From: Cinnamomum chago
Lineage: Eukaryota > Streptophyta > Magnoliopsida > Laurales > Lauraceae
Assembly: GCA_038049695.1 (NCBI GenBank)
Contig: CP142452.1
Span: 93,193,501 to 93,257,500 of the forward strand
DNA: 64,000 bases
Reading direction: 5' to 3'
The translations under genes and the position numbers were made by a program. This document shows positions 1 through 64,000 of this stretch, in pieces. The notes under the pieces were generated by a model. It searched no databases. It saw nothing but the letters and a program-made list of their open reading frames with translations, and was not told the origin of the DNA. The stretch's first letter is position 1. Every line of letters starts with the position of its first letter.

Positions 1-378
1 TACTCCGAACTCATAGATTAGTTTTTTTACTTCATTGTAACAGCCGGTAGAGACTTTAAGATGCATTATAATATATTAAGATAGAAAGGTTTTGCATATA
101 ATGTTGATTGGCAAGTTATTTTTAATTTCTACAACAATAACATACTCTCTCTCAACTTTCCACTAATATACTTTCCTTACTTACTCCACCTTTCCAGAGG
201 CGGACCGACGTTTAAATGACCTGTGGCGATTCCAAATTCCTTTTGTAATAGTATTGGGCCTTGGCCCACGCCCCACACCCATGAATACACTCGCCCCATG
301 TCAAAAGGGTAGAACGAAAAAAAAAAAAAAAACCCCAAAATCGTCTCTGGCTCTTTCAACCTTCCCTCTTCAGCTCTT
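1..378. other. Intergenic, no gene seen
   Basis: AT-rich sequence with a short poly-A run near 318-332. I find no coding exon with family similarity; the small open frames here cross low-complexity sequence. It abuts the miniature LTR element at 379-632. Confidence 0.5.
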
Positions 379-632
379 CACCTATCGGCTTAAGCTTTTG
401 GGTTGGTATATGATTTCTTACATGGTATCAAAGCGGGTTTTAATCTCGGTGTTCTTGTGTAGCCCACGTGACAGGCCCGTCCATGAAATTTGTTGGGCCT
501 GCACGTGAGGGGGAGTGTTGGGAATTCCACATCCCACATCGCCTAAGTAATATGCTTGACATATCTTAATATACCTGTATGGGCCTTCCACCTATCAGCT
601 TAACCTTTTGGGTTGGTATATGGTTTCTTACA
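379..632 (+). mobile_element. TRIM-like miniature LTR retrotransposon, 5' truncated
   Basis: A complete-looking right LTR occupies 516-632 (117 bp, starting TGTTGGG and ending TTACA). Its last 44 bp (589-632) recur at 379-422 with three mismatches, marking the truncated left LTR. Directly after the left LTR is TGGTATCAAAGC (423-434), one mismatch from the plant initiator-Met tRNA primer-binding site. A purine-rich tract (506-515) immediately precedes the right LTR. The internal domain is only 93 bp with no coding capacity, as in TRIM elements. CAGCTCTT occurs just before the left LTR remnant (371-378) and just after the right LTR (633-639, sharing its first base with the LTR end), possibly a target-site duplication. 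Confidence 0.75.
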
Positions 633-3302
633 CAGCTCTTCCGACCTAGTGACATTCCTTCTTCCTTCAAGGCTTTGACGGTTCAGGTCTCTCTTTCTTT
701 GATTGGAAGGGTTGGGAGTTAAGGGAGGGAGAGGGAATTTAATTTATAGAGGGTGAAGAAAGTAATAGTCATATGGGTTGTGTGGGTGAACAACTTCTCC
801 AACTTCTTGACAGGTACTTCCTATGCTAAAATTAGTAATTTTATTCAACCAAAAGATGTGTCTAGGTAATGTCTCATCTAAGAAATATATGTATCTTGTC
901 TTGGGAAAATAGGAACTGGGATCCTTTCAACAAACTATGGAACATCACAGCAAAAGGAAGAATTCCCCAATAAAGTAAAGCTTGGTGTTACTTCTAGTGC
1001 TTGTTTAGGTGGGTGTAACCCCAAGAAAAATAAACCATGTTTATGGATTGTGGTTTGGACAGGTAGCATTTTTTTGGTAGAAAGACAGGTGGCAGTTGAT
1101 TTCAGTGAGGTAGCTATCTTGGATTCACATCTTTGAACCCTGTGGTTTTTACACCTGAACCTGGGTGGGGTCTATGGTTTTAGTACCAGAGTATTATCGT
1201 AATATTGTGGGCCTTGGGTTTAACTTGCTCCAGAAGTAAAGAATCTTAATTCACAGTCCAGATATGGCTATTTCATGTTGTTGAGTTTTGATCCAATTGC
1301 CCTCGATGCATTCCTGAAGTTGGGGGGATTAGGTGAACTCCAGCGTCATTAGCTTATCTTAACCGTTGATTTAATAGGGGTGTGTGGAAATTGGAAAGGC
1401 CTCATGTGTAGAATTAGGTGAAAATTCGGCCTCAGACTCTCAGTTGCCCTTTCGTCTTTGGTTAATGGTTGGACTTGGACTTGGCAATTTGATTGTTGAC
1501 TCCACCCTTCAAATCCCTGTTTGGTTTATCTTGTTTGCTCCTTGTTTCTTCTTTTTAATTCTTTCAGCAGAAGCTTGATACAAGGGAAGTAAGAACAAGC
1601 TTCCATGGATTTTACGGATACATAACATGCATTAATTGATGTGTTTTACTCTAGTGAAAAGAGAAATCCAAGAATACTTCCCCTAGTCAATGTGTGCCTG
1701 TTAAAGATGTTAAGCAATTTCTTGTAAATGTATTATGGAGATTCCACTAGTAAGATATGTAATATCAGGATGTACTATTAGGATGCATTTTGTACCCACC
1801 AATCGGGAGGATTTAAAATATCAAGATTATTCTTTTGGAGTCATATCATGCCACAACCCCAAGCTGAGATATGGCTCTGCCCACCATTTGTTATTTGAAA
1901 CAACAGAGAAGGAAACTTAAAGGCATTCCATTGCTTGCTTTCTATATATCTTCTAAGCTATTTGAACCCACGATCACTGATAAGGATACAATGAAAGGAA
2001 CTAGGAGGACCATTTATGAACTTCTCCTCTATGGCAGGACCCTGTTTACAATTAAAACATATGATCATTAAAACTATGGAATATGTAAATTAAATTTTAT
2101 TTTAAAGATTTTGAATGATCTAGAATTGTCCATATTTTCTATGTCCTTGTTTTGAATAGATCTAGAATTGTTGTGAGCAAGTCTTATCTAATTATCTTAA
2201 TCTATGTTTAAGCTTTAACTACTTATTTCTTTTTCTCTTTTTTCATTTTGGAAACTTTATTCTTGACCCGTATTATGCTGTTTACATGGAATACATTTTT
2301 TCATTTGTTATTGTTGATGTGAAAAAAATTCTAGCTAAAGTTTAGCCCCACCTAAATGAAAACCATGAGTTTGCCTCTGCTCCTTCCCCCTTTCTAGCAT
2401 ATATAAAATCGTACATCTTCATGCATACCGGTAATTAGCACTTGTTTTTATGCTAGTAGATTGTATTGTGAGGTGTATGTGGCACATCACATCTCTTGGT
2501 CATACGAAGAGTGAAGACACAACTTGCCAATTCATCTAAAACAAGTATACAGGGACGAAAGAGAATTGATGCTCTTCTTCTCTTTCCGGTTTCCACACCA
2601 TGTTCCAGATCAACAGCTCGTGGCAATTTCTACCCTATATTCTACGAGACAAAGAGCAAGAAGAGAAGGATTCAATTTTATATAAATGGGACATGCATTT
2701 TATTGACTAGATCGGGCAATATTAACTGTTGAAAACTATTTTGATGATTAAGGGCTCATCTGAACTCGTAATCTTGATCCCCTTTTGCCTATGTGCTCCT
2801 TAAATTCATATTAATCTCTTCGCACGGTTGGATCACTTATCCATCAATTCATAATTATGGCATAATTAAATAATATTTTGGCTTATGTAGGATCCTTCCA
2901 TTTGCAACCATTGATCATAAAATTAATGAATAAGCCGTTTAGCATCAATGGATGGATTAGGGTAGGTCTATGATAATATTAGTTTATCATATCTAATTAG
3001 ATTAAGGTCTAATTGCACAGGTAGGGCCTGTTTTAGACCAGTATTTTGGTCTGTTAATGTGGGACCTTTTTTTTTTTTGGGAAATTTAGGACCCATATGA
3101 GTTGCCAACATTTTACATCGAATTATCACGAGCATCACATTCTTACTATAAAATTAGCTTGTGGAATTGCAGGTTATGTATGACTCCTTCCAAATTCCAG
3201 TACATTTTCATTTATACAACTACATTTTACAGCTTTACACAGCATCATTGATTACACAAAGGGTGGATTGACTAATAATCAACAATCAAATGATTGTAAG
3301 TC
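633..3302. other. Intergenic downstream of TAR gene 1, no gene recognised
   Basis: About 2.7 kb of AT-rich sequence. A short frame starting at 774 and ending at a GT donor-like site near 811 could be taken as a small first exon, but I find no partner exon. Nothing else resembles a known family. The right end contains the 3' flank of the minus-strand TAR gene. Confidence 0.4.
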
Positions 3303-6300
3303 TCACATGCTTTTGGCACTGTCCTCAGAAACAAAAGCAGTGATCCTCTGTAACAGCCAATTGAAGTCATCTTTGCTCTTGAGGAGGCTTAACCGTACAA
3401 AGCGGCTTTCAAATCCAAACTTGCTACCACTGCAACCAATGATTCCTGCTGCTTTTAGAATGGCATGACAGTCTGTTTCTTCCTCCATCTCACATCTCAA
3501 CCAAGCATAAGCTGTTGTGTACAATGAAAACATAGTTTGGGAAATAATGAAAAGCGAATATTAGTGAATTATTATTGTTTAGTAGATTTAAGAATAGAAA
3601 TATGCAATAAGATGATGATTTCAAGTTGATAGTAGTTTTCGTTTGGACACGAGACAGGAAATGAAAGGACTGAGCACTCATTTGTTTGAAGCTATTTCCA
3701 ATGGAAATTCCCTAGTCAGGCATTTCTGATAGAAAAGAAAATAGTTGTCTCCTAAAATTCTGAATTTCTTATTTGAATGGTGATAATTCATGCAATGAGC
3801 CTTATGAAATGTTCCTTTTTGCTAATAGAATTCTCAGAGTTTCAATTTCTAATATGTCACATAATACTCGAGCGATTGTGAAACCCGGTGGGGGACAACA
3901 TTTTGGGAATTCATAAATCCCTCAAACAAGCAATAGGAATTCTCTGAAATCTTGTTTTGGGAGAATCCGGTATTCTACAAATGTTGTCCCCAAGTGAAAA
4001 CCCAAACGCCCCAAGTATAGTCCAAGTTACCAAAAAGCTGATTTTTCGAGAATTCAAAAGGGCAAATGTGACTTGGAGGTGGGTAATTAGAATTCTAGCA
4101 ACTAAAAGCTGAATTCCAAATCCTCAGGATGCATCACTCGCCACCAGAGTCAGAAATTCCCAACATCCAGTATTCTTGTCAAAAATATCTTTAAACAGAT
4201 AGATTTGTAATACGATTTTTTTTTTACAGGAACTCTTCTTGCGGGGAATTTAAGAAAGCTCTTGGCCCATCTTCCCCCCAAATACTCACCAGAGAATTGC
4301 AAATTCCACCAGCTTTTATGGGTGAGAAATGGCTTTTAGCCCTCCAAATTATATAAAAATGCTGGAATTTCAAATGTTGCTTGCACAAAAGCGTTTGAGA
4401 ATTTTGGAGATAGAAGTTGGATATATAATTTGGGTTTTCCCAAACATAAATTCTCTGAATTCCAACAAATTCCCTCAATCAAGAAAAATTTACCTGGAGA
4501 AGGTCCCCTTATCTTTCTAAAGTAAGTGCAGTATTGAGGAGCTAGCTTTTGAAGTGAGATGCGTTTGGATGTAGACAAGACCTTGCTCAGCTTCATCCAT
4601 CGATCCCTCATCACTTGATACCCATATCCAAAGATTTCTCCTCCTCCTCCTTGTAAGACTACCTTCAGAAGCTTTAATGCTCTGAGTTGGGTATCATGGG
4701 AAACTCCCATGGTGTTCAAGTCCACATACCTTGAAACTCTCTCATATAGGCTTTCATCCTTTAACAAGGCCCACCTGCAAGAAATTCGACAACATCTAGA
4801 CGAGGCTCTTGTTTGGTGGAAAGAGAATAAATTAATTGTTTGCATTAGAATAAATAGAAATTGAATACATAGGATTTTGTGTCATGAACAGTTAAAAATA
4901 AAAAACCAAAGTTGAATTTTCAAAAATGTACATTGAATAAACTTTTCTTTTATAAAAATAGAAGGGAGGGAAGATAATAATTAAATACTGTCCATCACAC
5001 TAGTAATTCAATACATAGGAAAGTGAAGATCTCATCTACATCTTCACCCATATCGTTCACCCCTCATCTCATGTCCTTCACCACACGCCTCTTTAGTATT
5101 ACTTTTAGAGTTCATCTCCCAATAAATTCCTATGTATTCAATTCCAATATATCTTAATGCAAATAAACATGCCCCTAGAAAGTAGTACCCGAATCTACTG
5201 CCGGCATGGCCAGTAAGCTTAGACATGGTGAAGAGCATGATATCTTCATCTACTGCAGCCGGGATTGCAGTGTAATGAGGCCAGTAATAAGCATGATCAT
5301 GAATTGTCTTGACAAATGGACCTCCAAGAACGGCTTCTCTTAGACGACCATCGGGATTGTTTGGTGAAGTTACAAATTCAATGAATTTCATCGAGGGATT
5401 GGATGCGTTCATCCACTGGTAGGAGTCTCCTTGCCATTTATAGTTTGTGGATTCGAAGAATGTCGTCTGCTCTCTATAACCCTGTAATGCATTAAGACTT
5501 TAAGAGTAATAATCCAAATGTAAACTGTAAAACTTTAAACCCCTAGTGGGACCCACTTCAATGTATGCTAAATATCATGGGAGGATAATGTGATGGAAAG
5601 GTCTCACTTGTGAATATGATTTTGGGAAAAAAAAAATATTTCAATTATATCATCACAACCCTTGACGTAGGGAGCCTTAAGATTAAAGGGTTTTCTAAGT
5701 TATAATATTGTTTATGAAGCAACAGTGAGTATCACTAAGATTGGTGTCAAATTAGTTCACATTATTATTATTATTATTTTTTGGGCATAAACTCAAGTTA
5801 GTTCACTTGGGGTTAATTAGTAAGACACCCGTTGGTGAACACTGGTATATGCAAATACATGTGGCTGTCCAAATTGACAAATATAAGAGAGCAAAAGCAG
5901 ATAATGATCACATAAGGTGTTGAAATCTCAGTGATAACGAAAAAGAGTTAACAGCCATGAAAGACTAACCGAGTAATAAAGAGCCGATGCTACAACGCTT
6001 ACTGGTGTTGATGAAGAGGAAGTATCTAGGGAAAGGCCATGGACTGCTGCATTAAGCAACTGTGTGGATCCAGTACCAAAAACAATGAATTTCCCCTCTG
6101 CAATTGCATTACCGACGACTGCATGTAGCCTTCGTATGTGCCACTCGAGCTCTGATGAGATCGAAGAGCCATCGGCCATACTATAACTCATCCGATGCCA
6201 CCCCGCCACCAACACAGCGCTCTGAGTTGCTTCTTGGGTCCAAAATGGTTCCAAGAACAATGGATCCCCACTGATGAAATACAGTCATTAATTAGCTTAC

Positions 6301-7726
6301 TATTAATACTTTCTTATAACTATCCATGACTCCATTGAGATCCATTGATTTAACTAGAGCAGCCTTTTCTTTTATAAGGTTACTTCCATTAATTAGGTTG
6401 TTGTTTCTCTACTTTTCATCCCCCAATTATAACTGACCTGTAGTAACAAGAAATATAAGTTATAGTCAATTTAATGGGACTGAGAATGTAGGCCTATATA
6501 TTATATGGTGAGGTGCATGGGGCATTTCTCTGGTCGATCGAATTGCCAATAGACCCAATTTGACATCCTTTTAAGCCGTGCTAACGTTTGGATTTAAGGT
6601 TCGAGTATCATCTTTTGTTGTTCATTATCTAAGATTTGGATACTGAGTATTTTATCTTTTTAATAAAGAGGGTGTTCCATACCTTTGGGCCGGATTAATC
6701 CCTCCGCGCTTAAGGAGAGCTGGGTAAATCCCCGAGGCTCAGCATGATAATGCAGTTTCGAACCCGCGACTTCCAAGAGCAAACCATAGTCTTATGCCTA
6801 CTGAGCTATCCCTCGGACTGATTTGGATAATGAAATTTGCGCCCCTCGCCCCCTTGGTTTATTGTTCATAGAGCCTCCCAAGTCAGTCATTTTTCATTTA
6901 AAATTGCAATCTATGTGAGGATTTGGCATAACATAGACCAGAATGGGCAAACAAAATTCACATGGTTGACTCCCTGCAGTTAAGACTAGACTTTGATGAT
7001 GATCAAGTGAAGTTCCAAGTGGGAAGTCGCTCAACCCCAGATATTTGGCATGACTCAGCAACTCACCCGAGTCAACCAGGTCTACTGGGCAGTGTCACAT
7101 GGGGCGACTGATGTAACTCGGTCCTAGAAAAAGAAATATACGGCCGGCAGAAACCTGGTTGAATTTTCCACAAGAGTCCATTTATTTTTCTTAAGCCAAA
7201 ATTAATGAATGGTTAGGATTGTCCCACCAACTTATTTTAGGATTAGCAAATCAAAACAGAAAGGTAAGACGGATACACCGAGGCCCACTAAAATCGATGG
7301 CCCAGATCATCCTAGTTTGTACCATGGTTGGTCTCTCACCTTCACTCATAAACAAGAACATGGCAAGAAAACAAAAAAAAAAAAAAAAGGGGAAAGAGAG
7401 GAGATAGAAAACCTTGCTGCATCTGCTGGACAGTGAGGCGAGAACTGGGAGCAATCAGAGCCCCCATAACAAGAAAAGCATTCGCAGGTGGGCTTTTTTC
7501 CTCCTCTAGAGACGTTGCCACCTATAAAAGCTCGGCCATGGCCAGAGCATAACATAGATGCTGCTGCTTCTGCTTCAAAGGCAGCTTTTTTGGTCCATGT
7601 GAGCTCTATTTGTCCATCTACTATAAGATAGAGGAAGAAGAGATTCAGAGAAAGGGAGGAAGAGAGACAGATAAGACATTTGAAACCATGGATCTTAATC
7701 ATGCTGCTCCATTTGTTTCCACTCAT
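3303..7726 (-). CDS. Alliinase/TAR-family PLP enzyme, copy 1
   Basis: Five exons on the minus strand: 7726-7413, 6270-5970, 5481-5189, 4774-4494 and 3511-3303. All introns have GT...AG borders and the exons sum to 1398 nt (465 aa plus stop), which supports the model. The ATG at 7726 precedes a hydrophobic N-terminal segment (about residues 15-36), probably a signal peptide or anchor. Residues 60-99 hold six cysteines (60, 81, 83, 86, 92, 99) of the EGF_alliinase type. Exons 2-5 encode an Alliinase_C aminotransferase fold with GTGSTQLLNAAVHGL, TSPNNPDG, DHAYYW and SKLTGHAGSRFG; Lys293 is the predicted Schiff-base lysine. The junction motif SGDPLFLEPFW and GWHRMSY place it with TAR3/TAR4 and alliinases, not with TAA1/TAR2. 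Substrate is unknown: it could be C-S lyase of S-alkyl cysteine sulfoxides or an aminotransferase. It is the most divergent of the three tandem copies and looks intact. Confidence 0.9.
6643..6819 (-). mobile_element. tRNA-derived SINE in intron 1 of TAR copy 1
   Basis: On the minus strand the head carries an RNA polymerase III A box (TAGCTCAGTAGG, 6808-6797) and B box (GGGTTCGAAAC, 6765-6755), as in a tRNA. The 3' end is A-rich. Perfect 10-bp direct repeats GATTTGGATA flank it (6633-6642 and 6820-6829), the target-site duplication of an LINE-mobilised insertion. Its non-tRNA body (aaatccc/ggcccaaaggt region) is shared with the SINE at 39090-39324, so both belong to one family. Confidence 0.85.
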
Positions 7727-8821
7727 TCTCCCCAGGAATAATGGAATGGGGTGGGTCACAGATCGCTTTTAAATTGCTACATGATTGGTGTCTGTTTTTG
7801 ACATTTTACATGCAAACACATGTATGTTATTGACATTACAAAAATCCACATGTATCTTCTTTCTTTTTCACGTTTTTAACTAAAAATTACATATCAAGAT
7901 TGGTAGGTTAAAGACTATAAGATGATCATCATTGGATCTCGGTATGTATAATGGGGAGGTGCTCTTGTGAGATACACCCTCACCTTACTATGAGAAATAA
8001 AAGTGGAGCTCTCGCATTTAATTTGTTGACATTTAATATGGGTGTGAGGGCTCTACCTTATCTCTCATGCTAAGGTGAGAGTGTCTTTCACAAAAACACA
8101 TCCTTGTATAATTTCTGTAATTCTCTCTATAAAATAAGGCATGCGATATTAATGGGTTGGATCAACCTAAGACATCCATGCAACTAATCATAAGGTCTTA
8201 ATCTAAAAAATTGATGATCATTTCTTTATTTACATTTTGGTAAAATGAAATTGCATGCGGTATCAAACGCAAGACTTAAATAGGCAAAAAGTTAAGTTGT
8301 GGCTCACTTCAATAAAAGGTGTTTACTGTTGCAACTTTGAAGTTGCAGGTTGAAGTCATATCACCACAAAAAATATTTAAAAATATCAACTTGGCTTTTT
8401 ATATCAATTTCATTGTAGAAATTAGAGATAAGTTTATCTTTTACTATAAATTAGACGTATCATTATATATAGTTTTTTGAATGGTAAGTCATATCATTAT
8501 ATTGCAGTGATAAAACACTTAATGTTAAAAAAACAAATCTCTTTAGCGTTCTTTCATAAAGTGCCTAAATGGAGATGAATTTCCGTTGGACAATTGGCAG
8601 GAAATAATGTTGCAATATCATATGTCCCAATAACAAATACTTTAATTTTAAATTTATGTTTTTTAATCAAGATAATATCAGAAAAATACCTTGTAAAATA
8701 GAATAATTTTCAAAAATCTTAAAATAAAAATAAAATCAAAGCATTAAATATGTATGTTTTCAAAAATACCAACTTAGACCTCAACATCGATTTCATCACA
8801 GTAACATTAAGATGGATTATC
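7727..8821. other. Upstream spacer of TAR copy 1
   Basis: Contains the promoter region of copy 1, though no clear TATA box stands out. The stretch about 8120-8270 is recognisably homologous to about 29190-29330, which lies just downstream of TAR copy 3, and both share the GGCATGCGATATTAATGG block. This is spacer carried along in the tandem duplication. A weaker dispersed repeat at about 8370-8460 and 8640-8810 recurs at 15990-16130 downstream of TAR copy 2. Confidence 0.55.
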
Positions 8822-8921
8822 CACTTATAGGAGTTGGTAGAGTGGCGTGAGGCATGGTTTTACTTTTCATGTTTTGTGTTCAATACCTATCCTGACTCGA
8901 TGTGCGGTTGTGTGGATTTAG
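8822..8921 (+). mobile_element. SINE 5' part, split by the solo LTR
   Basis: A tRNA-like head is readable: an A box-like GGTAGAGTGG near 8834 and a B box-like TGTTCAATACC near 8877. The similarity stops at 8921, where the solo LTR begins. After the LTR the sequence resumes at 12288 with an A-rich stretch that could be the SINE tail. The call rests on pol III box similarity only. Confidence 0.4.
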
Positions 8922-11900
8922 TGTAACGCCCAAATTTCGGATATCGAGAAAGTCGTCAGAATATCCGAAAGTGGCGCGCTACTTCCCGGAAAATCCGAGA
9001 ACTTCCAAGATTGTAGGTCCGCAGTGAGTTCCAATTTAAAACTTTTGAACAATATAATAACAATGATTAAATAGCGGAAGCATAATAAGTGAAGCGGAAG
9101 CAGTAGGTATCATGATATATCAAATATGAGCGGAACTGTAGTTTAGTTTAAAAGTATCAAATAATAAGAACAAAGATTAATTACATAATGGATTGCTACC
9201 CAGCTCACTACAGTAATTGCTCAAAAAACCCAAACAAAGTTAAACACTCAAAGCCCATGTACTGGCTCTCCAACCTTCGGCTCAACCTCTTGGTTGGCCG
9301 CTCCACATCCGTAATCTCCTGCTACGGGTGCCTTTATGAGAGCAAGCGCATCGTCCTCATACTCGGGGGTACAAGACCTAAGCACAAAAAATGGGTCAGA
9401 TCTAATGATCTGGCAAGTCACAGTATACAAGTAATATATGACATATTTATCAAAAGAGTAAAGAAAGTTACACGGTTAAAAGAGTATCAAGATACATGAT
9501 CTAGGCAGTTGAGCAAGATAAGCATATAGAATCATGAAAAATATAATATCTAGTCTAATACAATATGGTACATTCACACGAGCTGGATACCGCGGGATAT
9601 TATGCCACGGCCCTCCCATACTGAACATGCAGTTGCGGCAGGGAATTTCACCAGTGCTGGGGAATGACTAGCCTCGCAAACAATCATACTCAACAGTCTT
9701 ACCACACTCATCACTCGAGGAGACTGGACTCGGTATCACACTGTCCGACTAAAACATAGCTCATCATGATAGCTCACTCAACACTCATAAATAGCTCCTA
9801 CCAGTGATGATCAGTCCAAAGGCTGAGCTTAAATCAACTGAGTGAATGTCTATGCCGACTCGAAGAAACTCTAAAAGTCTGTGTCTATCTAGGTTTTGCC
9901 TTGCTTGAACAAGGTCCTAACAAGGTCTCTAAGAGGTTCAAATATCAATTCGGTCCATGGATTACATTCCAAGTCTAAGCCCACTCGTTGGATCCATACC
10001 AAGGCCCATCAGGTACATGGCCTGGTCTAAAACAGCCAAAACGAGGTATCATGTCCATTTCCACTGATAAATAGCTCATTCCCTTCCAAATGAGTTATAT
10101 TTCCAATATAAACCACCTCTTCAATCTAAGGGTACTCATATCCATACTTAGGCCATAATAAGGCCCGCCTAGCCACAGACACGAGCCAGTGTTCTCCCAA
10201 TCACACCATCGGGTCACCTCTAAGATGTCCTAGGTTCATGTCATCCATTTTCATTTAATTAACAATTATAAGCTATGGTCAGGACATAAGAGTGATAGTA
10301 ATAAGATAGGTGTGATAGTAATAAGATAGGTGAAGTATGAACTCCAAGTATGAGAAGCAATAGGGAAATATCAAATAATCCCAACCTAGGTAATGGACCA
10401 CATTCAGGTCCAGGTCCATCTCAGGTAATTTGATCCTTAAATGGAGTCTCAGATGCCAATGGATACTGTGTTTGGTGCTCCAAAAGTTACGGGCATCATT
10501 GACAACGTTTAAGGGTCGAATCATCGTAGATTAACAACCAAAACCCTACGTGGTGGTCCCCACGAGTCAAGGTTGAGCCACACCATTGACTCGGGCCTGA
10601 CACATCAATAAAAGTCCATTTGGATGGTCGATGAGTCTCACAAACGATCACAACCTCAAAATATGAAAACTGGAAAATCACTGTACACAATGTCCTCGGT
10701 CGACCTGGCACAGGGCTCGATCGACCGAGTACACTGGGTTGTTAGGATGTTGACTCCTAGGTCGACTTAGTGTGCAGTGTGCTCTGTCGACCTCTTGGCT
10801 TGGTCGGTCGACCGAGTACACTGGGAAAATGGGTCAAGCACCTGGAAGACATGATCCAATCTCACGGATTCCCTGTGTGTCTGGTCGACCTCATGGCCTG
10901 GGCGGTCGACCGCATACATAGAAATCCTGAAAAATGATGTCCCAGCTCTCAGGCATTTCCACTACAAATCCTTTGTGCTCGGTCGACTGAGTACACAGGG
11001 TGTCTGGGTCTGAGGGGAAATTCAACTCCTAGTTAATCTCTATAGAACCTGTGTGCTTGGTCGACCTGGAGCAGGGCTCGGTCGACCGAGTACACTGGGC
11101 CAAAGGTCCTGCAGGAAAATAACTGAGACTTGTTTTTCTCAGTTTTTAGTGTGCTCGGTTGACCGGACTGCAGGTCGGTCGACCGAGTACACGTATCCTG
11201 CAGAAATTCCAGATTTCTGGATTTCATCTCCTTCAATCCAATTTTCCACCAAAACTCCTCTAGTCTCGCCCAAACATCATCATATCAACATAAAACTTAA
11301 AAAAGCACTTTAATGCTCCACCATCAATCACCAAACGGGCCATTGATCTTCTAAATGAGAGATCCCATCCATGAATGGCCAAAATCCATCAAAACTAAGC
11401 TCAAGGGTAGATCTAACACATGTACATTAATTGAATTGAAATTACAGAATCAATGTAAAAGGAAACATACATTCTATGCTAAATATGTATATTGTACTTG
11501 CCTTGATTGAAATGCAAGGTTGTAGGGAGAGGGAAGAGAGAACCAAGCCAATAAGAAAATCCCAGCTCCTATGGTATTCTCAGTCACAAAATTAGCCCAA
11601 AACTCAGGTCTAGAAGAGATCTCTACTCCTATTCCCACATCCACAGAGAATTTCTATAAGGAAAAAGAATCTAGAGAGAAAAAGAGGGATTCTAATGAAA
11701 TTAAATTACAAGAGGGTTCTTACCTTGGCTAGAAGAGGAATAATAGATGATCAAGATGGAGAGAGAGGGATACAAGTTGTAGCTGAGATTGTGGGTCTTC
11801 TTCTTCTTCATTTTCTTAGATTTCTAAAGAGAGAGAGAGATAATTGGAGGGAATTTGGGGGAAGAAGAGAGAAAAGAGAGGAAATGAGAGAGAGAAATAG

Positions 11901-12287
11901 TAGCCAATGTATGGTATGGGAAGGTGTAGTATTTATAAGTTGGGGGTTTAGGCTAGGGACTAAAATACCTTTTTCGTTTGTATAGGATTAGGGTTAGGGT
12001 AGAGGGCATTTTGGTCTTTGAGTAGGGTTCTAGAAGATTCTCTAGTGGATACCCCCTATAGTAATTTCTAATATCTAGCTAGGGCCTCTAACTCACTAAC
12101 TCTAGAAATTATAAAAGACCCCTTATTAATTCTATTATTAACACAACTTGACTAATCTAACTAAAATTTAGGAAAGTACATAACTACCCTTACTAACCTA
12201 ATAATTAATATATATATATAAATACTCTTAGGCTAAAATATAGTATACAAATTCAAATTGAGGGCCCATAGGGGATGGGGCCTCACA
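8922..12287. mobile_element. Solo LTR (3,366 bp) of a large LTR retrotransposon
   Basis: It begins TGTAACGCCC and ends GGGCCTCACA, with TG...CA termini. It is bounded by a perfect 5-bp target-site duplication TTTAG (8917-8921 and 12288-12292). I see no gag/pol coding, no second LTR and no primer-binding site inside, so this fits a solo LTR left by LTR-LTR recombination. Its length is typical of large Ty3/gypsy LTRs. It contains a short tandem duplication near 10287-10332 (20-bp unit) and a cluster of GTCGAC-containing motifs at 10690-11195. No working gene is inside; the open frames there are short. Confidence 0.85.
10690..11195. repeat. Cluster of GTCGACC palindromic motifs within the solo LTR
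   Basis: Variants of TCGGTCGACCGAGTACAC occur repeatedly (for example near 10712, 10802, 10900, 10980, 11078 and 11176), often paired with a second GGTCGACCTnG motif about 25-35 bp upstream. The core is palindromic. Spacing is irregular, so it is a dispersed motif cluster, not a clean tandem array. Function is not known. Confidence 0.65.
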
Positions 12288-12568
12288 TTTAGACATCATA
12301 AAAATAAAAAATTTGTGATAAATTCATTTGTTTGCTATAAATTAAATTTATTATGAAAATATAGTGATTAAATAATTTGAACCAACACAATGAGATATAT
12401 TATGACGACAAACTCAAATATATCTAAGATATTTATCACATGGGTTAGGTGGTCCGTGCAGTAGTTGTGACTGTGAGCTTCTTATGGCGACCAGTCCCAT
12501 CCATGATCCATAGTACAAATGACCAACTCTCAACAAATTATATATATATATATCCATATAGAATTTAG

Positions 12569-15101
12569 ACGGAAAAATTACCTAATACGCACGTGTTACG
12601 CGATCAAACACTTTAGTAAGTGGGGCACCAATTAGAGCAATTGAGTCCAATCTCCATTTGTTTTTACCTATTTGGCACATCGTCTGCGCCGACTTTATTT
12701 ACACTGAATAAGGTCGGCGATGACCCTATCCGCGAACCATATTTAAGGCTCATATCCCTGTTTCTTCTCATTCTTCTCTTCTCTTGTCCACCATACTGTC
12801 GAGACTGACCTTGGACCGGTGCCGAAGAGAGGTTGTTTCCATTTCCAGAACCACCAGCCTTCAAACTGAATTCCTCAACTGCTTCTCTTTGCTCTCATCG
12901 TCTTTTCCACTGTCCGTGATTTCTACTGACACTCCAGAGGTATTTATCTCTTTCCGTTTTTAAATCTTTGTCAATGTTTTTGTATTTTCCCTTCTTTTTG
13001 TTTTCTCTCCATCTCGCATATGATATCAAAGTGCATGGTAGGTTAGCTTCAACCTCTTTGTTCGATTTGTACATTGTTTGTTTGTATTGATTAGGGTTTG
13101 TAGATTCCAAATTTGGGGTATTTAGTTGAAAAGGACGATGGATGATTGGGGCTTGTTTCAACACTTTCAGAAAAGTTTGAGTGAGAGTTATTTTTGTTTT
13201 AACAGTTCCAAACTTGAGGATGTTATATGGCGTCAAATGCCACTAGTGGTTCATTTGTTCCTTTTTGTGTTTCCTCATTTTGACAATGTGAGTGGGTTCA
13301 TATGCTAAAATTAACCTCTCAAAATCTCTTCATAATAAGAGATAGATGGACCACTAGTAACCGTAGCCTGTAATGCATCAATTCATATGTGAAAAAAAAG
13401 AAGAAAGATCCCTATTCAAAAAACCACATCCACATGAGTGATTGAACCATATCATCTCCTCTTCAGGTAGAATGCGAATTGATGACACATTTGAACTACA
13501 GTACCCACCATCTATAAAAGAATTACACCACAGCATTTAATACTTAGAGCTTCATCAACCAATCGTCACCTCACTCCCCAATTAGATCATTAGAGTTTCA
13601 ATGGCTCTACACTATTAGTTATCTTGAAACTGGTACAATAAACTTTCTTTAGCAAATAACTAGGTGTGACATTTATATACTAACACAGTCTATATCCCCT
13701 ATCATTTCAAGAAATCAAGATGAATAACTATTTGTAAACTTGCAACCGATAATCTAGAATGTAAATAGAGAAATAAGAACAGATTTATGGTTTTAATTCA
13801 TCAGTGCTGGTTCTGTTCATTTTAAGCTTTCATTGCAGCTTGAATGACTGATATAATGGGTGTATTGTTTTGAGGGCAATTGAATGAATAGTTGGTTATA
13901 TGTTTTTGCTATTCTTTGGGTGGTGTGTAAATGTAGAAATGCAGTTTATGAGTTTTATTTGATGATTTGTGTTTTGTGCTTTATGGTGGAATAAATTTTA
14001 ATGTGGACATTATGTGGCTTGAGTACTTGATACAATGGGTGTTTTGTGTTTTAGGGCAATTGAATGGATGACTATATGTTTAGCTATTCCTTAGGTGATG
14101 TGGAAATATATAATGCAATTTTTTTTATCATTCAATGATTTGTGTTTTTGGTAGAATCAGTGTTGGTCTGTGCACTGTTTGGATTGATGAACAATTTCTT
14201 GACTGATTTTGTTCATTTCATATCTTCTTTGTGGCTTAAATGCTTGTTAGAATGGGTGTTTTTTTCTTTAGGATAATTGAATAGATAAATAGTTATATGT
14301 TTAGCCATTATGGAGTTATATCTTCTTTGTGCTATATGCGTTTTTCCAAATACGTTGTAATGTAACTTGTAATTGAAGTGATGCTGTCTGTGGATGTTGT
14401 GAATTTTTAACTATAAACGTACGAGATGTGCATAATTGTTTCTTAATTGTATATGAGATGTTGTTTGAAACTTTGAATGTCAATTGAATGTATGATTTGT
14501 TTGTGCTTGTATTTTAAATGCAACATTTATCTTTTTCTTGTTGTACACATAGTTGTATTATGATGTAAATGTCTTAGTTCCTGCATTTCATTCTTTTTTT
14601 TTTTTATACAGTGTCATTACTGACGCTGTAGCACTAAATTTTTTGAAAAAGTTACAACTTTTGGTTGAAAAATTAGGAAACCTGCGACAGTGATGACCTT
14701 ATTTTACACTACTAAGGTCATCACCGACCCTGTAATGGTTTCATTGAAGATGTTGCCTGGAAAAGTTACAACTTTTGCTTAAAAAAAAAAAGGAAACTTA
14801 TGTGAGTGGTGATCTTATTTTACACTACTAAGGTCATCACCGACACCGTAGCACTAAAAATACCTAAAAATGCATGGAAAAGTCACAACTTTTGGTTGAA
14901 AAATTAGGAAACTTGCGTCGGTGATGACCTTATTTTACATTGCTAAGGTCATCGCCGACTTTATTCAGTGTAAATAAGGCCAGCGCCGACGATGTGCCAA
15001 ATAGGAAAAAAAATGGAAATTGACCACAATTGTTCTAATTGATTCACCACCGGTTAAAGTGTTTGATTGCGTAACACGTGCGCATTAAGTATTTTTTCCG
15101 G
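12569..15101. mobile_element. Non-autonomous DNA transposon with long terminal inverted repeats
   Basis: The first about 165 bp (12569-12735) matches the reverse complement of the last about 165 bp (14935-15101). Shared blocks include the GCGCACGTGTTACGC region, the AATCAAACACTTTA region and the TATTTGGCACATCGTC region. The interior has no transposase. It carries a transcribed-gene-like leader near 12760-12960 without a coding exon I recognise, and a roughly 115-bp tandem repeat near its right end. Long TIRs suggest a Mutator-like element, but I could not find a convincing 9-bp target duplication. Confidence 0.7.
14608..14962. repeat. About 115-bp tandem repeat inside the long-TIR element
   Basis: Three to four copies, with the AAGGTCATCACCGAC block at about 14714, 14830 and 14945 (spacing 116 and 115 bp). 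Each unit itself contains a short inverted repeat around TGATGACCTTATTTTACACT, so single strands could form hairpins. The outermost unit merges into the right terminal inverted repeat. Confidence 0.7.
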
Positions 15102-16408
15102 TTAAATCCCCTTATATATATATAGACACACGCACACACACACACATATGAAGTGAAGTGGATTCGATTTCCAATTTCACTGTAAATTTCAAATTTGATT
15201 TTGACTCTTTTCATGTTGACCTCCTACTAATATCATTAATTAATCCTTCTATTAATATTAGCCATATTAATAACGTTCTTTTTACATACTCTTTTTTCTT
15301 CTATCTGTGTTTCTATTCATATCTCTATATTTTCTACCTTAAACGCCACAAGCCCTTTCCTCTTCTTCATCCTCTCTAATAAGTAACTCATTGATTTTTT
15401 TTATTAGGGTTACACTCTAAATTATTTCTATCGATTTTTTATTTTAAATCTTTATATTATAACTACCACTAATTATATTGCCTGTGCTCGGGAAGGGGGC
15501 TTTCGCGGGTAATGTACTGATAATAAAATGAGGGTGCAGGGAGTTTCGGTGCAGACGAATTCACCTAAATTCACCAAATCAATTGCGTTCTTTTGAAACC
15601 CATTTACTTACAGACGAGAACAAGTTGGATATTCTCAGGTCACTCTCAAAATTTGAATCTGGATTTTTCATGGACAACAGTCAAAGACCAAAATTAGAAT
15701 CTGGATCTCTTAATTGGACTTGATTCGGCTCTCAGGCCTGCAATCCCCTGTTGTATTATTAAATGGTCAATCAACGGTGGCAATCTTACTGTATCGAATA
15801 ATAATTTATATGTTAGATCATGTTAGGACTCTAAGAGGCTTGAATTTGCAAAAGGTAGGCCCCACCATGTTTTGGCAACTATATTATAATGGAGCGACAC
15901 TAGATTATAATTTTGTCCCAAGTATAATTCTAAGTATAACATTGGCCGGAAAAACATGATGAATATTTGAAGTTAGTGTTTTTAAAAAGATAACATAAAA
16001 AAAAAATATAGCGAGAAATTAAAAAAATAAATGAAAATAAAAATAAAATCAAGACATTAAATATGTATGTTTTCAAAGATATCAACTTGGGTTTTTACTT
16101 CGATTTCATTACAGGGAGATAAATTCAATTTTTTACTATAGATTTTATCGTGATAATATATTTTGAACAGCAAATTGAGATTATCAATGTGAGTGGATAT
16201 TATCACTTGCGTGCTTTTGAAGGCATCTACTCATACACAGGAAAAACTGATGTTTCGATGCAAGAGGATCCCCAGTTTCGTCCAAACAGGAGGGTAAACA
16301 GAGGACGCCACGCACGGGAGCAGAAAGGGGGTGGAGGAAAGAAAAAGTGATTATAATCTACAAACAAGGAGAAATAACATCTAATAAACATGTATTTGAT
16401 TATAAGCT
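15102..16408. other. Spacer downstream of TAR copy 2
   Basis: AT-rich sequence with a (CA)n run near 15126-15146. The part 15990-16130 repeats motifs found upstream of TAR copy 1 (8370-8460, 8640-8810), consistent with duplicated spacer. No gene recognised. Confidence 0.45.
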
Positions 16409-19400
16409 TCAAATACTTTTGATAGCCTCCTGTGCTACTAAAGCTTTAATTCGGTGCAAAAGCCAATCAAAGTCGTCTTGACTCTTGATTAAGCTTAGGC
16501 GTACATAGCGCTTAGAGGCTCCAAAAATACTACCCGTGCGACCAATGATGCCTGCACCACTCAGGACCCTCTCACAATCTTCATCTTCCTCCATCTCACA
16601 CTTCAACCAAGCATAGCCTGTCAAAAATTGCATAAGCTTTCAGCAATTTACACACAGAAAGTTGATCTTAACAAGAATAAAAACGTGCGCACACTCACAT
16701 ATGTGCATATCTAAGATGCTGAGTCATTAATAGAATTTACCTGGTGAAGGTTCTCTAATCCTCTGAAAAAAAGTACAGTACTGTGGAGCAATTTTTTGCA
16801 GGGAGAAACGTTTAGAGAGAGACAAGCTGGTGCTCAACTTTCGCCATCGGTCGCTCAGAGTTGTGTATCCAAATTGGAACATGTCTTTTCCTCCTCCTTG
16901 TAAGACCACTTTGAGAAGCTTCAAGGCTCTCAACTGGGATTCATGGGAAAATCCTATGGTGTTGATTGAGGTGTACTTTAACATTCTGTTGTACACTTCC
17001 TCATCTTTGATTAGTGCCCACCTGTGGATCAATATGAATTCTCTACATATATTAGCAGGCACGCGTGCCACCTTTTTCTGTAAAAAAATGAATAAATCTA
17101 GTCCCTTGCTAAAAGTTAACCAACAAGTATTGGTGTAGGGCTGTCCACGAGTCGAGCCAAGGCCTCACAAAATCCCAGCCCAATTAGGCTCAATCGATAC
17201 AAAATGCCAGCCCCATCGACCTTTCGAACCATCCCACGTAGAACTCGGTCTCATCCATTTTAAGCAGAATGAATATCTTGAAGAGAGTTTGCCTTGAGGC
17301 TGGTAATGTTTAGCATTTGATGATTACTCATAAGCCATCTATAATTGTTGGCGTGTAAAACCTCAATCATTGGATTGTATTGTATTTAAAGAGTTTTCCA
17401 TATCAATAGTTCTGTTGAAGCTCTGTTTGTTCACCACATGGGTGGCATGTATTATTAGTACTAAAACAACAAACAGTATCTGTTCAGGGGATGAAAGTTA
17501 GCATGAGTGTTACCCAAATCGGGTGCCGGCATGGCCAGTGATCTTAGAAAGTGTAAAGAGCATGATTTCTTCATCCACCATAGATGGGATTGCCGTGAAA
17601 TGAGGCCAGTAGTAAGCATGATCGTGAATTGCTTTGGCAAATGGGCCTCGAATAACAGGATGCCGTAGTAGACCATCAGGATTGTTTGGGGAAGTCACAA
17701 ACTCAATGAAGTTGAGAGGAGAATCAGATGTATTCTTCCATTGGAATGCATCTCCCTCCCACTCATAGTCCTCCGATTTGAAAAAGTTGGTCTGGGTTTC
17801 ATATGCCTGTACATAAACAATAACAGTGTGTGTAGTCTAACACATATAATGGACAAAGATATTTGTAAAAAAGATCTCTCATGTTAATCATCCAAAACGC
17901 TACAAGTGTTCGATGTAAGTTTTTTACTGAAATGTATTATAATGTGTTGATATGTGGCTAGCTTTTAGCTACGCATTGATCGCATGAATTCCTATGTGAA
18001 GAAGGTATTGAGTTTAGTACACACAAGTGGAGCAAGATACCTCTTCAAGACTGATACTTGTAAATTAGTTCTTTCTTTTCCACCCTTTGTATATATTATC
18101 TCTTTAAAATGATTTAGGGTATTCATGATGCAATCATACATTGTGAACATGAATATAAAGATATAGGGCACTCTCTCATATAGGGTACAACGTTTTTCAT
18201 GGGGATTATGAGATTGTCATAATATACTTGGGTAGAGAAAATGTATATTCATTCAGCCTATTCAATCATGAGATCACAAATTAACATACACTTGAGACAA
18301 GCTTTAGTATTGGACAAAGGCACCAAATTAAAAGCAATTAGTTGCATTACTAACCCCATAATAAGGAGCTGCAGCTACGACATGTGCTGGTGATGAAGTA
18401 TTATAAGCAAGGGCATGTACTGCTGCATTGAGTAGTTGTGTGGATCCATCTCCAAATAGAATGAATTTTCCTGTTTCATTTGCGTTTCTAATGACCGAAT
18501 GCAGCTTTCTGATGTGCTTCTGAAGCTCAATAGAGAGCATAGTACCCTTAGTTATCTGATAACTCATCCGGTGCCATCCACTCACCATAACTGCACTACT
18601 CTCTGCTCTTTGCATCCAAAAAGGCTCCAAGAACAAGGGATCTCCACTGCAATGGTATTAAAAGTGAGATAAATACAAGATGCACATTTAGCATAAAAAA
18701 AACATTTCAATTACAGTAAAACAAGGGACTTCAAACTTTGGTATTCTTTTGGGCACCCTTTTAAAAGCACAACATTCCATTCAATCTAAGTTCTGTAAAC
18801 AAAAGAAGATCTAAGATGACACTGATCCAAGCAACTTGAAAAAATAAAAAAACAAAAACGAGCATCAAAACTAGAATGAAGAAAAAATAAAGAGCCATTA
18901 ATCCTTTTAAAGATGATGCAGCACTCAAAATCATGTTAGATTTTATTGTGTCAGTTCTCTGCATAGGCTGAGCCACTTTCTAGTTGGCAATGAACTTCAC
19001 CATACAAATTAAGCCAAACTTCATCTATTATGAAACATGCTTATCCCGTCTTGCACTTCCATAGGTGATGGTCCATGACGGGCCGCACCGCACTTGTTAT
19101 CAATTGTCCATCACTTGATCAAAGTTGTGTAGTTTGCTAATAAGGCCTTCAAACTGGGAAGAGATCATTCGAACAATTTTTAGTTCAATTCACAAACTAA
19201 TAGCAAACTATTCTCATAAACTTCACTAAGTTGAATAAGTATAAATCCATCCGTGGAGCTTATCTAACAATCCAAACCACTCAAGAGCACTGCACCCCCT
19301 TGTATTTACACTTGCCCATGTCCAACTACAGTAAGAGTTGGCTCTGATCACCAGTAAAACATGCATTAAACTTTGGTTTTTATTTCGACCAAACACGATC

Positions 19401-21072
19401 AATCAAGCCCAACTCTGGTTACAAAAAACATCTGGCCCAACAAATATTATTTTGAGTGGTTTGGTTTTAAATGTAAATTCAAGTGATTAACTCATTTTAG
19501 CCTGGATGCCATATGAATTAGTTCATCAGTCGAACTGGAACTCTAAATTAGACGAATTAAAATGTGAATCAATTGAACCTACTCTATTGAATTTTCCAAT
19601 CATGGGCCATTTAAAGACTCTAGTCTAATTAACAAGAGCTAATTAAACTAAAGTCTAAAATTAAAGATTTGATTTTTAAGTTTTAATTTACAATTAGTTT
19701 GTTTGGTAAATTATTAAAAAACTCTTATTTCATGAGGTAATCGGGGTCCTCCTTGTAAAAATCACAAAGGGTTTTGATATATTAACCCTTCTTAAAAACT
19801 ATTTTCCCAATTTCATGACTGGAGTTTAAACAATGTCAACAAAGTCGCTTGACTTTGGTCAACAATTTTTTTAGACTTTTTTTTGTCCCCATGTATGTAA
19901 TAGAAATTGATAGATCCCATGATATCATAGGATTATCCCATGATATCATGATTTTTATGCAGCATCTGCAAGATAAACTTTCTCGAATGACAGAGCTTGA
20001 GAAATGGTGATAAGATGTGTATTTACTTTTTCCATGATATTAATTTTTGTGTTCTATAAAAAATCATAAAAAATAAACCTAATTAGTGGATGCAGGAAGT
20101 GTATTATAAAAAAAAACTGATAAAAATCCCATGATATCATGGAATTTGGACATAATAGTTTTTAAAAAATGTTCACCAGAGCCAAGTGACTAGTGACATT
20201 ATCTGAGTTTAAACCATTAAATATGAAAAACTGATTTTAAAGAGGATTAATATGTCAAAACCCCAAATTACAATATCAAACCCCATTTATTTGTGTCATT
20301 TAAAAATCTTATTAGTTAAATTTCATGTAAAATACTTATAAATTTTGCATTGTCCACCTCCATGAACTTTAACTTAAAAAACTATAAAAAAAAAATGACA
20401 GTCCCCGTTAACTTTTTTTCAGAGAAAAAATCTTTAATTTGTCAATGAGCTTTCAAAAATACCAATCTTTCAAAAAAAAAAGAAAAAAAAAAAGAGCTCT
20501 AAAAATAGAAAAGCAATTATACGTTTTCATGCTCAAATATGTTAATGAGCTCTTAAAATAAAAAAATTCTAAAACTCATAAGACGAATTAATCCAATTCC
20601 AAAACACAGTCGGTCTTTTTTTCCATTTGTTGATAAGCCCCAATCGTTCTGAATCTAAACCCCATACTTTCAAGCGTTCCAATCTGCGGCTCGGATCATC
20701 CAACCACGAGAAGGCCCAGAAGATGAACGCTCATGATCTCTCGCACATGAATAAGAGAACGTACCTGTCAGCGTCTGCAGAACAATCGGGCAATAATTCG
20801 GAGCAGTCGGAGCCGCCATAACAGGCATAGCATTCGCAGGCGGGCGCTCCTTGTGAGGATCCGAATCCGATGCCATCTAAGAAGGCCCGGCCGTGACCCG
20901 AGCAGGAAAGAGATGCTACTGCTTCTGCCTCCAACGCAGCTGTTCGGGTCCAAGTGAGGCGATCCGACTGGCGGCCGAAGGAAAGGTAGAGAAGGAAGAG
21001 ATTGAGAGAGAGGGAGCAAGAGAAAAAGAAGAAAAGACACTTGGAGGAGGAGCCTTGAATCTTATTACCCAT
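16409..21072 (-). CDS. Alliinase/TAR-family PLP enzyme, copy 2
   Basis: Five minus-strand exons: 21072-20765, 18646-18355, 17806-17514, 17021-16741 and 16617-16409. GT...AG borders hold throughout and the sum is 1383 nt (460 aa plus stop). Exons 3, 4 and 5 have exactly the lengths of copy 1 (293, 281, 209 nt). The N-terminus (residues about 11-32) is hydrophobic and is followed by the six-cysteine EGF_alliinase module. The Alliinase_C part shows GDGSTQLLNAAVHAL, TSPNNPDG (residues 238-245), DHAYYW (262-267) and SKITGHAGTRFG with the predicted PLP lysine at 288. No frameshift or lost catalytic motif is visible. It is very close to copy 3 and less so to copy 1. Activity toward tryptophan or cysteine sulfoxides cannot be decided from sequence. 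Confidence 0.9.
19768..20264. mobile_element. MITE with long TIRs in intron 1 of TAR copy 2
   Basis: The left end (from 19768, GGGTTTTGATATATTAA) matches the reverse complement of the right end (TTAATATGTCAAAACCCC, to 20264). Similarity continues inward for about 95 bp to the TTGACTTTGGTCAAC / AGAGCCAAGTGACT blocks. The centre is AT-rich, with several copies of the palindrome ATGATATCAT. A related, less complete copy lies at about 37655-38105. Confidence 0.65.
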
Positions 21073-22854
21073 TTCTTTTCTTTCCTTGTGTCTGATACTC
21101 TTTGATTCTCTCCACTACTATTTATTCTCTACATCCTTGCACCCTGTCTGATGATTCTCTCCACTCTTACTGGTGACTCTGAGCTATGCATATGACGTCC
21201 CAATCTCATTTCATTTCTTTTCTTTCTTTGTTTTATCATAAGACTTTTGCTGGTAAAGTGGGTGTCTGGAGGAGTAGTCAAAATGGCCGCAGGAAGCAAC
21301 GTTTTCAACATGGTCACTGATGGTGTCTTTTCTTTCCAACAGGACCGCCAATATAGGTTGAGTACACGGATTTGCTCGTGGTCTTTATCCAAAATGCATT
21401 ATATATCAATAGAGTACTTAGTCCTATTTATATGCCGATGATCTTTTTCATTTTTAGCTGACGTGGGATTTTGGTTGCTCCCCAAGAAGATACTCGTGGC
21501 AAGAAATTTCCAATAACTGAAAGATAAATTACTGGACAAGTGGGCTGAGGCCTGGCCCACTTAGCTTGAAATGGAAGCAGTAAAAAAGAAAGTTTTGTAG
21601 GATTGTACTAGCTGTATATAGAAGATGCATTGCATTTGCAATCTTCTCCCATTCTTTCTAAACTGATTTTAGGTTCACTTGTCTAATCATTTGAAGAAAA
21701 AGGAGACTAGTAGCTTTAGTCTTTGTTTGCTACCATAGATTTCACAGTCCTAGAGCAGTTGATGATATATGACAAACTTTATTCATTTTTAAGATGCATA
21801 AATACTAAAGTCGTCTTCCATCTAATAGGAAATGAGACCCACCCTAAGAGCTAAGATAAATACTAAATTCTTGTAATCGGCCCCAATACGGGTTCACTAT
21901 TATGAATTAGAACATGAGGCCCACAGTTGGGAATTATAAGGCAGGCCAACCTATAGATATTTGACTCACATAGGAGTTATGGAACCCACTTTTAGGAATT
22001 AGAAAACAAAGCCTATGTTTATAGGAATTAAAAAAAATGGGACCCACCTTCCAAAGCTTGTCACATTCAAGCAACTGTTCAGAGATGATGAACTGATTTC
22101 TTTGCATCGTTCATGTATTTAGACTATTGAACTTTTCTAGATGCCCAAAAGTCTTCCAAAATTTCAATGTTGGAAATTTTTTGTACTCACTGACAATTTG
22201 GGTAAGATTTTTCATAAGTAGAAACACCTAAGATCTGGGCCGTGTTATACCAGTGGTTTTACATTCAGGGGCATACTTTCAACTTGAGGGGATCGAATCA
22301 CTTGCACTTGCACCCCTGTGACCGCACCTGCACTCCTTCAACTCAGGAATTTTCTAAGTGAGAAACTAAGAGGTCTCAAACTCCAAATTTATCTTCTCTT
22401 TGAATTTGGGGGAGCCATAGAACCATAATAACCTGCCACGTTACTATTTTATGTTCTGACGAATTTATCAATCAGCAGGAAACTTGAGGAAAGAGATTTC
22501 TTGCATGCATACATATAACGTAGCGTTTTGAATCAAGATGCTCATTTCTTCTAACCATAGAAACCATTGAACTATGATTTTCATTAGAGAATGCTAGGTG
22601 ATATCATGGATGATGTACTTTAGTTGAATGTAAGATCCATAACTTTTGAGTTTTGACCAGTAAGGTTCAAAGATTGTTTCGTGTTGCTTCTATCCTTTGA
22701 CTATGAACACCACAAAGCCGCCCAGTTAGAATTTTTATTTACTTATAATTCTCCCTCGCAGGCATCATCATCAGGGGTTTGGTTTTATTTTTCTTGTTAA
22801 CGGCATTACATTTAATTTGAAATTTGGTCAAAAGGTCAAAATAAAAGGTGGGAA

Positions 22855-22886
<32 letters not shown>

Positions 22887-22998
22887 GAAAATGATTTCAA
22901 GTACATAGGGTGAAGTAAAAAAAAAAAGGAAAGTGTCCTCACCCTATGGTGAGTAATTGATGCACTTGAAACTTTCTCATATATATATATATATTTAT
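21073..22998. other. Upstream region of TAR copy 2
   Basis: Promoter-proximal sequence about 21230-21345 is homologous to 34670-34780 upstream of TAR copy 3. Sequence at about 22445-22640 is homologous to about 37450-37630, also upstream of copy 3, so the duplicated block reached at least 1.5 kb upstream. In copy 3 the two homologous parts are separated by the 35.0-37.4 kb array. A (TA)n tract lies at 22856-22877. No other gene seen. Confidence 0.5.
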
Positions 22999-23912
22999 AG
23001 CTCTCATAAGCTCAAGTTTAGGATAAGATAAGCTCAAGTGTGTGGTGGGACCCACATGAGGATGAGAATGAGGATGAGGGGATTTCAAAGACTCCCTTGA
23101 ATCCTCCTCTCTCCAAAAAATCAGCACCAACCATGATTTTTATTATCTCCATATGAGCCCAAAAGTTTAATGGTCAACAGTCCATTCAGATCGATACATA
23201 GTTGATCCAACGGTCTAATAAATTCAGATCTGACTAAAAGTTGGTGGACATGTGCAATTTAGGGGGAGGTCATGTGTTTGATCCTTTTGGATGGACCAAA
23301 AGTGGGCCCCGCAAGCATGAGCTTACGAAATTTTCTCTTAAGCTTGAGCTTAGGCTTGTGGGGCCCATCTTTGGTCCATCCAAATAAACCAAACACATGA
23401 CTTTCCTAAATTACACATGTCCACCAACTTTCGGTCAGATCCGAATTTATTGGACCGTTGGATTGACTATGTGTCAATCAAAATGGACCGTTGACCATTA
23501 AACTGAAAATGGACCATATAAGTAGGGCTCTTCTAAGCTGAAGCTTACTGTATCAGAAGCTGAAATAGTGCTGGTCCCACTAATTAAAGTCGATTATATC
23601 TATTTTTTATTTTTTGCATGATGGAATTGAAAAATCCAGTTTTGATTGGATTTATCTTGATTTTGGAGACGATAATCATGCAAAAAAACAATGACAATCG
23701 ACTTTGATTTATAGGACCAACACTGTTTCTAAACTGAAACAGTGTTGATTCCATAAATCATAGTCGACTATAACTTTTTTTAGCATGATGGAACTAAAAA
23801 AATTCATTTCTAATTGAATTTATCTTGATTTTGGAAACGATGATTTGAGGCAGTTTGTAATGGAGATGATGAAGTCAGCTTAAGATAACATAAGCTGCAT
23901 TTTAGGAGAGCC
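22999..23912. mobile_element. Composite palindromic fold-back element
   Basis: The ends are inverted repeats (GCTCTCATAAGC... at 23000 and ...TTAGGAGAGCC at 23912), both bordered by TA-rich sequence. The left 340 bp resembles the 33010-33389 element. From about 23341 to 23545 the same internal sequence runs back in the opposite orientation, forming a large palindrome centred near 23340. A second hairpin follows: about 23570-23615 matches the reverse complement of about 23695-23735, with a further partial copy to 23780. It looks like fold-back elements nested or duplicated head-to-head. Confidence 0.65.
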
Positions 23913-24809
23913 TATATATATATTGCGAAATTGCGAGAATCTGTTCGACGGTTATACGAGGCGTGTTAGCGAGGTTGAGTAGAGGACCATAAATCAGCTG
24001 ATTCTGAGAGGGTTATTGGCTTCTACTTTATCAGTCTATTTGCTTCTCTTTGAATGCATGGCTAGCAACATTTTTTATGTCCATTCTCACTTATGATATT
24101 TTTTTTACGATATATAAAATGGGCGTTCACAAATATATAAAAGGAATAGCTCGCACTACAGAAAGGAGAAAACACACAAGTATGAAGAGAAAGCCTACAC
24201 ATATGGAGAAAGTGGCATGCTAACAGAATGATCCATGAGCAGCAACTAAGCGATCTCTCGCTATCTTTTGATTGCCAAATTAGTGCAACATTTGGGCAAT
24301 GACCCACAACATTTGCGGCACTCATATGGAAAGCCTTAATAACTTCTTATATGCTAAAGGTACCACCACACTTAGTTATTCTTATATGTATTGTTTAACT
24401 TTTAATTATGTGCTTAGTGATGCAATCTTTTAAGAAGTCCTGCTAGCATAATAACACGCCTTTGTCACTATCATAATTATAAGTTGATTATATGAAATAC
24501 GGCATGTAAGAATGGTCCCGCGGCCTCACAATATAAAAATAAGGATTCTCCCTTTTATCAATAATAAAACAATAACCTATAATAGAGAAATAAAAATGTA
24601 GTACAGACTCTAGCACAACTTTGCCTACAACCGCAATAAGGAAGAAAGGAGGTTTTGATACGTTAGATATAAAAAGTCTCATTGGATGTATCAAGTTGGC
24701 AATTAAGGGGCGCATTGGAAGTGAAATAAAGCATGTAGGTGTACATGGACCGGTAATTTTACAAAATAAGATAAAAATTTGGTTGATTAGCTATCCTCCA
24801 CTGCTAGGT

Positions 24810-24842
<33 letters not shown>

Positions 24843-26262
24843 CTAATATTTAAAATGATCCATATATTCTTTGATGCACCCCCTCCCCCCTATCCAAAAC
24901 CCGCTAAGCACCAGTTTTGATGGTATGGTGGGCACCCCCACTTGGAGATAGGACGATCCAAATATTCTTTGATATCCCCTCACCCACTAAGCCTCAGTGC
25001 TTATGATGAGGTGAGCAGCCCACTTGGGGATGGGTGAGGGCCCTCTCAGCTATGTACTGTGATGAAACTTGAATCATCATCTTAACCACTTGATCAATGA
25101 CTGACAAGCTTTAAATGTCGAAAACGAATACATAGTTGATCCAACAATCCAATCCATTTGAATGGATGCAAACTTAGGATTAGAGACAATGCTGGGGGGT
25201 CATGTTTTATGGTCCACTCGGATGGATCATAATGTGCCCCCCCCGCCCCCCTAAATATTTAGGCACATGGTGCTCACCTTATCATGAGCATGGGTGCTCA
25301 GCGAAGGTTTCTTCTTCTTTGAGACAACATATATTAAAACAAGTTAATAATGTTTGAAATGCCACTTAATATCAACTTGACCACTGACTTTTATTCAGAC
25401 CAAACCAACCAAGTAGCTTGAAAATCCATTTAGGACTTCAAGTCACATGGTTGATTTAAATTTTTTAGATCAATACAAGTTGTTTTTAAAAAAATTAAAA
25501 AGTGACTTCTGCAATTGTTAAAAGAGGATTTTACTAGAAAAAACCCCTTAAATGGCTCACGCACAAATAAGGCGCACAAACAAGGACACCATAATTTCAA
25601 TTATACAGAAAATACCCTCCTGCCAATTTTAACTTCCTTTTTATCCCTTTTGACCGATCAAGGATATAGTTGCCCATGTCAATGGTGGGTTGGGCGAGAA
25701 AATGGAGCGGGAGAGAAGGAGAAAGAGAAAAAAAAAAAGAGAACAAAGAAGGCATGAGCGACAAGATTATTACTTAACTCTAGAACGAGTGACTAAAAAG
25801 GCTAAAAAGAAAATCAAATCGGCGGAAAGTCCTTTTCTGTGTAGTTGAGACTATGAAGTCCTTTTTCGTACAACAGCTATCTAATAGGTTTTTTCCCATC
25901 AAATTCTCTTGTAAAAAATATGGATAGTTATCGCCAAGTCTCTTGCTGGCAGCAATTATCAACAGCAACGTTGTACAGACCATATAAGATGTCTACTCAG
26001 ATTTCGTTGAATCCCATCAACATCTTGTGCCTTGGATTGAGATGTCCAAACCCGGCCCGGCCTGCCAGGAATTTAGCCTGGGCCCGGGCGTGCCTAGCGT
26101 GCTCTGTGTGCCGTTTTAATTTTTTTTAATTAATTTTTCCCCCTTTTGATATTAAAATTAAAAATCAGAACACAAGCATGAAAAAGGACAAAGATATTTA
26201 AGTGGTTTGGTCAAACTCGACCTACTCCACTGAGAACAACTAGCAACACCTCGTGCTATGCA
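23913..26262. other. Repeat-rich spacer between TAR copies 2 and 3
   Basis: Contains a 32-bp poly-T near 24810-24841 and a candidate inverted repeat between about 24985 and 25315 (TGCTTATGATGAGGTGAGCA versus the reverse complement near 25270-25300). It also has a GC-rich fragment at 26048-26100. No gene recognised. Confidence 0.45.
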
Positions 26263-28403
26263 TGATCCACCTTGATTTTTTTGAGTTGATATCGGGATCC
26301 AGGTGAGCCACCCGATGACCCATTTGATCCGTGGATCAGAAGGAGAACCCATGGGTAACCCAGTAGGTGGTGGTCCAGTGCGAGGTGGACCCTATTTGGC
26401 CCACCATCAAACGTCTGATCAGAGAGAGGGAGAGTACGTGTTTTAGGAAGCAATTAAGAAGCGTAATTTTTTTTTAAAGTTTCAATCATTGTTTGGTCCA
26501 TTTAGTTTCTTGCGTTGATACCGAGACCCAGGTGTGCCACCGGATGACCTATCCGATCTGTGGATTCAAAGAAAACCCACCGGAGACCCATTATGTGGTG
26601 GACTCGTGCGAGTTGGGCCCTGTTTGACTCACCATCTAATGTCTGATCAGAGAGAGAAATATGACTTATTTTAGGAAGCAATTAAGAAGTTGAATTTTTT
26701 TTTTAAAGTTTGAGTCATTGTTTGGGCCATACAGTTGTTCCGCTTGATTTTCTTGCACTGATACCGGGACCCAGGTGGGCCACCAGATGACCTATCTGAT
26801 CCGTGAATCCGAAGGAGGACCCACCGGCGAACCATTAGGTGGTGGACCTGTGTGAGGTGGGTCCTGTTTGACCCACCATCCAGCGTCTCCGAGGAGGACC
26901 CACTTGGGACCCATTAGGTGGTGGACCCGTGCGAGGTGGGCCCAACGTCTGATCAGAGAGAAAGAGATGATGTGTTTTAAGAAACACTTAAGAATTGGAA
27001 ATTTGTTTTTGTTTTTGTTTTTTTTTAAAGTTTTAGTCATTATTTAGGCCATTCAGTTTCTTGCGTTCATACCGGGACCTAGGTGGGCCACCTGATGACC
27101 CATTTGATCCATGGATCAGAAGGAGGACCCATGGGCGGCCTAGTAGGTGGTGGACCCATGCAAGGTGGGCCCTATTTGGCCCACCATCCAACGTTTGATA
27201 AGAGAAATGGAGAGTATTTGTTTTAGGAAGCAGTTAAGAAGCGAGAATTTCTTTTTTTTAAGTTTCAGCTATTGTTTGGGCCATTTAGTTTCTTGCGTTG
27301 ATACCGGGACCTAGGTGGACCACCCAATGACCCATTCGATCTATGGATCCAGAATTGAGAATTTTTTTTTGTTTGTTTGTTTGGTTTTTTTTTTTTTTTT
27401 TTTTTTTTTAAGTTTCAGTCATTGTTTGGGTCATTCAGTTTCTTGTGTTGATACCGGGAACCAGGTGGGCCACCGATGACCTATCCGATCCGTGGATTCG
27501 ATGGAGGACCCATGGGCGACCCAGTAGGTGGTGGACCCGTGCAAGGTGGGCCCTATTTGGTCCACCATCCACCGTCTGATTAGAGAAAGGGATAATACGT
27601 GTTTTAGGAAGTAGTTACGAAGCATAATTTTTTTCTTTTTTTAAGTTTTAGTCATTGTTTAGGCCATTTAATTTTTTGCGTTGATACTAGGACCTAGGTG
27701 GGCCACCCGATGACCCATCCGATCTGTGGATCCGAAGGAGGAGCCACCGCAGACCTATTATGTGGTGGACACGTGTGATGTGGGCCCTGTTTGGCCCACC
27801 ATCTTGCGTATGATTAGAGAGAGGTAGAGTACGTGTTTTAGGAAACCGTTAAGAATTGAGAATTTGTTTTTGTTTGTTTGTTTTTTTTTTTTTAAGTATC
27901 AGTCATTGTTTGGGCCATTCAGTTTCTTACATTGATACTGGGACCCAGGTGGGCCACCCGATGACCCATCTGATCCATGGATCTGAAGGAGGACCCATGG
28001 GCGACCTAATAGGTGGTGGGCCCGTGCAAGGTGAGCCCTGTTTGACCAACCATCCAACGTCTGATCAGAGAAATGAAGAGTACGCGTTTTAGGAAGCAAT
28101 TAAGAAGCGAGATTTTTTTTTAAGTTTCAGTCATTGTTAGGTTCATTCAGTTGCTTGCGTTGATACCGGGACCCAGGTGGGCCACCCGATGACCCATCCA
28201 ATCTGTGGATCCGAAGAAGGACCTATCGAAGACCCATTATATGGTGGACCCATCCTGCATTACGTAGTGGTTTTTTTTTAGGAAGTTATGTGAGTCAGTT
28301 AGTGAGAGTGGAGAGAGAGAAGAGTGGAGAGGTAGAGGAGAAACAGACACGTGGAGCCCGGTGGTTAAATGAAGGGAGACTATATTCCCTTAGTAATATA
28401 GAT
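26263..28403. repeat. Degenerate tandem array A (about 235-bp unit)
   Basis: Nine copies of a unit marked by GTTGATACCGGGACC, near 26285, 26514, 26757, 27065, 27297, 27447, 27680, 27931 and 28159. Most steps are 228-251 bp, with one long (308) and one short (150) step. Each unit also carries a conserved GGTGGGCCACCCGATGACC block and the TCTGATCAGAGAGA block, followed by a T-rich stretch. The array ends with a GA-rich segment and the block GGGAGACTATATTCCCTTAG (from 28374), which also ends array B. Apparent minus-strand open frames recur because the unit is repeated, not because it codes. Confidence 0.85.
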
Positions 28404-29481
28404 GGGAGGGTTAGAGTATTTATAGACTTTGTAAATTTGAAAAGGACACAAAATATCCTTTATATGACTTCTTTTTTTTTTTTGGGGGGGGCGGGGGGTG
28501 TTTAAATGGACAATTAAAAAAAAAAGATGAAGAAGAAGCCATGGCCCGTGCCAGCCCGTTTCATTTGACATCTCTGGCCTTGGATGATGTTCCAAATTAC
28601 ATCCTCCTATGCAAAAACATTGAGACTAGTATAAAATAGTCTGAATCAATGAAGGGAGTGGAACTCTACCATGAATCAAGAACAGAACCACTCACCTATG
28701 CTCCATCTGATGGTGGGATCAACTTCTATTTGAATAAAATGTAGGGGCATCCCACTAAAGGAGAGGGCGACATTCAAATACAACCCAGCATGGATCCCTT
28801 GCGTTTCTACGGAGAGGGGAGATGCATAACTAGCTAGAGAGCTTTAAGTGGCCTGGCAACTAAATTTTTTACTAATATAGTCATTTGATTATATGAGGTG
28901 AAATCAAGTTTGCGTTGTTTTAGCTTTTATATTATTAACAAAAGTTAATATCTGCTCAAATTCTTCAATTAATTTTTTTTTAATCAGAAACATGCTTTAA
29001 ATCTACAACCTCAAAATTGTAATAGTAGGCGCCTTCCATTGCACCATGTGCTCTTACCGAATTTATCAAATTCTTAAGCTAGTAATTTCAGAATATAACT
29101 CTTTTACCCAACACTAGATTGATAAGATGACTATAGTGATGATGATCAATGTAGATTAATGTTAAGAGTGCCATTTCTGTGACTCTCTATTCAAAATGTG
29201 GCATGCGATATTAATGGCTTAGATCAACCACAGACACACCACACCAGCCAAACAATTAAACATAAGGCCTCATACTCAAAGAGTGATGATCAAATCTCTA
29301 TTTTTATTTTCGTAAAATGAAATCAGAGCAACAAATTGACTACGCAAATATTATACTCACCATTGCAACCTTGAGGTTATAGATTCTAAACAAATTAATT
29401 ATAATCAACAAATAGTTGATTATAGTCTTTGAACAAGTAGGGGTTAACCTATAATCAACTCCAAGTTTATTATAGTACTCT
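28404..29481. other. Spacer downstream of TAR copy 3
   Basis: Contains poly-T and poly-G runs near 28471-28497. The part 29190-29330 is homologous to about 8120-8270 upstream of TAR copy 1, which marks the tandem-duplication spacer. No gene recognised. Confidence 0.5.
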
Positions 29482-29755
29482 TCAAATGCTTTTGATAGCC
29501 TCCTGTGCAACCAATGCATTAATTCGGTGCAAAAGCCAATCGAAGTCGTCTTGACTCTTGATTAAGCTTAAGCGTGTATAGCGGTTAGAAGCTCCAAAAA
29601 TACTACCTGGACGACTAATGATGCCTGCACCTCTCAGGACGCTCTCACAGTCTTCGTCTTCCTCCATCTCACACTTCAACCAAGCATAGCCTGACAAAAA
29701 TTGTATAAGCAATTTCAACATTTTACCTTACTGATCTGTGCTTATTGAAACTTGG

Positions 29756-29834
<79 letters not shown>

Positions 29835-29842
29835 CACATAAA

Positions 29843-29908
<66 letters not shown>

Positions 29909-32900
29909 CACATAAATAAAAACATACACACAAACATATGCGCATAACTAAGATATTGAGTATTTAAAAGAATTTACCTGGAGAAGGTTCTCTAATCCTC
30001 TGATAATAGGTGCAGTACTGAGGAGCAATTTTTTGGAGAGAGAAACGTTTGGAGAGAGAGAAGCTGCTGCTCAACTTTCGCCATCGATCGCTTAAAGTTG
30101 TGAATCCAAATTCGAACATGTCACTTCCTCTTCCTTGTAAGACCACTTTGAGAAGCTTCAAAGCTCTCAATTGGGATTCATGGGAGAATCCTAGGGTGTT
30201 GAGTGTGGCATAATATTTCATGCTGTTGTACACTTCCTCATCTTTTATTAGTGCCCACCTAGGGATCAATTTGAATTATCTACATATGTTAGTGTTAAAA
30301 AAAAAAAAAAAAACCTTAATCATTGGATTGTATTTATATAGCTTTCCTTATCAATGATTCAGTTGAAGCTCTGTTTGCTCACCGCATGGTAGCATGCATT
30401 AGTAGAGTAATAAAACAATAGAGAGTATAAGTTTAGGCGGTGAAGGTAGAGCATGGGCATTTACCCAAATCGAGTGCCGGCATGGCCAGTAAGCTTAGAA
30501 AGTGTGAAGAGCATGATATCTTCATCCACCATAGATGGGATCGCCGTGAAATGTGGCCAGTAGTAAGCATGATCATGAATTACTTTGGTGAACGGGCCTT
30601 GAATAACAGGGCGTCGTAGTAGACCATCAGGATTGTTTGGAGAAGTCACAAACTCGATGGAGTTAACAGAGGAATCAGATCTGTTCTTCCACTGGAATGC
30701 ATCTCCCTGCCACTCATAGTCCTCAGAATTGAACAGGTTGGTCTGGGCTTCGTACGCCTGTACATAAAGACATAAACACCAACACATGGTGTCATTAACT
30801 AAACACTATTTCCATACATGAATCTGATGTTCAGACATGAATGGTCTACTTATTGGGACACACATCTAATCGTCTCTTAGTCTTACACATATAAAGAACA
30901 GAGATATTTGTAAACAAAACCTCTCATGTTAAACATCCAAAACACATCAAGTGTTCTATGTTACTTTATTACTAAAATGTTTTATTGTGTTTGTAGGCAG
31001 TTGGATTTTAGCTTATGTATTGATGAAACTATGGAGAGTTCATGTGTAAAGAGAGTACTAATTTGCAAATAAAGAACAGAAATATAATAATTGAATAGGA
31101 AAAGTTAGGCCTTCATTTTGAAGAGATGAACTGCGAAGTTTAAACATGGATGCATGTATATGTGAACTCTTTTTAGAGTTTTCTTCTTTTGTGAATACTA
31201 ACAATTCAGCCATTATCACTTAAGATTAAGATCATGGGAGAACTAACATTATAAACATGAGACAAGCTTTAGGATTGGATTAGGCACCAAACTAAAAAGC
31301 AATTAGTTGCATCACCAACCCCATAATAAGGAACGGCAGCTACAACACTTGTAGGTGATGAAGAATGTTTATGAGAAAGGGCATGTACTGCTGCATTGAG
31401 TAGTTGTGTGGATCCATCTCCAAATAGAATGAATTTTCCTGTTGCATTTGCATTTCCAATGACAGAATGTAGCTTTCTGATGAGCTTCTCAAGCTCAATT
31501 GAGAGTAGAGTACCCTTGGTTATCACATAACTCATACGGTGCCATCCACTCACCACAACTGCACTCCTCTCTGCTCTTTGCATCCAAAAAGGCTCTAAGA
31601 ACAAGGGATCTCCACTGAAATAGCAGCAAAAATGAGATGAATAGAAGATACATATTTAGCATAAAAATACTTCAATCACAATGTTATTGTGCTAACCTAG
31701 TGAACCAAATGGAGCCTTGCCGTGGTGTTAAATATTTATCATAGCCATCGTTGTCTACATATAAAGGGACATTTGTAGGGTTGTAAACGGGTCGATTGCG
31801 GTTCGGGTTCAGGGTGGAACTGGAACCGAAACCGTTTTCTAAGAGTCCGAAACCGTTTTCTAAGAGGAGGACCCGAAACCGGAACTGGACCCGGTTTGGA
31901 ACCAGAAAACTGGTTCCGGAACCAGAACCGATAATATTAATGGGAACCAGAACCGGAACCGGACCCATTTGTGAGGGGGGTCTGGTTCCGGTTCCGGTTC
32001 CGGGTATGGTTCTGAGTCTAGACTTATACATGTGTTTTTCTTTTTTAAAAAAATTATGCTTTTTCCATATTTCAATTGGATCACCTGCAAACACTAATGT
32101 GACTTTTGTCTATCAATAACATGCACTTTTAATGAAAAAACTCAGAAAGTAGAAAAGTAAAAATGGTTCTGTTTTCATATACGAAAGTTACCTTATGTTA
32201 GTATATATTGGGTCGGGTCTCGGGTCCACGGGTCTGAGCCACTGTGGATCCGGAACCGGACCCGTTTAGGTATCGGTTCTAAAAAAAGGATCCGGAACCG
32301 GAACCATTTACTTATCGGGACCAAAATAAAGACCCAGACCCGGAACTAACGGGTCAGAACATTCTGGTAATCGGATAATTGGGGACCCATTTACAACCCT
32401 AGACATTTACCATCTTTCTTAGGTTTATGTGGGAAAGTGGGCCCTTTACCTGATGCTATTCAAATGCAGTTAAAGCTCACAAAAAAAAAAAAAAAATTCA
32501 CGTAATGCAGTTAAAGCTCATGGGCCCGCTTAGATGCCTATCTATGAAAGGGAAAGGATAGATGAGAAGCATCTTATAGACAGGGTGTCAGCAAATAAAA
32601 TAGTCCCTCAGCAGCTCAGCATCTTATAGACAGGGTGTCAGCAAATAAAATAGTCCCTCAGCTTATCTAAGCCCAATTGCCCAAAACCAAAAAAAAATAA
32701 ATAGCCCAATTGGCTTAAACTTGAATAGTACTTTAGCCATACATTCTTGTTTTGATTCGGCCTTGTGTTAGATCATGAGATGAGAAGAGTTTGTAAGGGG
32801 CTTCCATGATTAAAGATGGGCCCAAGTAAGACCATACGGAGAGCTGGATTGTATGGCTAGTTTGGTACTTTACTATCATAGTAAAAATCAAGTAAAACTT

Positions 32901-33388
32901 TCATTTTTCAAACAAAATGTCATGTCAAATTTCTCATACAAAAGTAAAAAAAGATCCCATAACAAACATCTCAAAACAAAATACCAACATATATAACCCA
33001 CTTATATATGGGGCTAGCTCTCCTAAGCTCAAGCTTAGGATAAGGTAAGCTCAAGTGTGTGGTGGGGACCACTTGGGGACCCTCATGGAAATGAGGATGG
33101 GGGGAATTTCAAGGACTCCTTGGGATCCTCCTCCCTGCAAAAAATTAGCCCCAATCATGATTTCTATCATCTCCATATTGGCCCAAAAGTTTAATGGTCA
33201 ATAGTCCATTCGAATCGATATATAATCAATCCAACGGTCCAGTAAATTCGGATCTAATCGAAAGTTGGTGGACATATGCAATTTAGGGGGGTCATGTGTT
33301 TTGTCCATTTGGATGGACCAAATGTGAGCCCCACAAGCATGAGCTTACGAAATTTTATCCTAAACTTGAGCTTAGGAGAGCCTTGCTC

Positions 33389-33436
<48 letters not shown>

Positions 33437-34459
33437 CGAAATCAACTTGTTGACTCGACTCTATTTAGTAGAGTTGCCAAACTGACCTAAATTATAAGGA
33501 GAATATAATTCTCCCGCGCCCTACCCACTTACCAATCAGCATCATATATTCTTACCCTTTTATTCTTCCTCTTCTTATAATTGACAAGCCCACCCCAGAT
33601 TTTTACAAGCATTCCATTTTACTTTACATTTTGTCAACAAAGTGAGCAAAAATATTCTCCCTCTGCAAGACCACTCATCCAGACCGTCCCAAAAAGGGCC
33701 CCACTTATTATCAACCATCCATCCCTTGATCAAACTTCTCTTCACATCAATTGGTATTAGAGCCGGCGATCCATCTCAGATTGCTATTCCGATCATCCGT
33801 TTCATTACCATCCACCATCTACTCATTCACCCATCCCTGCAATCATCCGATAACCCATTCCAACCACCAAGTCCGGCAATCCACCCACCTACCCACCCCA
33901 TTCCCATCACCATTCTTTCACTATCCCAGCAGCCCTACCCGCACCGTGTCCCTAGACTAACCAACCGTGCAGTTTTACCGTAAACAAGACAAAAGCCAAT
34001 CAGTCCTTTTGATTTCCACTCATCGAGATGTCCCAATTGTTTTGAATCTGAACCGTCCATCTCCTAATCATCACCACCCCCAATCCCCATGAAGGCCCAG
34101 AAGATGAACGCTCAGGATCTCTCGCACGTGAATAAGAGAACGTACCTTTCAGCGTCTGCAGGACAATCGGGCAATAATTCGGAGCAGTCGGAGCCCGCAT
34201 AACAGGCATAGCATTCGCAGGCGGGTTCTCCTTGGGAGGATCCGATGCCATCTAAGAAGGCCCGGCCGTGACCCGAGCAGGAGATAGATGCTACAGCTTC
34301 TGCCTCCAACGCAGCCTGTCGGGTCCAAGTGAGGCGATCCGGTTGGCGACCGAATAAGAAAAGGTAGAGAAGGAAGAGATTGAGAGAGAGGGAGGAGCTG
34401 AGAAAGAAGAAATAACACTTGGAGGAGGAGAAGCCATGCATACTATCACCCATGGTCAT
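29482..34459 (-). CDS. Alliinase/TAR-family PLP enzyme, copy 3
   Basis: Five minus-strand exons: 34459-34146, 31614-31320, 30757-30465, 30258-29978 and 29690-29482. Exons 3-5 again measure 293, 281 and 209 nt. The total is 1392 nt (463 aa plus stop) from the ATG at 34459; a second in-frame ATG at 34453 aligns better with copy 2 and would give 461 aa. A hydrophobic N-terminus is followed by the six-cysteine EGF_alliinase module and then Alliinase_C with GDGSTQLLNAAVHAL, TSPNNPDG, DHAYYW and SKLTGHAGTRFG (PLP lysine 291). All motifs are intact. Intron 1 (2.5 kb) carries a hAT-type MITE, a fold-back element and a perfect 50-bp duplication. Intron 4 (287 bp) is about half (TC)n. It is the sister of copy 2. 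The role is inferred only from the family. Confidence 0.9.
29761..29904. repeat. Compound (TC)n microsatellite in intron 4 of TAR copy 3
   Basis: Two uninterrupted TC tracts, about 70 bp (29761-29830) and 60 bp (29845-29904). Each is followed by the same 14-bp CATGCACATAAATA (29831-29844 and 29905-29918). The structure is therefore a tandem duplication of [TC tract + 14-mer]. The equivalent intron of copy 2 has no such tract. Confidence 0.95.
31776..32401. mobile_element. hAT-type MITE in intron 1 of TAR copy 3
   Basis: The termini are inverted repeats: TAGGGTTGTAAACGGGTC at 31776 and the complement of TAGGGTTGTAAATGGGTC ending at 32401. Flanking 8-mers GACATTTG (31768-31775) and GACATTTA (32402-32409) match at 7 of 8 positions, the target-site length of hAT elements. 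The 626-bp interior is rich in CCGGAACC/GGTTCCGG repeats and has no transposase. Confidence 0.85.
32568..32664. repeat. Perfect 50-bp tandem duplication
   Basis: The segment beginning AGCATCTTATAGACAGGG at 32568 is repeated from 32618, 50 bp later. About 47 bp are identical with no mismatch, so the duplication is recent. It lies in intron 1 of TAR copy 3. Confidence 0.95.
33010..33389. mobile_element. Fold-back / MITE element in intron 1 of TAR copy 3
   Basis: Terminal inverted repeats of about 30 bp (GCTCTCCTAAGCTCAAGC at 33017 and its complement ending at 33381, extending to 33010 and 33389). It is flanked by TATATAT on both sides, extended on the right by a (TA)n microsatellite (33395-33433). 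The interior is homologous to 23000-23340. No coding capacity. Confidence 0.75.
33395..33433. repeat. (TA)n microsatellite
   Basis: About 19 uninterrupted TA dinucleotides directly right of the fold-back element, probably grown from its AT-rich target site. Confidence 0.9.
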
Positions 34460-35020
34460 GTTTCTTCTTTCTCAGTTTGGTCAGCGGTCACTTGAGTCCT
34501 TTTTGTTTTGGACGGGCATGATTTATCACGTTAATGCTCTATTTCTTTATTGAGAAATGCTCTCGTATTCACAGTACCACCAGGGAATGCAAAGAGCCAT
34601 TTTGATGGCTCACATATATATCAACTCTTGGGTTAATTCTATACCTATAACTCCTTCTCTTTGTTTTTGTTTATAAAATTTTGCCGGTGAAGTGAGTCAA
34701 TGGGGGAGCACCCAAAATGGTAGTAAGCAAAGTCTGCAACATGGTGCCTTTTCTTTTACACCACGACCACCATATGCATCGTGGTGCTGCTCAATAACTT
34801 TTTGAGTTACAAAAATAATGAAGGGAATCAGAGGACAACTGTCTGTCAATTGTCTAATTAGCAACACCACGTGATATACACGGTGTATAGAACCACTAAA
34901 TACACAAACTCATATTTATTTATTTTATTACATAATTTAATTAGTAAACATAGAGATACTAATTTCACATTCTTGTTTACAGTGTTTTGAATTTATTTGG
35001 GTATTTAGTTTTAATTATTC
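34460..35020. promoter_or_regulatory. Upstream region of TAR copy 3
   Basis: The first about 320 bp resemble the region upstream of TAR copy 2 (21073-21345), including the GTGAAGTG...CAAAATGG block, so the two copies probably share promoter elements. I could not assign a TATA box with confidence. Confidence 0.4.
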
Positions 35021-37440
35021 TAGAGCGTTTGGTTGGGAGGATCTGATAAGAGCTTGATTTTCTTACATTGATATTGGGATCCAGGTGGGTCACCCGATGA
35101 CCCATCTGATCTGTGGATTCGAAGGAGGACTCACGGGCGACCCAGTAGGTGGTGGACTTGTGCGAGGTGGACTCTGTTTGGCCCACCATCCAGCGTCTGA
35201 TCATTGAGATGGAGAAGACGTGCTTTATGAAGCAGTAAAGAAGTGAGAATTTGCTTTTTTTGTTTTATTAAGTTTCATAAGCTTGATTTTCTTGCATTGA
35301 TACCGGGACCAAGGTGGGCCACCCGAAAACCCATTTGATCCGTGGATCTGAAGAATGACCGACGGGCGACTAATTAGGTAGTGGACACGTGCGATGTGGG
35401 CCTTGTTTGGCCCACCATCCAGCGTCTGATCAGAGAGAAGGAAGAAGCAGTTAAGAAGTGGGAATTTATTTTTTTATTAAAGACAATAAAAAATACAGTT
35501 CCCTGATCCGATCGCCCATTGGGTCCCACAATCCAAGACATCCAAACAACTCTCCATGATCAAGGTGCTGGATGGCCCAGGCCTTTTTTTTTTGTTGCCT
35601 GTTCGCAGTGAAATCTGATGGAGGAGCAAATACTGTCCCTGACATAGAGTCCTACCTCTTTTTTTTTTCTTTTAAGTTTCGGAAGCTTGATTTTCTTGCG
35701 TTGATACCGGCACCCAGGTGGGCCACCCGATGACTCATCTGATCCGTGGATCCGACGTAGAACCCACGTGCAACCCATTAGGTGATGGACCCGTGCGAGG
35801 TGGGCCCTATTTGGCCAACCATCTAGCGTCTGATTAGATATAGGAAAAAAGCAGTTAAGAAGTGAGAATGTGTTTTTTTTTTTATTAAAGACAATAAAAA
35901 ACACAATCCCCTGATCAGATCGCCCAATCGGTCTCATAGTTCAAGACACCCAAACAACTCTCCATGATCAAGGTGCTGGATGACCCATGCCTTTTAATTT
36001 TTTTTCATTGCTTGTGTGTAGAGAAATCTGATGGAGGAGAAAATACCATCCCTGACCTCCTCCTCTTTTTTTTTTAAGTTTCAGAAGTTGATTTTCTTGC
36101 CTTGATACCGGGATCCAGGTGGGCCACCCGATGACCTATCTGATCCGTGGATCCGAAGGAGGACCCACGGGCGACCCATTAGGTGGTGGACACGTGCGAG
36201 GTGGGCCTTTTTTAGCCCACCATCTAGCGTCTGATCAGAGAGAGGGAAGAAGCAGTTAAGAAGTGGAAATTTATTTATTTATTAAAGACAATAAAAAACA
36301 CAATCCCCTGATCAAATCGCCCATTGTGTCCCACAGTCCAAGACACCCAAACAACTCTCCATGATTAAGGTGCTAGATGGCGCAAGCATTTTAAATTTTT
36401 TTTCGTTGCCTGTGCGCAGAGAAATCTGATGGAGGGGCAAACACCGTCCCTGACATAGAGTCCTCCCTCTTCTTTTTTTTTAAGTTTCAGAAGCTTGATT
36501 TTCTTGTGTTGATACCGGGACCTAGGTGGGCCACCCGATGACCCATCTGATCCGTAGATCCGAAGGAGGACCCACTGGCGACTCATTAGGCGGTGGACTT
36601 GTGTGAGGCATAGAGTCCTCCCTTTTTTTAAGTTTAAGAAGCTTGATTTTTTTGCATTGATACCGAGATCCAGGTGGGCCACCTGAAGACCCATCTGATC
36701 CGTGGATCTGAAGGAGGACCCACGGGCAACCCATTAGGTGGTGGACTCGTGCGAGGTGAGCCTTGTTTGGCCCACCATCCAGCGTTTGATTAGAGAGAAG
36801 GAAGAAGCAATTAAGAAGTAGGAATTTATTTATTTTATTAAAGACAATTAAAAACACAATTCCTTGATCAAATAACCCATTGGGTCCCACAGTCCAAGAC
36901 ACCCAAACAACTCTCCATGATCAAGGTGCTGGATGGCCCAGGCATTTTAATTTTTTTTTCGTTGCCTGTGTGGAGAGAAATCTGATGGAGGGGCAAACAC
37001 CGTCCCTAACATAGAGTCCTCCTTTTTTTTAAGTTTAGAAGATTGATTTTCTTGCGTTGATACCGAGACCCAAGTGGGCCGTGGATCCGAAGGAGGACCC
37101 ACGGGCGACCCATTAGGTGGTGGACCCGTGCGAGGTGGGCAAACACCGTACTGACATAGAGTCCTCCCTTTTTTTAAAGCTTCATAAGCTTGATTTTCTT
37201 GTGTTGATACTGGGACCCAGGTGGGCCACCCGATGACGCATTTGATATGTGGATCCGAATGAGGACCCACGGGCGACCCATTAGGTGGTGGACTAGAGAG
37301 AGGGAGAGGACATTTTAGGAAGCAATTAAGAAGTGGGTTTTTTTTTTAGAAGAGGTTGGAGAGTGGAGAAGGGAGAATACATTCTCTTAGTGACAGGTGT
37401 CTTTATGTAAGGGAGACTATATTTCCTTAATAATATAGAT
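35021..37440. repeat. Degenerate tandem array B (about 402-bp and 145-bp units)
   Basis: Uses the same GTTGATACCGGGACC core as array A, near 35064, 35294, 35696, 36098, 36504, 36651, 37054 and 37198. Steps are 230, 402, 402, 406, 147, 403 and 144 bp. The long unit is the array A unit plus an extra about 170-bp segment (marked by AATCCCCTGATC, CCAAGACACCCAAACAACTC and GAAATCTGATGGAGG). It ends with the same terminal block as array A (GGGAGACTATATTTCC, 37411-37440). No coding. Confidence 0.85.
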
Positions 37441-39089
37441 TACAAAATTCAGACTATCATATGGGAATCTACCAATCAGCGGGAATCTTGAGGCAATTGG
37501 AGATTTCGACGAGTCATATAGTAGCGTTTTGAACCAAGATACTCATTTCATCTTCCAATTTCATTGGAGAATAATAGATGATGTCATTGATGATGTAGAT
37601 ATATACATGAGTATAAGATCCAAAAAAAATTTCATCAAAATCTAGGAAGGCCCGTAATTTAGATAATGTCACCCGAGTTGCTTGACTCTGATCAATTTAA
37701 ATTTTTTTTTTTTTCATCTTATTCCTTGATATCATGAGATTTATCAGGTTTTGTATCATACACTCTTTATAACCAGCAAAAGAATTTATTTTTTAATGTG
37801 ATCCAAAAATGACATTTTGTAAAAAATAAATATACATTTCACTACCATTTCTCATGTTCTATTTTCGAAAAAAATCTCCCTCTAAAATATTGGAGAAAAG
37901 TCATGACATCATGAAACAGTCAAGTGATATCATGGATTTATCAGTTTCTATGATATATACCATTTCCATAATATCATGGGATATGGTAAAAAAGTTTTTA
38001 AAAAAAATCGCTGACTAAAGTCAAGTGACTCTAGTGATATTATTTGAATTTTGGGCATAAAATTGAGAAAATCGGTTTTATGAAGGACTAATATGTCAAA
38101 ACCCCATCTAAGAGTAATGTTTAAAAATTATATAGTATTTCCCCTAAAATGTAAACACAGCAACCTTGTATAGTTCGAAATTGTATTGTGGGCAAAGCAT
38201 GACTCCATGGTTCTCAAGTAGGGATGACAATGGTTTGGATTTAAATGGACCCGCCTCGACCTGCTATTATTAGTGGGGCAGGTTTGATAGTGGGTTTTCT
38301 TGGTTTAAGAAGGGGTTTAAATTTTGGGTCTTTTTTTTTTATACCCGGCCCACCCTATATATAAATACATATTTTCTTATCACTAAGATATAAACAAAAC
38401 TCATGCGGTGCATGTGGTGTGGGACATTATTGTAGCTCCCTCAGGAAACAGTAGATTTAAATTCAACCTGATCCCAATCCAAACAGCGCGGGTTTGGTAC
38501 ATCACATCAGAGACATAATATGGGGCGGGTCATATTTGGATGAGATAAATTTGACACTATCAGATTTAGATTCACCCCAACCGTAGCAAACCCGCCCTGT
38601 TGGCCTCCTTATAATACTCGGCCAGAGATGGTAGGCGTTAGTTTAGGATTGGCCAAGTCAGGCCCGGCCCATTCAATTATAGGGCTACTCATTATAAGGA
38701 TGCCAACAGACCTTTAAGTACCTAGTTACTCAAAGGAACCCCGGCACCCAAAACAAAATATATGGAGTCAATTTTGGGACCCAATTAAAGTTTAGATCTG
38801 GTCGGGTCATAACTCATAACCTGAATACTCAATTACCTTAATTTATAATTATTCAATGTATAACAATATAAAATAACATACTGCGGCTCGAGTAGGATAC
38901 ACAAACCAAGTAGGTCCATCAAAGCGAGGTCCGGGTCCCATACACTAGACTACTTTCTCTTGTTCAATTATCCAATCGCATTGGACTAATGATAATCATT
39001 ATCAGTGTGCTAGCCAAAATCTTCTTTTAAGAGAAGATTAAATTAACTCTAAAATTTTAATCAAAATGAACCACTAATTGAACCTAGCT
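37441..39089. other. Repeat-rich spacer, no gene
   Basis: 37450-37630 is homologous to 22445-22640 upstream of TAR copy 2. About 37655-38105 is a degraded relative of the long-TIR MITE at 19768-20264, ending in the same ATATGTCAAAACCCC. At 38223 a hAT-like terminus TAGGGATGACAATGG begins a fragment whose other end I could not find. Confidence 0.45.
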
Positions 39090-39324
39090 TCTTTTTTTTT
39101 TGTCTAACGAAGGATTCTCAATCCTTTGGGTTGGACTAATCCCTCCGGGCTCAGAGAGAAACTGGGTAAAACCCCTTGGCCTCCAGATGGTAGCACAAGT
39201 GGACTCAACCTTCGGTTCGTGAAGAGAGAGAGAGGGGGGAACCCGGGGTCGATACCAAGACCTCTAACTCCGGAAGAGGAAGGAACTGTGGTCTTGACCA
39301 CTCTGCCAACCGCTTAGGGCTGTT
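39090..39324 (-). mobile_element. tRNA-derived SINE with poly-A tail
   Basis: The minus-strand head has an A box TGGCAGAGTGG (39308-39298) and a B box-like GGTATCGACCCC (39256-39245). The element ends in a run of A (T on the plus strand, 39092-39101). An 11-bp direct repeat with one mismatch flanks it (TGAACCTAGCT 39079-39089, TGACCCTAGCT 39325-39335). The body (CCCGGAGGGATTAGTCC) matches the SINE in TAR copy 1 intron 1. Confidence 0.85.
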
Positions 39325-41050
39325 TGACCCTAGCTCAACCTTTAGCTTTCCGACTTGCTAGCTAGTCCGATTTTTGAACATTGGTCAGTTCAATTCAAAT
39401 TTGGGCAAATTGGGCAGTCCAATCCAGTTTTTAGATATTGATTATCCAAACTGCACCAAATTTTTAGCCACCAAACAATGTCACAGTAGGGTCCTTCGAA
39501 GGGCTATCCAGGCGGTGCACAGAATAAAGAATAGGGTGCTCGTGGGTAGGGTCAGCATAGGCCCTAACAAAGCCCATTCTAAATTGGTTCGGATTTGAGC
39601 TAGGCCTATATATCTTAAAGGCCCATCTTGGCCCAACATATAAAGGCACAAGGAGCTGTACACATATTGTATATGGTCTGGGCTTGGGCCTTAACTTGAG
39701 GGTATGCTGGGTTTCTGCTTAAATAGTAGGCCCATTAACTAAACAGGCTGGGCCTTTGCAGGCATCAGCCTGGCTAGCCCTGCCCATGAACACTCCCAAC
39801 CACTAAACAGCCTGGGCTTTGGGATCTTTGCATCTTTTTAAGCAATGAGTCTTAACCTTTTAATTGTTCTTTAGCCTGATATAAAAATCACTTGTCAATT
39901 TTTTACCTTTTCTTTTTTATTGGTAAAATCAATTGTCATTTGCCACAATCCTTACATACCTGTAAGTGCCTAAAATAATATAAATAATATGGACTTGATT
40001 AAGAGATAAATATACTAATTCGCTGTTAAGCTTTCTGGAGAGATTGATTGCCTCAGCCTGAAAGGGAAGAAAATGCAAAGGTTAGAGACCCCTGACTGTT
40101 GTCAGCCGAAGGCCCTCCGATGCCTGAGTTAGTGCAATCACTAAGCAAATGATGAGTAGAGGAGAAAGTGAATGAAAACGTTTGTGCTTGTTAGCCTTAC
40201 CCTTTTGGATTTACCTCATGTATGTATATATAGGTGCAGAGGTCCCATCGGAAGCTTCCTTAGTGGAGATAGATAAAAAGGGAACGTCCCATCAGGTCAT
40301 ACATTGTACCCTTAGTGGGGGTAGGTGTAAGCTATGTCCCATCAGTCCATACCTTGTATGGCTGCGGATGTGACCATCTTATAAAGTCAACTCCTTATCA
40401 GACACATGCCCTATCTGACAGCTCGTTCTGTAACGCCACCGCACCCTAATAGGACATTAATTATGATTGACGCTTGGTGCTTATCTCGGTCGACTGAAGA
40501 CACCGAGACCGAGATGGACATGCCAATATTGAAGCCGAGACAAGGCTAGCTGGTACTCTTACCGAGACTAGCCAGAGCCGGATGCCGAACCCGAGGTGGT
40601 GCCGAGACAGGCCTAGCAGTTTACTTCGGAATTATGAGACCGAAATCAGGACGAACCCAATTGGTATTTTTACCGAAATCAGACTTATCTTTGGTATTAC
40701 GAAAATGGGTAATGAAAATGCCCCCACACAATACCCATTTTCACTTTAAAGCCTCAAAGTTTATTTCTTCAGTCTTTGTTAAGATCCATTATTTTGGTGA
40801 GCCCACTTATTGTATATACAAATCAGAACCATTGATCAAGTTGCCATAAAATGAAACCATACTAGTGTGAACAATTAGAAGAAAAGACAATAATAAAACA
40901 AAATGGAGCTTTTGAGTAGGACATCACCCATTAAGATCATGCAAGGTAAGTAATTTGGACTAGCCAGTGCAAGTTTGTGTGATCATGGGCGCCAATTTGA
41001 TAGAAGGAGCATGTTTATTTGATCGCAAAAAACTTGTCTGCTGTTTTCAT
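39325..41050. other. Repeat fragments, no gene
   Basis: About 40020-40700 looks like part of an LTR (CCGAGAC motif repeated, GTCGAC sites, few open frames) but I could not find its ends. The remainder is AT-rich with nothing recognisable. Confidence 0.35.
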
Positions 41051-41059
41051 TGGATTTAA

Positions 41060-41620
41060 GCAGAGGAGTTTAGTGGAATATCTCTTATGGATTGCAATGG
41101 AATTCAGATTAATGTTGTGATTAAAGCCTCTCCTCCAACAGAGATGATGACTTTCAGATGGATCTTCCTCAGGCTAATGGAAGCCCAATACTGAAGGTAG
41201 CTCTCTGGGTAGGCCCAGCCCATCTGGACTTGGAAGCAACATGAAAAATGATAAATGAAATCTATTTTTGGCTCTTTCAAGACCAAGTGGTCCAGGGCAT
41301 TCAAACAAAGCTGAGAGTTTAGCCCTTTTAAAAGCTAAAGAAGATATTTGTTGGTGCCTATTTGGGCCCCTTGATGCTGAAACCAATTCACCTAATGCCA
41401 TGAGATGGGTACAAGAAAATGTCCACTCCCATTGGACATAGCTTCAATGACAAATTAAGTTGACAGAAGATGTGTGTTTTGATGAATGTGTCAATTGCAT
41501 ATAATTCCAAAAAAAAGTGGAAATGATGAAGTGGGTGCTTTGGCAAAGGAAGGATTAACTAATTAAACTTCAGTTGAAAACTGGAAGAGCTCAATTCTAA
41601 GGTTGTGATTGGACTTGATA
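41060..41620 (+). pseudogene. Degenerate LINE RNase H-like remnant
   Basis: Near 41519-41551 a plus-strand frame reads NDEVGALAKEG, the RNase H C-terminal signature seen at the end of plant LINE polyproteins. The sequence upstream is broken by stops and frameshifts. The call depends on one short motif. Confidence 0.35.
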
Positions 41621-41975
41621 TTCAATAAAGCCAACTGGACAGCCTTCACTGGAGTTGAAGAGATCTAGAACTACACGCCCACTACTAATGCTGCTAGACA
41701 TTTTGGGTTCATTGCTTAATTGTTATTGAATTCCTAAGAATTCATGGTAAAATGGGTTCTAAACAAAGGCCAAAGAGGTGAAGATGGAAGGATATAACTT
41801 GGAGATGTGGATGGGGCTCTTTAGTTTCCTGGGATTTGATTTAGGGTGCTTCTTGGGTTAGTCATTTCCTAACAAATGGGAGACTGCTTGATATCGATGT
41901 TGATGGCCTTCCCCAATTTTAAGGCATTCCCTAGAACTCCTAAGATCCCAATATCCACCATATCTAAATGACAGA

Positions 41976-42976
41976 TGTCACATTCCGATTCCGAATCACC
42001 CTGACTTAGGATAATTTCTGAGGCGGGACATGCGTACTCCCGTAATATTGTACTTGTCTCGAGTCAATTACAACACACGAAGGAGAAAACTAATAATTTT
42101 CCACTTGTGAGTCTAGCTCACTAAAGCTTGTCAATAACATTTATATCAGAGTAAATTACAAAACCTCCAGTACCCTCAGATAAATATAAGATTGGAGCGG
42201 TTGTCAATTTCTCCTTTAAAGTTTGAAAACTGGCTTCACATTCCTTAATCCATATGAATGGTATATCTTTCCGAGTCAACTTTGTTAATGAAGCTGAGAT
42301 TTTTTAAAAATCTTTTACAAACCTGCAGTAGTATCCTGCAAGACTTAGGAAATTCCGAATCTCTGCAACTACGGACTATGCCAATTTATCACTACTTCTA
42401 TCTTAGATGGATCCACCCTTAGGCCATCTTGAGTGATAATCTGCTACAAAAACGCTACTTGCTCAAGCCAAAAATCACACTTCTCAAGTTTAGCATACAA
42501 CTGATGGATTCTCAATAGCTGAAGTGATGATATGAGATAATCTATATGTTCTTCCATTGACTATGAATATACCAAAATATCATTAATAAAAATCACAATG
42601 AACTGATCTAGATAAGGAGCAAAAATTCTATTCATCAAAGTTATAAACACAGTTGGGGCATTGGTTAGACCAAATGGCATCAAAAGAAATTCATAGTGGC
42701 CATACCTTTTCTAAAAGTTGTTTTCTGAATATCCGACTCACGGACTCTCAACTGGTGATATCCGGATTTGAGATCAATCTTTGAAAAGTCATTAACTCAA
42801 CTAAACCGAGTAAAATTGGTTACAACCTACCTTCCTATGACTCATGATCTAACCCAAAGGCTGCTATAAGGCTAAATTACCTTTTAAAAAAATTAATTAG
42901 CACCTAAACATAATTAAGTTGAATAAAACATAATTCATTAACAATAAGCATCATTAATTTGGGTCGGGGTGTTACA
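41976..42976 (-). mobile_element. Internally deleted Ty3/gypsy retrotransposon
   Basis: The 1,001-bp segment starts TGTCACATTCCG and ends GGGGTGTTACA, with TG...CA termini. It is flanked by a perfect 5-bp duplication ACAGA (41971-41975 and 42977-42981). On the minus strand, about 42790-42170 is a broken reverse transcriptase of gypsy type. The catalytic box reads FINDILVYS, with the first Asp of the usual DD pair changed, and stops and frameshifts follow. Both LTRs are only partly present, so the element is dead and heavily deleted. Confidence 0.8.
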
Positions 42977-43136
42977 ACAGATGTAAGTTTCCAAATTTTT
43001 TTGGATTTGGTTAGGTTAGTCAAGGATGGTTTTGCACAAAAAGTCTCTAATACCATCTATACTTGATCCGTGATTAATTAAACGACCTTTATATTTCCAT
43101 AGCGTAATTTCCTATTTTGAAGTTCGATTAACCGGA

Positions 43137-43490
43137 ATTAAAGTCACAATGCGAGATTTAGCTTGATCATAAAACTCAATGGAGTGGGTTCATTTGATTT
43201 GCTTCTCAATTTGTTTGTGCAGGAGCTTAAGTTGGACAAGTTCGATGAACTAATTAATTACCTATGCCCATGATATAAGTCCATCTCTAGGGTCTACATC
43301 ATCATCAGCAGGTATTAAAGTCACAATTCGAGATTTAGCTTGATCATAAAACTCGTTGGATTAGGTTCATTTGATTTGCTTGTCAATTCGTCTGAGCAAG
43401 AGTTTGAACTGGACTAGTTCGATGAACTAATTAACATATGCCCATGATATTCTAAGTCCATCTCTACGGCCTACATCATCATTATCGCTA
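43137..43490. repeat. 177-bp tandem duplication
   Basis: Two diverged copies, the first starting ATTAAAGTCACAATGCGAG at 43137 and the second at 43314. Both carry TTCGATGAACTAATTAA and the ATGCCCATGATAT block. Confidence 0.8.
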
Positions 43491-43499
43491 TCATCATCA

Positions 43500-43800
43500 T
43501 CAAAGCATTGCCTCAATTATGTTGGAGTTAGCGATATGAATTATATTTCTTCGTTTTGGTCTATTCTAAGCTAAATCCTCAAAAAGGTTGCACTTTCATC
43601 AAATCTATCCTTACTACGTCTATCCATGTCCTCTTCCACCTACCCATTTTTCTTGGTCGGCCATTAACCTGTATAAAGAAAAATCTAAGCAACATCATTG
43701 CGAATATGCATTAGACATATCTAAATCATCTCAAACTAGGCTATCTTAATTTACCAACTATTGATGTTAACTCAGAATAATTGTCCTTTACATTTACTCT
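43500..43800 (-). pseudogene. LINE (RTE-like) 3' remnant
   Basis: On the minus strand near 43650-43585 a frame reads MGRWKRTWIDVVRIDLMK, resembling the short conserved tail after the reverse transcriptase in RTE-type LINEs (G-R-x-K-x-T-W-x-x-V-V-R-x-D-L). Stops follow directly. Only this tail is recognisable. Confidence 0.45.
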
Positions 43801-43941
43801 AGGCAGATTCTTAGTTCATTTAGAGTTGGGCCGACAAACAGGATTCAATGTAAAACACGTATTTAAAATAAAAACAAAGTGAAATCCCATGTTTTATTGG
43901 TAATCAGTATCTAGGTGGAGCCGACTCTTATTGGAGTTAAA

Positions 43942-44157
43942 TATGGAGTAGTGCTAATGCATAAGTGTATTGCTCTCGAGTGGCTGGGATTTTTAAGTAG
44001 GCACTGCTAATGAATCTATGGACTCAATTTACAGAACTACTTGAGACTCGCTAGATATGGATTAGTGCTAATGCATAGGTGTAATGCTCTTGAGTGGCTT
44101 AGATCTTTAAGTAGGCACCACTAATGAAACTATGGACTCAATTTACAGAACTACATG
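43942..44157. repeat. 114-bp tandem duplication
   Basis: Copies start at 43942 and 44056 (TATGGAGTAGTGCTAATGC and TATGGATTAGTGCTAATGC). They share ATGGACTCAATTTACAGAAC near their ends. Older than the 50-bp duplication at 32568, judging by mismatches. Confidence 0.8.
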
Positions 44158-45402
44158 AGCCTAATTCACAAATAGTTCATGAATCGAACTATGAATTGTT
44201 CAAAATAAACTATTTCTAGTTCAAAGGCCTTCCAAGAGAACAAGGTGACTATGACTCATCAGATAAGATAGCCATTGCGTAATTGATGCAATAGATGATC
44301 GAGACTCCTTATCGTTCAAAGGAAAATATGAAGTGCAATTTCCACAAACTTCTAATGAATTTCTAGACCTAGGCACTTATCATTTACTAATGGTAATCAA
44401 GACATAAGTGAATTGATCATTTGCAGCAATATACAGCTGCATTACAAGAACACAGATCTTGTTAAATATCTTGATTAGGCCCTTATTAGAAGCGGAATTG
44501 TGTTAAGGATATATTTTTTTTTTTGGGTTATATTATAGAATATGGTTGGAAATTCTATCTCCTTAATCTTAATCAATGTTGTTAAACTCTATAAATATGG
44601 TGCTTGTATAATAATCAAGATGCACAAGAATTCGAGAGACGATTATGAAATCAGAGCTGATCGATTGAATTATCTCCTAACCATCAAGCACCAGCTACAC
44701 CTATCACTAATTACCCCTTTCATTCCTATTAAATATTCATTTTCCAACAAAATTCAGTCTACAGAACTACAAGAATCTCCTAACCACCCTATTCAAGATC
44801 TAATCAAGATGTTTAACAAGATTTGTGTACTATTATGTCAAAGTTGAGAAAGTTTTAGACGATAGTATATATGAAGATTAATTATACAAGATGGCCAGAG
44901 TTTAGTTCTCTGAATAGAAGATCAATTCAAAGATGCAATCACAATCTTTGTAGGTTTTGTTATTGTTGCCACTGATCTGTATAGAATAGATGCACATTTG
45001 TGAAAAACAAGGTTCAAACTGAAAAGAAAGAAAGAAAGAAAGAAAGAAAGTACCCCAAGAAGGCATTATTCAAACCATATTTCAATAAATGAAAACTAAC
45101 CAATGACCAAACTTCAATGCACTTCATTTCACAAATGTGAAACAACAGCTTGAACTTTTAACTACAGAATGTCAAAGTGAAGCCTAATGAGAGGATGGTT
45201 GTCTCCCTATCTCATACTACTGTTAAGCGAGCATTACTGATAAAGCATTCTCATGATTTCCAGCAGGCCTTTGTATAACTCTCAGGTTCAGTCATGACAA
45301 GTGAACATTAAGATTGATCTAAGGTAGATTTATGTAAGTCATCGAACTCAACATCAGTTAAACAACATAAAAGAGGAGCTGATCATGGATTGCCTGAAGA
45401 AG
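44158..45402. other. Downstream flank of the ERF gene
   Basis: AT-rich, with a (GAAA)n tract at about 45024-45051. The part next to 45402 will hold the ERF 3' UTR. No gene recognised. Confidence 0.45.
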
Positions 45403-46674
45403 TTAAATGACAAGGCAGATCGGAGGGAGATCAAGAGAGCCCCAAAGAGACAATTCACCCTCATTGCTTGAAGTAGTAGTAGTAGTAGTAGTTGAATCGG
45501 CAGGATCAGCAGTAGTCTTGGTGGGAGCAGTGACAGTATCATCAGTAGTAGCAGTAGTGCCAGCAGTAACAGTACTAACAGAAGAAGATGATGGAGTTTC
45601 CTTCTGTGTCCATGCCTGTGAATTCTCCATGGTTACATGAACATCTTTCTCTTGCTCTTTCTTCTCCTCCTCCTGTTTCTTAGACCCTCTTGCATTCCAT
45701 CCACTGGAACCAAGCCTCAACTTCAAGTACTCAGAGATCCCATTGATAGCATAAAGAGATGCAGATATCTTCCTCTCATATTTCATCCTCTTCATGGCTT
45801 CTCTAAGCATCGATGGCTCGTCGCCAATGTTCTCCTCCTCCATTGGCTCGACAATCTCCTCCGCGATCTCAAATGGGGAGTAGAAACAAGAGGACCCAAC
45901 ATCTCCCAATTGGAAATCCATAGCACCAAGATCGATACCCGCGTCTTCATCTTCTTCCTCTTCTCCATATTCTCCACTGATGGGACCGCCACTTGAGATC
46001 TGTTCTACATCACCCCAATCATATTTCAAATCCAAATCTTTCACACTACTCTCTTCTTGCTCAATAAAACCAGGATCGATGCTCGCACTCAAATACTCGT
46101 TATTGCTATAAGTACCATTGGAAATAGTACTAATAGCAGAGAAATTGTTGGTGTAATTCAGGAATTCATGAAATTGGCTATCTTGCTCTTCCATCACTTC
46201 ATCTTTATATGCTTTCTGGTGTTGTGTTTGTGGCTGTTGCTGATGGTTTATGGGCAAAGTAGTACTAGAAGAAGAAGAAGAAGCAGCAGTAGAAGCATTA
46301 TTCCTGGCTTTGAGCCTGTGGAGCAAGAGGTTGGTGATTTTTGAGGGAAGGGCCGGCGAAGAGGATGAGGATTGCGAGCATGGCCAGAAGTTGGTGCGGG
46401 TGTTGGCTCCACGAAGAAGGCAGGCGGCCTCATCGTAGGCTCTCGCAGCGTCCTCAGCTGTGTCAAAGGTGCCCAGCCACACCCTGATCTTCTGTATGGT
46501 GTCCTTGATCTCTGCCACCCATCGCCCCGATGGCCTCTGCCGCACACCCACAAAGCGCTTCCGGGCACGCTGCACCCCACCAAATGTTGCCGCAGCCTCC
46601 TTCACCACCTCGGTCCACCCGGCATCGCCGCTGTCGGATGAATCCTTCTCATCTCCCTTTCTCTTCCTCCCCAT
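45403..46674 (-). CDS. AP2/ERF transcription factor, RAP2-11/ERN-like
   Basis: Single-exon minus-strand gene of 423 aa. I chose the ATG at 46674 because the frame upstream has only a TTG. One AP2/ERF DNA-binding domain spans about residues 41-97, with [13 protein letters not shown] and AARAYDEAA all intact. The preceding basic KRK/RARKR stretches could act as nuclear localisation signals. After the domain come Ser-rich (102-137), Gln/His-rich (145-153) and acidic (234-283) segments typical of activation regions. A conserved-looking block [15 protein letters not shown] (294-308) and a Thr/Ser-rich run (358-403) follow, then the tail [11 protein letters not shown]. The AP2 sequence is of the type found in RAP2-11 and the legume ERN factors. 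The direct targets are unknown. ERFs bind GCC/related boxes as monomers in the nucleus. Confidence 0.92.
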
Positions 46675-46770
46675 GTGTTCCAACTTACTCTTCTTTCCTT
46701 ATCTTTCTTGTATGTCTATGGATGAACCATATATGGACTAATAACTGGTTTTGTTATTGCACTTAGTAGA

Positions 46771-46781
46771 TGCATATATAG
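46771..46781 (-). promoter_or_regulatory. Candidate TATA box of the ERF gene
   Basis: The minus strand reads CCTATATATGCA about 100 bp upstream of the ATG, which leaves a 5' leader of about 65-75 nt. It is the best TATA-like match in the proximal promoter; not otherwise confirmed. Confidence 0.45.
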
Positions 46782-48865
46782 GAAGGCAAGAGATGTCACG
46801 ACAAATGAAATTGGAGGGTTGAAGGGGTCCTTACTCTTTGTTGCTGCCTCCTTGTCTGTTCTACTTTTCGGCTTCTGATCTGACCATCTGGAGGCTTCTC
46901 TACGATTGTGTGAGAGATATAAATATATGCTATGTGTACACCCGATCTCTCTATAGATATAAGAAAATCTAATCTACTTAGAGAGAATTTACACTTTTTT
47001 GTTGACCACTTCTTTTCAAATATGTGAATGTAGTAGCCGTGAGTCATTCATTCATATAGGAAATATGAACCAAAAATTAAATACAAAGCTAGCTTGTGAA
47101 TGACACATGAATGGATCAACCAGCTACCACATTAGATGATCCTGTCCATTAGATTTCTTTGTTCATAGATTTATATCATTGTGGGGACATGGGTCCCATA
47201 TGCATCTTGGGTTTTGTTAGATTGAGGAAGTCTTGTGAGTCTTAATTTTGTATGATATATCCATAAACTTAAATAGAGATTTAAAGCAACTAATCACTGT
47301 AAAGCCTTTGTCTTTAGAGATGGATGAAATCTACGATTTCCCCAAAGCCTCACAATCCACTGAAGCTGATGTCAATTGGTATCTATATTTTTATTTTTTT
47401 AATTTTGTCTATGTTCTATTTGAATCCCGTACTTTACTCTAGTTTTGCATAAACTTTATCCCCAAAATAGTATAGTCAGTGGACCCAAAAAATTGTGCGT
47501 GTGCATGCGTGTGGGGGTAAATTTAATAATCACATCTTAACCGAATCACATAAGCTAAATTTAGTCAAATACAGTCGAAATTGAACACAAACTCATCCTC
47601 ATCACAAGATATCCAACCCTCTTTAAAATGTTTTCTATTAACCTTGGGATGATAATTAGTAGTAGAAACTAGGGACACATATGCCATGCTCTTATTGTTT
47701 GCTATATATAGTTCATGATGTAAGTTGTTCAACATCATCATTAAAAGTCGGGAGTATGAAGAGTTCTACTAATTTAGTTTGAAAATGATGTATATTATTT
47801 TTGGAACAATATTCCCTCTCTATCTTCGTGTGCTAAAAGTGAGCAAGTTGTGTATATTTCCTTATTTTTATTAGTATCATCTGCTTAAAAGAATGCAACA
47901 TATATATTGTTCATGGAACAGGAGTACTCGCTCGTTCTTTCTCTCTCACACACACACTCTGCGACCAATTTTTGTATTAAATGCAAAGCTGTTTTACTAC
48001 CTTATACTCTTGAGCAAAAAAACTCTTGTACTATTTTAGTAATTCTAGTGTGTAAGATGGGATGAAGCATGAAAAATGGGCTTTGTGGCATAATTGAGGT
48101 AGAGACTTGAGCCTATTTTATACAGAAAGGGTTGTTGCTATAGTATGCTCTTGTTTTTTTTTTTTTCTTTGCTTTGTTACTTTTTTGTTATAGACTATAG
48201 GATAGATACCATAGAGTTTCAATGAATCCTGTACATCATATGCCATAGCCCACTATATAGTATAATATAGAAAAAAAAATTGTTATGCACCATGCACCAT
48301 GTAGTGGCATGCCCAATAAATTATATATCTTCTTGTGCATCCGCTGTGTATCATGCATCATCTAATGTATGAAATAGTATGCTCAACTATTTTGAACATT
48401 AAATACGGCTCACAACAACTATAGCATATTTATTTGTTTGTTTGAGTTTATATTACTATAAAAACAGATTGACAATAAAATATATATATATATATTTAAT
48501 ACCTACCTAAACTACACCTTATTTGTTCCTTTTTATAATTTTGACTTGATACTCACAGTGACTTTCAAAATTACCCATTACCAACAAAGGTAGGAGGTTA
48601 TGATCTAACCATTTGCTATCATGAAAGGTGGGCCTCACTGAGCATCTCAAACCGGCTGCTTGGTGTATCCTTTTCCTTCCTTGTTTTTACAATGTTATAT
48701 CTGTAGAGACCACAGTCCAAATACACATGCACCAAGTAATTAGATTCGGGGAGTTGTTAAACAATATACGATGTGGAGAGCAAATACATGCCTCATGCTA
48801 GCAAACCAATGCCACATAATGTATCAAGAATTGAAAGTTATTATAAGTTGCAACCTTCAAGCATT
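46782..48865. other. Upstream of ERF, no gene
   Basis: AT-rich intergenic DNA, with a (CA)n run near 47948-47956 and TA-rich runs (48481-48495). No family recognised in either strand. Confidence 0.45.
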
Positions 48866-49058
48866 TGTTTTTTTTTTATTTTTATCCCAGTAAAGGGAGA
48901 GTCTGCATACACATGAGAAAGCAGCACACACTCAAGTGGGAAGGAAGCACGTGCACGTAGGAAGAAAGCACACACAAGTGGGAAGGAGCCCGCACAAGCG
49001 GAAAGAGGTGATGTACCCGGTTTCGACTCCGGGAAGCCAGGTAAGGAGCCGTTCTTAT
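48866..49058 (-). mobile_element. SINE, second family, with 11-bp TSD
   Basis: Flanked by a perfect CTTCAAGCATT duplication (48855-48865 and 49059-49069). On the minus strand it starts AACGGCTCCTTAC, has a B box-like GGAGTCGAAACC and ends in an A-rich tail. The body contains three to four degenerate copies of a CTTCCnACTTGnGTGTG-like motif. The start is shared with the insertion at 52940-53109. Confidence 0.8.
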
Positions 49059-49069
49059 CTTCAAGCATT

Positions 49070-52000
49070 AGTTACTGTAGCAGAAGAGATTTTGTTCATT
49101 TATGCTAACCAGTTCTTCTTATTTAATCTCAACTGGTAATTTCCCCTTGAAGGCCTAATCAGTTGCTTAGAAGATACATGTTCCGTTTTTTCTGCTGTTT
49201 TGAACTCCTTGAAAATAACACCCATGGAGCATATATCAAAGTCAATACCACCACCACCAAATACAAGCAACAAAATGATAAAGAGGGAGGAGGACTTGTC
49301 TCATGGGATCTATTGGTGCCGTGACAAACGAGAGACATCGTGGCCATCGATCTCAACGTTTCACAAACGAAGAGTTCAAAAGGAAAGGAATAAGAAATAA
49401 ACGGGTCAATTTCATATGTGAATGTGAGCGAACCTATTGTCGAATCTGTCGTGACCTTGAAAGAATGTACCATTACCATTAATAAAAGAGGAATCATATG
49501 ATTCTGATCCATCCAGGGCCTACAGGTTACTTTGATGAACCCATTATTTTATATAGTGGGCCCATGCTAGCTCTTTCGCAATACAGACCTTTTATTACAA
49601 AAGAATGCAAATTATCCATGGATGATATTTTTAGTCTATCATGATAATAATATTGCAATTAGTTTTTCAAATTTTTACATTGCAATACCTTTAGCAAAAA
49701 TTCAATTAATCATTAAATTCATTTTTACCGGTATATATATTTTTTCAGCTGAAAAATAGCAATACAAAGTTGACAAACCTTACTAGTAAGCCAGTGAGCA
49801 ATTTCTGACATGATCTTATGATAAATCAAAATATAAAAAGAATTACATTTTATTGGTCCAAAGAAGTTTCTTCTCATGGTTCTTTTGCGCCCTCACCATT
49901 CAAATCATTTAAATCATATCTTTTATTTTTTAATCTCAAATTATTTTTCAATTTAATAACACTTCTTTTATAATATTTTGATATAAAAACATTAAATTCA
50001 AAATTAAGCTGATATTCTTTGCTTACCTATTTCATCTGGATAACAATATTTGCTAACTAAGTTGACGACCTATTACCACGGTTTGCACTAAGAAGTTATA
50101 GGTTCGAAACTGCACTCCCAAACTAGTCCATCAAAAAGTTAAAAACCTTCCAATAGCTGGAAAAAAAAAACATTTACTATCCCAGAGTGATACTACAGAA
50201 CAAAGTGGAAAGTTTGGAAGTCTAAAAATCTTCAAATTACTAAAATTGTGGTCACCAACAAATGGAGTCATTGCCAAAACAATGCTTATGCTACACGTCC
50301 AGATGCCTCTCCGCAGCATCTTCGTATTATTCTATGCTTACAAAGTAATGACGACCCACTTCTTCCATTTGGCACCATTTCTTTTACTATTAATGGGCCC
50401 CACTCCCACCATCCTATTTGACTTGGTAAACCTAACCCAAACACTACAGCAATCTGGTCTGTAAAATATAGAGAACAAGACCTTCACATGCCTCCACGTG
50501 GACGTTGCTAGAGGAATTACGTGACGTTTCTTGCTGAAACAGCTTATAAAAAATGATGATAAGTATTCATTGTTACATAATTTTATGTGGCCCGGACATG
50601 GCACTAGTCTACGATGATAGGGACCATAATTGGGTGGGTCCCAGGTTTTGATAGCTAGGGAACGAAAAAACTGAAATGGATTCGTTGGTTTTACATTTGG
50701 AGAATGTGGATTGGAAGGTAAGGTTAGGTTTGTGAGAGTGATATTTTGGTTTGTGTAACATGAGTGCATATTGATTGATTTGAGTGGCCCTAAGCAGGAT
50801 TATATTAAACATGCCCTTAGATTACGCTTGTTTCTGTTTCTATTAAGGGGCCAGACATTGATGAATCTGATCTTGTTTATGAATAATTAGAAATGTCAAC
50901 CCCCCTTTATTAAAAGATTTGGACTGACCAGTTTTGATCTCATTTGAATATTGTTATCCTCTATCCTCTATTGATTTAATCACAAAATATAAGAACCCAT
51001 GAAGTCATTAAATTTTGAGAATTTGAAATAAAGGGTTAAAATCATTTGATCCAACTGATATCAGGCCCACCTTAATCCATATATCCAAATTTAATCGTTC
51101 TTACTATCCTTGATTGTCAACCATACGCACGCAGGACACAAAGGAGAAAATCTCTTACTATCCTAAACTCAACCCAACTTGCGTACCCTAAATTGTATTT
51201 CGGGCTATTTTACAATTGGATTATAATTCAGTGAACACAAACCCACAAAAGTTTAAACGGGTAAAGTTAAGTGTTCAACCCTTATTTCTAAAATGATTCC
51301 AAAATAAGTATCCAAACGCTCTTAAAGATACCTCAACCCTAATTTTGTGGGTTAGGTTTGGATCAAGATCAATGGGTTTTGATCGTTTTCATAAAGTTCA
51401 AAGAAAATGAAAGCACATAAGCACCGTTGAGAGATTTTCACCTGTGAGAGTCTGCATGCATAGAGTTGAACCCCTGCAATAACGTAAGGTGTGATTTCAT
51501 GCACCGGACAGGAGAAAATGTCACATGCACCATTTACATGAAACTTGAAATTTATCCTACTAGCTAGTACTGTTTGCAAGACAGTAGATGTCATTTTGGA
51601 ATGGATTTTGATTCAAATGATTGAGGTTTAACAAATTGATAAGACTCAAAAATAAACCTGCAAACCACAGGGACCTAAAAAAAAAAGGTATCAAAAGCCA
51701 GGGATTATAGAAATTTAGTAGAGTTGGCTTTCAGTATTTAAGAGGAAAATTTGGCTACTAACTAGGCTAACTTCGAAGTTGTAAACTCCTTGTAGCTTAT
51801 AGGGTCTGCCTGTCTCAACGCCTCGTAAATCCACATTTCATCCGATGGTGAGTATTATTTTGATCGATGTGTTAAGGCCCTAACTAAATCACCATTACGT
51901 GGGAGTTGTTGTTAAGACTTTCCTGCTAATTAATCCACAACCAACAAATCTACATTTAACTGAAAGGCAATAGAGAACGGCTTCTTACCCTAGTGCTAAT

Positions 52001-52939
52001 GAACAGTAGTTCTCAGTGGGAGGCCCAGGCCTTTTAATTTGCCTTCTCCCTCTTTGCATGTGTGAGTCCCCATCACCTCACATGTGCGAGTCTCACACAT
52101 TCTATCTCCTTAGCTGGGATGCTTAAAAAGAAAAAACACTAAAAGGCAATGCTATTCTTGTACTTAGCATATATAAAATAATTTAAAAAAATGCGTATGA
52201 GAATTCAATGGAAAGGTAGCTTTGCAGCAATATTTTCACAAAAAATGAAAGCTAAAAATGAAAGCATTTTGTGGATATGTGCTAATATGATGTTTAGTGC
52301 AAAGTTTTTGTATGAAAATTCTTGATACACAATTATTAGGATTTTAAAGTCCGAGAGGGTCAGAGATGACTTTTTATTTGAGGAAACATGCGCTCTCTTC
52401 CTCTTCTCTCAATCACTGTGTTAAGGAAAGAATTACGAATTCCATAAATGTAGATTTTGTCATGAACATGTTAATGAAAGAAGTACAGCCCAAATTATAC
52501 GGACCATGGATTGACAATTGTATGTAAACATGCTCAAAGTGTTTAGCGAACGGAGAAAATTCAGTCTCAAACCTTGACCAGACTCGGCCAACTTGACTGA
52601 TACGCAACAAAGAATATTCAGTCCGTCATAGTTTTTTATTCGATTTAGTTGACTCATGGTCAAGAATCAATCACAAGTCAATAAAAAATTTTAGGAACTA
52701 ACTTCCAGAATCTGTTAGAGGTTTTTTTTTTAATTGATATAAATCTTCCAGCAAAAAGTATATTGTTGTTATTTTCTTTTATATCTCATTATGTTTTAAA
52801 ACCAAAGCTAATTTAAAATAGAGGATTTTAAACTATGAAGGACTAAGTCTTTAAATTATAAAAACCTGAATTTCTCAGTCAGGTCCTTCGGCTTCGAGTA
52901 ACACGCTTAATCTAAGGTCCACTAACAATCTTTTCATTT
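49070..52939. other. Intergenic, no gene recognised
   Basis: Nearly 3.9 kb of AT-rich DNA. A tRNA-head-like fragment (AGGTTCGAAACTGC near 50101) suggests another SINE piece. A minus-strand frame at 49159-49512 has a hydrophobic stretch but no ATG near its start and no family signature, so I do not call it. Confidence 0.45.
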
Positions 52940-53109
52940 TTTTCTTGGTACCCCAACTCAAGGGGACTGTGACCCAAAAGAGAGTTATCCCTCATACACA
53001 TGAAAAAGGAGCCCGTACTAGTAGGAAGAAGTGTCGTAGCTGGGGTTTAAACTCCGGACGACCATGTTAGAACCGATGCTCCTTACCACTCGCGTAAGGA
53101 GCCGTTCTT
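52940..53109 (-). mobile_element. SINE, second family, with 16-bp TSD
   Basis: A 16-bp direct repeat with two mismatches flanks it (52924-52939 and 53110-53125, beginning AACAATC). The minus-strand head reads AACGGCTCCTTACGCGAG, with a B box-like GGAGTTTAAACCC and an A-rich 3' end. It shares head and body with 48866-49058 but lacks that copy's internal expansion. Confidence 0.8.
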
Positions 53110-53125
53110 AACAATCCTTCCATTT

Positions 53126-55320
53126 GGATAGAGACTTCAAATTTATAAAATTTAAGTCAAATATGTATAGAAGAGCAAGTATCTTATGCCAATCTCCATC
53201 CAAATTTTCAGAGCATGTTTTGTGTGACGTGAGATTCAACACCTCAAGGAAATCTTGTTCGATGTGGTTATGATAAAACAGATTCCAACACGATGAAACG
53301 ATTTTTCAGTGCCAAGGAGAATCAAATTCAAACTCTCTGCTTTTCATATGAAATATGAAATGCACTGCACAGGATGTCGCAGACGAGAAACACAGGCCCA
53401 TTGGAGCCCAAGCCCAACATGCACCCATGTAGTCATTCGGGCCAGGCTGGACCGGGCCATACCGGGCTTTCTTGCAATTGTTTAGACAAATTACACTTAA
53501 ATTACAAGCATTCCTTATTTAAGCCCGGCCGAGCTTAGGGTTTTCTACCACTTAATTCAAGCCTAGCCCAAAGAAAGATGTGCCTGGATCGGCCATGGGC
53601 TGGCCTGGCACATGAACACCCCTACTTTGGAGGCGAGAGCGCATAAGTTCGTGTCCTGCCCAGCGGAAAAAATAAAAGAAAGAAATAAAAAAAATGATGG
53701 AACACATACCGCATGGCAAAAATCAATCAAATGACCTTTATCATTATTTAGGGTAAAACCATACACTTGGCCTTGACCCAATTAAACCCAAAGTGCGATA
53801 TGGTTTAGGCACAAACACAAGTGGCCTTATCTTTCATTTTCGCCTGGGTTTGTCACAATTTATCTTGAACAAGGACAGCACACTACACATGAATGTATAC
53901 AGCGAAACAGAAAGTCAGAAATCAAAGTATTACCCAAATAATCTTTCCCTAATTGCAGGTTCCAGTGAACTGAACCCACGATCCTACCATTGTGTTTAGT
54001 TCTGCAATAATTTTCTGCTGGCATGCACCAATTCTTAAGTCATGTGGCATGCCAATCACTAGCGGGAGAGATTGAAATGTCTCAATTATGATATATTAAG
54101 TTAGAAGGTTTTGAATCCAATTTCCACTGTACTTTATATTTTAACTGGAAGTTACTTTCAATTTTTATAATTATATATTAAAATACTCTTTCTCCAAATT
54201 TCAATAATATACTTCCCCCAGTAATGAACTGATTCCGTCCTCCCCATTTCTAACATACATATAATTGTACATTTTCCTGCATATCCGTGATTAGCACGGG
54301 TTTTTGTGCTAGTCCGTGAGTAGCTTTGGGGCCTCAGACAGGGTACACAAAAATAAAAGCATCATAAACACTTTTACTTTTTTTCGATTTTTTTTAAATA
54401 TAGTTTATTTTCATGATAATATTGGCAGTCAAACTCTCCATAGCAGTGAGATTAGAGTCAAATTGGGGTGACTAGGTAGGGATCATGATCTAAATCAGGT
54501 CGGGCCGAAGCTTGTCCAAGCCGAGCTATGTAGTTAATGAGCCAAATATTCAGATCCAAAACTAATCTCCAGGACTGAAATTTAGATCCAGTTTTAACCC
54601 CATTTTCAATATATGTATTCCCCACATTGTGATGAATATGTTGGTTTGATTTTGCCCTTTAAGCATATAGGCCCAGGTCTGATCCAATTAACATTCGGGC
54701 CAGAAAAAATAGGCCTGAAACACAAAGCCCACATACCCATTTCAACTAAATTATTTTCTCCTCCTTTCTATGTATACATACAAATGACACTGCTTGTCTG
54801 ATGGAGTTGGATACACGAGAATTCATTGTCAAATGGGCCAATTTATTTGTATATGTAAATCATTTTATAAGAGTGAGGTTTGAAATTTTCAATATTACAT
54901 ACCAAAATTTATACATGTGAATAATTTACATATATAAATCAATATAAACGAAGATATACATGTGTAATAAAACCTTAAACATGAATGGATGTTAAACATT
55001 TGTGATGTGTAACGCTTTCATGGGACCCTGGTTTTGAATCTACTATTATATTACTTCTAAAATGAGATCACTTTCATTTAGTAACTATAACTTATTTCAA
55101 CCACTTGCTCTTGAAATATTCTTACACTAGGATTCAACTTTGACTAGATTCCTTTCAATTTTAACTTTTTCTAAATTGAGCTCCATGACAAAGCTAAGAA
55201 TTTAAAGGTTAAATGGTATTTAAACTCCTGACCTGTTGCCCTTTTAAATGACTAACCTCCACCATACCACACAATATCAATATGGAATTGTTTTTAACAT
55301 AAAAAGTTCAAAAGTAGTTA
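53126..55320. other. Repeat fragments, no gene
   Basis: GC-rich 53425-53626 ends in ATGAACACCCCTA, the type of terminus seen in hAT elements; the left end is not found. The rest is AT-rich. No gene recognised. Confidence 0.4.
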
Positions 55321-55329
55321 GAGCGTAGT

Positions 55330-55450
55330 TAGAGCGGACCCTATCCATGTGAGTTTTATGCCCGTGCTTAACACCAAGGGTTCGAATTTCGAGTACATTG
55401 TCTTTTTCCGTTTCGGTGGGACTTCTTCCCGCTTGTGTGGTTGTCTTCTC
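55330..55450 (+). mobile_element. SINE-like fragment
   Basis: A plus-strand B box-like GGGTTCGAATTTC (55378-55390) follows a weak A box. The tail CTTCCCGCTTGTGTGG resembles the body of the SINE at 48866-49058. No clear flanking duplication. Confidence 0.45.
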
Positions 55451-55699
55451 GGTTAAAATTGATAATTACTCCCCATAGAGAAACAGTTTGCTGGTGGAAT
55501 CTTTCCTTTGGTTGATCCAGACCATTCAATGATTGTCCCACCAAAAACTGAGCAATCTTGGCCATCATTTTTGTCCCTCCCACAAACTGATCCATCTGGG
55601 GATCTCAAAAGGACATGTTCTCTCAGCAAAGCATGCAAATCGTGTGCAGCGGAAAGTAGTTTTTTAACAAGAAATTTCTATATGAGCTAGAGTGCGAAC

Positions 55700-58600
55700 A
55701 TGGAGAAGCAGAAGTCGATGGAGATGGGAAAGCAGCAGCAGCCGGAGGAGAAGGAGAGCTCCCACTACAATCGCGGCGGCCTCAACAACCTTCCTCCACT
55801 TCGCTGCATCGTCAAACTCGGTCTGTCTCTTCTTCTTCTTCTTCTTGTAAGCAATAAGTTGTATGTTTAGAACTGTGTGTGTTTTTTAAGCCTATCATTA
55901 TTAATGCCTGCCACCTGTTTGATGAAATTACTTTACGTACTCTTTCTCTGTTTATACTTTTCATGAAAACGGAAGGATTTCACATGACGGTTATTGATGA
56001 ATTGCACTGAAAACCATATGGGTTAAATCCTTTCTTGGGATCTTGCTGGGTTTTGGTTGTTTATGGAATTTGACTATTTGTTAATATTTTTTTCTGATGA
56101 CTATGCATTAATAAGGGGAAAAGATATTTTCCATCCATCGGCAGAAGTCATGCTCATCATCATCATCTTAGCCTCAACCCCATTGTTCTGGGGGATCAGC
56201 TATATAAGTGATACTTTTCCACTAGACCCTATATAAAACCATCTTCATATATTAGAAATGGTAAATAATACTATACATTGCATGAAGCAACAAGTGGACA
56301 AAATCCGAGTTGAAAGGGTTTTTTTAGTTGATGGTATGGTCTGTCATATGTCCAATTGCTAACAAGTATTAATGGGTCTTTGTGGGCCAAAGAAGTAGTC
56401 TTAAAAGGTACTCATTCCATTGGAAGGGACAAGGGTTGCCAAAAAACTAGAAACATAGAGTTGGTGATTATATACCTGATGTTTTACAACTCTTGCTAGG
56501 AGAAGCCATGAAGTGTGCAATTTGAGCTCTTAAATATCATCTGAATATTTTTGTGGAGGTGAAAAGATCTGGGCAATGATTCAGATACGATTTTGTTTGT
56601 CTCTTTTATTTCTTCTGGTTTAAGTGTAGTGTTGGTTGTTGATTGCCATTTATAGTCATTAACACAACAAAATGAAGAATGGGAAATAGGAGGGGGGGCG
56701 AGTGGGTGTGTTCGGAAAGAAATGATCTCCTTGGGTTTTTTCACATGTTTATGCTTGTTCCAATGTTTTGACCTAGGTGGTGCTGCAATCACTTGCAAAC
56801 ATGAAATAGAAAAGATAAATGAAGAAAATCTTAGAACGGTGTCTTCACAGCTGAGACAAGCAATGATGACAGAGAGCTCTTCTGCAAAGGTTTCTGGAAT
56901 GGATTGGAGCAAGGGGCTTGGAAATTTAGAAGTTCCTACAGCAGATGACTTTGAAAAGAACCCTATGTTAAGCGCAGGCAACTTTGTTATTGTCCATGGA
57001 GCAGGTTGGCTGCAGTTCTATCTGTATTTTTCTGTGTTATAGAACTCTCATATTTTTCTTTTCTCTCTTTTCATCATTAGGGTTTTCTTGAGCAATGTCT
57101 CCTTGAATGACAAATGGTCAAAAAAAAAAAAAAAGCAGAACGTTGAGGCTTTAGGTAGATGAACTACAACAAATAGTTGAAGCTTAAAATTTAATTGAGT
57201 ACTAGTGAAGTCCTTGCTTTCACATTGCTTCTGATCGGGGTTACTCCATAGTCCATGGTACAGAGTGTGCATGTGTCCACTTTTATGGTTGCCATTATTC
57301 TCATTTCTGTCCAACTGCAGCAAGTAATTGTGAGCTGCATGATATTTTGGTCCCCTCATCTCAAGTTTTCCAGACTGACACACCTATGTTATGGCATTTC
57401 AAACTCAAAATACATATGTATTAGCCACTTCCAAGTTGAAGTTGTTTTGTATTTGTATATAAATAAGGCTCAAGGTCTAGGATGATGATGATGATATTGT
57501 CAAACTTTTCTTTTACAAGGATAAGGCTCCAAGAGGTTGGTGAGACCAATGGTATGATTAGTGAAGTATGCTTGATCATCCGAGGAGATCTCACCTCATA
57601 ATGGTTGTTACAGCTATTAGTTTTTTGAACCTTTTATATGGGTAGTTGTCTAGTTGACACTCATGTCATGTTAGGTTCTTTTGGGCACTTCCAAGCAAGT
57701 AGATCTGGGGTTCACAAAGGAGGGTTGCAGTTGCCTTTTGTTAAGGCTGGCTTTGTGGCTACTTGTATTTCTGTAAGTCTCTTATAAAATCTTATGCTTG
57801 CTATTGTTAGGCTTTTCGTTTCCCTTCTTGGTATTCTTTGGGGTTTCTTACTTTGCCTGTGGCAAGTCTGATTCTATTTTATTGAAATTCTTGTTGTGCA
57901 CTCTTAATGAGTTCATTAATAGCAGTTGCAACATAATTATGTAACTTCTTTTGGTTGGCTAAGTCTAATATTTTGATGAAAAGTAGATAACATGGTCAAC
58001 CATTCGGTAGCATGTTCCCTTGTTTCCTTTGTCAATTTTGTGGCTCGATGGCTTAAATTTGAATTATTGCAACTTAGCTACTACAATCACTTTTATTATT
58101 ATTCAATATCTATAGAAACTTCTATTTAACGTAGAATCTTTTAGTTTGTGAAAGCCTCTCCAGATGTGGTGATGTTGGTGGTGTTAACTTGTTGTGCAAA
58201 CTCTTTGAACTATTTTGATGTTGAATAACATATATAAATATGATTGAAACCCAATGATGGGCATTTACTCTCCTTCTTTCCTTGATTTGACAAAGGTTTT
58301 ACTTTCTTTTGGTTGACAATAAAATTTTCATTGTTAAAAAGAAAATTAAAACCAGACAACAAGGGAAAAAAGAAAGAACGAACAATTATACAACATGAAG
58401 GGATCTCTCAAAACTTCTCTGGCAATAGAATTAGCATCTTCATTTGCCTTTACAAGTAATGAGAAAATTTCTCCTCCAACAGAAGAAAGGATTTGTTAAT
58501 CCCTCTAGTTGCTTAGCCAATACACCAATTTGATTTCAGACTTATTGTTCTACATTGTCTTATTGCCTAAATCCATAGATCTTCCTACGACTACGGGTGG

Positions 58601-58717
58601 CTGATTTTTTTTCATTTGTGTTTTTATTAGTTGGTGAAAGATTATATGTTGGATCTTTATTGCTATTATTTCTGGTAACGTCACTCAATCTTGAAATTGT
58701 GAGGGCACTTGCACGAG
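55700..58717 (+). pseudogene. Isopentenyl phosphate kinase, exons 1-4 (partial or decaying)
   Basis: Exons 55700-55820, 56777-57004 and 57675-57772 join in frame (149 codons) with GT...AG introns. They encode an amino-acid-kinase N-terminus: KLGGAAITCKHE (ATP site), SGMDWSK, and the glycine-rich HGAGSFGHFQASRSGVHKGG with the catalytic-type histidine, then VKAGFVAT. A fourth block, about 58677-58717, continues with VTSLNLEIVRALAR. IPK converts isopentenyl phosphate to isopentenyl diphosphate for isoprenoid synthesis. Two oddities: the base before the fourth block is CTG, not the required CAG acceptor, and after ALAR the expected EGIPSIG sequence is not clean. No further exon is found to the window end. 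It may be a degraded copy or a gene with a long intron continuing outside; the first three exons look intact. Confidence 0.8.
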
Positions 58718-58773
58718 GTTGGATTGAAGCATGTACCTTTCCCTCTATTATTTATTATGATGTAGTTCAACCT

Positions 58774-58980
58774 ATTTAGACAGGCTAGGACCGACCAGAG
58801 GACTCTACCTATTTATCGCAAACAAGCAATCAGTAGTATACGACTTATGGTATGAAATATTTTGATGTCTCAAATCAAAGGACAATTTATATATAGTTTT
58901 GATGACATATAATTCATAAACTTGCTCTGATACCAAGTTTAGGCAGAGGACCGACTAGAGGACTCTCAACTGGAAGAAAG
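58774..58980 (-). mobile_element. LTR-retroelement remnant with primer-binding site
   Basis: The minus strand of 58935-58924 reads TGGTATCAGAGC, a perfect initiator-Met primer-binding site. A block of about 20 bp (GGACCGACCAGAGGACTCT near 58789) recurs at 58950, on the other side of the site. This suggests short LTR-like repeats with an internal region of about 130 bp. LTR ends are not clean. Confidence 0.5.
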
Positions 58981-59373
58981 TTTAAATTTACAACTATATT
59001 TTGCGATGTGTGAGACAAGGGCTTACATTCCCTATTTATAGACATTTAAGGACTCAATTACATTTGAAATCCGCCATCGAATTCTACTGCATTGAAGTCT
59101 GTATAGTATCCAGATAAAATATACATGTCATTTGTACTGTATCATCTGATGATATAATTTGCATTATTGTAGTTGCTGCATGCGGTATTGTTGTAGCTTC
59201 ATTATTTGCATGACTGTAGACGCAATTGTTGACTTTTGCATTGAAGTACCAGATGTATTTGCATAGTCATGGAGACTATCATAAGGTGAGGAGCACCATT
59301 ACCCCCCATAATTGACTTTTGAGGCACCTTTGCATTATTTTATGATTTAGGAGTTCATACATACGAATGAAGG

Positions 59374-59525
59374 GGAAAAGGATCCCAAACCCTGTTTGGA
59401 CCAATGAAGGGGTCCCACATGGGAAGCAAAAAAATTATTATTATTATTTTTAAATGGAGGAGATGAGATGTCATTGATCCCCACATGTGGCACCCCCTGA
59501 GTGGTCCAAACAGGGGATCTTCTTT
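59374..59525. mobile_element. Small MITE with 10-bp flanking duplication
   Basis: Perfect direct repeats CGAATGAAGG flank it (59364-59373 and 59526-59535). Its ends are inverted: GATCCCAAACCCTGTTTGG on the left and CCAAACAGGGGATC on the right. About 152 bp with no coding. A 9- or 10-bp duplication points to a Mutator-like origin. Confidence 0.75.
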
Positions 59526-59767
59526 CGAATGAAGGTGATTGTTTTATAAAGGCATGTAAGACGTACCAAGAACATGACTCATGGTCATAATTGTACTTGT
59601 ATGACTTATGTTCATTTTTTAAAGGCTTTGATCAATTATTGATGTTGATGTGAGCAATTCTTTATGCACGGAATGACAATTCTTAGGGACACTTGGCTTC
59701 ATGAGGAGAGATTAGCTGCCTGAGGGGCTGTATGGGGAACTGCGGTATTCTGCATTCGGGACATTTG

Positions 59768-60112
59768 TATAGCTGAAATAACTCTGCATTGAAATTTGTG
59801 AGAGATGCATCTGGCATACCTGTATGGCGGCAAGCTTGATGATAATTGCTGCATTTGCTGAATTTTTAGGAATTATCAATGATATATTGATTTGAATCTT
59901 GAGGACTAGGGGTTCATACACCATAATCAATTTCTCTTTATAGCTAAAATAACTCTGCATTGAAATTTGCGTGAGATGCATTAGGTATTCTTGTATGTTG
60001 GCAAGCTTGATGATAATTGCTGCATTTGCTGAATTTTTAGGAATCATCAATGATGTATTGATCTAAATCTTGAGGACTAGGGGTCTATACACCATGATCA
60101 ATTTCTCTTTGA
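59768..60112. repeat. 171-bp tandem duplication
   Basis: TAGCTGAAATAACTCTGC at 59769 recurs as TAGCTAAAATAACTCTGC at 59940. The two units match along their length, with scattered mismatches and small indels. The second unit runs into the unrecognised minus-strand frame at 60085-60402. Confidence 0.85.
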
Positions 60113-60402
60113 AATAGCTGGATGAGCTGTCTCTGTGTTCTTTTAGTAATATCAAGAGATGATGATGCATCTTTGAATTTATTGATGATGTCATCAAGAA
60201 TTGTATGGTTTGTTCTAAGGGGATCATAGTACACGAAAGTGTCACATACAAAGTCATCATTTAGACATATAACACGACAACCAAATGAAGATCTCTTTTT
60301 AGCGGAAAGTGGGACTAGTGCCTTTGAAATTAGGTGGTACATCTGTCTCTCAACTAATTCCGTGTCACGTGGACCATAATCAAACACTAACCTCAGCTAG
60401 GG
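60085..60402 (-). pseudogene. Unrecognised coding-like fragment, about 100 aa
   Basis: A minus-strand frame runs from a TAG at about 60401 to a stop at 60085. Its composition looks protein-like (RSSFGCRVICLNDDFVCDTF, then DPLRTNHTILDDIINKFKDA) and it ends REIDHGV. It has no ATG near its start, so it could be a terminal exon or a captured gene piece. I do not recognise the family. It lies next to the 171-bp duplication, whose unit includes its last codons. Confidence 0.35.
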
Positions 60403-60955
60403 TTACCTGAACAAGATGCTACATGGGGACTTAATTCATCCATGGCTCGTCCTTCCTAATAGCCCTCATGAATGAAGTGGATCATTCTTAAATGCGTGCT
60501 ATGTTCTGCTAATGGGTACTGTTGGAATAATAATCATTGTCAAAATAAATTTAATGAAAAAATATAGCTTAAAAAAAACGATTGGAATTTAGTTCGAATG
60601 ATGATTATTATTCATATTAGTGTCCGTTAGCGAGCGTAAGGGAGTTGAATTTGTCATGGGGTGTCTTAAGTGGTGGTAAGCCTCTTATGCAAATTCTGTA
60701 CAACTATTATGTATTTTACTTCATTTATATCCTTATTTAGAACAATAACCATTTTGAAACAAACCGCTCTTTTGAAATTGCATAAGTGTTTTTTTTTAGA
60801 TCTCCCACTGATGCCTTTACATCATTATGGCAGCCAGGAAGATTTTCTCCCTAGTATTTTAGGATAGTAGAATTTCTCTTGATTTGCCCCCATTTTTTAT
60901 GTGATTTTTTGCCCCCTTGCCTTGAATGTGATTCTTTTGTTGACTGTAATGAAGA

Positions 60956-60956
<1 letters not shown>

Positions 60957-60991
<35 letters not shown>
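60957..60991. repeat. (GA)n microsatellite
   Basis: About 16 GA dinucleotides in otherwise unremarkable sequence. Confidence 0.9.
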
Positions 60992-60994
<3 letters not shown>

Positions 60995-60999
60995 GTCAA

Positions 61000-63200
61000 G
61001 AAATTTCTCAATTGAACTAGTATCATGCAACGTAAGCCCTTCTCATATGGCGTCAGCGACTCTTATAGAGCTAGCCTTTCAAGTTTTGAGACCAACTTGC
61101 GTAACACAGACCAACTTATGATCAATCGTTGCTCAATTTTTCCCTATTCATTATTGATCTTCTGGGTGTCAGATTTTTTGTTTTTGTTTTTATATACCCT
61201 TTTTACATACTCAGACCTTTTCCGTACTTCCAAGTAGGCCTGTCAATGGGACTGGCCGGGACTGGACTTGGGTTGTCCAATCCGGTCCTGAAAATTGGAG
61301 GGGCTTGCCGGAGGTTGTCCGATCTAGTTCCAAAAATTGGACGGGCCTGCCGGAGGTTGTCCAATCCCGTACGGGCCCGGGTTAGAATAGGGTTGGGCCT
61401 GGGCTTGGCCCAATACTTGATATAGGCAAAACATTCTCTAATTATTTCTACTGTCACCAGACACGCGGTGTGAACCGGACTTTAAACCCTCTTTTTTTCC
61501 GGGCTTGGGACCGACAATGTAATACAACAAGCTGTTATTTATATGGTCTCAGTCCATTAAATGATGTAATAAATTGATTAATTTCTTTATTTATTAATAT
61601 CATCATGTTTTACTTTCATGAGATGAATGATGTTTTGTTACTTTCATGCACATAACCAATACGAATGACATGATGGTTCATGAGATGAACTGGAGTCCAC
61701 GAGTATACTAGATGTAATATATGTGTATGGATGAGATCCACATATAGGAGGCATGTATCGCAAATCTTATACTTAAATATCTTCGCAGCACTTTGATCAC
61801 TACAAGATAGTGTGATTTGTCTCGATCATCAAAATGTAAGATTCTGAATCATGATGCTTGTACATTAAATGTATTGAAAGACCATGAGAAGCACCTTATG
61901 TACACTGTCTTTATTTTTAAGTTTGCTCTCATAATTCCTTAGCAATAGGCTCATAATCCTGAGATATCAATGAACTCAAATTTCTTTCTATTTATTTGCT
62001 TTGGGTCACCAATGAGTGAGGCCAATTGTATGTCAACATCTCGGTGTCTTGGGTAAGTGGTAGTAGGTTTGTGCGAACATTCAATGGTCAAGATATAATC
62101 TATCTCAATTATCCCCTTGTGCCAATTAATAGAATTATCATTGGTAAGTGTGCATCCAGTCCAATTAAGAGTTAATTAGATAGGTACTAATGATCACTAT
62201 AATTAATTGGGGCTCAAGGATAATGAGATATGAATCCAATTTGGTGGACATGTCCAATTGATCCATGAATATAGATGGAGGTGCCTACTTGTGGTAATAG
62301 GGAAGTTTAGGGTATTCTTTGTAATTTATTCTTAAGACTGGAGTGCAATTGCATTTATATAGTGGAGTTATTTACAATTAACTGTCAGTCCGGATTGCAC
62401 ATGAGATGTGGGGTCGTGGTGTCCCAGTTGGAGTCGGCTTTCTATGAAATCCTAGTGGTCCCCACGCTAGCCCAAGTTATTAGAAAGTTACTAATTCTAC
62501 TTGAACTCTAATAGGAATGAATTATAAAGTTACTATTTCTATTTAAAATAAGACTTCTAATAGTGGTAATAGTAGGTTACTATTTGTAATGAAAGTGAGA
62601 CTTTTAATTATAATTAGAAATGAGAAAGTTACTAATTCTCAATGGAAGTGGGATTTCTAGTTTTAATTAGTAATAGGAGTTGCAAATCTATATATAGGGG
62701 AACACCCCTTGGACGTCCACACCTATTCATTCCAAGCATTGGACGTCCAGCCCTAATTAGTGCAAGTGTTGCACGCCCATCTCCTCTCTCTCTTCTAATT
62801 CTCTTCCGGATTACTTAGAGCTTCTAGTTATTTTCACTTGGAGATCTCACCCATCTTCTTAAGAAAAGAGAACTTATTCGGGACATAGCGTGGAAGACGA
62901 TTGGGTCTTGGAGATTCTAATTTGTTAAGAAAGAAAAGTTCTTCATCCAACAAGTTGTCAACTTCTCCATTAGAGCACTATCGAGCGCCCAAGGTAAAAC
63001 CTATTCCTTGTATGTTGTAGATTTATTGTGGATGCATGCTAATGTTATTTTCTATCTTAGAGATAGTTATCTACTGATCTTGGTTGATGAGTTTGAGGAT
63101 TGGATCCTGGATTGGGTTTGAAGCCTTATGGATAATTAATCCCTACATCAAGTGGGTCAAAAAGTTTTTAAAACCTATCCACGAGGTCCACCTATTTCCA
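61000..63200. other. No gene; possible LTR fragment
   Basis: 61236-61430 has a GC-rich fragment starting TAGGCCTGTCAATGGG that resembles hAT termini, with an internal near-duplication (CTTGCCGGAGGTTGTCC / CCTGCCGGAGGTTGTCC, 45-50 bp apart). 62690-62800 repeats TTGGACGTCCA. No IPK 3' exon is found here. Confidence 0.4.
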
Positions 63201-63204
63201 ACAC

Positions 63205-63495
63205 AACCTTTTTTGCCGGTGACAGTAGAAAATAAAAAAAAATCAATAGAAATGAATGAGAATGAGTATCCTATATGGGTCAAGTAATGTAGGATCGGTT
63301 AAAAACTTTTTTTCTTCTGGGGACAGTAAAAAATCAGAAATTCAATATAAATGAATGAGAATAAGTATCTTATATGGGTCAAGTAAGGTAGGATTGGTTA
63401 AAAACTTTTTTTTTTTGCCGGTGACAGTAGAAAATCATAAAATGAATAGAAATGAATGAGAATGAGTATCCTATATGGGTCAAGTAATGTAAAAA
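63205..63495. repeat. 101-bp tandem triplication
   Basis: Three copies marked by GACAGTAGAAAAT-type sequence at 63221, 63322 and 63423 (period 101). Each is followed by AAATGAATGAGAATGAGTAT and CCTATATGGGTCAAGTAA-like blocks. The outer copies are most alike. Confidence 0.85.
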
Positions 63496-64000
63496 AGAAA
63501 TCAAATTAACAGAAGTAAGAAATATAAGTAATATACTCATATTCACTGAAATATCAAAAGAAAAAACTAAAGTGTTGCAAGAAATCTTATTAACAAAATA
63601 ACGCGTGCTCCATTTTCAATCACCCCGTAGCCGACTCATTTGTATGTATCCCACATATGCCTCCACATTCAAGATTACAAAGTTACGGTTGGTTTGTAGC
63701 AGAATAATTCTCCTATTCCAGTTATGTTTGTCAAAATAATTATTGTTTTGCTGACCAAAGTGAAAATCATCTCAAACATCCCTCTATTCACAAAAGCAAT
63801 ATTTCTCCTCTTTCTAAGTAGGCAGGCGCAAATCACTAGAGAAGCAATTTCAGCAGCAAGGGTTTGGAAACATGCCCACATATAGAAGAAACAACTCACA
63901 ATGCATACAACATATAGCATAAATCACAAACAACAGAATGCATAGGGAAGACAAGCATCAGGCCTAGCTAATTAACAAAAGGCCAAAGTCTCACTCTCTC
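63496..64000. other. Window end, no gene recognised
   Basis: AT-rich. A minus-strand open frame at 63675-63920 has no family signature. Nothing assignable. Confidence 0.4.

Follow-up and report, generated by a model that had tools for sequence, protein, structure and literature searches.

A tandem array of four TAR3/TAR4-type alliinase-like genes of unequal age in Cinnamomum chago

The TAR3/TAR4-alliinase clade is described as having an EGF_alliinase domain joined to Alliinase_C, and in the TAA clade the EGF module is described as absent in some phyla only (PMC10015382). In ferns the EGF-bearing TAR3/4-type genes are treated as a clade distinct from the single TAA1 (PMC12829780). The function of the TAR3/TAR4-alliinase clade outside Allium is described as unknown (PMC10015382, PMC12829780). 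Tandem or proximal alliinase clusters are reported from Allium, namely AsALL31-34 and AfALL47-49 (PMC9637129), and grape TAR3 and TAR4 are reported to differ in expression (PMC3878033). The literature thus already contains alliinase genes in tandem and TAR3/4-type genes in several copies.

The window considered here (the whole 64,000-nucleotide stretch that was analysed) holds 3 alliinase-like genes, arranged head-to-tail on the minus strand at 3303-34459 (Table 1). A fourth open copy, c0, lies at C2:93191175-93187018, about 2.3 kb left of the window edge. The first-pass annotation had called the locus a tandem triplication. The head-to-tail tandem order stands, but there are four copies, and the timing implied gives way to what were probably successive duplications of unequal age. 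Three copies were counted because the window edge leaves c0 outside. The gene models of all copies come from sequence alone. Each of c1, c2 and c3 has five exons with intron phases 2/0/2/1 and GT-AG ends, exons 3-5 are 293/281/209 nt in all three, and the frames are open with a single terminal stop per gene. This reproduces the matching intron positions and identical exon 3-5 lengths claimed at first, as well as the PLP lysines 293, 288 and 291 (motif SK(L/I)TGHAG) and the six-cysteine modules. The copies were also called intact. That is right for their open frames, which c0 has too (4/4), but the intactness of c1 depends on a predicted splice site because its intron-1 donor (AAG/GTTTTC) is weak.

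Table 1. Coordinates of the genes and features in the window (a slash marks the exon-intron boundary).
Feature	Positions	Strand	Description	Length
c1	3303..7726	-	exons 7726-7413, 6270-5970, 5481-5189, 4774-4494, 3511-3303	465 aa
c1 exon 1	7413..7726	-	hydrophobic N-terminus and six-cysteine EGF_alliinase module, C60, 81, 83, 86, 92, 99	
c1 intron 1, weak 5' splice site	7405..7416	-	CAAG/GTTTTCTA; c2 and c3 have GTACGT	
c1 exon 3	5189..5481	-	PLP lysine K293 in SKLTGHAG	
c2	16409..21072	-	exons 21072-20765, 18646-18355, 17806-17514, 17021-16741, 16617-16409	460 aa
c2 exon 1	20765..21072	-	hydrophobic N-terminus and EGF_alliinase module, C57, 79, 81, 84, 90, 97	
c2 exon 3	17514..17806	-	PLP lysine K288 in SKITGHAG	
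c3	29482..34459	-	exons 34459-34146, 31614-31320, 30757-30465, 30258-29978, 29690-29482	463 aa
c3 exon 1	34146..34459	-	hydrophobic N-terminus and EGF_alliinase module, C61, 81, 83, 86, 92, 99	
c3 exon 3	30465..30757	-	PLP lysine K291 in SKLTGHAG	

Genome-wide there are at least 32 Alliinase_C matches: 16 in this array, 12 in a TAA1-type array on C10 and 4 in two relics on C11. The search ran exon by exon, and its counts can be lower bounds. The C11 relics are degraded, dispersed remains of an alliinase-type gene. This search together with a reading of the C10 and C11 loci is what defines intact genes of alliinase type, and the four array genes are the only ones found. No fifth copy turned up in the window or 30 kb leftward by tblastn, nor genome-wide by the Alliinase_C search. 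The window has no tRNA and no Rfam match. One scan for bacterial or archaeal relatives, with a five-sequence alignment, gave 64 pattern matches of which 0 were confirmed.

We argue that the window probably holds 3/4 of the genes of a TAR3/TAR4-type tandem array, that the array grew by successive local duplications, and that its putative C-S lyases are probably kept for differing roles. Judging from their sequences, the proteins are most likely cysteine C-S beta-lyases that depend on PLP and are either secreted or sent to the vacuole; auxin synthesis is the less likely role. Each protein would go into the secretory pathway, where the EGF-like module would fold with disulfide bonds. PLP would be used for beta-elimination of S-substituted cysteine or cysteine-sulfoxide substrates in the fashion of garlic alliinase, and the products would be a thiol or sulfenic acid, pyruvate and ammonia. 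The copies may be kept through differing expression or substrate range, not through dosage alone. The sulfur-volatile or defence chemistry put forward in the first-pass annotation would be a candidate role.

The copies are not equally close. Protein identity is 86% for c2-c3 and 64% for both c1-c2 and c1-c3, and dS is about 0.23 (c2-c3), 0.36 (c0-c2) and 1.0 (c1-c2). Since these dS values differ, the copies must be of unequal age. When the 400 bases flanking the coding ends are compared (six comparisons), only c2-c3 upstream beats shuffles, with a score of 48.5 against a maximum of 22.5. The tree lends little support to the order of duplications within the array (UFBoot 71 for c0+c2+c3, 76 for c2+c3), and the codon model assumes this order. 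Under that model omega = 1 is rejected on every terminal branch (c1 p 4e-23, c0 0.016, c2 6.6e-5, c3 0.0026, all uncorrected), so every copy is under purifying selection and retention of the array copies looks selected. The first-pass annotation had said that retention suggests selection. With c0 included this is borne out on all terminal branches, but with the window's three copies alone neutrality is not rejected for c3 (p 0.13). Omega is 0.23 for c1, 0.32-0.48 for the young copies (c0, c2, c3) and 0.87 for their stem, and a single omega for all branches is rejected (p 0.004). Given these higher values, it is likely that constraint was somewhat relaxed or that function changed.

The same values could be read another way. 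Retention could be mainly inertia or dosage, with c2, c3 and c0 near-redundant and drifting to loss while c1 or one young copy is the one that matters. This fits the omega contrast between c1 and the young copies with their stem. It also fits the deviations at otherwise invariant columns: c0 has D112S, where Asp is otherwise invariant among eight aligned sequences, along with T179S and T293S, and c2 has G156R. The two C11 relics mean that copies of alliinase type can die. However, neutrality is still rejected on each terminal branch and 4/4 frames are open. In neutral simulations (4000 runs each) at the estimated dS only 0.08% of runs for c2 and 0.83% for c3 had no premature stop, but with the smaller dS of the neutral fit about 8% were stop-free, so the simulation hinges on the assumed dS and is weak support by itself. 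Taken together we consider mere inertia or dosage doubtful.

Synonymous divergence is uneven across the five exons (chi-square p 0.0021 for c0-c2 and 0.0029 for c0-c3, six pairs, uncorrected), which hints at gene conversion involving c0. It must be noted that a grouping of exons 1 and 4 was picked after the data were seen, and the five-exon chi-square is the fairer test. Against conversion, exon 4 of c0-c2 is not low in synonymous differences (17/75), and exon 1 of c2-c3 is low too (5/84). Because exon 1 is low in that pair as well, slow exon 1 change in young copies may suffice. In a more elaborate scenario the four copies would have become different enzymes: the old, conserved c1 would keep an ancestral cysteine-conjugate lyase role, and the other three, made more alike in part by conversion at the scale of exons, would have a shifted substrate range, making a small sulfur-metabolism cluster. 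We think this scenario unlikely.

Another line of reasoning concerns the enzyme family. EGF_alliinase and Alliinase_C are found in 4/4 array genes (Pfam), with Alliinase_C at 504-505 bits in each of c1, c2 and c3; with the protein identities, this puts the likeness far above chance. The nearest solved structures to c3 are garlic alliinase (449 bits) and then TAA1 (284 bits). An LTWT motif after the hydrophobic N-terminus of c1-c3 lines up with the start of the garlic alliinase chain. By alignment all four array genes retain the equivalents of alliinase K251, which we take to be the PLP lysine, and of R401, Y92, Y165, N207, D225, Y228 and R259. The alliinase S63-G64 and C368-C376 pairs are both kept in 4/4 array genes, the latter also in the TAA1-type gene C10A. 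R401 is described as the carboxylate arginine (PMC4460571). Since TAA1 also has the K251 and R401 equivalents, the PLP lysine and carboxylate arginine are not diagnostic for alliinase (EC 4.4.1.4), and since the listed catalytic residues are mostly common to TAA1 they do not tell a lyase from an aminotransferase.

The tree covers 339 columns and 8 sequences, namely c0-c3, garlic alliinase, TAA1 and two C10 genes. In it TAA1 and the two C10 genes form a separate group (UFBoot 100). Placement of the three proteins in different clades, which the first-pass annotation would have taken as a refutation, is not what the best tree gives: the array genes are together and apart from garlic alliinase (UFBoot 91), although alternative placements have AU p of 0.079 and 0.083. 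For array against garlic alliinase placement a five-sequence tree has UFBoot 77 and AU p of 0.215 and 0.082. The EGF module and the separation from TAA1 place the array genes outside TAA1/TAR1/TAR2. The tree outweighs the EGF module as a criterion here because that module is absent in only some phyla of the TAA clade (PMC10015382). Architecture and tree both back the original TAR3/TAR4-alliinase assignment.

The array could instead encode aminotransferases giving indole-3-pyruvate or other aromatic keto acids, an auxin role like that of TAA1. Most of the active-site residues compared occur in both families, and c1-c3 are 42-44% identical to TAA1, with which they share the PLP lysine and carboxylate arginine. 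At the garlic V132 position 4/4 copies and TAA1 have Ser. At the Q388 position TAA1 has Arg, as do c0, c2 and c3, and c1 has Cys. However, TAA1 does not have the EGF module that 4/4 array genes carry, TAA1-type genes are present separately on C10, where the 80 kb examined gave 0 EGF matches, and the fern genes with EGF are set apart from TAA1 (PMC12829780). We regard aminotransferases as improbable and C-S lyases as the better reading. Falsely duplicated haplotypes, the usual suspect for head-to-tail copies generally, have nothing seen in their favour and are hardly credible, as the window holds no N, intron lengths differ, intergenic matches are scattered and repeat-like, and the window copies are too divergent (coding nucleotide identity at most 89.5%, with c1 at 70% to c2 or c3).

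This is a plant gene cluster of an ordinary kind, with four copies that look functional, and its main interest is the role of the clade outside onions and garlic. Four apparently selected copies of unequal age, making up every intact alliinase-type gene found, are a handy site for testing that role. The array is compact, so removal as a block is feasible and the copies can be compared within one assay.

The array genes have the EGF_alliinase and Alliinase_C of Arabidopsis TAR3/TAR4, a likeness that follows the published description (PMC10015382), and five exons as reported for a carnation gene of the TAR3/TAR4 cluster (PMC5927418). With TAA1 they have the Alliinase_C family and PLP site in common, but TAA1 is without the EGF module and in a separate tree group. 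Garlic alliinase (PDB 1lk9/2hor/2hox) is 51-53% identical to c1-c3 over about 410 residues, with like domains, the K251, R401, Y92 and Y165 equivalents and eight cysteines shared. It differs in having V132 and Q388 where the array has Ser, and Arg or Cys, and the grouping of the array genes apart from it is not significant by AU. The Allium clusters are local duplications of alliinase-type genes, as here (PMC9637129). However, AsALL31-34 and AfALL47-49 belong to expansions tied to flavour, whereas these four are the only intact genes of the type found in their genome.

Three alliinase-like genes of the TAR3/TAR4 type (c1, c2 and c3 from left to right) lie head to tail on the minus strand of the window. 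Exon boundaries were set from open reading frames, GT-AG intron ends and a comparison of the aligned copies. Each gene has intron phases 2, 0, 2, 1, lengths of 293, 281 and 209 for exons 3, 4 and 5, and a coding sequence divisible by three with a single terminal stop. Re-reading these models puts the PLP lysines at 293, 288 and 291, as the first-pass annotation had them, and reproduces the six cysteines of each EGF module. The intron-1 donor is GTTTTC in c1 and GTACGT in c2 and c3. A stronger-looking donor in c1, GTGAGA, sits downstream, past an in-frame stop. Intron 4 of c3 carries a long TC microsatellite broken by a short unique stretch.

That annotation called the locus a tandem triplication. 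The three genes stand, but the count does not, because a fourth copy, c0, lies to the left on the same contig (C2). Its exon lengths are 329, 292, 296, 281 and 206, its Pfam scores are 497 bits (Alliinase_C) and 94 bits (EGF_alliinase), and it keeps K296 and all six EGF cysteines. An Alliinase_C profile search over the window's own genome (1.06 Gb, 14 contigs) gives 32 matches: 16 in the C2 array, which are four genes with four matching exons each, 12 on contig C10 and 4 on contig C11. No fifth copy was seen in the remaining window, the 30 kb to its left or the genome-wide search. The window thus holds three of the four genes that make up the array. The family is counted at seven genes here, one of them broken, which falls inside the range of 3 to 9 given for dicots (PMC5927418).

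Coordinates of the array genes, their relatives and other features (window positions unless a contig is named)
Feature	Position	Strand	Description
c0	C2:93191175-93187018		~2.3-6.5 kb to the left of the window's first base; five exons, 467 aa open frame
c1	7726-3303	-	465 aa, five exons
c2	21072-16409	-	460 aa, five exons
c3	34459-29482	-	463 aa, five exons
TC microsatellite	29761-29904		intron 4 of c3
Satellite-like arrays	26222-28290; 35004-37334		both sides of c3
Inverted repeat	12563-15107		arms 12563-12728 and 14944-15107
116-base tandem array	14647-14959		within or overlapping the inverted repeat
AP2/ERF gene	45403-46698	-	431-aa stop-to-stop frame
Direct copies	59768-60110		two of 171 bases, 90% identity
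Open frame	60085-60396		103 aa, unassigned, adjoining the direct copies
C10 array	C10:66010391-66066157	-	three TAA1-type genes
C11 relic 1	C11:47802512-47803864	+	broken alliinase-type gene
C11 relic 2	C11:50596513-50597533	+	broken alliinase-type gene

The window genes score 504-505 bits for Alliinase_C and 80-94 bits for EGF_alliinase (Pfam). These two domains together mark the alliinase clade (TAR3, TAR4), whose function is given as not yet described (PMC10015382); in vivo roles in the subclade beyond the alliinases are likewise stated to be unknown (PMC9309667). Among solved structures, c3 scores highest against garlic alliinase (449 bits) and next against Arabidopsis TAA1 (284 bits); c1-c3 are 51-53% identical to the former and 42-44% to the latter. 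The array products probably pass to the outside of the cell or the vacuole and, as PLP enzymes, would beta-eliminate S-substituted cysteines. This reading is supported by the hydrophobic N-termini of c1-c3, by the EGF module and by a resemblance to garlic alliinase that exceeds that to TAA1. Auxin-type transamination is a weaker reading, as PMC10015382 and PMC12829780 handle EGF-bearing genes as a separate clade and the genome carries its own TAA1-type genes on C10.

All four array genes keep active-site residues: these are the matches to alliinase K251, R401, Y92, Y165, N207, D225, Y228 and R259 (garlic numbering) and to the S63-G64 pair. Most of these are common to TAA1, so they speak for a functional PLP fold and not for lyase chemistry in particular. 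The C368-C376 pair is also present in C10A, a TAA1-type gene on C10, hence it is not alliinase-specific. The role of R401 is cited in PMC4460571. At columns otherwise invariant among eight aligned sequences, c0 departs at D112S, T179S, V259L and T293S, c1 at P202L, A225S, V312L and F375I, and c2 at G156R, S183A and D280E; c3 has no departures there. One further site is Cys in c1, Arg in c0, c2, c3 and TAA1, and Gln in garlic alliinase.

In the main tree (eight sequences, 339 columns) the array genes split from garlic alliinase (UFBoot 91), and TAA1 groups separately with two C10 genes (UFBoot 100). The AU test rejects neither c1 beside garlic alliinase (p 0.083) nor the other array genes beside it (p 0.079) at 5%. 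A five-sequence tree is weaker (UFBoot 77; AU p 0.082 and 0.215).

Of four queries, TAA1 scores best at 10 of 11 match places on C10, and the 80 kb fetched there gave no EGF match. These TAA1-type genes form a second tandem array in this genome. Its middle gene reads STCTGHEG in place of the expected SKxTGHAG, so the PLP lysine is gone, and its frame breaks in exon 4; it looks like a pseudogene. The two dispersed C11 relics share an odd VTFQK..TDG in place of the VTSPNNPDG of intact copies, as though both derived from one already damaged source.

Branch values summed on the tree (c1,(c0,(c2,c3))) give dS of about 0.23 for c2-c3, 0.36 for c0-c2 and 1.03 for c1-c2. These unequal values imply that the array grew stepwise. 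Support for the inner branching order is weak (UFBoot 71 for c0+c2+c3, 76 for c2+c3). Similarity between c2 and c3 covers exons, parts of introns and ~70 bases beyond the stop. Upstream there is a segment of ~120-130 bases at 81% identity, some 150-315 bases before the start codons, and the remaining intergenic matches are scattered and repeat-like.

Selection was examined with a codon model custom-written for this analysis, which does not allow for gene conversion. On the three window copies only, omega = 1 is rejected for c1 (p 6e-22) and c2 (p 0.005) and not for c3 (p 0.13), and c2 and c3 jointly reject neutrality (p 6.5e-9). With c0 included it is rejected on all terminal branches at uncorrected p: omega is 0.23 for c1 (p 4e-23), 0.48 for c0 (p 0.016, which on the full alignment would fail a fourfold correction), 0.32 for c2 (p 6.6e-5) and 0.40 for c3 (p 0.0026). 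In exons 2, 3 and 5 alone, c0 rejects neutrality at p 0.0024. The data reject a single omega across branches (p 0.004), with looser values on the younger branches and 0.87 on their stem.

Synonymous differences, counted exon by exon over same-residue codons, are uneven among exons for c0-c2 (p 0.0021) and c0-c3 (p 0.0029, chi-square). The c1 comparisons lack such variation (p 0.21-0.77), and c2-c3 gives p 0.073. For c0-c3 the counts are 7/70 in exon 4, 19/63 in exon 3 and 16/48 in exon 5; for c0-c2 they are 7/78 in exon 1, 17/75 in exon 4 and 18/46 in exon 5. Identity of c0 to c2 and c3 is 87-89% in exon 4, 76-78% in exon 5 and 55-67% in intron 4. These patterns are suggestive of gene conversion involving c0 but are no proof of it. 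Another reading of the exon 1 pattern is slow synonymous change there, in favor of which c2-c3 has only 5/84 differences in that exon.

The same satellite-like repeat flanks c3 on both sides, with tandem periods of ~150-400 bases and one 74-base family of 17 copies; none of the matches listed lies beside c1 or c2. These repeats may have helped unequal exchange. The inverted repeat between c1 and c2 is possibly a mobile element. The AP2/ERF transcription factor gene looks intact, and its AP2 domain (55 bits) is the sole match above the curated cut-off among seven frames scanned.

None of the literature matches listed (titles and abstract openings, mostly outside subscription journals) reports functional work on an alliinase gene with an EGF module from outside Allium. 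Alliinase analogues outside Allium are mentioned (PMC11668612), the fern Ceratopteris has more than one TAR3/4-type gene (PMC12829780), and grape TAR3 and TAR4 differ in expression (PMC3878033). In Brassica napus tandem duplication is described as minor in the wider TAR family (PMC9811149). Tandem or proximal alliinase genes are already published for garlic and bunching onion (PMC9637129). The Cinnamomum chago array is well supported as a further example of an already known kind of gene cluster.
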